A stretch of DNA of 36,417 nucleotides from the NCBI RefSeq assembly GCF_009831555.1, contig NZ_WUUU01000012.1, positions 1-36,417 of the forward strand, written 5' to 3'. Source of the stretch: Halobacterium bonnevillei. Its GTDB lineage: Archaea > Halobacteriota > Halobacteria > Halobacteriales > Halobacteriaceae. This document shows positions 1 to 36,417 of the stretch, piece after piece. Every line of letters begins with the position of its first letter. Position 1 is the stretch's first letter. Both the position numbers and the translations under genes were made by a program. Below the pieces are notes generated by a model, which saw only the letters and a list, made by a program, of their open reading frames with translations, ran no database searches and had not been told where the DNA came from.

Positions 1-1
1 C

Positions 2-148
2 GCTCGTCGGCGAAATGGCGGGCTCCACCGGCTGGCTCTCCCGGGAAGGGGGAAGATGCTGTTCCTCGTGCCGCTCGTGCGGCTCGCGAACCAGAAGCAC
101 GAGGACTTCAAAGACGAGTACGGGGACCTGGGAACGTCGAGCGTGTAG
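2..148 (+). CDS. 3' end of an unrecognised gene, probably frameshifted
   Basis: The left edge cuts a gene whose stop is TAG at 146-148. Upstream of about position 47 the frame beginning at base 3 reads as a typical haloarchaeal protein with mostly G or C in third codon positions (LVGEMAGSTGWLSREG). Downstream, the frame beginning at base 53 does so instead (KMLFLVPLVRLANQ, ending GDLGTSSV). The switch falls on a run of five G at 48-52; a sixth G would join the two frames. The frame from base 2 is also open throughout, but its first 16 codons are unusual for this genome. I do not recognise the family, and too little is present to assign one. Confidence 0.45.
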   Translation, partial: ARRRNGGLHRLALPGRGKMLFLVPLVRLANQKHEDFKDEYGDLGTSSV

Positions 149-397
149 CGCCGCTGTCGCCCCTCGTCGGCGAGGTCGTGGTCACCCGCGACTCGCGTGA
201 CAGTCACCGAGTCGTCGGCAAACGGACGCTGCCAGCGGAAGCGACGCGTCATCGACCCACCGTATGCCGCCCGCGGGTTTCAGCGCTCGGGTTCGGGGCG
301 CAGCGTTCGTCGAGCGGTCGTCAGGCACACCCACGTCTGTGGACCGGCGGGCGTCGGAGGGCTGGAATTCGACCCGTACTCCCCGACTGGCGCTCCG

Positions 398-1054
398 TCA
401 GCGGTCGTCCTCGGAGTCGACCAGTGTCGCTTCGATGAGGCGCGCGGACCCCCGCCTGAGGCGGCCGCTGACTGCGGTCTCGGAGATGCCAAGCAGGTCG
501 GACAGCCCGGACAGCAGGATGGAACGGGGCTCGTCGTAGTACCCGTGGACGTACGCGGTCATCAACGCCTCAATCTGCGGTTCGGTGAGCGGGAACCCGG
601 AATCGACGTCCGTGTCCTCGGCCTGGTGCAACTCGAGGACGTCGAATCGGACGTCTTCTCGCCTGGCGAACGCGTTGATGTCGTAGAGTGCGTCGTGGCT
701 CTGGAGCTGTAACTCCAGCAACCACCCGTCGTCTTTGCTCCGGGACTCCATGACGAGCCCGCCGACGTCCGCGACTGACGGCGTGACCAGTTTCGCTTCG
801 TCGCTGTACGTGATCCGGTACGCCCGCCCGGACTCAGTTTGGGCGATCTCCGAGAACGACTCGACCGTGTGGTCGGCCGCTAGCTCCCGTTCGAACGCCT
901 CGAAGTCGCGGGTTTCTACCCAGAAGAAGTGAGCGTCGTGCTGTGGGTCTGTTCCTGCGTCGGACACGACGCCGAGGTCGACGTCCGGAAGTGACCTGAT
1001 GGTCGGCACGAGCGCGAGGTCGGGGTGTTTCACGAACACTCGTGTCGATATCAT
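398..1054 (-). CDS. Bat-type HTH_10 transcriptional regulator
   Basis: A 218-residue cytoplasmic protein of the bacterio-opsin-activator-like group. The C-terminal HTH_10 domain is about residues 156-208 (LTEPQIEALMTAYVHGYYDE, then a second helix pair around LSDLLGISETAVSGRLRRG). The preceding 90 or so residues, with a WLLELQLQSHDALYDINAF block near 111-129, match the BAT domain that accompanies HTH_10. No PAS, GAF or receiver domain is present, so it is one of the short members whose signal is unknown. The ATG at 1054 gives a full-length short family member. It lies next to a paralogue on the same strand at 1280-1960; the 225-base gap holds no gene. Its target genes cannot be read from the sequence. 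Confidence 0.85.
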   Translation of the reverse strand: MISTRVFVKHPDLALVPTIRSLPDVDLGVVSDAGTDPQHDAHFFWVETRDFEAFERELAADHTVESFSEIAQTESGRAYRITYSDEAKLVTPSVADVGGLVMESRSKDDGWLLELQLQSHDALYDINAFARREDVRFDVLELHQAEDTDVDSGFPLTEPQIEALMTAYVHGYYDEPRSILLSGLSDLLGISETAVSGRLRRGSARLIEATLVDSEDDR

Positions 1055-1279
1055 GGGGGAATCACCGGGAGTGACGCGTCGGCGTTGCGTTCGTCAGCTC
1101 GGTACCAGGCGGACGCTCAGCAATGACCGTGCTCGTCCGGGAGGGCGGGCGTCGAAGCCAGTCCGGGTGACAACCCGTCCCCGGGAGTCGACCGACCGAC
1201 CACGCCGAACACGGTCCGACCAGCCCACCCGCTCGAAGCGCCGGCCCGCATCGACTGTCAGTTCCGGTTACACGCCGTT

Positions 1280-1960
1280 TCACTCTTTGCGGTAGTCGAC
1301 GGCGAGCGTCGTCTCGATTAGCGATTTCAGCCCGCGCTTGATGCGGCCGCCGGCGGCCGACGGCGAGTGACCGAGTGCGTCCGCGACTGCTTCCAGTGAC
1401 GCGTCGCGTGGCTCCGCGAAGTACCCGCGTTCGTACGCGGTCAGCAGCGCCGCTCGCTGCTGATCCGTGAGGGAGTCTCGGATCGGGTTCTCTACGTCGA
1501 CGTCGCTCTGTCGGTGCAGGTCCAGCACGTCGAACTCGAATCCCTCGTCGCGAGCGTAGGTCCAGATGTTGTGGGCTGCCTCCCGGTCTGGGAGCAGCCA
1601 CCGTTCGTGCCACCCGCGGGGGTCCTGCTCGCGCCCCTCGCTCCGGGCGTCGACGACGAACCCGCCGTCCCGCGTGACCCGGGGCCCCAGTAGTTTCGTC
1701 TCGTCGTCGAAGGCGACTCCCCAGAGGTTGCACCCTTCGAACGCCGGCAAAGGTCGAACGTCGCTCACGGTGTGGTCTCGTCGAAGCGTGGTTTCGAGCG
1801 TCTGCTCGTCCGCGTTCTCGAACGCCATCACGTACATGACCTGCCCGGGGTCCGTACTCGTCTCTGGGAGCACCCGGACATCTACGTCGGGGAGTTCGTC
1901 GAGCGTGTCTGCGAGGGCACCGTCCTCGTGGGCGAACCTCACTTCGGTAAGCGTCGACAT
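1280..1960 (-). CDS. Bat-type HTH_10 transcriptional regulator, paralogue of its neighbour
   Basis: A 226-residue protein with the same plan as the gene at 398-1054: an N-terminal half with the BAT region, then a C-terminal HTH_10 domain at about residues 164-217 (LTDQQRAALLTAYERGYFAE and the DALGHSPSAAGGRIKRG helix pair). The ATG at 1960 is preceded on the minus strand by an AT-rich ATATCTATTG about 25 bases upstream, which fits an archaeal TATA element and a leaderless mRNA. The two genes probably arose by tandem duplication and then diverged strongly in the N-terminal half. The DNA-binding role is secure from the family; the signal sensed and the regulon are unknown. Confidence 0.85.
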   Translation of the reverse strand: MSTLTEVRFAHEDGALADTLDELPDVDVRVLPETSTDPGQVMYVMAFENADEQTLETTLRRDHTVSDVRPLPAFEGCNLWGVAFDDETKLLGPRVTRDGGFVVDARSEGREQDPRGWHERWLLPDREAAHNIWTYARDEGFEFDVLDLHRQSDVDVENPIRDSLTDQQRAALLTAYERGYFAEPRDASLEAVADALGHSPSAAGGRIKRGLKSLIETTLAVDYRKE

Positions 1961-2150
1961 GTGTTACTTGCTGTCAGTGCGCAATAGATATTGTCTCTCA
2001 CAGGGCTGCTTAGTCGCTTCGGGTCATTTCACCGGCGACGGCCCGGACAGAAAGCTCGGTCGGTGAACGCCAGTCGCGTCGCGCGCTCGCCGGCGGATGG
2101 TGAACAGAAGGGACGGCGCGACGACGGGGAGACGAGCGGTGCCGGAACAG

Positions 2151-3101
2151 CTACTGAACGGCCGAGGCTTCCCGGAGGCAGTCGACGACGTCCTCGCGTG
2201 TGATCTCGCGTTCCCGCTCGGAGCCGAGACGGCCGACGACGAGATTCAGGAGGTTCAACTCCTGGAGCATCTCCAGGGCGTCCTCCCGCTCGATGTCGAT
2301 GTCCTGTTTGACCTCGTAGATCGTACTGGAGTTCTTGACCGTCTCGATGAGCGTTTCGACGGTGACGTCCTCGGGCAGCCCGATGCCGTCCGAGAGCGCG
2401 ATGGGCTGGCCGGCGGAGCCCGTCTGATAGGTGTCGGGCTCGTGGATGTCGTGTTCGATCATGTACCGCCGCACCGTCTCGCCGGTGACGTCCATCGGTA
2501 GTTCGTCGGCCATCGCGGCGAACGTGTCACAGGACTCGTAGACGTCGGCCAACAGTTCCGGGTCCTTGAATGGGGGGACGTCGCGGTCGTTCGGAGGGCC
2601 ATCTGTCTGGAGTCGCGCAGTGGCGTCGACGTCGTCCGAGTCGTCGAACTCGCCGGGGTCAGACTCGTCGAACTCACTGGGTCCGGAGGCGCCCACCTCG
2701 GCACCGATAGCGTCGTCGAACGCCCCGGAATCCGCTCCGGAGCCCGTCGGTTCGTCGGACGCCTCGGGCACCGTCGCCGCCAGCGTGACTGTGACCGAAC
2801 CGTCGGCGTCGAGAACGGCGTCGACCGGCTCTACTCCGACGTCGTGGTCGGTCCGCAGCGGGAGACAGGCCGTCGAATCGAGCGCGAACCGGACCGTCCC
2901 GTCGGGACCGACGCGCGGGTCGCAGAGCCTCGTTCCGTCGGCGTGGGTTTCGACGGACACCGTGAGTTCGAGATTCGCCCTGAGTCGCTGGTCGTCCACG
3001 TCGGTCACTTCTGCCAGGTCGAGACTCTCGACTGCCTCGCCTCGGCGCTCGCAGTCGTCTAGAAATCGGCCGAGTTCCTGTAGTTCACTCCCGACTCCCA
3101 T
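2151..3101 (-). CDS. Haloarchaeal conserved protein with C-terminal helix-turn-helix region
   Basis: A 316-residue protein if started at the ATG at 3101 (MGVGSELQELGRFLDDCERR). An upstream in-frame start at 3239 would add a non-acidic, poorly coding extension, so I reject it. Residues 1-110 form a mixed alpha/beta region; 110-175 is a Ser/Asp/Glu-rich linker; 176-316 is helical, with two likely helix-turn-helix units (around DTFAAMADELPMDVTGETVR and SSTIYEVKQDIDIEREDALE). This C-terminal half resembles a protein type I associate with many haloarchaea, but I cannot name a tested function. A transcription or chromatin role is plausible from the helices only. It diverges from the membrane-protein gene at 3239 across 137 bases. 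Confidence 0.7.
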   Translation of the reverse strand: MGVGSELQELGRFLDDCERRGEAVESLDLAEVTDVDDQRLRANLELTVSVETHADGTRLCDPRVGPDGTVRFALDSTACLPLRTDHDVGVEPVDAVLDADGSVTVTLAATVPEASDEPTGSGADSGAFDDAIGAEVGASGPSEFDESDPGEFDDSDDVDATARLQTDGPPNDRDVPPFKDPELLADVYESCDTFAAMADELPMDVTGETVRRYMIEHDIHEPDTYQTGSAGQPIALSDGIGLPEDVTVETLIETVKNSSTIYEVKQDIDIEREDALEMLQELNLLNLVVGRLGSEREREITREDVVDCLREASAVQ

Positions 3102-3207
3102 GTTACGTGTTGACAGGCTCGGCGGTCGGATGAAGGTAAACGATGAATTATGTAGGTCCTTAAGCACCCGGTGCCCGTGACCCCCGTCCGCGAGGCGAGA
3201 GTGATAC

Positions 3208-3216
3208 GATTTTACC
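3208..3216 (+). promoter_or_regulatory. TATA box for the gene at 3239
   Basis: GATTTTACC is centred about 27 bases before the ATG at 3239, the usual archaeal TATA distance from a transcription start. It implies a leaderless mRNA beginning at the start codon. Confidence 0.5.
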
Positions 3217-3238
3217 TCTGGAACGCCCAGTTCCACCA

Positions 3239-3505
3239 ATGGCTCGTCTCAACGTTGCGCCCGGGCCGAACGCGAACGATGCGTTCCGGCTCGGCCTCAC
3301 AGTGGCCGCCCTCGCCGGGCTGGTCCCCCTCGCAGTCCTGTACGCGCAGGGAACACTGCCCTTGCGCCTGGTCGGGTTCGTCCTGTTGACGCTGTTCCCC
3401 GTCTACCTCATCTTCTCGGCGTCAGCCCTGAGCGTCTGGCTCGGGTTCGACAAGGACGAAACCGACCTCCGGCCGGTCTACCGGAACCGCGAAAAGCGGC
3501 CTTAG
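3239..3505 (+). CDS. Small two-helix membrane protein
   Basis: An 88-residue protein with two predicted membrane helices, about residues 16-37 (LGLTVAALAGLVPLAVLYAQ) and 44-69 (VGFVLLTLFPVYLIFSASAL), then a charged cytosolic tail rich in D, E and R. A TATA-like element 27 bases upstream supports the ATG as a leaderless start. It converges with the GcvT-like gene, whose stop lies 12 bases further on. I do not recognise the family. There is no transporter signature, and nothing ties it firmly to the demethylation genes next door beyond position. Confidence 0.7.
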   Translation: MARLNVAPGPNANDAFRLGLTVAALAGLVPLAVLYAQGTLPLRLVGFVLLTLFPVYLIFSASALSVWLGFDKDETDLRPVYRNREKRP

Positions 3506-3517
3506 CCGACGGTCAGG

Positions 3518-4894
3518 TCACTCCTCGCTGTCGCGTTTCGCGTTCAGCTTCGCCTGCTCGCGAGCGCTCGGGTTGACCGACTCCTTGAAGGGGACCTTCG
3601 CGACAGTGGCGAACACGGGTTCTCCGGGTTCCTCGCTGTACTTGTCGGGGAGGTGTACGCGGAACTCGGTGTCCAGGTCGGCGTCGTAGACGCGGTCGTC
3701 GAGTGGCGCCTCCAGTTTCTCCGCCGGCACGAAGCCCAGCGCGATGTTCGTCTCCAGGTCTGGGTTGTACCACGGCGACGTGACGTACCCGCACTCCTCG
3801 CCCGTCTCGGGGTCCGAGATGAGCCAGAAGTCCGGCGCGTAGTCGCGGATCGGCTCGCCCGCCATCTTCAGGCCGACGAGCTTGAGATTGAACGGGTACT
3901 CGCCGTTCTCGATCTGTTCTTTCTGTTCCTCGAGCGCTTCTTTCCCGACGTAGTCGCCGGCCTTGTCGTCCGGCACGTGGTATCCGAGGTTCACCTGGAA
4001 CGGTGACGTCTCGTGGTCCATGTCCTGGCCCCACGAGAGGATGCCGGCGGCGATTCGGCGGTGGTGACCGGGCGCGATCTGCATCCCGCCGTGGTCTTTC
4101 ACCGAGTCCAGGACCGGGTCCCAGACGCGCTCGGCGTTCTTCGAGGCCTCGCGCACGTAGATCTCGAAGCCCTTCTCCCCGGAGAAGCCGGTCTGGCTCA
4201 CGAGGACGTCTGCCCCGTTGATTTCGGCGTCCATCAGCCCGTAGTAGGGGATGTCGCTGACCTCCTCGCCGACGACGTCGATCATCACGTCCTCCGAGCG
4301 CGGGCCCTGAATCTGCATCGGGGCGACGTCGATTTCGTCGACCTCCACGTCGAAGTCCATGCCGACGTTGACGCCCTGAATCCACTGCATGAGCGTCGAG
4401 TCCGAGATCGAGAACCAGAACTCGTCGTCGGCGACCCGCAGGAGCACTGGGTCGTTGAGGATGCCGCCGTCTTCGTTGCAGAGGATGACGTACTTGCCGT
4501 GCATCGACTCGATTTCGGTCGCGTCCCGCGTGATGAGGTAGTCCGTGAGCGCCTCGGCGTCCGGTCCCTTGACGCGAATCTGGCGTTCGACGGCGACGTC
4601 CCAGAGGGTGACGGCGTTCGTCAGCGCTTCGTACTCGGCCATCGCACCACCGTCCTCGGGTTCGACGAGCCCCCTCGGGTGATAGATTCGGTTGTAGACG
4701 GTACAGCGCCAGGCGCCCTCCTCGTTGAACGACTTGTCGAAGAACGGCGACTTGCGGACGCGCGTGGAAACGAGCATCTCGATACCGGGGTCACCGGTCT
4801 GCCGCAGGTTCCGTGGGAGTACGCGGTCCGACTGGTCGACGCTGGGGTGGTTCGGGTGGTCCGCCGACTGCTGTGGGGGTTGGTTGTCCGACAT
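3518..4894 (-). CDS. DmdA/GcvT-like folate-dependent demethylase
   Basis: A 458-residue aminomethyltransferase-family protein. Enzymes of this fold pass a methyl or methylene group from a substrate (glycine cleavage intermediate, DMSP, vanillate) to tetrahydrofolate in the cytosol. Visible hallmarks are GGILNDPVLLRV at about residues 143-154, with the conserved Asp149; the block APMQIQGPRSEDVM at 191-204; and TGFSGEKGFEIYV at 235-247. The NDPVLL motif and the following FWFSISDS read more like DmdA than like true GcvT, but the protein is about 90 residues longer than known DmdA, close to LigM/DesA length. No GcvH, GcvP or other glycine-cleavage gene lies nearby, which argues against a glycine-cleavage role. 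The start at 4894 was chosen over an upstream in-frame extension to 5122 because a TTTTATC element sits about 32 bases before it. The substrate is unproven. Confidence 0.85.
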   Translation of the reverse strand: MSDNQPPQQSADHPNHPSVDQSDRVLPRNLRQTGDPGIEMLVSTRVRKSPFFDKSFNEEGAWRCTVYNRIYHPRGLVEPEDGGAMAEYEALTNAVTLWDVAVERQIRVKGPDAEALTDYLITRDATEIESMHGKYVILCNEDGGILNDPVLLRVADDEFWFSISDSTLMQWIQGVNVGMDFDVEVDEIDVAPMQIQGPRSEDVMIDVVGEEVSDIPYYGLMDAEINGADVLVSQTGFSGEKGFEIYVREASKNAERVWDPVLDSVKDHGGMQIAPGHHRRIAAGILSWGQDMDHETSPFQVNLGYHVPDDKAGDYVGKEALEEQKEQIENGEYPFNLKLVGLKMAGEPIRDYAPDFWLISDPETGEECGYVTSPWYNPDLETNIALGFVPAEKLEAPLDDRVYDADLDTEFRVHLPDKYSEEPGEPVFATVAKVPFKESVNPSAREQAKLNAKRDSEE

Positions 4895-5229
4895 CGGTAC
4901 ATGGTACCGCTCATCCCACCGTGATAAAAGAACGGCGCGATGGCCCACTCGACGAGTCCGCAAGAACGCCGTAAACGCCCTGATAGTGGAAAATACGGGG
5001 TTTTGCCGGGTTTTCTCCGCCGGCGGAATCCCGGTCCAGACGCGTGGGACGCGGCAAACCACGTTATTTCGGATGTTCGACGTGTTGTGCTTCGAAGCCA
5101 CAATCCGCCCGGCGTTCCGCACACTGAAAGCACGGGAGGGCTCTCTCGACGGCCCAGAGAGTCAGTCCGCGTTCCTGACGGGCGAGTGTCACCCGCAGCT
5201 ATTTCGTCACCGGGTTCCTGCACCACACC
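4895..5229. promoter_or_regulatory. Divergent intergenic region with TATA box for the demethylase gene
   Basis: This 335-base gap separates the GcvT-like gene from the small gene at 5230. On the minus strand CTTTTATC (plus-strand 4923-4930) lies about 32 bases before the ATG at 4894. On the plus strand GCTATTTCG, near 5199, lies about 30 bases before the ATG at 5230. Around 4995-5020 the sequence has two close GGGTTTT blocks (ggggttttgccgggttttc), a possible regulator site. No further gene is seen. Confidence 0.45.
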
Positions 5230-5565
5230 ATGGACGACCGAATGGACGAGGTGCCCGACGCCGACCCAGTCGTCTCGTGTTCGCTGCAGGGCGGGACGAT
5301 CTCGGTGTTCGAGGACTGCGTCCTCATCGACCGGTCGTCCGCGTCGATGTTCGAGGACAAACGGATTCCGTTCGAGGAGGTCGAGGGCGTCGAATACGAG
5401 CGCGGATTGATGACTGGTCACGTTCAGGTCCTGCAGACCGACGTCGAACCGGCGGACGCGGGCTTCCTGAGCCATCCGGTCGACGAGAACACGCTGTACG
5501 TTCCGCGCGGGCAACGGGACTGTGCGCAGCGGCTCCGTGACGCCATCCTCGAACGAAGCGTGTGA
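5230..5565 (+). CDS. Small conserved-looking protein of unknown function
   Basis: A 111-residue acidic protein. Alternating hydrophobic strands (VSCSLQGGTISVFEDCVLID, then IPFEEVEGVEYERGLMTGHV) followed by a C-terminal helix (GQRDCAQRLRDAILERS) suggest a compact beta-rich fold ending in a helix, much like PH-type domains. That is inference from the pattern, not a recognised family match. No membrane segment or signal peptide is seen. Its only spatial link to the pathway is that it diverges from the GcvT-like demethylase gene. Function unknown. Confidence 0.6.
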   Translation: MDDRMDEVPDADPVVSCSLQGGTISVFEDCVLIDRSSASMFEDKRIPFEEVEGVEYERGLMTGHVQVLQTDVEPADAGFLSHPVDENTLYVPRGQRDCAQRLRDAILERSV

Positions 5566-5653
5566 CGTGTGAATCAGTGTCACAGGCCGTCTACGGCAAG
5601 TTTTCGGGGTATTACCCGCAAGACTTTCCCGCGTCTACCGCGTTCTCTAAAGT

Positions 5654-5827
5654 ATGCAACAGACGCAATCCGAATCCGAAGAGCGACAGTCCGACGACCA
5701 GCCCACCTTCCAGAACTACATGCCTGGGATGCCCCGGGCATCGAACGAGCCCGGCCTCGTCGAGCGGTTCCTCACGCGACTGTTCCGCCCCCGCGGCGAA
5801 TACCGCGTCCGCGTCCGCCGCGAATAG
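5654..5827 (+). CDS. Small basic-tailed protein, 57 residues
   Basis: A short gene: ATG at 5654, TAG at 5825-5827. The product starts with a Q/S/E/D-rich segment (MQQTQSESEERQSDD), passes through a Pro/Met-rich middle (FQNYMPGMPRASNEPG), and ends in an amphipathic basic helix-like tail (LVERFLTRLFRPRGEYRVRV). Third codon positions are mostly G or C in the second half, as in the neighbours. GTATTACCC about 45 bases upstream could be its TATA element. The family is unknown. It overlaps no other plausible gene. Confidence 0.5.
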   Translation: MQQTQSESEERQSDDQPTFQNYMPGMPRASNEPGLVERFLTRLFRPRGEYRVRVRRE

Positions 5828-5880
5828 GCCCTCGGTCGAATCGACTCGCGCGAGTCGGTCGCCAGCGCACGCGAGGCGAC

Positions 5881-6093
5881 TCAGTTCTTCTCGGAATCGT
5901 CCCACGCCGACGGCTCAACGCCGAGCCACCGGACCAGCGTCGGGTACGCGAGTACGACCGCGACGACCACCACGAGTTCGACGACGATGCCGACGTCACC
6001 CGCGACGGCGCGGAGCGCGCCGATGACGAGCAACACGATGAGCAGATTCGCGACGTAGTGCGGGACGAGTCCCAGTTGGCGTTCGACGTTCAT
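5881..6093 (-). CDS. Small two-helix membrane protein downstream of metF
   Basis: A 70-residue protein with two predicted membrane helices, about residues 12-31 (YVANLLIVLLVIGALRAVAG) and 35-54 (GIVVELVVVVAVVLAYPTLV), and an acidic C-terminus. The ATG at 6093 is 19 bases after the stop of the MetF-like gene on the same strand, so the two are probably cotranscribed. The family is not recognised. Such tiny membrane proteins are common in haloarchaea, and its place in the metF transcript may be incidental. Confidence 0.65.
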   Translation of the reverse strand: MNVERQLGLVPHYVANLLIVLLVIGALRAVAGDVGIVVELVVVVAVVLAYPTLVRWLGVEPSAWDDSEKN

Positions 6094-6112
6094 GGTAGCT
6101 GGTCGTGACCGT

Positions 6113-6970
6113 TCATCCCTGGAGACGCTTGTGTCGCCACGTCTCGGTGTCGGGCACCTGATTGAACGTGTAGACGTGGAGTCCCCGGATGTCGTACGTC
6201 GGGTCGTCGGCGTACGGCGCCAGGCCGTCGACGAGTTCGTCGGGCGTGTACTTCCCCCGCGACCCGATGAGCTGGCGGATGAACCCGAGCACGCCGCTGG
6301 TCTTCTGCAGGAAGCGGACCGAGTCGCCGACGCCGACCTTCTGGGAGATGCCGAGCAAGCGCTGGTACTTCATCACGCCCGGGATGCCGACCTCGACCGG
6401 GAGGTCGATGCCGCGGTCGCGTATCTGTTCGATCCACGAGACGACGGCCGCGGGGTCGTAACAGAGCTGCGTGACGACGTACGTGGCGTACGGTTCCTTG
6501 GCGGCCATTGCTTCCTCGAGGGTCTCGTCGCTGAGGAAGTCGTGGCCCTCCGGGTAGCCGGTGATCCCGACGTCGTCGAAGCTGTACTCGAGGTCCTCGA
6601 GTGCCTGGAGCATGTCGAGGGCGGAGTCGAACTCGCCGGCTGGCTCCTCGCGGTCGCCACCCGGAACGAAGATGTCCGTGACGCCGGCGTCGACGAGCCG
6701 AGCCGCGACCTCGTCGAGGTGGTCGCTGTCCCGGACGTAGCGTGCAGCGATGTGTGGAACGATCTCGTAGCCCTCCGCGGCCGCTTCCTCGGTCCACTCG
6801 ATGGTCGCGTCCAGCCCGAGCGTCGGCGACGTCGTGATTGCGATCGTCGCCCCGTCCGGCAGGTGGACCATCTGCTCGCCGAAGCTGTCGAACGGCATCA
6901 GTTCGTACCGTGGTTCGTCGAGCAACCCCACCTCGTCGGCAGTCGGCGTCGAAGATATGTCCAGTGACAT
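6113..6970 (-). CDS. metF: Methylenetetrahydrofolate reductase (MetF-like)
   Basis: A 285-residue TIM-barrel flavoprotein-type enzyme that interconverts 5-methyl-THF and 5,10-methylene-THF in the cytosol. Family landmarks are GATIAITTSPTLGLD near residues 40-54, EIVPHIAARYVRD at 69-81 (the family's PHLT-type strand), VPGGDREEP at 102-110, the GITGYPEGHDF strand at 135-145, and YVVTQLCYDP at 164-173. It is close to the usual bacterial length. The ATG at 6970 begins the acidic, well-coding part; an upstream start at 7075 would add a basic segment. In a locus also holding FolD, Fhs and formate dehydrogenase, the likely direction is oxidation of methyl-THF, though methionine supply remains possible. 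A likely promoter is AGACCTAATTG (plus-strand near 7070-7080), giving a leader of about 80 bases. Confidence 0.85.
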   Translation of the reverse strand: MSLDISSTPTADEVGLLDEPRYELMPFDSFGEQMVHLPDGATIAITTSPTLGLDATIEWTEEAAAEGYEIVPHIAARYVRDSDHLDEVAARLVDAGVTDIFVPGGDREEPAGEFDSALDMLQALEDLEYSFDDVGITGYPEGHDFLSDETLEEAMAAKEPYATYVVTQLCYDPAAVVSWIEQIRDRGIDLPVEVGIPGVMKYQRLLGISQKVGVGDSVRFLQKTSGVLGFIRQLIGSRGKYTPDELVDGLAPYADDPTYDIRGLHVYTFNQVPDTETWRHKRLQG

Positions 6971-7253
6971 GCTTGCTGTCCGGGGTCCGGCGTTCACGGT
7001 GGCCGCCGTGTCGCGCGGCCATCTCTGGGTCCCGTGTCGCTCGGACGGTGACTGTGGGTTGGGGCGACACGGCAATTAGGTCTTTCCCGCGCCACCGTCT
7101 GACCGTGGAATCGGCGTGCGCGCCCGAGAGACGGCAATTCCTGACAGGCTGCTAGTAGGCTGTGGAACGGTCCGTTGTCGTCACCGGTCGCTCCGTCAAT
7201 ACTTCGACCACACCCACGATTTGATACGGCCGCCGCGAGAACAGCCGGACACA
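6971..7253. promoter_or_regulatory. Divergent metF / folD control region
   Basis: This gap holds no protein gene. On the minus strand an AT-rich CCTAATTG near 7070-7080 may drive metF with a leader of about 80 bases. On the plus strand TTTGATA at 7220-7226 lies 34 bases before the ATG of the folD leader ORF. A nine-base direct repeat, acggcaatt, occurs near 7069 and again near 7131 and could be a regulator site between the two promoters. Confidence 0.4.
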
Positions 7254-7304
7254 ATGCACTGCTTTCACACAGCGCCGGCCGCTGCCGGGGCCGTGGTAGC
7301 GTGA
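7254..7304 (+). CDS. folD leader ORF, 16 codons, overlapping the folD start
   Basis: ATG at 7254 opens a 16-codon reading frame (MHCFHTAPAAAGAVVA) whose TGA at 7302-7304 overlaps the folD GTG at 7301 as GTGA. TTTGATA at 7220-7226 is at the right distance for transcription to start just before this ATG. Translation of the leader would deliver ribosomes to the weak GTG start of folD. Whether the peptide itself matters is unknown. Confidence 0.45.
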   Translation: MHCFHTAPAAAGAVVA

Positions 7305-8224
7305 CGGCGTCCGAGCGTGAGGGCGTCCTCGACGGGAACGTCCTCGATGGCAACGCCGTCAGCGACCGCATCCGCGAGGACCTCCGCGAGTCCATCGACG
7401 CGCTCGACGACGCGGGCGTCACGCCGAGTCTCGCGACGGTCCTCATGAGCACCGACCCCGCCAGCGAGACGTACGTCTCGATGAAACAGCGGGCCTGCGA
7501 CGACCTGAACATCGACAGCGTCCACCGAGAACTCGACGCGGACGCGCCCGCGGCCGAACTCTACGACACCATCGACGATCTGAACGCGGACCCGGACGTC
7601 GACGGGATCCTCGTCCAGATGCCCGTCCCCGACCAGGTGGACAAGCGCCGCGTCCTCCGCAGTATCGACCCGGCGAAGGACGTCGACGGTTTCCACCCCG
7701 AGAACGTCGGTCGCCTCGTCGCCGGGGACCCGCGATTCAAGCCGTGTACGCCCCACGGCATCCAGCGTCTGCTGGACGCGGCAGACGTGGAAACCGAGGG
7801 CGCCCACGCCGTCGTCGTCGGTCGGTCCGACATCGTCGGGAAGCCAATGGCGAACCTCCTCATCCAGAAAGCGCCGGACGGCAACGCGACGGTGACAGTC
7901 TGTCACTCGCGGACCGAGGACCTCGCGTCGATGACGCGCCAGGCCGACATCGTCATCGCCGCCGCCGGGTATCCCGAACTCATCGACGGGTCGATGATCG
8001 GGGACGGCGCCGCAGTCATCGACGTCGGCGTCAACCGCGTCGACGCGGACACCGAGAAGGGCTACGAGCTCGTCGGCGACGTCGACTTCGAGAGCGCGAA
8101 GGGCCCGGCGGACGTCATCACGCCGGTTCCCGGCGGTGTCGGTCCGATGACGATCACGATGCTGCTGTACAACACGGTGAAAGCCGCGAGCCAGCAGGCC
8201 GACGTGTCGGTCGAACTCCCATAG
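7301..8224 (+). CDS. folD: Methylene-THF dehydrogenase / methenyl-THF cyclohydrolase
   Basis: A 307-residue bifunctional cytosolic enzyme oxidising 5,10-methylene-THF to methenyl-THF with NAD(P)+ and hydrolysing that to 10-formyl-THF. Motifs: PASETYVSMKQRACDDL at about 53-69 with the catalytic YxxxK pair (Tyr58, Lys62), VQMPVPDQVDKRRVL at about 105-119, KDVDGFHPENVGRL, the Rossmann segment VVVGRSDIVGKPMANLL, and the C-terminal PGGVGPMTITMLLYN. The GTG at 7301 places the conserved VLDGNAVSDRIRED block near the N-terminus, as in the family; a TTG far upstream at 7175 is unlikely. The start overlaps the stop of a 16-codon leader ORF. FolD is central to both directions of folate C1 flow; with metF, fhs and fdh here it fits methyl oxidation. 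Confidence 0.93.
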   Translation: MTASEREGVLDGNVLDGNAVSDRIREDLRESIDALDDAGVTPSLATVLMSTDPASETYVSMKQRACDDLNIDSVHRELDADAPAAELYDTIDDLNADPDVDGILVQMPVPDQVDKRRVLRSIDPAKDVDGFHPENVGRLVAGDPRFKPCTPHGIQRLLDAADVETEGAHAVVVGRSDIVGKPMANLLIQKAPDGNATVTVCHSRTEDLASMTRQADIVIAAAGYPELIDGSMIGDGAAVIDVGVNRVDADTEKGYELVGDVDFESAKGPADVITPVPGGVGPMTITMLLYNTVKAASQQADVSVELP

Positions 8225-8554
8225 CGGGGCCCGGGCGGCGGCTCGTTGCGACGGCGGCATATTTCGTCGGAGACGCTGGCTCGTAGCGCCAGGGTCGTAA
8301 TTGCCATCGGAGCGGTGCTGTCGTCGCGACGCGAACCGGAAACGTAGCAGCGAGCTAGTAGGAGTTGTTCTCGCGCCCGCGAGGGGAGTTCGCGGCGCGG
8401 ACGCGACAAAACCGCCGGCCAGCGAGCTGGTATCGGGAACAGCAGCGGTTCGAGGCCGTGACGCTTATCTGTCGATTCGGCGGATGTTGCACGTAGAACC
8501 TCCGGCGTTCGGGCGCAGCCCGGGACCCGAACTGCCGGCACCGGTGACAAAGTC
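8225..8554. other. Intergenic region before the dehydratase gene
   Basis: A gap of 330 bases with no convincing gene on either strand. GACGCTTATCTGTC near 8459-8472 is the only TATA-like sequence and would give the next gene a leader of about 60 bases. No terminator-like T run follows folD, so read-through from folD is possible. Confidence 0.4.
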
Positions 8555-9811
8555 ATGGCTCAGGACACCCACGAATCAGTCTCGTTCGCCGACATCGAGG
8601 CCGCACAGGACCGACTCGACGACCCGAGCGTCGTCAAACCCACGCCCGTCGAGCGGAGCACGACCCTCGAGGCGGAGACGAGCGCCGACGAGGTCGCACT
8701 GAAACTCGAACACCTCCAGTGGACGGGCTCGTTCAAGACGCGCGGCGCGTACAACAAGATACGGGCGTCCCTCGCCGAAGGCGACGTCGACCACGTCGTC
8801 GCTGCGAGCGCGGGCAACCACGCACAGGGCGTCGCGCTCGCAGCGACGAAACTCGGGGTCGAATCCACCATCGTCATGCCCAGGAACGCCCCCCAGACCA
8901 AGATCGACGCGACTCGCGGGTACGGCGCCACCGTGGACCTCGTCGGCCAGGACTTCCAGGCGGCGATGGCGCACGCCAAGGAGCTGGTCGAAGGCGGGGA
9001 CGCCGAGTTCGTGCACGCGTACGACGACCCGGCGATCGTCGCAGGCCAGGGCACGCTCGGCGTCGAGATGTACGAGGACCGGCCCCACGTCGACACGGTC
9101 GTCGTGCCGATCGGCGGCGGCGGTCTCATCAGCGGCATCTCGACGGCGTTCGCGGAACTCAGCCCGGAGACGCGGGTCGTCGGCGTCCAGGCAGTGGGCG
9201 CCGCGACTGTCCCCGACAGTCTCGACAAGGGTGTGCCACAGACCCTCGAGTCCGTGGACACCATCGCCGACGGCATCGCGACCGGCGGCGTCTCCGAACT
9301 CACGCTGTCCATCATCGAGGACAACGTCGACGAGGTCGTCACGGTGACGAACGGCGAAATCGCCGACGCCATCCTGCTGTTGATGGAGCGCGCCAAGCAG
9401 GTGGTCGAGGGCGCCGGCGCGGCGGCCGTCGCAGCCATCCGCTCCGAGGACCTCGACGTCAGCGACGAGACCGTGATGCCGCTGCTCTGCGGCGGGAACC
9501 TCGACATGACGATGCTGCGCACCGTCCTCATCCACGCGCTCACGCGTCGCAAGCAGGTCGTTCGGCTCCGAGTCCACATCGAGGACACGCCCGGCAAGAT
9601 GGCCGAACTCTCCGGCATCATCGCGGACCACGACGCGAACATCCAGACCGTGCGCCACGACCGCGCCCTCGAGGACCTCGACGTCGGCGAGGCCTACCTG
9701 ATCTTCCAGATAGAGACCAGCGGCAGACAGCACACGCGGAACATCGTGGATTCCATCGCCGACAACGGCTACCTCGTCGACGTCGAGAACCAGCCCAGCG
9801 GCGAGTTCTGA
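8555..9811 (+). CDS. ilvA: Threonine/serine ammonia-lyase with ACT domain
   Basis: A 418-residue PLP enzyme converting L-threonine to 2-oxobutanoate (or L-serine to pyruvate) and ammonia. The Schiff-base lysine is Lys61 in TGSFKTRGAYNK; ASAGNHAQGVA (84-94) is the substrate loop; GGGGLISG (187-194) binds the PLP phosphate. A C-terminal ACT-like region, about 335-410 (VVRLRVHIEDTPGKMAELSG), indicates allosteric control. The length matches the short, single-ACT catabolic type rather than the long two-ACT biosynthetic IlvA. It follows folD on the same strand. In a glycine- and methylene-THF-producing locus, a role as serine dehydratase feeding pyruvate is attractive, but the substrate preference cannot be read from sequence, so the symbol is only a family label. 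Confidence 0.9.
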   Translation: MAQDTHESVSFADIEAAQDRLDDPSVVKPTPVERSTTLEAETSADEVALKLEHLQWTGSFKTRGAYNKIRASLAEGDVDHVVAASAGNHAQGVALAATKLGVESTIVMPRNAPQTKIDATRGYGATVDLVGQDFQAAMAHAKELVEGGDAEFVHAYDDPAIVAGQGTLGVEMYEDRPHVDTVVVPIGGGGLISGISTAFAELSPETRVVGVQAVGAATVPDSLDKGVPQTLESVDTIADGIATGGVSELTLSIIEDNVDEVVTVTNGEIADAILLLMERAKQVVEGAGAAAVAAIRSEDLDVSDETVMPLLCGGNLDMTMLRTVLIHALTRRKQVVRLRVHIEDTPGKMAELSGIIADHDANIQTVRHDRALEDLDVGEAYLIFQIETSGRQHTRNIVDSIADNGYLVDVENQPSGEF

Positions 9812-10223
9812 AACGGATCGGCGACGCCCGCCGGCGGGTCCCGGCGCCGAATCGAGAACGCTTCGGGGGTCGGCCGCCCGAGTAGAGAGAGTGCTTCAGA
9901 CGCCCCGTTTCGACGGTTCTGACGACCTGCCTTCGGCTCCCCTCGGTCGCGGATTTCGGACGACCTGACACTGCCGCAAGCGCCAAATAGCACGCCTGAA
10001 CCACCACGTCACTTAAAGTCCGACATAATTTGCCATCAATATTTATAAACAATCCTAGCCATGCTTCCGCCGAGGCCCGCCACATGCTAACCAATACCAT
10101 TATACCGTCGTCGGAGGGGATACCAACCCGCGAGGGAGGAATCCACCGCGAAAGACCGTCACGGATTGCATCGGCACAGAGAGGAGGCTATCGAGTTCGC
10201 AGAAACGACCCGGAGGGTCCAGT
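9812..10223 (+). promoter_or_regulatory. Long leader and promoter of the BetP-like transporter
   Basis: No gene is seen in this 412-base gap. A strong TATA stretch (atttataaa, 10041-10049) would start transcription near 10073, and a second weaker one (CATTATACC, 10098-10106) near 10130, giving leaders of about 150 or 90 bases. The leader contains four GGAGG motifs, at 10113, 10135, 10183 and 10212. Only the last is at ribosome-binding distance, 7 bases before the ATG at 10224. A leadered, Shine-Dalgarno-bearing mRNA is uncommon for a haloarchaeon. Confidence 0.55.
10212..10217 (+). promoter_or_regulatory. Shine-Dalgarno site of the BetP-like transporter gene
   Basis: GGAGGG ends 6 bases before the ATG at 10224 and matches the anti-Shine-Dalgarno tail of 16S rRNA. 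It supports this start codon and translation from a leadered message. Confidence 0.55.
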
Positions 10224-11999
10224 ATGACCGACGGCGAGGACGAAGCGGTCGGCGAGATGTCGGACGGCCTCCAGGTGGAGCTGTTCCACCCGGACTCGGA
10301 CCGCGAACCGGGCGACACCAACATCCAGAAGTGGGGATTCGACATCCACCCGGTGGTGTTTCCGGTGGCGCTCGCCGTCATCGCGTTGTTCATCGCCGTC
10401 ACAATAATCCTCGGCCAGGACGCCGCCGACGCATACACGTGGCTGTTCAACTTCATCGGCGACAACTTCGGCTGGTTCTACCTGCTGGCGGTGAACTTCT
10501 TCATCGTCGTACTGTTGTACTTCGCGCTGAGCAAGTACGGAAACATCAAGATTGGCGGCGTCGAGGCCGACAAGGAATTCAGCGACTTCTCGTGGATGGC
10601 CATGCTGTTCAGCGCCGGCATGGGGATCGGCCTCATGTTCTTCAGCGTGCTGGAACCCGTCTTCTACTTCTCGAGCGTTCCGGGGTTCTGGGGAGCTGAA
10701 GCAGGGACAGGCGCCGCGGCCTCCGCCGCGATGGCGCAAACCTTCTTCCACTGGGGCTTCCACCCGTGGGCCATCTACGGGCTCGTCGGGCTCGGACTGG
10801 CATTCTTCTCGTTCAATCGCGGGCTGCCGCTGACGTTCCGGTCGATCTTCTGGCCGCTGCTCGGCGAACGGATCTACGGTTGGCCCGGGCACATCATCGA
10901 CCTCGTGACCGTGTTCGCGACACTGTTCGGCCTGGCGACGTCGCTCGGCCTCGGTGTCGCACAGGTCAACCGGGGAATCCAGTACGTCTCCGTCGACATA
11001 CTTGGCGTTCTTGGGAGCGTCCCGAACACCACGATGTCGCAGATTCTACTGATCGCGCTCATCACCGGCATCGCGACGTTGTCAGTCGCTGCCGGTCTCG
11101 AAGGTGGGGTCAAGCGACTGAGCACGCTCAACCTCTACCTGATGTTAGCCCTGCTCGGATTCCTCCTGATCGTCGGACCCACCATCTTCATCTTCGGCGC
11201 GTGGGTCGAAGGGCTGGGCACGTACTTCGGGAACGTCATCGAACTCGGCTTCTTCCGGGGTGCGATGGGCGCCGGTGGTGGAACCGTGACCGCGTGGACA
11301 GTGTTCTACTGGGGCTGGTGGATCGCGTGGTCGCCGTTCGTGGGGATGTTCATCGCCCGCATCTCCAAGGGACGGACCATCCGCGAGTTCGTGCTCGGGG
11401 TTCTGTTCCTCCCGGCGCTGTTCTCGACCATCTGGCTCGCGACATTCGGTGGCAGCGCGCTAGCGCCGTCGGTCACGGGCGAAGGCACTGGCGCGGTCGT
11501 GGGCGCGTACAACGAACTTGGCTACGCCGCGTTCGAAACGCTCGGAATGTTCGTGACGCTGGAGCAGTACCCGCTCGGCGCCATCACCGCGTCGCTGGCA
11601 ACGCTGCTCGTGATCACGTTCTTCGTCACGTCCTCCGACTCGGGGTCGCTGGTCATTGACCACTTGACCTCGGGCGGCAAGCACGACGTGCCGAAGACCC
11701 AGCGCATCTTCTGGGCCGTCACCGAAGGCGCAGTCGCTGCGCTGCTCCTGTACGGCGGCGGCCTGGACGCGTTGCAGACCGCAGCGATCACGACCGGGCT
11801 GCCGTTCGCGTTCATCCTCTGCCTGATGAGTTACACGGTGTATCTCGGCCTCAGCAACGAGTACGAGATCCTCGAGTCTGAGGAGTTCGCGGAAACCATC
11901 GAAGACATTGCGGCCGAAGGTGACGTGGAGGTGGTAACGACTGGCGACCAGATGGTGACGGACATCAGCGAGGAGGACGAACCAGCGAGCGGCGACTGA
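10224..11999 (+). CDS. BCCT-family betaine/choline/carnitine transporter, BetP-like
   Basis: A 591-residue membrane carrier with about 12 membrane segments between residues 42 and 560. The unwound first-repeat helix carries AGMGIGLMFFSVLEP (131-145), the GMGIG pattern of Na+-coupled BetP. The substrate cage is clear: WTVFYWGWWIAWSPFVGMF at 358-376, with four tryptophans at BetP-equivalent spacing for binding a quaternary ammonium group. Hydrophilic acidic tails flank the core (residues 1-35 and about 545-591). Uptake of glycine betaine or a similar onium compound with Na+ is the best prediction. It may serve osmoprotection, carbon supply for the demethylation genes around it, or both. A Shine-Dalgarno site and a long leader precede it, and a T run follows. 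Confidence 0.92.
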   Translation: MTDGEDEAVGEMSDGLQVELFHPDSDREPGDTNIQKWGFDIHPVVFPVALAVIALFIAVTIILGQDAADAYTWLFNFIGDNFGWFYLLAVNFFIVVLLYFALSKYGNIKIGGVEADKEFSDFSWMAMLFSAGMGIGLMFFSVLEPVFYFSSVPGFWGAEAGTGAAASAAMAQTFFHWGFHPWAIYGLVGLGLAFFSFNRGLPLTFRSIFWPLLGERIYGWPGHIIDLVTVFATLFGLATSLGLGVAQVNRGIQYVSVDILGVLGSVPNTTMSQILLIALITGIATLSVAAGLEGGVKRLSTLNLYLMLALLGFLLIVGPTIFIFGAWVEGLGTYFGNVIELGFFRGAMGAGGGTVTAWTVFYWGWWIAWSPFVGMFIARISKGRTIREFVLGVLFLPALFSTIWLATFGGSALAPSVTGEGTGAVVGAYNELGYAAFETLGMFVTLEQYPLGAITASLATLLVITFFVTSSDSGSLVIDHLTSGGKHDVPKTQRIFWAVTEGAVAALLLYGGGLDALQTAAITTGLPFAFILCLMSYTVYLGLSNEYEILESEEFAETIEDIAAEGDVEVVTTGDQMVTDISEEDEPASGD

Positions 12000-12028
12000 C
12001 GCGACGACGCGACGCCTGACGACTCTCC

Positions 12029-12033
12029 TTTTT
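12029..12033 (+). terminator. T-run terminator after the BetP-like transporter gene
   Basis: Five consecutive T in ctcctttttcg, about 30 bases after the stop at 11999, resemble an archaeal intrinsic terminator. No hairpin is needed or seen. Confidence 0.4.
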
Positions 12034-12104
12034 CGTGCTGTTCCCGGGCCGCCAGCAGGTCTGCCGTGCGACAGACTGCGCCAGTAGCAACGAGGACCCG
12101 TCGG

Positions 12105-12329
12105 TCAGTAGTACTTCCACTCGTCGTCGTCCTCGCTGCGTTCGACGCTGTCGTCCTCCTCAGGCTCCCGGTCCTCGGGCCACTCGATGCCGTCACCGCG
12201 GAGGCTCTTGTACGCGAACGAACCGAGAGCGACGAGCGCGAGCACGAGCACGAGCGTGCCTGCGAGGACTGCGACCTGGCCGACCGATTCCAGGAGCCCG
12301 CCACTGATCTGGAGTATCGCGGCGCTCAT
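12105..12329 (-). CDS. Small single-helix membrane protein
   Basis: A 74-residue protein from the ATG at 12329 (MSAAILQISGGLLESVG). One long membrane helix, about residues 16-41 (QVAVLAGTLVLVLALVALGS), is followed by a strongly acidic tail (DREPEEDDSVERSEDDDE) ending in WKYY. An alternative TTG start at 12356 would add nine residues. It faces the BetP-like transporter convergently and precedes another membrane-protein gene on the same strand, from which it may be cotranscribed (gap 91 bases). The family is not recognised. Confidence 0.6.
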   Translation of the reverse strand: MSAAILQISGGLLESVGQVAVLAGTLVLVLALVALGSFAYKSLRGDGIEWPEDREPEEDDSVERSEDDDEWKYY

Positions 12330-12420
12330 ACGACTACTCACGGGCTCTGAGAGCAAGTGTCTTCGGCGTCCCAGCGGGAATCTGTCGTCGTCGACTCGGT
12401 GGCCGCGCTCCCGTTCTGTG

Positions 12421-13020
12421 CTACGACTTCGCGGCCACGGTTCGTTCGCTGTGCACCCAGGTCCGGGTCGTCCCGCCGACCCCGAACGCGGCGACGAGCA
12501 CCCACGCGATGAACGACACGAGCAGTGGGACGGCCACCCAGCAGAGGGCGCTGAGTATCGCTGCGAACAGGACGCCCTGCCGGGGTCGATGCGGGCCGTT
12601 CAGCCCAGTGAGCAGCGTTCCGACGACCAGGAAGCCGAGGCCGCCGACGACTGCCGCTCCAATCGCCGGAATTGCCACGATGAGGAGGGCGAGTGGCGTC
12701 GTGAGCAGCCCGGCCTGTACGAGCACATTGTTGACGAACAGGGCGACGAAGGCGACGATGGCGAACGCCACCAGTCCGTACACGATGGCGACCTTCGGCC
12801 GGTCGATTGTGTCCCCGACCGCGCTGTCGACAGTCTCCCGTCGCCAGGTGAGGAATCCGACACCGACGACCCCGACGACTAGGGCCGCGACGGCGGCCCG
12901 CACAACTGCGGGCACGTCCACGACGACTGACGGGTCGACGGACTGCGCGGCCACTCCACCCGGGACGACCAGTAGCGCAGCCAGCACAGTCGTCGTCCAG
13001 CTGCCGACAGATGTTCGCAT
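12421..13020 (-). CDS. Multi-helix membrane protein with apparent signal peptide
   Basis: A 199-residue protein from the ATG at 13020. The first 25 residues look like a Sec signal (MRTSVGSWTTTVLAALLVVP, then AxA-like GGVAAQS). Four or more further membrane helices follow, roughly 40-58, 78-100, 105-135 and 148-178, interrupted by a charged loop (WRRETVDSAVGDTIDRPKV). A longer reading to 13512 is rejected because its N-terminus overlaps the zinc-ribbon gene on the other strand. The helical plan resembles haloarchaeal membrane proteins of unknown function I have seen, but I cannot name the family. It diverges from the zinc-ribbon gene over only 57 bases. Confidence 0.7.
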   Translation of the reverse strand: MRTSVGSWTTTVLAALLVVPGGVAAQSVDPSVVVDVPAVVRAAVAALVVGVVGVGFLTWRRETVDSAVGDTIDRPKVAIVYGLVAFAIVAFVALFVNNVLVQAGLLTTPLALLIVAIPAIGAAVVGGLGFLVVGTLLTGLNGPHRPRQGVLFAAILSALCWVAVPLLVSFIAWVLVAAFGVGGTTRTWVHSERTVAAKS

Positions 13021-13077
13021 GCCCCACTCCTCAGGCTCCCAGCGGGAAAAGCTATCGCCGGCACAGCCGGACAGTTT

Positions 13078-13521
13078 ATGCGAATTGCGGCCCAAATTTC
13101 GGCCGTGCGAGGGGCACTGCGCGCAATATTCGGGTGGGTTCAGTGGGTCGGCAAGCGCGTCGCAGCGCCGCTCAGGAAGCGAGATGGGCCGAACAAGTTC
13201 CGACTCTCGAGCGCGGACACCGGGACGACGACGTACGACGGGTCGGTCGGATGGGGGAATCGGCCGCCTGCGGTGCTGGAGTGCCCCCGGTGCGCGTCGG
13301 ACATCTTCCAGCACAACGCCCACGACGGCATCGACTGTCCGCGGTGTGTCGCGGAGTTCAGCTACGAGGAGTTCGCGGACCTGGAGTTGCGGTACCTGCA
13401 GTGTCCGGTCTGCCGGAGCAAGATGCAACACGGCCAGCGCCATCCCCACCAGTACGACTTTCCGGAGTGGGCGACGTGCGACGGCTGTCGGTACCACTGG
13501 GAGTTCAAACACTCCTACTAG
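13078..13521 (+). CDS. Double zinc-ribbon protein
   Basis: A 147-residue protein with two C4 zinc-ribbon units: CPRC (69-72) with CPRC (87-90), and CPVC (109-112) with CDGC (134-137). The first 35 residues form a basic amphipathic helix (IAAQISAVRGALRAIFGWVQ, then WVGKRVAAPLRKR), which may lie on the membrane or bind nucleic acid. A His-rich turn, HGQRHPHQYDF, sits between the last Cys pairs. The ATG at 13078 has only a weak AT-rich element about 30 bases upstream. No enzyme domain is visible. A structural or regulatory zinc-binding role is inferred, and the partner is unknown. Confidence 0.75.
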   Translation: MRIAAQISAVRGALRAIFGWVQWVGKRVAAPLRKRDGPNKFRLSSADTGTTTYDGSVGWGNRPPAVLECPRCASDIFQHNAHDGIDCPRCVAEFSYEEFADLELRYLQCPVCRSKMQHGQRHPHQYDFPEWATCDGCRYHWEFKHSY

Positions 13522-13647
13522 GACAGATCGACATCGGGACGTCGTCCGGCGGACCCGCTGAGCGTTCGAAGCGGCTGCGGTGCCAGTTCAGCCGGCACGT
13601 CGGGGAAACCTAGTTAGTGGTCGCGAGTTTGGGTCAGGTAGAGCACT

Positions 13648-13818
13648 ATGGGGGACATCATCTCGACGGGGCTCGCCGTCCTGGCAGTCGCGCTGACAGG
13701 TGTCGCGCTGTTCGCCCTGGCCGTCGGTAACTTCACCGCGGCCGGGATGAGCTTTCTCAGCATGAGTCTCGTGATCTACATGCGGGAAACCAGAAGGCAA
13801 GAGGATACGGCGGAGTAG
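13648..13818 (+). CDS. Small two-helix membrane protein, 56 residues
   Basis: A short gene from ATG at 13648 to TAG at 13816-13818. The product has two predicted membrane helices, about residues 4-26 (IISTGLAVLAVALTGVALFA) and 29-45 (FTAAGMSFLSMSLVIYM), then a charged tail (RETRRQEDTAE). A TATA-like CTAGTTAG lies about 40 bases upstream. Similar tiny proteins ending in a YxRE(T)R tail are, as I recall, widespread in haloarchaea, but I cannot give a function. It is convergent with the UspA gene. Confidence 0.6.
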   Translation: MGDIISTGLAVLAVALTGVALFALAVGNFTAAGMSFLSMSLVIYMRETRRQEDTAE

Positions 13819-13976
13819 CCGAATGCGACAGACTGCCGCAGCTGTGTGGCCGGTAAGCGCACCAGCAGTATCCGACGGCCGGTCCGCGAACTGGCGACAG
13901 CTTCAGTGGCCGACCTGGCCCGACGCAGCTGTGCGTGCGGCGGTTCGGCGGCCGCCTGTGACGGGAGTGACAGTCG

Positions 13977-14417
13977 TCAGTCGTTGACGGACATCCGGAC
14001 CGTCAAGACCGGCACTTCCGACGTCCGCACGACCTTGTCGGAGGTGCTCCCGAGGAGCGCCTTGAACTTGCCCTGGTAGGCCGTCCCGAGCACGATGGCA
14101 TCGAGATCGTTGTCATTCGCGTAGTCGACAATCTCCTCCGCGGGCGACCCGGTTCTGATCGCAGTCGTACAGTCGACGTCCACCTCCGCCGCTTTGTCAC
14201 AGATCTCCGACGTGGCTTGTTCGCCGTACTCCCGGTAGTCCTCGCGCATCTCCTCCTCGTCGTCGCGGATGTAGACTGTTCGCGGCGCGCCCGGCAGGTC
14301 GATCACGTAGAGTGCGTGGATCGATGCGCCGAGTGCCGCTGCGAGTTCGATTCCCTGTTCGGCGCCTCGTCGCGCTTCGTCGCTCCCGTCGTACGGAATA
14401 AGGATGGTGTCGTACAT
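13977..14417 (-). CDS. UspA-type universal stress protein
   Basis: A 146-residue single-domain UspA protein. MYDTILIPYDGSDEARRGAE opens the fold with the conserved Asp of the nucleotide site (DGS), and the C-terminal LGTAYQGKFKALLGSTSDKV followed by PVLTVR corresponds to the ATP-binding Gly/Ser loop and final strand. It is probably a soluble ATP-binding dimer. In many archaea such proteins are encoded beside transporters and channels, and here it sits between the BetP-like carrier and a potassium channel, so a role in osmotic control is a reasonable guess. A clear TATA element (plus-strand 14448-14459) lies about 35 bases upstream of the ATG. Confidence 0.9.
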   Translation of the reverse strand: MYDTILIPYDGSDEARRGAEQGIELAAALGASIHALYVIDLPGAPRTVYIRDDEEEMREDYREYGEQATSEICDKAAEVDVDCTTAIRTGSPAEEIVDYANDNDLDAIVLGTAYQGKFKALLGSTSDKVVRTSEVPVLTVRMSVND

Positions 14418-14721
14418 TGCTCGTCCCTCGTTACCAGTTCACATATCGTATAAAAATAACTTTGGGGCAAACGACCACCGAGTGGGTTCCGCTCGTGACC
14501 ACTGCTGCAGCGCCGCGACAAAACCGCCCTCCGTCGGTCACATCGCGGGATTCGCCGGGGTGTTTGAGGGGCGATCGGCCGAAACAATTCGTAACAGTAT
14601 TCTTTTATTTTGTAATTGAACCTCGGCGGGAACCCGGCGGCTGTGGCGACTCGTCGTACCCGCCGGATTCCCGTAACGAACGAAGGACGCGCGTAGCCTC
14701 GTCGCCTGCGGCCGATTTCTT
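14418..14721. promoter_or_regulatory. uspA promoter and an unexplained AT-rich stretch
   Basis: This 304-base gap holds the uspA TATA box (TTATTTTTATAC on the minus strand, plus coordinates 14448-14459). A second AT-rich stretch at about 14585-14622 (cagtattcttttattttgta and flanks) has no gene at either end to explain it. It is far from both starts and could be a promoter of a small RNA or a terminator. No protein gene is seen. Confidence 0.4.
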
Positions 14722-15972
14722 TCAGCCGCCGGCGTCGACATCCGGTTCGTCGTCGTCCGCGTCCCGCTGCTCCTCGCCTTCCCCGCCAGTCTCCCGGCGG
14801 ACTGCCTGCCCCAGCATCTGGCCGCCGATGATCGTCGGGCTGATGACCTCGTCGGCGCCGACGTTGTCGAGTTTGTCGACGTGCTTCTGGTTGGTCGCCG
14901 CAGCGACGATGCGTACGTCGGGGTTCTCCTGTCGGGCTGCGAGCACCGCGAGCACGTCGCGGGCGTCGTCCTCGGTGGCCACGACGACTCCGCTGGCACT
15001 GTCGACCCTCGCGTCGCGAAGCGTGTCGGCGTCCGTCGGGTCCGCGGTCAACACGTTGACGCCTTCCTCCCGCAGTTTCGTGGCGCTGTCAGTGTCCTCC
15101 GTCACGACCACGATGTCCGTCGTGCCGACGAGTTCGTCCAGGAGTGGTTCCGTGATTTCGCCGTAGCCGAGGACCAGCACGTGGTCCTCGAACAGTGAGA
15201 GCTCTGATGCGTTCATGATTCCGAATGCGTTCGAGATCCGCGACTCGATGGCCGGAACGAGCAGCGACCCGGTCGCGACGGTGAACGACCCCGTCGCGAG
15301 GACGATGACGGACAGGGTGAACAGTTTCGCGACCTGCGTCGTCGGCGTGGCGTCGCCGTACCCGACGGTCGTTCCGGTGACGATGATGTAGTAGAACGCG
15401 TCGGTCAGCGTCCCGACGCCCACGAATTCGTCGCGCATTACGTACGCGCCGACCGTCCCGTAGACCTGGGCGCCGACGAACGCCGTCAGCGAAGCGATCT
15501 GGAACGGCGAGAGGTCAAGCGCCTGGTCGAAGTGCTGGCGGTTCCGGACCGCGTGCGGTAACGCCACGGCGCCGATCAGGAACAGCGGCACGTCGATGGC
15601 ATCGGCGGTCAACAGCGGGAGCAGCATTGCCAGCGGCAGCGCGACGAGGACGCCGTACCACGCGACCTTGACCCGGCGCTGGATGCCGACGGTCAACACC
15701 CCGATCACGAAGGCGAAGAAGACGCCGTACAGCAGCACGAGGCTCTGGGCGCCCGGGAACAGCGAGGCCAGCGGACCGTTGAGCGTCTCGGCGCCCCCGC
15801 TCAGGTGGGACAGCCCCGTGATGAACGAGACGACCGCGAACGCGGACAGCAACAGGACGGTGGTCTTCGCGTCGCTGAACGACGCCCAGTCGACGAGGCG
15901 CACGCGCTCGGCGTGGTCGAACAGTTCGTCGAGGGCCGCGTTCGGATGCCCGTCCCGTGTATCACTGGCCAC
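14722..15972 (-). CDS. Potassium channel with TrkA-N (RCK-like) domain
   Basis: A 416-residue ion channel protein. The N-terminal half has about five membrane segments plus a pore loop with the K+ selectivity filter TTVGYGD (201-207), followed by the inner helix LFTLSVIVLATGSFTVATGS. Residues about 263-380 form a TrkA-N/RCK nucleotide-binding domain (VLVLGYGEITEPLLDEL with the dinucleotide-binding Gly pair, then VVVVTEDTDSATKLREEGVN). The tail is acidic. The GTG at 15972 is chosen because GTTTTTAC (plus-strand 15996-16003) lies about 28 bases before it, as expected for a leaderless mRNA. Next to uspA and two BCCT carriers it fits osmotic or ionic homeostasis. It diverges from the second BCCT gene. 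Confidence 0.9.
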   Translation of the reverse strand: MASDTRDGHPNAALDELFDHAERVRLVDWASFSDAKTTVLLLSAFAVVSFITGLSHLSGGAETLNGPLASLFPGAQSLVLLYGVFFAFVIGVLTVGIQRRVKVAWYGVLVALPLAMLLPLLTADAIDVPLFLIGAVALPHAVRNRQHFDQALDLSPFQIASLTAFVGAQVYGTVGAYVMRDEFVGVGTLTDAFYYIIVTGTTVGYGDATPTTQVAKLFTLSVIVLATGSFTVATGSLLVPAIESRISNAFGIMNASELSLFEDHVLVLGYGEITEPLLDELVGTTDIVVVTEDTDSATKLREEGVNVLTADPTDADTLRDARVDSASGVVVATEDDARDVLAVLAARQENPDVRIVAAATNQKHVDKLDNVGADEVISPTIIGGQMLGQAVRRETGGEGEEQRDADDDEPDVDAGG

Positions 15973-15995
15973 TCGAAGCAGTACGGACGGTCGAC

Positions 15996-16003
15996 GTAAA
16001 AAC
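15996..16003 (-). promoter_or_regulatory. TATA box of the potassium-channel gene
   Basis: On the minus strand GTTTTTAC has its first T 30 bases upstream of the GTG at 15972. It supports the unusual GTG start and a leaderless transcript. Confidence 0.5.
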
Positions 16004-16111
16004 GTATCCGGGCGTTCGGCCCCTCACAGGTCGGTTTCCCGCCTTGACCTCGGGGAACGTCCGCCACAGTGACGCGTCGACGACGGTTGGCGGCACACGC
16101 GACGATACGTC

Positions 16112-16117
16112 TTTAAT
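16112..16117 (+). promoter_or_regulatory. TATA box of the second BCCT gene
   Basis: TTTAAT begins 28 bases before the ATG at 16140. It favours that ATG over the in-frame ATG at 16116, which lies inside the element itself. Confidence 0.5.
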
Positions 16118-16139
16118 GTGTGAATTGAAAGCATACGGC

Positions 16140-18020
16140 ATGGCAATCGAGGACAACCCAGTCGAGCGCTTGCTTCGCAGGGTGCTCGTTCCGATCTGCG
16201 TGTTCTCGGGAATCCTCGTCGTCACCGGGTTCTTCTTCCCGCAGTTCGTGGGTTCCGTCGTCTCCGGCCAGGGGTGGCTCGTCGTCTCGCTGCTGTTCTT
16301 CGGGACGGGGCTGTCCTACCTCGCGTTGCTCCCGGTGCGAACGGACGAACCGGACCCGTCCGCCCACGGGCGCACAGCGCGAAGCCTGCTCTACGTGCGC
16401 CACGGGAACCTGCGTCGGGTCCTCCGGCCGTTCGTCCGCCGGCAGGACCGGGTCACGTTCGGCGTCCCGGTCGTCGGTCTCGCGGCGTTCTTCCTGCTCC
16501 GGTTGCTCGCGCCGGACGTGACGGTCGGCGCCAGCAGCGCGGTGAAAGACCTCCTGCTCGTGGACCTCGGGTGGGTGTTCCTCGGTGCGGTCTTGCTCGG
16601 GGTCCTGTACTGCGTCTACCTCGTCGTCGGCCGGTGGGGGGACGTGACACTCGGCGGGCCGGACGCCGAACCCACGTACACGTACCCCACGTACTTCGCG
16701 CTGTTCTTCAGCGCCGGCATCGCCGCCGGCATCGTCTTCTGGGGGCCCGCAGAAGTGCTGTTCCACTACCAGAGCCCGCCGCCGTACTTCGGCGCGCCGG
16801 CGGAATCCGGAACCGCGGCCGTCGACGCGCTCACGTACGCGCTGTTCCACTGGGGCCTCTCGGCGTGGAGCCCCTACGTCCTCATCGGCCTCCCCATCGC
16901 GTACTTCGTCCACAACCGCGGCGCGCCGCTCCGCGTCTCGACGCTCTTGACGCCGTTCCTCGGCGTCGAGGGGCTGGAGTCGACGACGGCGAAGGTCGTC
17001 GACGTCCTCGCCATCTTCGCGACCATCGGCGGCGTGGGGACGTCCGTCGCGTTCGTCAGCCAGCAGTTCCTCACCGGCATCAACTACCAGTGGGACGTCA
17101 CGTACGGCCTGCTCGGCCCAGTCCTGTTAGTCGCTGGCCTCACCGCCGTCTACGTCGTCGCCGCCGAATCGGGCGTCCACCGCGGCATCCGACGGATCGC
17201 GGGTGTCACGGTCAGCCTGTTCGTCCTCTTCGCCGTACTCCTGTTGGCGCTCGGCCCGCGGTCGTCGGTTCTCGACCTCGGCGGTGCGGCGCTCGGGCAG
17301 TACGCCGCGAACTTCGTTCCGATGAGCCTGTTCGTCGGCGGCCAGTGGGTCGCCGACTGGACGACCTGGAACTGGTCGTGGTGGTTCTCGTGGGCTCCGT
17401 TCGCTGGGTTGTTCCTCGCCGCGGTTTCGAAGGGGCGGACGGTCAGGACCGTCGTTCTGACGGCCGTCGGCGCGACGTCGCTGGCGACGATGGCGTGGTT
17501 CGTCGTCATGGGCGGAACGTCGCTCGCGGTTCAGCACGCGGGCAGCGCGGACGTGCTCGCCGTCATCGACGCGTACGGCGGGTCCGAGGCGGTCGCCGGC
17601 TTCCCGGTGTTCGCCGCACTCCCGATGAGTCAGCTGTTGATGTTCCTGTTCCTCGCGCTCATCGTCGTCTTCATCACCTCCTCCGCGGCGGTGTCGACGC
17701 TCGTCGTCTCGATTCTCGCGACCAAACCGGGCGCAGCCCCGACGACAGGCGGCATCGTCTTCTGGGGGCTGGTCCAGGGTGCCGTGGCGTCGGCCGTGCT
17801 CGTCGTTGGCGGCGGCCAGACGCTTCAGGACGTCGCCGTTCTCACGGGCGGGCCGTTCGTCGTCGTCTCACTCGTCGGCATCGTCGGCCTGGAGCGGACG
17901 TTCCGCCGCGAGGAACAGGGACTGCTGTCGCTCCCGCGAAAAGTACAGGCAGCGCTCCGAGCACGCGACATCACACTCGTGCCCGAGCGGCCCGACATTC
18001 GTGACGACGAGAAGAAGTGA
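16140..18020 (+). CDS. Divergent BCCT-family transporter with N-terminal extension
   Basis: A 626-residue membrane protein. Residues about 105-600 form the BCCT core: FSAGIAAGIVFWGPAEVLFH at 190-209 in the unwound helix, and TTWNWSWWFSWAPFAGLFLA as the tryptophan box, followed by the SKGRTVR loop. Unlike the first carrier, the helix reads GIAAG instead of GMGIG, so the Na+ site may be changed. Two additional N-terminal membrane helices (about 15-40 and 45-66) and a 40-residue Arg-rich cytosolic loop precede the core. The substrate class (quaternary ammonium or sulfonium) follows from the aromatic box. The start at 16140 is supported by a TATA element. It converges with etfA and lies beside the DMGDH genes, so a betaine-type substrate is likely. 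Confidence 0.88.
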   Translation: MAIEDNPVERLLRRVLVPICVFSGILVVTGFFFPQFVGSVVSGQGWLVVSLLFFGTGLSYLALLPVRTDEPDPSAHGRTARSLLYVRHGNLRRVLRPFVRRQDRVTFGVPVVGLAAFFLLRLLAPDVTVGASSAVKDLLLVDLGWVFLGAVLLGVLYCVYLVVGRWGDVTLGGPDAEPTYTYPTYFALFFSAGIAAGIVFWGPAEVLFHYQSPPPYFGAPAESGTAAVDALTYALFHWGLSAWSPYVLIGLPIAYFVHNRGAPLRVSTLLTPFLGVEGLESTTAKVVDVLAIFATIGGVGTSVAFVSQQFLTGINYQWDVTYGLLGPVLLVAGLTAVYVVAAESGVHRGIRRIAGVTVSLFVLFAVLLLALGPRSSVLDLGGAALGQYAANFVPMSLFVGGQWVADWTTWNWSWWFSWAPFAGLFLAAVSKGRTVRTVVLTAVGATSLATMAWFVVMGGTSLAVQHAGSADVLAVIDAYGGSEAVAGFPVFAALPMSQLLMFLFLALIVVFITSSAAVSTLVVSILATKPGAAPTTGGIVFWGLVQGAVASAVLVVGGGQTLQDVAVLTGGPFVVVSLVGIVGLERTFRREEQGLLSLPRKVQAALRARDITLVPERPDIRDDEKK

Positions 18021-18052
18021 CCGAGGCCGCTGGCCGACTGCGGCGGCCGGGG

Positions 18053-19027
18053 TTACTGCGTCTCGCGGAGCGTCTCGTTCAACTCCGGAACGACGTCGTG
18101 GAGGTCGGCGATGACCGCGTAGTCGGCCTTCTGGATGATCGCTGCCTCCGGGTCCGTGTTGATGGCGAGGATGTTCTCCGCGCCCTTGCACCCGACCATG
18201 TGCTGGACGGCGCCGCTGATGCCACACGGGATGTAGAGCTTCGGGGATATCTTCGCGCCAGTCTGGCCGATCTGGTCGTCGTGGGGCCGCCAGCCCTCGT
18301 TGACGGCGGCGCGGGACGCGCCGACGGCGCCGCCGAGGAGGTCCGCGAGGTCCTCGAGCTGGTCGTAGCCGTCGGGTCCGCCGACGCCGCGACCGCCGCT
18401 GACCACGACGCGGGCTTCGCCCAGCGGGACGCCTTCCGCCTCGGACTCCTCGTAGCGGTCGACCTGCACGCGGAACACGTCGTCGTCCAGCGACGGCGAG
18501 AACGAGTGGACGGGCGGGTCGGCCGGTTCGGCCGCCGGTTCGATGCCAACTTCGTGCGCGGCGGACGTGAGGAATTTTGTGTCGCCGCCGAGGCGCGCCT
18601 CCTCGAGGAGCGTGCCGCCCCACCGTTGGCGCGTCACCTCGTACTCCTCGCCAGCGTCCACGTCGAGACAGTTGGCCGCAATCGAGACGCCGCGGCGCGC
18701 CGCGACGTGCGAGAGCACCTCGTGGCCCCGGTCCGAGCCCGGCGCGACGACGGCGCCAGCGTCGAGCTCGTTCGCGACCTGGTCGACGCTCTCCGCCCAC
18801 GCTTCCGGCGCGTAGCTGTCGAGACGTTCGTGTTCGACGGCGTGCACCTCGCCGACGCCGTAGTCGCCGAGTTCGTCGGCAACCGCCGCTGCCTCGTCGC
18901 TGACGACGACCGCCGAGACCGACGAATCGGTCTGGCCCGCGATGTCGCGCGCCAGCGTGAGTGCCTCGAGTGAGGTCTCCGCGGGTACGCCCTCGTCGAG
19001 TTCCACGAGCGTGAGCACCACGGTCAC
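18053..19027 (-). CDS. etfA: Electron transfer flavoprotein alpha subunit
   Basis: A 324-residue EtfA that binds FAD and, with EtfB, takes electrons from dehydrogenases and passes them towards the quinone pool. The C-terminal FAD domain is unmistakable: VVVSGGRGVGGPDGYDQLED, VGASRAAVNEGWRPHDDQIG, QTGAKISPKLYIPCGISGAV, then GAENILAINTDPEAAIIQKA. The GTG start at 19027 overlaps the etfB TGA as GTGA, so translation is coupled. Downstream of the dimethylglycine/sarcosine dehydrogenase on the same strand, it most likely serves that enzyme, as mitochondrial ETF serves DMGDH and sarcosine dehydrogenase. No ETF-quinone oxidoreductase gene is in the window. Confidence 0.95.
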   Translation of the reverse strand: MTVVLTLVELDEGVPAETSLEALTLARDIAGQTDSSVSAVVVSDEAAAVADELGDYGVGEVHAVEHERLDSYAPEAWAESVDQVANELDAGAVVAPGSDRGHEVLSHVAARRGVSIAANCLDVDAGEEYEVTRQRWGGTLLEEARLGGDTKFLTSAAHEVGIEPAAEPADPPVHSFSPSLDDDVFRVQVDRYEESEAEGVPLGEARVVVSGGRGVGGPDGYDQLEDLADLLGGAVGASRAAVNEGWRPHDDQIGQTGAKISPKLYIPCGISGAVQHMVGCKGAENILAINTDPEAAIIQKADYAVIADLHDVVPELNETLRETQ

Positions 19028-19785
19028 AGCACCTCCAGGTCCTCGCGGAGTACTTCGACGACGTCGTCGACCGCGTCCGCGCTCTCGCCGAGTATCTCCG
19101 CCTCGCTGTCCTCCTGCTCGGGTGCGTCGAGGCGGATGCGCTCCAGCGTGTCAGCGCCCCTGTGCTCCGGTTGCACGCTCGGGACCTCCTGCTTCTGGGC
19201 CTCCATCTTCGACCGGACGGACGGATACCGTGGTTCGTTCAGTCCCTCCTTGACGGTGACGACCGCGGGGAGCTCCACCTCGTAGACCTCCTCGCCGCCC
19301 GACACCTCCCGTTTGGCGACGACGGTGTCGTCCTCCACGTCGAGGTTCTTGATGCCGGTCACGCACGGCAGTCCGAGCTGGTTCGCGACAGTGACGCCGA
19401 CCTGGTAGTTGCCGGCGTCCGCGGACTCGTTCCCGAACAGGAGGACGTCGAAGTCCGCGTCGGCGTCCCGGACGTAGTCGGCGATGGCCGAGGCCGTATC
19501 GACCGGCCCCCACTCCTCGCCGTCCGTCTCGAGCAACACCGCGTCGTCGGCCTCCATCGCGAGCCCGGTCCGGAGTTGCTCGTCAGCCTCCTCCGACCCC
19601 AGCGTCAGCACTGTCGCGGTGCCCCCGTGGGCTTCGGTGAGCTGGACGGCCTCTTCGAGCGCGCACTCCTCGTGCGGGCTCATCGTGAACCCGAGCGTGC
19701 TCGTGTCGATACCCTGCTGGTCGTCTGTCAGTACGATCTTCGCACCGGTGTCCGGTACGCGCTTGACACAGGCTAGTGTATTCAT
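19024..19785 (-). CDS. etfB: Electron transfer flavoprotein beta subunit
   Basis: A 253-residue EtfB, the AMP-binding partner of EtfA. Family blocks: NTLACVKRVPDTGAKI at the N-terminus, MSPHEECALEEAVQL near 35-49, DVLLFGNESADAGNYQVGVT and VANQLGLPCVTGI mid-protein, and ELPAVVTVKEGLNEPRYPSV near 178-197. The ATG at 19785 has a CATACAAC element about 26 bases upstream, a weak TATA, so it may have its own leaderless transcript as well as read-through from the DMGDH gene 148 bases upstream. It overlaps etfA by four bases. The usual EtfB length suggests nothing is missing. Confidence 0.95.
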   Translation of the reverse strand: MNTLACVKRVPDTGAKIVLTDDQQGIDTSTLGFTMSPHEECALEEAVQLTEAHGGTATVLTLGSEEADEQLRTGLAMEADDAVLLETDGEEWGPVDTASAIADYVRDADADFDVLLFGNESADAGNYQVGVTVANQLGLPCVTGIKNLDVEDDTVVAKREVSGGEEVYEVELPAVVTVKEGLNEPRYPSVRSKMEAQKQEVPSVQPEHRGADTLERIRLDAPEQEDSEAEILGESADAVDDVVEVLREDLEVL

Positions 19786-19933
19786 TGCGGTCTGTCTCGT
19801 GTTGTATGGCTCTGGATTCGGTCTGGTGGCGTCTCGCGGTCAGTACTCGGGTCGCACGGGGGTCGCAGCTCGCAACCGAGGCCGCAGGTCGCGCCCGGAG
19901 CCCCGGGACGCGACCGGGGTCCGGGTCGCCGCC

Positions 19934-22543
19934 TCAGCTCCGGATGCGTTCGTTCTCCGGGTCGAACAGCGGCCGGCTCCCGGCGACCTCGACGGTGACC
20001 GGGTAGTGTTCGCCCATGTACTCCACCTGTAGCTGCTCGCCCTCCTCGGCGTGCTCCGGCGGGAGGTACGCCATCAGGAGGTGTTTCCCGACGCTCGCGC
20101 CGGTGCCGGCGCTCGTCACGTACGATTCGCGGCCTTCCTCGTCGACGATGACCTCGCCGTCCTGGTCCAGAATCGGTTCGTTGCCGAGCATGAACCGGCG
20201 CTCGCCGTCCTCGGACATGTGGTCGTCCACGGAGAGCGTGCACAGCGTCGCCGCGTTCTCCTCGTCGAGTGCCTGCGCGTAGGCCTCCTTGCCGACGAAG
20301 TCGGTGTCCTTGACGCCGTGGAACGTCAGCCCGGCTTCGGCCGGGTTGTACTCCAGTTCCAGTTCGTGGCCGAACAGCCGGTAGCCCTTCTCCATGCGGG
20401 CGGTCGTGCCGTAGACGCCCATTCCGGCGGGCCGGACGTCGTGCTTCTGGCCGGCCTCCCAGAGGGTGTCCCAGAGCCGCTGGCCCTGCTCCATGGGGGC
20501 GTAGATCTCCCAGCCGAGCTCGCCGACGTAGGAGATCCGCAGCGCCCACGCGTCCACCTCGCCGATGGTGATCTTCTGGGCCGTGTACGGCGGGAACGCC
20601 TCGTGAGACATGTCCTCTTCGGCGACGGAGTCCACGAGGTCCCGCGCGTTCGGCCCCCAGACGCCGAGCGTGCACAGCGAGGACGTCTGGTCGACCAGCT
20701 GCACGGAGCCGTCCTCCGGCAGGTGGTCGCGGAACCACGCCTTGTCGGAGCCACCCATGCCGCCGCCCGTGATGACACGGTAGCGGTTCTCGCCGATGCG
20801 GACGACGGACAGGTCGGAGACGAAGCCGCCGTTCTCCGCGAGAATCGGCGTGTACACCGACTTGCCGACGTCGACGTCCATCCGACCGACGGCCATGCGC
20901 TCGGCGTACTCGGTCGCGCCGGGGCCGACCAGGTCGAAGATGGTGAAGCCCATGTCGCCGACCATCGCGACGTTGTCGCGCATGTGGAGGTGTTCCGCGA
21001 GGATGATGGGCGACCACCACCGCGAGTCCCACTCGTTCGGTCGCGTGAGGTCGGCCAGTTCGGAGTTGTACTCGGTCAGCAGGTCGCGGTTGGATTCGAA
21101 CCACTGCGGGCGTTCCCAGCCCGCCGCCTCGAAGAACCGCGCGTCGAGGTCGTCCTGCCGGTGGTAGAACGGGCTCGTCCGGAGCGGCCGCGACGTCTGC
21201 CACTGTTCGTGCGGGTGGACGATGCCGTAGATCTTCTGGAACCCCTCGGCGGAGCGGTTCTTCACGAACTCCCGGGAGTTACCGTACTCGTAGAATCGGT
21301 TGACGTCCGACGCGTGGATGTCGATGTCCGACCACCCTCGCGTGATCTGCTGGGCCAGCGCCTCGCCGATTGCTGGCGCTTCCTTGATCCAGATCGCGGC
21401 GGCCGACCACAGGCCGTCGACGTCCTGTAGCTGCCCGAGCAGCGGCCCGCCGTCCGGGGTCTGGGAGAGGAGGCCGTCGATCTCGTGGCGGACGCCCGCG
21501 TCGGGGTCGTCGAGGAGTTCCGGCACCATGTCGAGCGCGTCCGCCATCGACTGCTCGAAGGCGTCCTCGGTGAGCGGCGGCTGGGTCGGCGACAGCGGCG
21601 CTTCGTCGATCGAGGGGACGTCCTCGACGTCCCAGAGAATCGGGCGGTGCTGGTAGGACCCGACCTCGAGGTCGTTGCCGTGCTGGCGCTCGTACATCTG
21701 GGTGTCCATGTCGCGGACGACCGGGAAGGAGATCTCGCCCTCGTAGTCCTCGAAGAACGAGATCGGGCCGACGCTGACCATCTGGTGGACCGCGGGCGTG
21801 AGCGGAATCTCCACACCGGCCATCTGGGCGAGCTTCGGACTCCAGAGGCCCGCGGCGATGATGACCTCGTCGGCGTCGACTGTGCCCCGGTCGGTCTCGA
21901 CGGACTGGATCTCGCCGCCCTCGACGTGGAGGTCCAGCACTTCCGTGTTCGGCGACACTGTGAGGCCGCCCGCCGACTCCTGGTCGACTGCGGCGGTCCC
22001 GCCGTCGGGTTCGACCTCGCTGACCTCGTCCGGATCCACTTCTCCGGACGCGATGGCGTCCGCTCGCGCACGCATCACTTCGCCAGCGCGCAGCGGGTCG
22101 CAGGTGCCGGCGCCGGGACTGTGGAAGCCGGCCTTGATGAGGTCCGTGTTGACGTACGGAACCATCTCCTCGACTTCCTCCGGCGTCAGTAGTTCGCCCG
22201 GCTCCCCCCAGGCTTTCGCGGACTGCACGCGGCGCTTGAGTTCCTCGACGCGCTCCTCGGTGCGGGCCACCTCGATACCGCCGCTGTTCGTGAACGTGTC
22301 GAACTCCTTGTACTGCTCGATGCTCCGCCGCGTCAGGTGCGTCATCTCCTTCGAGTGCTCGACGGGCATCAGGAAGTTCGACGCGTGCCCCGTCGAGCCG
22401 CCGGGGTCCGGCAGCGGCCCCTTGTCGATGAGGACCATGTCCTCCCGGCCGTACCGCGCGAGGTGGTACGCGAGGCTGTTCCCCACGATTCCGGCCCCGA
22501 GAATGACCGTCTCGGCCGTCTCGGGGAGGTCCCTGGAACTCAT
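19934..22543 (-). CDS. Dimethylglycine/sarcosine dehydrogenase-like FAD protein fused to GcvT
   Basis: An 869-residue two-part enzyme. Residues 1-430 are a DAO-type FAD domain with GAGIVG (16-21) for dinucleotide binding and GSTGHASN (49-56), where His53 corresponds to the histidine that carries FAD covalently in relatives. Residues about 445-869 are an FAO_M/GcvT half with NGGFVSDLSVVRI (the conserved Asp of the folate site), YVGELGWEIYAP and GVYGTTARMEKGYRLFGHEL. Such fusions oxidise N-methyl groups of dimethylglycine or sarcosine and hand the carbon to tetrahydrofolate as methylene-THF without releasing formaldehyde. etfB and etfA follow on the same strand, so the acceptor is probably ETF rather than O2. 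Dimethylglycine and sarcosine cannot be told apart here; one enzyme may do both steps. Confidence 0.9.
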   Translation of the reverse strand: MSSRDLPETAETVILGAGIVGNSLAYHLARYGREDMVLIDKGPLPDPGGSTGHASNFLMPVEHSKEMTHLTRRSIEQYKEFDTFTNSGGIEVARTEERVEELKRRVQSAKAWGEPGELLTPEEVEEMVPYVNTDLIKAGFHSPGAGTCDPLRAGEVMRARADAIASGEVDPDEVSEVEPDGGTAAVDQESAGGLTVSPNTEVLDLHVEGGEIQSVETDRGTVDADEVIIAAGLWSPKLAQMAGVEIPLTPAVHQMVSVGPISFFEDYEGEISFPVVRDMDTQMYERQHGNDLEVGSYQHRPILWDVEDVPSIDEAPLSPTQPPLTEDAFEQSMADALDMVPELLDDPDAGVRHEIDGLLSQTPDGGPLLGQLQDVDGLWSAAAIWIKEAPAIGEALAQQITRGWSDIDIHASDVNRFYEYGNSREFVKNRSAEGFQKIYGIVHPHEQWQTSRPLRTSPFYHRQDDLDARFFEAAGWERPQWFESNRDLLTEYNSELADLTRPNEWDSRWWSPIILAEHLHMRDNVAMVGDMGFTIFDLVGPGATEYAERMAVGRMDVDVGKSVYTPILAENGGFVSDLSVVRIGENRYRVITGGGMGGSDKAWFRDHLPEDGSVQLVDQTSSLCTLGVWGPNARDLVDSVAEEDMSHEAFPPYTAQKITIGEVDAWALRISYVGELGWEIYAPMEQGQRLWDTLWEAGQKHDVRPAGMGVYGTTARMEKGYRLFGHELELEYNPAEAGLTFHGVKDTDFVGKEAYAQALDEENAATLCTLSVDDHMSEDGERRFMLGNEPILDQDGEVIVDEEGRESYVTSAGTGASVGKHLLMAYLPPEHAEEGEQLQVEYMGEHYPVTVEVAGSRPLFDPENERIRS

Positions 22544-22725
22544 CGCCGACCCCCAGGTGGTCGCCCGGTTCGACTGTCGGCGCGCGTCGTCCGTGCCACG
22601 TACCCGGTGTCCGCGCTATCAGTTACCAATCTCATACCTGTGTTCGCAATCGAACCCGGTTCGACATTAAAAGCCCGCCTGCTCCCGCGTTTCGGGGCTC
22701 GAGACGCCCAATCCTCCACAAGGTA
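22544..22725 (-). promoter_or_regulatory. Upstream region of the DMGDH gene
   Basis: This gap separates folCP from the DMGDH gene on the same strand. GCTTTTAATG on the minus strand (plus-strand about 22664-22674) is a good TATA box, giving a leader of roughly 100 bases. No gene is seen. Confidence 0.4.
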
Positions 22726-22736
22726 TCACTCGTCTG

Positions 22737-25178
22737 CTACGTCGTGTTTCGACGCCGCGGTCGTCTGGTCGGCGGTCGCGACAGCCGCGACGTTCTCGGC
22801 GACGTCGTGGACGCGAACGACGTCAGCGCCGCGCTCGGCGGCAGCGCGGTCGCCGCGATGGTGGGTGCGGCCCGCTCGCCGGGCCCACACCCGACGCGCT
22901 CGAACATCGACTTGTGGGAGTGCCCGACCAGCACCGGTGTTCCAAGCGCCCGGAACTCGCCGAGCCTGTCGAGCAGTTCGAAGCTCTCCACGGCGCGCTT
23001 CCCGAACCCGAGTCCGGGGTCGACGACGACGCGCGACCGGTCGATTCCCGCGCGCTCGGCGAGCAGGAGCCGTTCGGACAGCGCCTCGAAGACGTCGTCG
23101 ACGACGTCGCCGTAGGCGTGACTTCGACCGGGGTCGACCGGTGCGGACAGGCTGTGCATCACCACGACGGGGACGTTCCAGTCGGCGACCACGCGGCGCA
23201 TCCGCGCGTCGGTGAGCCCCGTGACGTCGTTGACAACGTCGGCGCCCGCCTCGAGAGCCGCCTCCGCGACGTCCGGTTTGCGGGTGTCAACCGAGACCGC
23301 GACATCGGCGTCCGCGAGTTGCTCGACGACCGGTACGACGCGCTCGCGTTCGGTGACGACCGAGACCGGGTCGGCGCCCGGTCGCGTCGACTCGCCCCCG
23401 ACGTCTATGATGTCCGCCCCTGCGGCGACCATCTCCTCGGCCCGTGACGTGGCGTCGGCCGCGTCCACGTACGCTCCGCCGTCGTGGAAGCTGTCCGGGG
23501 TCACGTTCAACACGCCCATCACGGCGGTTCCGTCGCTCCACGGGTAGTCGCCGGATGCGTCGTCGGTCGGGCTGATAGCGTCTTCCAGTTGGGCTGCGAA
23601 GTGCTGCGCGTCGTCGCCCCAGCCGCGAAGCCGGTCGAGCAGCCGGCGGAACTGCGAGAGCGTCCCAGACAGGACCACGTCGGCGTCCCTGTCGGCGGCC
23701 GCGACGCCGGAAACGCCCCCCGTCCCGCCGATTTCCAGCATCGCCTCCGTCAGATCGGCTGCCCGCTCCGGGCGGGCGCGAAATCGGACCGTGCGGCTGA
23801 CGAAGTCGTCGTCGCGGTCGGCTCTGGCGGCCGCTGGGACGTCGGCGCTCCGCAGCGTCGCTCGCGCACGCGATACCGTGGTGGAATCGACGACCCGGGG
23901 GATTCGCGTCCACCGAGTCCTGGCCTCCCCGACGACGTACAGGGACCCGGTAATCAGGACGCAGTCCGTTGGAGCCGCCGAGTCGAGCGCCCGGTCGACT
24001 GCGTCCAGGACCGACCCGGCCCGGTCGATCGCTGCGGTAGTTTCGCGGTCGAAGGTGGCGGCGAGCACGTCGGTCCCCTGGGCCCGGTCGACCCCCGGCC
24101 GCGCCAGGTGGACCCGGTCCGCGTCGGGGAGCGCGCGACACATCGCCGCGTGGTCCTTGTCGCGCATCGCACCGAAGACCAGGTGGAGGTCGTCGTAGTC
24201 GAAGCGTCCGAGCGTGTCAGTCAGGGTTTCGCACGCGGCGGGGTTGTGCGCGCCGTCGAGGACGACCAGCGGCGAGTCGTCCATCACCTCGAAGCGTCCC
24301 GCGACGCTCGCACTCCTGACGCCGGCCGCGACGTCGGAGTCTGTCACGTCGAGGCCGGTTCTCGCGGCGACCTGTCGGGCGAGCGTCGCGGCGATGCCGG
24401 CGTTGACCGCCTGATGTCGGCCCAGCAGCGGCGACTCCGTCTCGACGCTCCAGTCCGGGCCCGTCAGCGAGACGGCCGAAACCGCTATCGAGACCTGTTC
24501 GCCCTCGCTCGCGACGACGTCGCCGTCATCGGTGCCCACGGTAGTCACGTTCGTCTCCTCGCGGATGGTCCCCAGCGCGGTTCCCGTCGCGCCGGTCACC
24601 AGCGGCCCGTCGGTCGGCGCGACCTGCGCCTTGTCGCGGGCGATCTCCTCGACGGTCGCCCCGATGATGTCGGTGTGTTCGAGGCTGACGTTCGTGACGG
24701 CGCTCGCGACGGGGTCGACGACGCTCGTCGCGTCGTATCGGCCACCGATTCCCACTTCGAGGACGGCGACGTCGACGTCCTCGCGGTCGAAGTGCCAGAG
24801 CGCGAGCGCGGTCACCACTTCGAAGAAGGTCGGCTCGTCTCCCCGCACGGAGTGGTCGACGATCGACGACCAGTGTTCGTCGACGAACGTCGCGACTTCG
24901 CGTTTTGGGATTTTCTGCCCGCGTACCCGGACGCGCTCGCGGAGGTCGTTGAGGTCCGGCGAGGTGTAGAGGCCGACGTCTGCGCCGGCTTCCCGGAGAA
25001 TGTCTGCGAGCACGCGAGCAGTGCTCCCCTTGCCGTTCGAGCCCGCGACCTGCACGGCCGTCAGGTCCTCGTGGGGGTTCCCGAGGTCGCCCAGCAGCGA
25101 GGCAGTCGTCTCCGTGCCGAGTTTCGGGCGGCTGTGTCGCAGCCGCTCGAGCGCGTTCGCCGCCTCGTGGTATTCCAT
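22737..25178 (-). CDS. folCP: Fused folylpolyglutamate synthase-dihydropteroate synthase, frameshifted at the C-terminus
   Basis: An 813-residue haloarchaeal FolC-FolP fusion for folate synthesis. Residues 1-430 are FolC: AGSNGKGSTARVLADIL (45-61) is the ATP loop, followed by GLYTSPDLNDLRERVR, EVGIGGRYDATSVV and LDGAHNPAA (308-316). A linker runs from about 430 to 545. FolP follows: GVLNVTPDSFHDGGAYVD (555-572), DVGGESTRPG (592-601), SVDTRK (629-634), NDVTG, VDPGLGFGK and GHSHKSM. After Leu779 the frame breaks: the encoded tail (PPSAALTSFASTTS and on) is not FolP-like. The frame one base away reads AERGADVVRVHDVAENVAAV and would stop at 22726, giving 817 residues. One base is missing at about 22841/22842, so the conserved RVHDV motif is lost. 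It may be a sequencing error or a real mutation. A TATA box lies 27 bases before the ATG. Confidence 0.9.
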   Translation of the reverse strand: MEYHEAANALERLRHSRPKLGTETTASLLGDLGNPHEDLTAVQVAGSNGKGSTARVLADILREAGADVGLYTSPDLNDLRERVRVRGQKIPKREVATFVDEHWSSIVDHSVRGDEPTFFEVVTALALWHFDREDVDVAVLEVGIGGRYDATSVVDPVASAVTNVSLEHTDIIGATVEEIARDKAQVAPTDGPLVTGATGTALGTIREETNVTTVGTDDGDVVASEGEQVSIAVSAVSLTGPDWSVETESPLLGRHQAVNAGIAATLARQVAARTGLDVTDSDVAAGVRSASVAGRFEVMDDSPLVVLDGAHNPAACETLTDTLGRFDYDDLHLVFGAMRDKDHAAMCRALPDADRVHLARPGVDRAQGTDVLAATFDRETTAAIDRAGSVLDAVDRALDSAAPTDCVLITGSLYVVGEARTRWTRIPRVVDSTTVSRARATLRSADVPAAARADRDDDFVSRTVRFRARPERAADLTEAMLEIGGTGGVSGVAAADRDADVVLSGTLSQFRRLLDRLRGWGDDAQHFAAQLEDAISPTDDASGDYPWSDGTAVMGVLNVTPDSFHDGGAYVDAADATSRAEEMVAAGADIIDVGGESTRPGADPVSVVTERERVVPVVEQLADADVAVSVDTRKPDVAEAALEAGADVVNDVTGLTDARMRRVVADWNVPVVVMHSLSAPVDPGRSHAYGDVVDDVFEALSERLLLAERAGIDRSRVVVDPGLGFGKRAVESFELLDRLGEFRALGTPVLVGHSHKSMFERVGCGPGERAAPTIAATALPPSAALTSFASTTSPRTSRLSRPPTRRPRRRNTT

Positions 25179-25515
25179 GGCACGGGATTCACACCGCCCA
25201 GATTAAAAGCTCCAGTCGGCGGACGGTTCGCGGCCACGCAACCACAACAATTCATCCAGCAAACAAGTAGTGCCGGGCTGGGATACCGACGAGCAGGCCG
25301 CAAAGATCACGAGACAGACTGAGGCGGGCACCACTGTTCGAGTGACGCCAGCAATCCGCCTGGAGGGACCGGTCGGCAGTGACGGCTCGGAGTTGACCGA
25401 CGCGTCGCGAGCACGACCGCATCAAACCGTGCGAGACACCCACAACCAATTCGTTCCCAGATACTGATACGTATGGCAGTATTTGATAACGCCGACACCG
25501 GAACGCCTCAATACG
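25179..25515. promoter_or_regulatory. Divergent folCP / fhs promoter region
   Basis: A 337-base gap without a gene. On the minus strand TTTTAAT (plus-strand 25202-25208) is centred 27 bases before the folCP ATG. On the plus strand TATTTGATAAC (25480-25490) has TTTGATA starting exactly 34 bases before the fhs ATG. The middle of the region has nothing I recognise. Confidence 0.5.
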
Positions 25516-27228
25516 ATGCCATCAGACAGCGATTCCGGGATGCCGACCGACTACGAGATCGCACAGTCCGTCGAGAAAGACCACATCGCAGACGTCGTCG
25601 AACCGTTCGGCCTCGACGGCGACGACCTGGAGCTCTTCGGGGAACACAAGGCGAAACTCAAACTCGACGCCATCGAGCGCACGCTCGAGGAAAGCGAAGA
25701 CGACGGGAAACTCGTCCTCGTAACCGGGATGACGCCGACGCCGCTGGGCGAGGGCAAGACGGTAACGACCGTCGGCCTCGGGCAAGCGTTCAACCAGATC
25801 GGCAAGGACGCACTCATCGCGATCCGCGAACCGTCACTCGGGCCCGTGTTCGGGGTCAAGGGCGGCGCCGCGGGCGGCGGCTACTCGCAGGTGCTCCCCA
25901 TGGAGGACATCAACCTCCACTTCACCGGGGACCTCCACGCGCTCACGTCCGCGCACAACCTCATCTCGACGATGCTGGACAACCACATCAAACAGGGCAA
26001 CGACCTCGACATCGCGGTCAACTGGACCAAGTGGCCGCGCGCGATCGACATGAACGACCGCGTGCTCCGCGAGACCGTCATCGGCCTCGGCGGGGAAGTC
26101 ACCGGCATCCCCCGAGAGGACGGCTTCATCCTGACTGCGGCGTCCGAGCTGATGGCGGTGCTGTGTCTCGCGGACGGCCTCGAGGACCTCAAGAACCGCG
26201 TCGCCCGCATCATCGTCGCCTACGACGAGGACGGGAACGCCGTCACCGTCGACGACATCGACGCCACGGGCGCCGTCACGATTCTGCTGCGGGACGCGCT
26301 CCAGCCGAACGTCGTCCAGACCACGGAAGGGACGCCCGCTTTCGTCCACGGCGGTCCGTTCGCGAACATCGCACACGGCACCAACTCCCTGATTGCCGAC
26401 GAAGTCGCCTCGAACCTCTCGGAGTATCTGGTCACCGAAGCGGGCTTCGGTTCGGACCTGGGCGCCGAGAAGTTCATGAACATCGTCTGCCGGTTCGGCG
26501 ACATGGAACCCGACGCCGTGACGCTCGTGGCGTCGGTCCGCGCGCTCAAGTACCACGGACAGGACATGTGGCCGCCGGACGTCGACGCGCTCGAGGAGGA
26601 GGACGTCGACGCGGTGAAACGCGGGTTCGAGAACCTCGACAAGCACGTCAGGAACCTCCAGAAGTTCGGCGTGCCCGTCGTCGTCTCCGTCAATCGCTTC
26701 CCCCAGGACACCGACGCGGAAGTCGAAACGGTCATCGAGCACTGCGAGTCGGACCTGGGCATCCAGGCGGCCGAATCGAACGTCTTCAGCGACGGCGGCG
26801 AGGGCGGCGTGGAACTCGCGGAGGAACTCGTGGAGGCCGCGGAGTCCGACTCGCAGTTCGAGCCGCTGTACGACACCGACCAGCCGATCACGGACAAGAT
26901 CGAGACGATTGCGACCGAGATCTACGGCGCGGACGGCGTCGAGTACCACGGCAGCGCCGAGGAGGACATCGAACGCCTCACTGACCTCGGATTCGACGAC
27001 ATGCCGATCTGCATGTCGAAGACGTTCCACTCACTCAGCGACGACGCCAGCCGCAAGGGCGCGCCGGAGGACTGGACGCTCGAAGTGACCGAAGTGTACC
27101 CGTCGACCGGTGCCGGGTTCCTCGTCGCGCTCACGGGCGACGTCCTCACGCTCCCCGGACTACCCGAGGAGCCGGCCGCGGCCGGCATGGACATCGACCC
27201 GGACGGCACCATCTCCGGGCTGTTCTAA
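25516..27228 (+). CDS. fhs: Formate-tetrahydrofolate ligase
   Basis: A 570-residue cytosolic enzyme interconverting formate + ATP + THF and 10-formyl-THF + ADP + Pi. Motifs: TGMTPTPLGEGKTVTTVGLG (70-89, with the ATP loop), EPSLGPVFGVKGGAAGGGYS and QVLPMEDINLHFTGDLHA (Gly-rich folate/ATP region), then TNSLIADEVASNLSEYLVTE with AGFGSDLGAEKF, and the C-terminal MPICMSKTFHSLSDDASRKG. The length is within the usual range. The ATG at 25516 (MPSDSDSGMPTDYEIAQ) is favoured by a TTTGATA element 34 bases upstream over a start at 25483. Between FolD and formate dehydrogenase in a methyl-oxidation scheme, it would run backwards and make ATP; the biosynthetic direction, formate assimilation, is equally possible chemically. 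Confidence 0.95.
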   Translation: MPSDSDSGMPTDYEIAQSVEKDHIADVVEPFGLDGDDLELFGEHKAKLKLDAIERTLEESEDDGKLVLVTGMTPTPLGEGKTVTTVGLGQAFNQIGKDALIAIREPSLGPVFGVKGGAAGGGYSQVLPMEDINLHFTGDLHALTSAHNLISTMLDNHIKQGNDLDIAVNWTKWPRAIDMNDRVLRETVIGLGGEVTGIPREDGFILTAASELMAVLCLADGLEDLKNRVARIIVAYDEDGNAVTVDDIDATGAVTILLRDALQPNVVQTTEGTPAFVHGGPFANIAHGTNSLIADEVASNLSEYLVTEAGFGSDLGAEKFMNIVCRFGDMEPDAVTLVASVRALKYHGQDMWPPDVDALEEEDVDAVKRGFENLDKHVRNLQKFGVPVVVSVNRFPQDTDAEVETVIEHCESDLGIQAAESNVFSDGGEGGVELAEELVEAAESDSQFEPLYDTDQPITDKIETIATEIYGADGVEYHGSAEEDIERLTDLGFDDMPICMSKTFHSLSDDASRKGAPEDWTLEVTEVYPSTGAGFLVALTGDVLTLPGLPEEPAAAGMDIDPDGTISGLF

Positions 27229-27326
27229 GTCCGAGCCACCACCCTCGCAGGCGGACGCGGGAACGAGAACCCGGCGAACGACCACCTGACCCCCGACCCA
27301 CCACCGCTCTCACGGAGGCCGACCAC

Positions 27327-28715
27327 GTGACTGACGACACGGACGCTGGCGACCCGCTCGAAGCTCTCGACACCCGGACTCGTGGGCGCGTGCTCGAACC
27401 CGGTGACTCCGGATACGACGACGCCCGCAGTGTGTGGAACGCGCGAATCGACCGCTATCCGAGCGCAGTGCTGGCGTGTTCGGGCACCGCAGACGTCCTG
27501 GCCGGGGTCGAGGTCGCTCGCGAGCACGGACTGGAACTCTCCGTCAAGAGCGGCGGACACCACGTTTCCGGCAGCGCGGTCTGCGATGACGGCATCGTCC
27601 TCGACCTCGGTCCGATGGACTGGGTCCGCGTGGACCCCGAGGCGCAAACGGCGTGGGTCGGCCCCGGTGCGACGTGGGGAGACGTCGACCACGAGACGGC
27701 GGCGTTCGGCCTCGCCGTGCCGGGCGGCCAGGACCCAAACATCGGCGTCTCCGGCCTGACGCTGGGCGGCGGCGTCGGCTGGCTCAGCCGCACCCACGGA
27801 CTCACCAGCGACAACCTCCTCTCGGCCGACGTCGTCACGGCCGACGCCGAACTGGTCCACGCCAGTTCCGACGAACACGCGGACCTGTTCTGGGCGCTCC
27901 GTGGCGGCGGCGGCAGTTTCGGCGTCGTCACCGGCTTCGAGTTCCGCTTGCACGAGGTCGACGAGGTGTTCGCGGGGTCCCTGATATATCCGATGGCGGA
28001 CGCGCGCGCCGTCGCTCGCCGCTACGAGTCGTTCGTGGCCGACGCGCCACGCGAGGTGCGAGTGCTGTTCGGCAGCATGGTGTTACCGGCGTCCCCGGTC
28101 TTCCCGGAGGAGGTACGCGACAGCCGGGTCGCCATCCTGATCGCGTGCTACGCTGGACCACCTGCGGAGGCGAACCGCGTCCTCGAGCCGCTTCGCTCGT
28201 TCGGTGACCCGCTGCTGGACAGCATGCGTCCGCGCTCGTACGTGGCGTTCCAGGGTGCGGGGGAGAGCCGCGGTCGCATGCGAACGCACCTCCGGAGTCA
28301 CTACCTCCCGGAGCTACCGGTGGACGCCATCGACACCATCGCCGACCACGCGGCTGCCGCCCCGTCGGCAGGAGCGACCGTGTTCCTCTCGCCGCGTGGC
28401 GGGGCGGAGACGGCGCCGGAGGCGGACGCGACCGCGTACCCCCACCGGGACGCCGCACACCACCTCCTCGTCGAGGCTCGGTGGGACAGTCCCGATGCGG
28501 ACGACCGACACGTCGAGTGGGTCGACCGGTTGCACGAAGCCGTCCAGCCGTACGCGACCGGCGACGCGGCGATGAACTTCCTCAGCGAGGACGAGCCCGA
28601 ACGCCGCGTCCGGGCGGCCTACGGCGGCAACTACGAGCGGCTCGTCGAGGTCAAGCGGACGTGGGACCCGGAGAATCTGTTCACCGCGAGCCACCTCGTG
28701 GACCCGAGCGGCTGA
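27327..28715 (+). CDS. FAD-dependent oxidoreductase of the berberine-bridge/6-hydroxynicotine oxidase type
   Basis: A 462-residue flavoprotein. The FAD_binding_4 domain (about 40-215) has KSGGHHVSGSAVCDDGIVLD with the histidine expected to bind FAD (His78 or His79), followed by GPGATWGDVDHETAAFGLAV and PGGQDPNIGVSGLTLGGGVG, then WLSRTHGLTSDNLLSADVVT. The second cysteine tether of bicovalent members is absent (GQDPNIG instead of a GxC type). The C-terminal BBE segment YGGNYERLVEVKRTWDPENL (about residues 433-452) is intact. Relatives oxidise diverse alcohols, sugars and C-N bonds, often with O2. Inserted between fhs and fdhA, it could be an N-methyl or amine oxidase, but this is inference from place only. 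The GTG start has GGAGG 9 bases upstream, and it may be read from fhs 98 bases away. Confidence 0.88.
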   Translation: MTDDTDAGDPLEALDTRTRGRVLEPGDSGYDDARSVWNARIDRYPSAVLACSGTADVLAGVEVAREHGLELSVKSGGHHVSGSAVCDDGIVLDLGPMDWVRVDPEAQTAWVGPGATWGDVDHETAAFGLAVPGGQDPNIGVSGLTLGGGVGWLSRTHGLTSDNLLSADVVTADAELVHASSDEHADLFWALRGGGGSFGVVTGFEFRLHEVDEVFAGSLIYPMADARAVARRYESFVADAPREVRVLFGSMVLPASPVFPEEVRDSRVAILIACYAGPPAEANRVLEPLRSFGDPLLDSMRPRSYVAFQGAGESRGRMRTHLRSHYLPELPVDAIDTIADHAAAAPSAGATVFLSPRGGAETAPEADATAYPHRDAAHHLLVEARWDSPDADDRHVEWVDRLHEAVQPYATGDAAMNFLSEDEPERRVRAAYGGNYERLVEVKRTWDPENLFTASHLVDPSG

Positions 28716-29251
28716 CCGACGGACTACAACCGAGACGTCGGCTTGGAGTGACCGGGGCTACGTCGAATGGGACGCCCGCGTCGAGTGAATCCGGGGCCGA
28801 AGGGGCCAGTTCGCAAGTGTTCTGGGAGACGCTGCGGCCTGCACTCGCCATCCACAACGTACCAGCATCGGTATGATACTTGGTGCGGACGGGCGAGAAC
28901 GTCGACGAGCAGAGACACGTGAACGATGGCGAGTGTAACCACGTGACGGCGGCGAGTGAGTGAGGTCAGGTGGTTGGCGTGCGCACGACATCGCCCGAAA
29001 CGGCTGCCGAACGGGGCTCGACGAATCGTACTCGACCGCGTACAGCGTTGAACGGCCCGTTGCACTCCGAGTGCTGTCGTGGCGACCGAGCGAACGGACT
29101 CTTCACAGCAGTGTTCCCCAGTCGTCGGGAGCGTAGTCGCCCACCCAAGCGGCGGCCTCGAGCACTGTCGCGGAAAGATTCATACTCGTGGCATCGCCAC
29201 ATCAACACAAGAGATTGCCAAATGATCACAGTTCAACGGACCCACTGACCC
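28716..29251. other. Large intergenic region before fdhA
   Basis: At 536 bases this is the longest gap in the window. Codon structure disappears in all frames, and the AT content is higher than in the neighbours. On the minus strand a 26-codon ORF at 29103-29183 has gene-like third positions (begins MNLSATVLEAAAWVG). On the plus strand GATTCATACTC near 29178 is the only TATA-like site before fdhA, giving a leader of about 45 bases. No tRNA or repeat was seen. Confidence 0.4.
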
Positions 29252-31390
29252 ATGTCGAGTGACGAACAGCAACCGGTCGAAACCATCTGTCCGTACTGCG
29301 GCGTCGGCTGCGGCATCAAGGTACAGCCGGGCGAGGCGCCCGAAGACATGCGGTTCATGCCCTGGGGCGACGCACCCGTCAACGAGGGGCGAGTCTGCAT
29401 CAAGGGCGGCGCCGCGACGGAAGTCGTCGGCCACGAAGACCGCCTCACCGAACCGCTGATCAGAGAAGACGGGGAGTTCCGGGAGGCCACCTGGGAGGAG
29501 GCGCTCACCCGCGTCGTCGACGAGCTCTCGCGCATCCGGGAGGAGCACGACCCGGACGCGATGGGCTTCTTCGGGTCGTCGAAGACGATGAACGAGGAGA
29601 ACTACCTCCTCCAGAAGCTCGCGCGCCGCTACGGCACCAACAACGTCGACAACTGCACCCGCATGTGCCACGCGTCCACCGTCTGGGCGCTGCGCACCAG
29701 CCTCGGTGCCGGTGCCATGACCAACAGCATGGCCGACCTGGAGGAAGCGGCGGACGTGCTCTGGATCCAGGGCGCCAACCCCGGCGAACAACACCCCATC
29801 GCCAACAGCCAGTACTTCCGACAGGCAGTCCTGGAGGGCGCGACGGTCATCCAGGTCGACCCGCACGCGAACAAGACCACGCGGTCGTTCGAAATCGAGG
29901 AGACCGACCGCCACATGCACCTCCAGCTCGAGCCCGGGACCGACATCCCGCTGCTGAACATCGTCATCAAGACGATTCTCGACCGCCACGACGAGAACCC
30001 CGACGAGGGCTGGATCGACGAGACGTTCATCGAGGAGCGGACCGAGGGCTTCGAGGACCTGCGGGAGACCCTCGAGGGCTTCGACAAGGAAGCGGCGGCC
30101 GAGGAGTGCGGCGTCCCCCTGGAGGACATCGAGCGAGCCGCCGAGAAGTACGCGATGGGGAACAACTCCGCCATCTTCACCGGGATGGGGATGAGCCAGC
30201 ACACCTGCGGGGTCGACAACGTTCAGAACGAGATCAACCTCGCGCTCATCACCGGGAACCTCGGGAAGCCGGGCACGGGCGTCAACCCGCTGCGCGGCCA
30301 GAACAACGTCCAGGGGACGAGTGACGTCGGCGCGATGCCGAACGTCCTCCCGGGCTACCAGCTCGTCGACGACGACGAAGCCAGGGAGAGCGTTGAGGAC
30401 GTCTGGGGCTTCGAAGTCCCGGACGAACCGGGACTGACGAACGTCGAAATATCCCGGGCCGCCGGGGACACCGTCCAGGGGCTGTACATCATGGGCGAGA
30501 ACCCCGTCATGTCGGAACCGGACGGCAACCACGTCGAAGAGCGCCTCGACGACCTCGAGTTCGTGGTCGTCCAGGACATCTTCCTGACGGAGACCGCGGA
30601 CTACGCGGACGTCGTGTTGCCCGCGACGACGTGGGCGGAGCGGGGCGGGACCGTCACGAACACCGACCGCCGCGTCCAGCGCATGCGGCCCGTCGAGAAG
30701 GTCCACGAGAACACCAGACACGACCTCGACATCCTCACGGAAGTCGGCACGCGACTGTTCGGCGAGGACGCCGGGTTCGACTTCGACGACCCCGAGGAGG
30801 TCTTCGAGGAACTCCGGGAAGTCTGCCCCATCTACCACGGAATGACCTACGACACCCTCGGGACCGAGGGCATCCAGTGGCCGTGCTACGAACCGGGCGA
30901 CGAGGGCGACCAGTTCCTCTACGAGAACTCCTTCGACACGGACAACGGGCTCGGCCAGATCGAGGGCGTGCGACACCAGGAGCCCAAGGAGACGCCCGAC
31001 GAGGAGTACCCGCTGATACTCACGACCGCGCGCCTCGAAGAGCACTACAACACTGGCACGATGAGTCGGCGTTCGCCGACGCTGAACCGCCAGCACCCCG
31101 AGAACTTCGTCGACATCCACCCGAAGGACGCCGAGCGATACGGCATCGACGACGGCGACGAGGTGACGGTGACCTCTCGGCGCGGCGAAATCACCGTCGA
31201 GGCGCACGTCACTGAGGACATCAAGGAGGGCGTCATCTGGACGACGCCGCACTTCGCGGACGCGTCAGCGAACCGCCTCACGAACGACGTGCTCGACGAG
31301 CGTGCGAAGATTCCCGAGTACAAGGCCGCCGCTGCCGAGATATCGGTGGACGTCGAGCGGGCCGACGGCGACGCCCCGGCGGACGACTGA
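29252..31390 (+). CDS. fdhA: Formate dehydrogenase catalytic subunit (molybdopterin)
   Basis: A 712-residue molybdopterin oxidoreductase predicted to oxidise formate to CO2. Cys13, Cys16, Cys20 and Cys49 (CPYCGVGC, then RVCIKGG) bind a [4Fe-4S] cluster. The Mo/W ligand is Cys139 followed by His140 in NCTRMCHAS, the same CH/UH pair as E. coli FdhF, here with cysteine and not selenocysteine. ADVLWIQGANPGEQHPIANS and MGMSQHTCGVDNVQNEINLA are typical FdhF-type segments, and the C-terminal Molydop_binding domain starts near LILTTARLEEHYNTGTMSRR. No Tat signal is present, so it is cytosolic. No beta/gamma or diaphorase subunit is encoded beside it. The natural role here is removing formate released by Fhs. 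Confidence 0.9.
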   Translation: MSSDEQQPVETICPYCGVGCGIKVQPGEAPEDMRFMPWGDAPVNEGRVCIKGGAATEVVGHEDRLTEPLIREDGEFREATWEEALTRVVDELSRIREEHDPDAMGFFGSSKTMNEENYLLQKLARRYGTNNVDNCTRMCHASTVWALRTSLGAGAMTNSMADLEEAADVLWIQGANPGEQHPIANSQYFRQAVLEGATVIQVDPHANKTTRSFEIEETDRHMHLQLEPGTDIPLLNIVIKTILDRHDENPDEGWIDETFIEERTEGFEDLRETLEGFDKEAAAEECGVPLEDIERAAEKYAMGNNSAIFTGMGMSQHTCGVDNVQNEINLALITGNLGKPGTGVNPLRGQNNVQGTSDVGAMPNVLPGYQLVDDDEARESVEDVWGFEVPDEPGLTNVEISRAAGDTVQGLYIMGENPVMSEPDGNHVEERLDDLEFVVVQDIFLTETADYADVVLPATTWAERGGTVTNTDRRVQRMRPVEKVHENTRHDLDILTEVGTRLFGEDAGFDFDDPEEVFEELREVCPIYHGMTYDTLGTEGIQWPCYEPGDEGDQFLYENSFDTDNGLGQIEGVRHQEPKETPDEEYPLILTTARLEEHYNTGTMSRRSPTLNRQHPENFVDIHPKDAERYGIDDGDEVTVTSRRGEITVEAHVTEDIKEGVIWTTPHFADASANRLTNDVLDERAKIPEYKAAAAEISVDVERADGDAPADD

Positions 31391-31641
31391 GGCGGCCTCG
31401 ACCACTGCCAGCATCCCACGTTCCCTTTCGAATTCCTGCGACAGGGGGTCGCGTCTCTGGACGCCGTCACGGACCACTTCGACAGGTGCCGGTTCCGCGC
31501 CGCGAACCACGACGCGACAGGAGACTGATTGGTCATGGAGCGCCACGCGACCGAGTACTGCGTTCGTTGGATGCGGCCACCGGCGGGGCGAACCCGGGGA
31601 CAGCGACAAGGCGGATTCGAGAACGCCCCGCACGCGGGAAT

Positions 31642-31648
31642 CCTTATG
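31642..31648 (+). promoter_or_regulatory. TATA-like element of the MttB-family gene
   Basis: CCTTATG is centred about 28 bases before the GTG at 31673. It supports that leaderless GTG start over the longer open frame beginning at 31529. Confidence 0.4.
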
Positions 31649-31672
31649 TGCGGCTGCCGGAAACGGGTGGGC

Positions 31673-33109
31673 GTGGCGGATTTCAACACGGCCTCGACTG
31701 CCGTGCCGACCCTCGAGTGGCTCGACAGCGACGGCGTCGACGCCGTCAACGACGCCTCGATGCGCATCATCGAAGAACTCGGCATCCAGCTGGGCCACGA
31801 GCCGGCTCGCGCCCTCGTCAGCGCGAACGGCGGCACGGTCGACGAGGACGGCGTCGCGACGCTCCCTCGCGAGGTCGTCGTGGACGCCGTCGACCGCGCT
31901 CCGTCGTCGTTCACACTGCACGCCCGGAACCCGGACCACGACGTTACCGTGGGCGGGGACAGCCCGCCCGTCCGAGCCCCGAGTTACGGCCCGTCGACAG
32001 TGCGCACCTTCGACGACGGACGGCGGGACGCGACCCTGGCGGACTACGAGACGCTGGTGAAACTCGCGCACGCCGAGGACGTCATCACGTGCTCCGGGTA
32101 CAACCTCTGTGAACCGACGGACGTCGACCAGCGGGACCGACACCTCAGAATGCTCGAACGGTCGCTGACGCTCTCGGACAAGCCGGTCATGGGGCCGACC
32201 CACGGCCGCGAGCGCGCCGAAGCGTGCATGGACATGGTCGGCATCGCGATGGACGACCCAGACCTCTCACGGCCGCTCGTGGCCGGACTCATCAACACAG
32301 TCCCCCCGCGGCGCATCGACGCCGAGATGCTCGGGGGCCTGCTGACGTACGCCGAGCACGGCCAGCCGCTGGTCGTCTCGTCGTTCACGATGGCCGGTGC
32401 GTCCGGACCCCCGTCGCTGGGCGCGTCGCTGGCCCAGGCCAACGCCGAGAACCTGGTCGCCATCGCGCTCGCCCAGTTCGTCAATCCCGGGACGCCCGTG
32501 GTGTACGGCGTCCCCTCGGCGATGGTCGACGACCGGTACGGGTCGCTGTCCATCGGCAGTCCCGAATCGGCGCTGTTCGCCGCGTTCGCCGGCCAGATGG
32601 CGCGACGCTACGGCCTTCCGTCGCGAGGGGGCGGTTCGCTCTCGGACGCGAAGACCGTCGACTACCAGAGCGGGTTCGAGTCGACGCTCGTCGGCGCGGC
32701 GACGGCGTTCAGCGGGGTCGACTTCGCCCTCAACGCGGCTGGCGTCCTGGAGTCGTACTCGGCGGTCTCCCCGGAGAAGTTCGTCCTCGACTGCGAGGCG
32801 TTGCGCTCCCTGGACTACCTCCGGACCGGGGTTCCGGTCGACAGCGAAACCATCTCCCTCGAGCGGATTGCGGATACGGACCCGGCGGGGCACTTTCTCG
32901 ACGACGCGCGGTCAGCCGGCCGGCCGTCGTACCAGTCCGCGGTACTGGACAAACAGTCACACGACGCCTGGGCCGACGACGGCGAGCGGTCCGCGTTCGA
33001 ACTGGGACGCGAACGCGTCCGGTGCCTCCTCGAGGACTACGAGGCACCGCCGATGGACGACAGGACCGCGCGCGCTATCGAGGAGTACGTCGTGGACCAC
33101 GCGGCGTGA
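31673..33109 (+). CDS. MttB-family (non-pyrrolysine) methyltransferase
   Basis: A 478-residue TIM-barrel methyltransferase of the trimethylamine/glycine-betaine methyltransferase superfamily. Typical segments are VNDASMRIIEELGIQLGHEP near the N-terminus, the APSYGPSTVRTFDDG strand, DYETLVKLAHAEDVITCSGY, SSFTMAGASGPPSLGASLAQ with ANAENLVAIALAQFVNPGTP, then GSPESALFAAFAGQMARRYG and SRGGGSLSDAKTVDYQSGFE. No in-frame TAG exists, so it belongs to the Pyl-free branch that includes glycine betaine methyltransferase MtgB. Such enzymes move a methyl group to a corrinoid protein, but no corrinoid protein or activase gene is nearby. The GTG start at 31673 is preferred because it gives the family length and has a TATA-like element. 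Betaines are the best guess; proline betaine, carnitine or others are possible. Confidence 0.87.
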   Translation: MADFNTASTAVPTLEWLDSDGVDAVNDASMRIIEELGIQLGHEPARALVSANGGTVDEDGVATLPREVVVDAVDRAPSSFTLHARNPDHDVTVGGDSPPVRAPSYGPSTVRTFDDGRRDATLADYETLVKLAHAEDVITCSGYNLCEPTDVDQRDRHLRMLERSLTLSDKPVMGPTHGRERAEACMDMVGIAMDDPDLSRPLVAGLINTVPPRRIDAEMLGGLLTYAEHGQPLVVSSFTMAGASGPPSLGASLAQANAENLVAIALAQFVNPGTPVVYGVPSAMVDDRYGSLSIGSPESALFAAFAGQMARRYGLPSRGGGSLSDAKTVDYQSGFESTLVGAATAFSGVDFALNAAGVLESYSAVSPEKFVLDCEALRSLDYLRTGVPVDSETISLERIADTDPAGHFLDDARSAGRPSYQSAVLDKQSHDAWADDGERSAFELGRERVRCLLEDYEAPPMDDRTARAIEEYVVDHAA

Positions 33110-33130
33110 ACCCACGCGAGCCTTCGCGAG

Positions 33131-33943
33131 TTACTGGTCGTTCAGCAGTCGGCGCGTCCGTTCGCCCACAGCAGACCGGAGCGCGTCCAGATCCACCGTC
33201 GCTTCGGGACCGAGGAGGCGTGCGTACTCCTCGCGAGCGACGAGTTCGAGGACGCGCTCCGCTACGGCATCACTCCCGCCCGACGTGACGCGCTCGCTGG
33301 CCCGTTCGACGCGGTCGGCAGTGACCAGGTCCGCAGCGACCTCGGCGGGGTCGTCCTCGAACGGGGGTACGGTTCGCCGCTCGTCGGGCGCAGCGCGGAG
33401 TTTCGCGCGGTCGCCCGTCTTGTTCCTGACGAGGACGCCGGCGGCCTGACCGTCGCGCCACGCCGATTCCGGCAGGTCGTAGCTATCGGGGTCGAAGTCG
33501 GCGCCGCGGAGTTCCTTCCGCACAGCGTTCAGCGACGCCAGACCGAGCCGGTCGTAGAGTCGGTCGACGGCGTCCGGCGGGAGGAACCGGTCGTCGCCGG
33601 CGTCGAAGACGTCGAACCCGAGGAACGGCGGGAGGCGCGCCCAGTCGTAGTCCAGCGTTCGCTTCCGCGTCGCGACACCGTAGAAAACCGCCGACTCGAC
33701 GTCGTCGAGGGCGGCCCGCAGGACCTCGCGGTCGAACCGGTCGCGGACGTGCCTGACGGCGCACCGATACCCGAGCGGCGGCTCGTCGAAGACGCGCTCG
33801 TCGTCGCCGAACACGAGCAACCCGGACGACTCCAGTTGCACCCGGAGCGGGGCGCCCTCGACCCACTCCTGGAGCCAGAGGTGGCCGTCGAGCAGGCCGG
33901 CCGGTGCGTCGGCGACGTCAGGAATCTGCGGGAACGCGCGCAT
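33131..33943 (-). CDS. RNA-ligase-like protein lacking catalytic residues
   Basis: A 270-residue protein that follows haloarchaeal RNA ligase family proteins in layout: PQIPDVADAPAGLLDGHLWL at the N-terminus, GLLVFGDDERVF near 41-52, SAVFYGVATRKRTLDYDWAR at 84-103, FLGFDVFDAGDDRFLPPDAV at 107-126, and AAGVLVRNKTGDRAKLR at 167-183. Motif I should be KxDG with the adenylated lysine, but here it is EWVEG (Trp27 in place of Lys). Motif III usually reads FFGEAT; here FYGVAT. Motif IV usually reads EGVVVR; here AGVLVR. With three key residues changed it is probably not an active ligase, yet the frame is intact, suggesting a retained non-catalytic role. The ATG at 33943 was preferred to an upstream start with a basic extension. 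Confidence 0.75.
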   Translation of the reverse strand: MRAFPQIPDVADAPAGLLDGHLWLQEWVEGAPLRVQLESSGLLVFGDDERVFDEPPLGYRCAVRHVRDRFDREVLRAALDDVESAVFYGVATRKRTLDYDWARLPPFLGFDVFDAGDDRFLPPDAVDRLYDRLGLASLNAVRKELRGADFDPDSYDLPESAWRDGQAAGVLVRNKTGDRAKLRAAPDERRTVPPFEDDPAEVAADLVTADRVERASERVTSGGSDAVAERVLELVAREEYARLLGPEATVDLDALRSAVGERTRRLLNDQ

Positions 33944-34101
33944 CACGTCGCGGTTACCCCCAGGACGGGGTAAGCGTTCCCCTGCCGCCCGGTACCGGCG
34001 AGGAGAACGCATCCGAGCGCGATCCGAACGCGGAGCGACCTAACCTCTTAGGCACACAGCCGAAGGAGGTGGGAGTCTACCGTCAAAGTAGGTCGGGTCC
34101 G

Positions 34102-34302
34102 ATGGCGAGTAAAAACCTACATTCCGATAGCATCGTCGAAGACTGCTCCGAGTGCGGCCGGGAGCAGCCACACGAGGTGTCAATCGACATCCTCACCGAG
34201 AGCGACGACCAGAAGAACGCCGAGTTCTCCCGCGAGCCGTACCGGGTTTCGGAGTGCCGGGCGTGCGGTGCGACGACGAAAACCCGGATGAACAACGCGT
34301 AA
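34102..34302 (+). CDS. Small zinc-ribbon protein
   Basis: A 66-residue protein with one C4 zinc ribbon: CSEC (15-18) and CRAC (52-55), with the basic/polar end ATTKTRMNNA. It strongly resembles a short haloarchaeal zinc beta-ribbon family that I recall as near-universal in the class and of unknown function. The ATG at 34102 gives that family's usual N-terminus (MASKNLHSDSIVEDCSECGR). A GGAGG lies about 33 bases upstream, too far for ribosome binding. It stands alone, divergent from the RNA-ligase-like gene and convergent with the aldolase gene. Confidence 0.8.
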   Translation: MASKNLHSDSIVEDCSECGREQPHEVSIDILTESDDQKNAEFSREPYRVSECRACGATTKTRMNNA

Positions 34303-34384
34303 CGATGGCCGCGATTCGGACGCCCGGATTGTGCCGCGGTGGTCGACGGCAACCGCGTGCCGAACGGCGTGGTCAGCGGACCGG

Positions 34385-35011
34385 CTACTGTCCGTAGGAC
34401 TGGAACTTCTCCTCGACTGTCGCCAGCGCTTCAGCTGGAAGCTCGTCTGGTTCGCCGTGCTGTCGGGCCTGCAGGTACACGCGACAGAGGTTCTCGACGA
34501 CGAACGTGTTCTCGACAGCCGACGCCAGGTCGTCGCCCGTAACGACCAGGCCGTGATGTCCGAGGATGCACGCGTCCGAGTCGGCGTCCGCCATCTCGGA
34601 CACGACCAGCTCCGCGAGTTCGTCCGTCCCGTAGGCCGCGTAGTCCGCGACCGGGACGCGGCGCCCCACGGCCGTGATCATGTAGTGAATCGGCGGGAGT
34701 TCCTCGCCGAGCACCGCCAGCGTCGTCGCCCACGTGGAATGCGTGTGCACGATTGCGCCCGCGTCGAGGCGCCGGTAGATGCCAGTGTGCATCGGCACCT
34801 CGCTGGTCGGCTTCATGTCTCCTGCCACAACGTCCCCGTCCAGCGTCACCACGGGGACGTCCGCCGGGTCGAAGCCGTCGTAGGGCACCCCCGTCGGCGT
34901 CGCCGCGAACCGGTCGCCCTTCCGGACGCTCAGGTTCCCCGTGCGGCCCGGGGTCAGCTCCGCCAGCGACGGTGCGTGGTCGACGACTGCGACGCGTTCG
35001 CGAGCGAGCAT
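34385..35011 (-). CDS. Class II (FucA-like) sugar-phosphate aldolase
   Basis: A 208-residue zinc aldolase of the AraD/FucA family, which cleaves ketose 1-phosphates to DHAP and an aldehyde. It shows [11 protein letters not shown] (25-35), the KPTSEVPMH block (67-75) with the catalytic Glu71, zinc ligands in VHTHSTWAT (88-96), and the third histidine in [10 protein letters not shown] (150-159). Its ATG shares a base with the TAA of the HAD gene upstream (TAATG), so the pair is translationally coupled. The substrate is unknown; deoxy-sugar phosphates such as 5-deoxyribulose 1-phosphate are one possibility, as similar aldolases serve that salvage route, but the kinase and isomerase are not here. 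Confidence 0.88.
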
Positions 35012-35709
35012 TACAGTACCACCTCCGATACCTCGCCGATGGCATCAATCTGGTGGTCGGGCTGTCGATTCCCGGCTTCGCCGTCGGTTTCCCCGTTGAA
35101 CAGCACCGTCGTCAGACCGACGGCGTTCGCGCCTTCGACGTCCGTTTCGACGTCGTTGCCCACCATCACGGTCTCGCTGGGCCGTCTGTCGAGTTGCGCC
35201 AGCGGCAGGGTGAACATCACGCTACTCGGCTTCTCGCTGCCGGTCTCCTCGGAGGTCAACACCAGGTCGACGCACTCGTCGAGGCCCAGGCGGTCGATCT
35301 TCTTCAGCTGGATGCGCGTCGTCAGGTTGCTCACGATAGCGACGTCCACGCCCGCAGCCTGTAGCTCCCGGAGCGTCTCGCGGACGCCGTCGAACAACGC
35401 CATCTCCTCGACGTACGTCCCCCAGTACGCCTCCCCGAGCGCGAGTGCGTGTTTCGCGCGGTGCGTCCCCGTGTGGAATTCCAGCGCGCGCTTGAAGTAG
35501 AGGAACCGCTCGTGGGCGGACGCCGTCCCCGCGAGTTCGCGCTTCACCTCCCGCCGCCCCGCCGCGTACAGGTCGTCGAACTCGCCCCGCGACAGGTCGT
35601 AGCCCAGCTCGCGGGCTTCCCGCCACGCCGCCTCCTTCCCGGCCTCGTTGCACTCCGGGTACGAGTACAGCGTGTCGTCCAGGTCGAAGAACACCGCCTC
35701 GTAGCTCAT
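35011..35709 (-). CDS. HAD-superfamily hydrolase
   Basis: A 232-residue HAD phosphatase. Motif I is [10 protein letters not shown] (7-16) with the two aspartates; motif II is VSNLTTR; motif III is the Lys of [10 protein letters not shown]; motif IV is [13 protein letters not shown] helical cap lies between motifs I and II (subclass C1). It belongs to the pyrophosphatase/2-haloacid dehalogenase-like branch and probably removes phosphate from a small metabolite. The ATG at 35709 gives motif I at its normal N-terminal place; a longer reading to 35871 is Cys- and Pro-rich and unlikely. It is coupled to the aldolase gene by TAATG, so both may act on one phosphorylated sugar. Confidence 0.88.
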
Positions 35710-35903
35710 ACCTCCGCGTTCTCCGGTCAGGGTGTTAGCACTCACGGTCTGGTCAGTAACGTAGCTGGCGTGGGCTGCGGCTGGGAACTCGTTCGTACAG
35801 GAGTTCCAATTCCGAAATTGGTCCGGAAACGAGCGACTGCCGCAACAACACGGGTAAACGGGTGGCGACACGCGCGTCGCTACGCGGTCCGGTAGCAGAG
35901 AAA

Positions 35904-35978
35904 TGCTCGGTCAGGGATTTGAACCCTGGTCGTCGGCTCGAAAGGCCAACATGATTGGCCGGACTACACCAACCGAGC
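35904..35978 (-). tRNA. tRNA-Glu (TTC anticodon)
   Basis: The minus strand folds as a complete 75-base tRNA. The acceptor stem is GCTCGGT with ACCGAGC, plus discriminator A. The D arm is GTGT/TCAT with the loop AGTCCGGCCAA. The anticodon stem TTGGC/GCCGA encloses the loop CTTTCGA with anticodon TTC. The T arm is CAGGG/CCCTG with loop TTCAAAT. CCA is not encoded, as is normal for haloarchaea. No intron is present. Confidence 0.95.
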
Positions 35979-36007
35979 GTTCGCATTCGAAGCGAGCGGC
36001 CGCTTAC

Positions 36008-36015
36008 TTATAAAT
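36008..36015 (-). promoter_or_regulatory. TATA box of tRNA-Glu
   Basis: ATTTATAA on the minus strand lies about 33 bases upstream of the tRNA 5' end, at a typical archaeal tRNA-promoter distance. It is the strongest TATA in this AT-richer gap. Confidence 0.65.
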
Positions 36016-36170
36016 CTCTCCAATCTAGTCGGGAGTGTCGGCGCGTAGCACGGACCGCACGGGCCTCACGTTGTGCGGTTCCCGGGGGGAAATCGACGCC
36101 CGCCTCTGCTCCCAGCGCTGTGGTCTCGGCTCGATTCTGACCTGCGCGATTCGGAGCAGTCACGCGAACG

Positions 36171-36176
36171 TTTATT
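36171..36176 (+). promoter_or_regulatory. TATA box upstream of the phosphate-permease leader
   Basis: TTTATT starts 30 bases before the ATG at 36201. It predicts a transcript whose first codon belongs to the 10-codon leader ORF and not to the permease. Confidence 0.5.
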
Positions 36177-36200
36177 CGCCTCCCGTTGGTTCAAACTGAC

Positions 36201-36233
36201 ATGCGCGCCAAGCCGAGCAACGAGGGTCGGTAA
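36201..36233 (+). CDS. 10-codon leader ORF before the phosphate permease
   Basis: ATG at 36201 reads MRAKPSNEGR and stops with TAA at 36231-36233, two bases before the permease GTG at 36236. A TATA element is placed for transcription to begin at this ATG. It may deliver ribosomes to the GTG start, as for folD. It is out of frame with the permease. Confidence 0.4.
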   Translation: MRAKPSNEGR

Positions 36234-36235
36234 GC

Positions 36236-36417
36236 GTGGCGGGACCCGTCTTCTGGACGCTGGTCGTGCTGGCGACGCTCACGAGTCTCGTGACGGCGTG
36301 GGCGCTCGGCGCGAACAGCAACTCGCCGCCGTTCGCGCCCGCGATCGGCGCCAACGCCATCTCCACGATGCGGGCGGCGTTCCTCATCGGCATCCTCGCC
36401 GCGCTCGCGCACTCACG
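36236..36417 (+). CDS. Inorganic phosphate transporter (PiT family), 5' part
   Basis: The first 60 codons of a membrane protein cut by the right edge. The sequence from the GTG (VAGPVFWTLVVLATLTSLVT) is the first membrane helix, followed by AWALGANSNSPPFAPAIGAN, the PiT-family GANxxxxxxxxxxGAxxI pattern that forms part of the phosphate/cation site, and then AISTMRAAFLIGILAALAHS starting the second helix. Haloarchaeal PiT proteins have just this PFAPAxGANAIS form. The ion coupling (Na+ or H+) is unknown. The GTG start follows a 10-codon leader ORF by two bases. Confidence 0.82.
   Translation, partial: MAGPVFWTLVVLATLTSLVTAWALGANSNSPPFAPAIGANAISTMRAAFLIGILAALAHS

What the first reader, a model, noticed from the sequence alone, without database searches (positions are those of the whole stretch)
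3518..33109. Haloarchaeal folate-linked demethylation island for betaine-type osmolytes
Within 30 kb lie two BCCT carriers, an MttB-family methyltransferase, a DmdA/GcvT-like demethylase, a DMGDH-GcvT fusion with its own ETF pair, MetF, FolD, Fhs, a formate dehydrogenase catalytic subunit and FolC-FolP. Each family is established. Together they would suffice for uptake, demethylation and complete THF-linked oxidation of methyl groups to CO2, with ATP from Fhs run backwards. The genes lie on both strands in small units, so this is a cluster and not a single operon. An aerobic archaeon mineralising an osmoprotectant's methyl groups through bacterial-style folate chemistry, in place of methanogen-style methanopterin, would be notable.
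Basis: partly seen in the sequence, partly recalled or inferred. Interest (0 to 1): 0.85.

Follow-up and report, generated by a model that had tools for sequence, protein, structure and literature searches.

The report
Haloarchaeal folate-linked betaine-demethylation island
This salt-loving archaeon carries a movable block of genes that looks built to import glycine betaine, strip off its methyl groups and burn them through folate chemistry, probably with an unexpected demethylating enzyme at the first step and a second one that seems to have lost its usual vitamin B12 partner.

Summary
All named families are present between 3518 and 33109, in a block collinear with three Halopenitus genomes. 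The host is another genus: beside the block lie host-genus genes, so it looks horizontally acquired.

A close DmdA-like homologue occurs in 30 of 145 haloarchaeal genomes. All 30 also carry Fhs and a DMGDH-GcvT fusion; in 24 of 30 the DMGDH is within 25 kb. Of DMGDH-positive genomes without it, 11 of 12 carry a GbcA-like Rieske gene beside the DMGDH, against 4 of 30 with it. I infer that this DmdA-clade protein performs the first betaine demethylation, onto folate.

MttB is not sufficient as assumed. Of 16 haloarchaeal MttB genomes, 11 show no corrinoid cap-domain protein; the same 11 show no RamA activase. A conserved motif in the loop region that contacts the corrinoid protein in M. barkeri MttB is missing from all 10 such MttBs aligned, yet MttB is under purifying selection in Halopenitus.

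Haloarchaeal folate use and possible betaine use were already published. The DmdA-for-GbcA exchange and the partnerless MttB were not found in my searches. No substrate was tested.

The parts
398..1054 (-). HTH_10 (Bat-type) transcription regulator, left part of the collinear block
   Evidence: PF04967 51.8 bits; 63-64% identical and same place in Halopenitus
1280..1960 (-). second HTH_10 regulator
   Evidence: PF04967 48.3 bits; collinear in Halopenitus
2151..3239 (-). acidic protein of unknown family, recurrent in related islands
   Evidence: no Pfam or NCBIfam hit; tblastn matches in Halopenitus and other islands
3518..5122 (-). DmdA-clade, GcvT-fold THF-dependent demethylase-like protein (conserved part 3518-4864); inferred betaine:THF methyltransferase
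   Evidence: GCV_T/GCV_T_C; in one clade (100/100) with bacterial DmdA and DmdA-like proteins, apart from GcvT, Tdm and DMGDH; model matches GcvT and DmdA
6113..7075 (-). divergent methylenetetrahydrofolate reductase (MetF-like)
   Evidence: PF02219 41.2 bits, cut-off 24; within 10 kb of the DmdA-like gene in 15 of 18 loci read
7175..8224 (+). FolD, methylene-THF dehydrogenase/cyclohydrolase
   Evidence: NF010764 537.9 bits, cut-off 477
8555..9811 (+). threonine/serine-type ammonia-lyase; inferred exit serine -> pyruvate + NH3
   Evidence: TIGR01127 439.7 bits, cut-off 378.75; present in related islands
10224..11999 (+). BCCT carrier 1
   Evidence: PF02028 576.2 bits; TIGR00842 456.4 bits, cut-off 407.55
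13977..14417 (-). universal stress protein beside the carriers
   Evidence: PF00582 112.7 bits; same place in related islands
14722..15972 (-). K+ channel with TrkA-N domain
   Evidence: PF02254, PF07885; collinear in Halopenitus
15957..18020 (+). BCCT carrier 2 (true start likely near 16400)
   Evidence: PF02028 418.7 bits over residues 168-651
18053..19027 (-). EtfA
   Evidence: PF00766, PF01012
19024..19785 (-). EtfB
   Evidence: PF01012
19934..22543 (-). dimethylglycine dehydrogenase-GcvT fusion
   Evidence: DAO+FAO_M+GCV_T+GCV_T_C; best PDB hit dimethylglycine oxidase 1pj5, E 3.8e-149
22737..25178 (-). FolC-FolP fusion, in this genome a second copy beside one on another contig
   Evidence: PF00809 and Mur ligase domains; other strong copy at G000:C108
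25483..27228 (+). Fhs, formate-THF ligase
   Evidence: NF010030 816.4 bits, cut-off 652
27327..28715 (+). BBE-type FAD oxidoreductase right after Fhs
   Evidence: PF01565, PF08031; also right beside Fhs in G063, 67% identical
29252..31390 (+). formate dehydrogenase alpha subunit
   Evidence: TIGR01591 749.2 bits, cut-off 666.25
31529..33109 (+). MttB-superfamily (MtgB-like, no in-frame amber codon) methyltransferase without a detected corrinoid partner; homology from about 31667
   Evidence: PF06253 434 bits; model TM 0.92 to MtgB 9yce/2qne; no PF02607 or PF14574 in this draft genome
33131..35978 (.). right flank: host-genus genes (unknown protein, Zn-ribbon, ribulose-1-phosphate aldolase, HAD) and tRNA-Glu; island ends between 33109 and 33131
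   Evidence: same order in three genomes of the host genus with 61-91% identity; tRNA-Glu; among 30 genomes searched the HAD gene's best hits are same-genus

Best explanation
A horizontally acquired catabolic island for glycine betaine. Shown: the genes, their conserved grouping and their distribution. Inferred: all reactions. BCCT carriers import betaine. The DmdA-clade protein moves one methyl from betaine to tetrahydrofolate, giving dimethylglycine and 5-methyl-THF, in place of the GbcA-type Rieske oxygenase found beside the DMGDH in other haloarchaea. The DMGDH-GcvT fusion with its ETF takes one or both remaining methyls as methylene-THF. The MetF-like protein and FolD oxidise the C1 units to formyl-THF. 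Fhs run backwards releases formate and ATP, and formate dehydrogenase makes CO2. Glycine leaves as serine and then pyruvate through the ammonia-lyase. MttB is an additional methyltransferase of betaine-type ammonium compounds that in this lineage no longer works with a corrinoid carrier protein; its acceptor is unknown.
For: Families. Conserved island: Halopenitus, Haloarcula hispanica pHH400, Halomicrococcus, Halobellus limi with glyA and ilvA in the same stretch. Co-occurrence: DmdA-like 30 of 145, all 30 with Fhs (54 of 145) and a DMGDH fusion (42 of 145). DMGDH within 25 kb in 24 of 30; Fhs within 40 kb in 22 of 27 same-contig pairs. GbcA-like Rieske within 5 kb of DMGDH in 11 of 12 DmdA-like-negative against 4 of 30 DmdA-like-positive genomes, Fisher 3e-6; Fhs 1 of 12 against 30 of 30. 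Within one family (f4) the Rieske split is 5 of 5 against 1 of 12, p 0.001. One such Rieske protein (G100) is nearest carnitine monooxygenase, then stachydrine demethylase-type oxygenases, in the PDB (the name stachydrine demethylase for 3vca/4qup is recalled). DmdA-clade placement. Low dN/dS among three Halopenitus: DmdA-like 0.09-0.11, DMGDH 0.08-0.10, Fhs 0.06-0.11, MttB 0.12-0.15.
Against: Nothing here tests a substrate. The closest bacterial homologues in the tree (Phaeobacter, Loktanella, 40-41%) sit with enoyl-CoA hydratase and acyl-CoA synthetase genes, as in DMSP pathways. Four genomes carry both the DmdA-like gene and a Rieske gene beside DMGDH; in G080 they are neighbours. Counting PF00848 anywhere in the genome the contrast shrinks to 12 of 12 against 11 of 30. 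In six of 30 genomes the DMGDH fusion is not within 25 kb. The Rieske contrast is weaker by genus (6 of 7 against 3 of 13, p 0.017) and not significant within family f3 (4 of 4 against 2 of 4, p 0.43). BHMT was not searched. In three of 18 loci no MetF-like gene was seen in the stretch read. No glyA homologue was found in the window. Only one DMGDH fusion with a strong score is listed for this draft genome, so the sarcosine step is uncertain. H. [quoted passage not shown] walsbyi (PMC3102087); I did not check whether they carry this gene set.
Confidence: 0.58

Rival explanations
1. The DmdA-like protein is a DMSP (or other sulfonium) demethylase, and the DMGDH half handles dimethylglycine and sarcosine from elsewhere; the island serves a mix of methylated osmolytes.
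For: It lies in the DmdA superclade with support 100/100. The closest bacterial homologues lie in DMSP-like operons. That betaine carriers also carry DMSP is general knowledge, recalled.
Against: It misses the DMSP-demethylase cut-off (246.6 of 410). No acyl-CoA ligase or enoyl-CoA hydratase family was hit among the 30 window ORFs scanned. It is found only in genomes with a DMGDH fusion (30 of 30) and mostly where a betaine-type Rieske gene beside DMGDH is missing.
Confidence: 0.22
2. MttB is the first-step enzyme in the classical way: betaine to a corrinoid protein to THF, as in Desulfitobacterium and Ruegeria.
For: Fold and active-site stretches are MtgB-like. In Halomicrococcus the same plasmid has MttB with corrinoid protein, RamA-type, DUF1638 and MtrH genes. 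Genome G001 has corrinoid protein, MtrH and RamA homologues in its island.
Against: In the window's genome and 10 other haloarchaeal MttB genomes neither PF02607 nor PF14574 is found. The only PF02310 proteins found in four of them (G000, G017, G061, G063) are methylmalonyl-CoA mutase domains; G098 had none; the other six were not searched with PF02310. None of 10 MttB rows from such genomes keeps the HT motif. Caveat: of the 11 genomes only four are listed at 99% completeness, the window's own is at 92%, and for six no completeness is given.
Confidence: 0.08
3. The C1 genes serve biosynthesis (formate to methyl-THF for purines and methionine), as proposed for Halodesulfurarchaeum, and the osmolyte genes are neighbours by chance.
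For: The C1 genes there were read that way, with oxidation of surplus C1 units as an option (PMC5437934 section 15 and passages).
Against: The genes recur with BCCT, DMGDH, ETF and ammonia-lyase in several haloarchaeal families. Fhs is missing from 91 of 145 genomes. That paper does not mention betaine (0 occurrences).
Confidence: 0.1

Closest known systems
Aerobic MtgBCD glycine betaine demethylation of Ruegeria pomeroyi (PMC12478193; abstract and passages read)
   Same: MttB-family protein, oxidation of methyl-THF through folate, serine exit by an ammonia-lyase
   Different: needs corrinoid protein MtgC and pterin protein MtgD, with RamA and DUF1638 proposed for reactivation; no homologue of corrinoid protein, RamA, DUF1638 or MtrH was found in this window
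SAR11 methylovory (PMC3160333; abstract and passages read)
   Same: dmdA, dmgdh, sardh, metF, folD, fhs, fdh for THF-linked oxidation of methyl groups to CO2
   Different: BHMT is the assigned betaine step there and DmdA acts on DMSP; here the DmdA-clade protein is proposed for betaine
DMSP demethylase DmdA
   Same: GcvT fold; same superclade, support 100/100
   Different: 35-37% identity to two annotated DmdAs; misses the NCBIfam cut-off; different gene neighbours
Desulfitobacterium MtgB (2qne, 9yce)
   Same: 39% identity, TM 0.92; active-site stretch conserved
   Different: no corrinoid protein detected in the genome; loop motif HT lost
Haloarchaeal DMG oxidase beside BCCT carriers (PMC3102087; passages read)
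   Same: the DMGDH and BCCT part of this island, possible betaine use suggested
   Different: no first-step enzyme, no folate oxidation chain and no MttB proposed in the passages read
Halodesulfurarchaeum formicicum C1 gene set (PMC5437934; passages and section 15 read)
   Same: FDH, Fhs, MetF, FolD, ETF and a GcvT-type gene numbered close together (HTSR_1736-1750)
   Different: read there as formate and biosynthetic C1 metabolism; betaine and corrinoid not mentioned

Membership tests
MttB superfamily (PF06253) | family profile and fold | tested here: met
   434 bits, cut-off 25; model TM 0.92 to MtgB
Pyrrolysine-type trimethylamine methyltransferase (TIGR02369) | equivalog cut-off and in-frame amber codon | tested here: not met
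   273.4 bits, cut-off 525; the reading frame 31529-33109 is open without an inner stop
Corrinoid-dependent quaternary amine methyltransferase system (MtgB with MtgC and partners) | corrinoid carrier protein and reductive activase in the genome | tested here: not met
   no PF02607, no PF14574 in G000; draft genome 92% complete, but same result in four related genomes listed at 99% (G017, G061, G063, G098)
DMSP demethylase DmdA | curated cut-off NF009133 | tested here: not met
   246.6 bits, cut-off 410
DmdA superclade of GcvT-fold proteins | groups with DmdA apart from GcvT, Tdm and DMGDH | tested here: met
   100/100 branch, 20-row tree; the tool warns of long branches
Glycine betaine:THF methyltransferase | catalytic activity on betaine | not testable with these tools
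   inferred from exchange with a GbcA-like gene
GcvT of the glycine cleavage system | curated cut-off TIGR00528 | tested here: not met
   138 bits, cut-off 235.85
Dimethylglycine dehydrogenase/oxidase fusion | DAO, FAO_M, GCV_T, GCV_T_C in one chain | tested here: met
   PDB 1pj5 E 3.8e-149
Fhs | curated cut-off NF010030 | tested here: met
   816.4 bits, cut-off 652
Formate dehydrogenase alpha | curated cut-off TIGR01591 | tested here: met
   749.2 bits, cut-off 666.25
Bacterial-type MTHFR (TIGR00676) | curated cut-off | tested here: not met
   50.8 bits, cut-off 293.7; PF02219 gathering score is met
Glycine betaine BCCT transporter (NF047988) | curated cut-off | tested here: not met
   505.6 and 355.5 bits, cut-off 650; both exceed the general PF02028 cut-off

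The most novel reading that the evidence does not exclude
A corrinoid-free MttB: a quaternary-amine methyltransferase that has shed the corrinoid protein and the activase, eroded the loop region that in M. barkeri MttB docks the corrinoid protein, kept its barrel and active site under selection, and hands the methyl group directly to another acceptor, most likely tetrahydrofolate in the place of the corrin ring.
Probability: 0.3. Interest if true: 0.85.

Novelty: new variant of a known kind. Interest (0 to 1): 0.6.

Why it matters
If right, haloarchaea have two exchangeable ways to open glycine betaine, a Rieske oxygenase and a folate-dependent DmdA-clade transferase. The second would be an archaeal first step that needs neither oxygen nor B12, for one of the common osmolytes of brines, and would link brine algae and bacteria to archaeal CO2 release. 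The MttB part matters more if true: the MttB-family enzymes described in the papers I read hand their methyl group to a corrinoid protein, so one without a partner would show how such an enzyme can change acceptor. Both claims can be tested in culturable strains.

Tried and rejected
Misbinned contig: rejected. The right flank matches the host genus in order and identity, and tetranucleotide correlation is 0.98-0.99 to 10 of 11 sampled contigs of the same genome, against 0.89-0.95 to three Halopenitus chromosome samples and 0.95-0.97 to the two Halopenitus island pieces compared.

MttB as a decaying pseudogene: rejected for Halopenitus (dN/dS 0.12-0.15; window against G017 0.24 with dS near 0.9). 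In Halarchaeum nitratireducens only the part matching residues 227-521 was found.

Pyrrolysine in G063: the TAG reported is the terminal stop.

A hidden corrinoid protein among PF02310 hits: those of G000, G017, G061 and G063 are methylmalonyl-CoA mutase C-terminal domains; G098 had no hit.

FolC-FolP as the missing pterin methyltransferase: it passes the DHPS model (256.4, cut-off 162.6). In Halopenitus this island copy has dN/dS 0.30-0.40 and in G017 its open frame is shorter, so I read it as a spare folate gene.

A second DmdA-like subfamily (about 70% identical) as the DMSP enzyme: sulfur genes lie beside it in one Haloarcula plasmid, but tblastn with those sulfur genes found none in the seven other loci of this subfamily read; left open.

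Print searches: searches listed no paper that, by its listing or the passages I read, describes a haloarchaeal MttB or a DmdA-clade betaine demethylase. The library holds only openly licensed PMC papers.

Rows dropped: six short MttB fragments, one of them the Halarchaeum remnant; L029 and L165 from the DmdA tree, because the coordinates I gave ran through an upstream stop. L044 in the MttB tree is a duplicate of G063 that I had labelled as bacterial.

The first corrinoid profile had wrong-frame seeds; rebuilt.

Full report
WHAT IS THERE. The window is one whole contig (C12) of a draft haloarchaeal genome. Several assignments are at family level only. The DmdA/GcvT-like protein scores 246.6 bits on the DMSP demethylase model (cut-off 410) and 138 bits on TIGR00528 GcvT (cut-off 235.85), so it is neither by curated rule. 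The MetF-like protein passes PF02219 (41.2, cut-off 24) but not TIGR00676. The BCCT carriers pass PF02028 but not the betaine-specific model. FolD, Fhs, formate dehydrogenase alpha and the ammonia-lyase pass their cut-offs.

THE ISLAND AND ITS HOST. From the HTH_10 genes at 398 to MttB at 33109 the order follows that of three Halopenitus genomes, though some window genes (FolD, BBE, formate dehydrogenase) were not matched at that place there. Two of these genomes match H. persicus and H. malekzadehii contigs by length. Identities to Halopenitus are 90% for the DmdA-like protein, 88-89% DMGDH, 85% Fhs and 68% MttB. The order breaks after MttB. The next genes (33131-35871) and tRNA-Glu are in the same order in three genomes of the host genus; a fourth (G012) showed only two of the genes and no tRNA in the stretch read. 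Among 30 genomes searched, the HAD gene has its best hits (79-80%) in the host genus and nothing close in Halopenitus. Of eight other genomes of the host genus sampled, none has MttB or a close DmdA-like homologue. The block therefore looks acquired. Its composition fits the host: correlation 0.98-0.99 to 10 of 11 sampled contigs.

CO-OCCURRENCE. In 145 genomes of the class, drawn from a larger group: MttB 7; DMGDH-GcvT fusion with best E below 1e-100 in 42; DmdA-like at 78% identity or more in 30; Fhs 54. All 30 DmdA-like genomes have Fhs and a DMGDH fusion, and all 7 MttB genomes are among the 30. DMGDH lies within 25 kb of the DmdA-like gene in 24 of 30. The other six are two at 154-174 kb (G001, G007), one at 110 kb, one at 459 kb and two on other contigs. 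A MetF-like gene is within 10 kb in 15 of 18 loci read; in the other three (G014, G075, G130) the stretch read was shorter than 10 kb on each side. Named examples: Haloarcula hispanica pHH400, HAH_RS18200-18295; Halomicrococcus gelatinilyticus; Halobellus limi, where glyA and ilvA lie in the same stretch but no Fhs was seen there.

THE FIRST STEP. Twelve of the 42 DMGDH genomes lack the DmdA-like gene. All twelve have a PF00848 match and eleven have it within 5 kb of the DMGDH; the exception is G053. Of the 30 with the DmdA-like gene, eleven have a PF00848 match. In four it lies within 5 kb of a DMGDH (G051, G080, G130, G132), in two about 98 and 119 kb away (G126, G030), and in five far away or on other contigs (G017, G061, G064, G095, G098). 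Fisher p for the 5-kb count is 3e-6 by genome; by genus it is 6 of 7 against 3 of 13, p 0.017. Within family f4 it is 5 of 5 against 1 of 12, p 0.001; within f3 it is 4 of 4 against 2 of 4, p 0.43. The Rieske protein of G100 is nearest carnitine monooxygenase among solved structures. Two such proteins have GbcA as best NCBIfam match, far under the cut-off (136.9 and 131.5 of 670). Fhs is present in 1 of the 12 and 30 of the 30. The simplest reading is an exchange. A Rieske oxygenase would release formaldehyde (general knowledge), while a DmdA-clade transferase would load folate and so need MetF, FolD, Fhs and formate dehydrogenase. This is inference. The clade also holds annotated DMSP demethylases, and homologues at 40-41% in Phaeobacter and Loktanella lie beside enoyl-CoA hydratase and acyl-CoA synthetase genes. 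A Lichenihabitans homologue (39%) lies beside MetF, FolD and PurU.

MTTB WITHOUT ITS PARTNER. The passages I read describe MttB-type betaine demethylation as a system with a corrinoid protein, a pterin methyltransferase and a reactivase (PMC12478193). The corrinoid cap domain PF02607 is found in 5 (G001, G007, G148, G149, G154) and not in 11. RamA (PF14574) is found in exactly the same 5. Of the 11, four are listed at 99% completeness (G017, G061, G063, G098), one is the window's own at 92%, and for six no completeness is given. In 19 of 19 bacterial MttB genomes PF02607 is found; RamA in 4 of 4 tested. But in three of the 19 (G159 Frigidibacter, G162 and G163 Haematobacter) the only hit lies in a frame of 1266-1296 residues, as in MetH, so a partnerless MttB may not be confined to haloarchaea. 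In the corrinoid-bearing haloarchaea the parts lie near the island or on the same plasmid: Halomicrococcus has MtrH, DUF1638, RamA-like (ASKHA) and corrinoid genes about 30 kb from MttB; G001 has corrinoid protein, MtrH and RamA homologues in its island.

The MttB tree puts the haloarchaeal sequences together. The rows from corrinoid-lacking genomes plus Halomicrococcus form one clade (SH-aLRT 97, quick search). At window MttB residues 461-462, 6 of 8 haloarchaeal rows from corrinoid-bearing genomes read HT (the other two, the second MttB of G001 and G007, do not), Halomicrococcus reads RT, and 0 of 10 rows from corrinoid-lacking genomes keep either letter. In bacteria 58 of 62 rows keep T (50 as HT); the four without are one fragment and three Haematobacter rows, two of which come from the MetH-only genomes above, while Frigidibacter keeps HT. 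The Fisher value for T among haloarchaea is 7e-4, with rows that are not independent. By the alignment the site falls at residues 423-424 of M. barkeri MttB, inside loop 396-452, which contacts the corrinoid protein (PMC9842639 passages). Whether those two residues touch it I could not see. The active-site stretch around GGG(S/G)LSDAK is kept, and dN/dS among three Halopenitus is 0.12-0.15. In seven named loci (L086-L092) MttB is followed by Fhs on the same strand about 150-300 bp after the end of its match. So MttB appears to be in use but no longer docked to a corrinoid protein. The acceptor is unknown; THF and free cobalamin are both open.

LIMITS. No substrate, expression or growth data. 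Draft genomes. Co-occurrence is confounded by kinship and by joint transfer of the island. BHMT and a genome-wide MtrH search were not done. 

Noticed in passing
G000:C3:80482-81819: A second DmdA-like subfamily (about 70% identical) occurs here and in other haloarchaea, mostly without folate or DMGDH genes seen beside it; in Haloarcula sp. GH36 it lies beside TusA, DsrE and YeeE/YedE genes.
   Followed up: partly
L096 9773-10900: Halarchaeum nitratireducens: only the part matching window MttB residues 227-521 was found, in an island-like neighbourhood.
   Followed up: partly
L152, L153, L154 (Haematobacter MttB loci): Three Haematobacter MttBs lack the HT loop motif; in the two genomes searched the only corrinoid cap-domain hit is in a MetH-size frame. 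A possible parallel, RamA not tested there.
   Followed up: partly
window 22737-25178: Island FolC-FolP is a second copy in this and several genomes, evolves fast in Halopenitus and has a shorter frame in G017.
   Followed up: partly
G000:C1:1-20000 (L211): Start of the largest contig read of the draft genome has 48.7% GC and tetranucleotide correlation near 0.3 to the other contigs: foreign DNA or a bin error.
   Followed up: no
window 34385-35871: Haloarchaeal-type ribulose-1-phosphate aldolase (NF053831, 351.5 bits, cut-off 300) next to a HAD hydrolase, conserved in the host genus.
   Followed up: no
window 12105-13512: Small membrane-type reading frames beside BCCT1 recur next to BCCT1 and Usp in many islands.
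   Followed up: no
L227 10162-10755: Haloarcula hispanica pHH400 has a cyclodeaminase/cyclohydrolase-family gene and a dihydrofolate reductase gene in the island.
   Followed up: no
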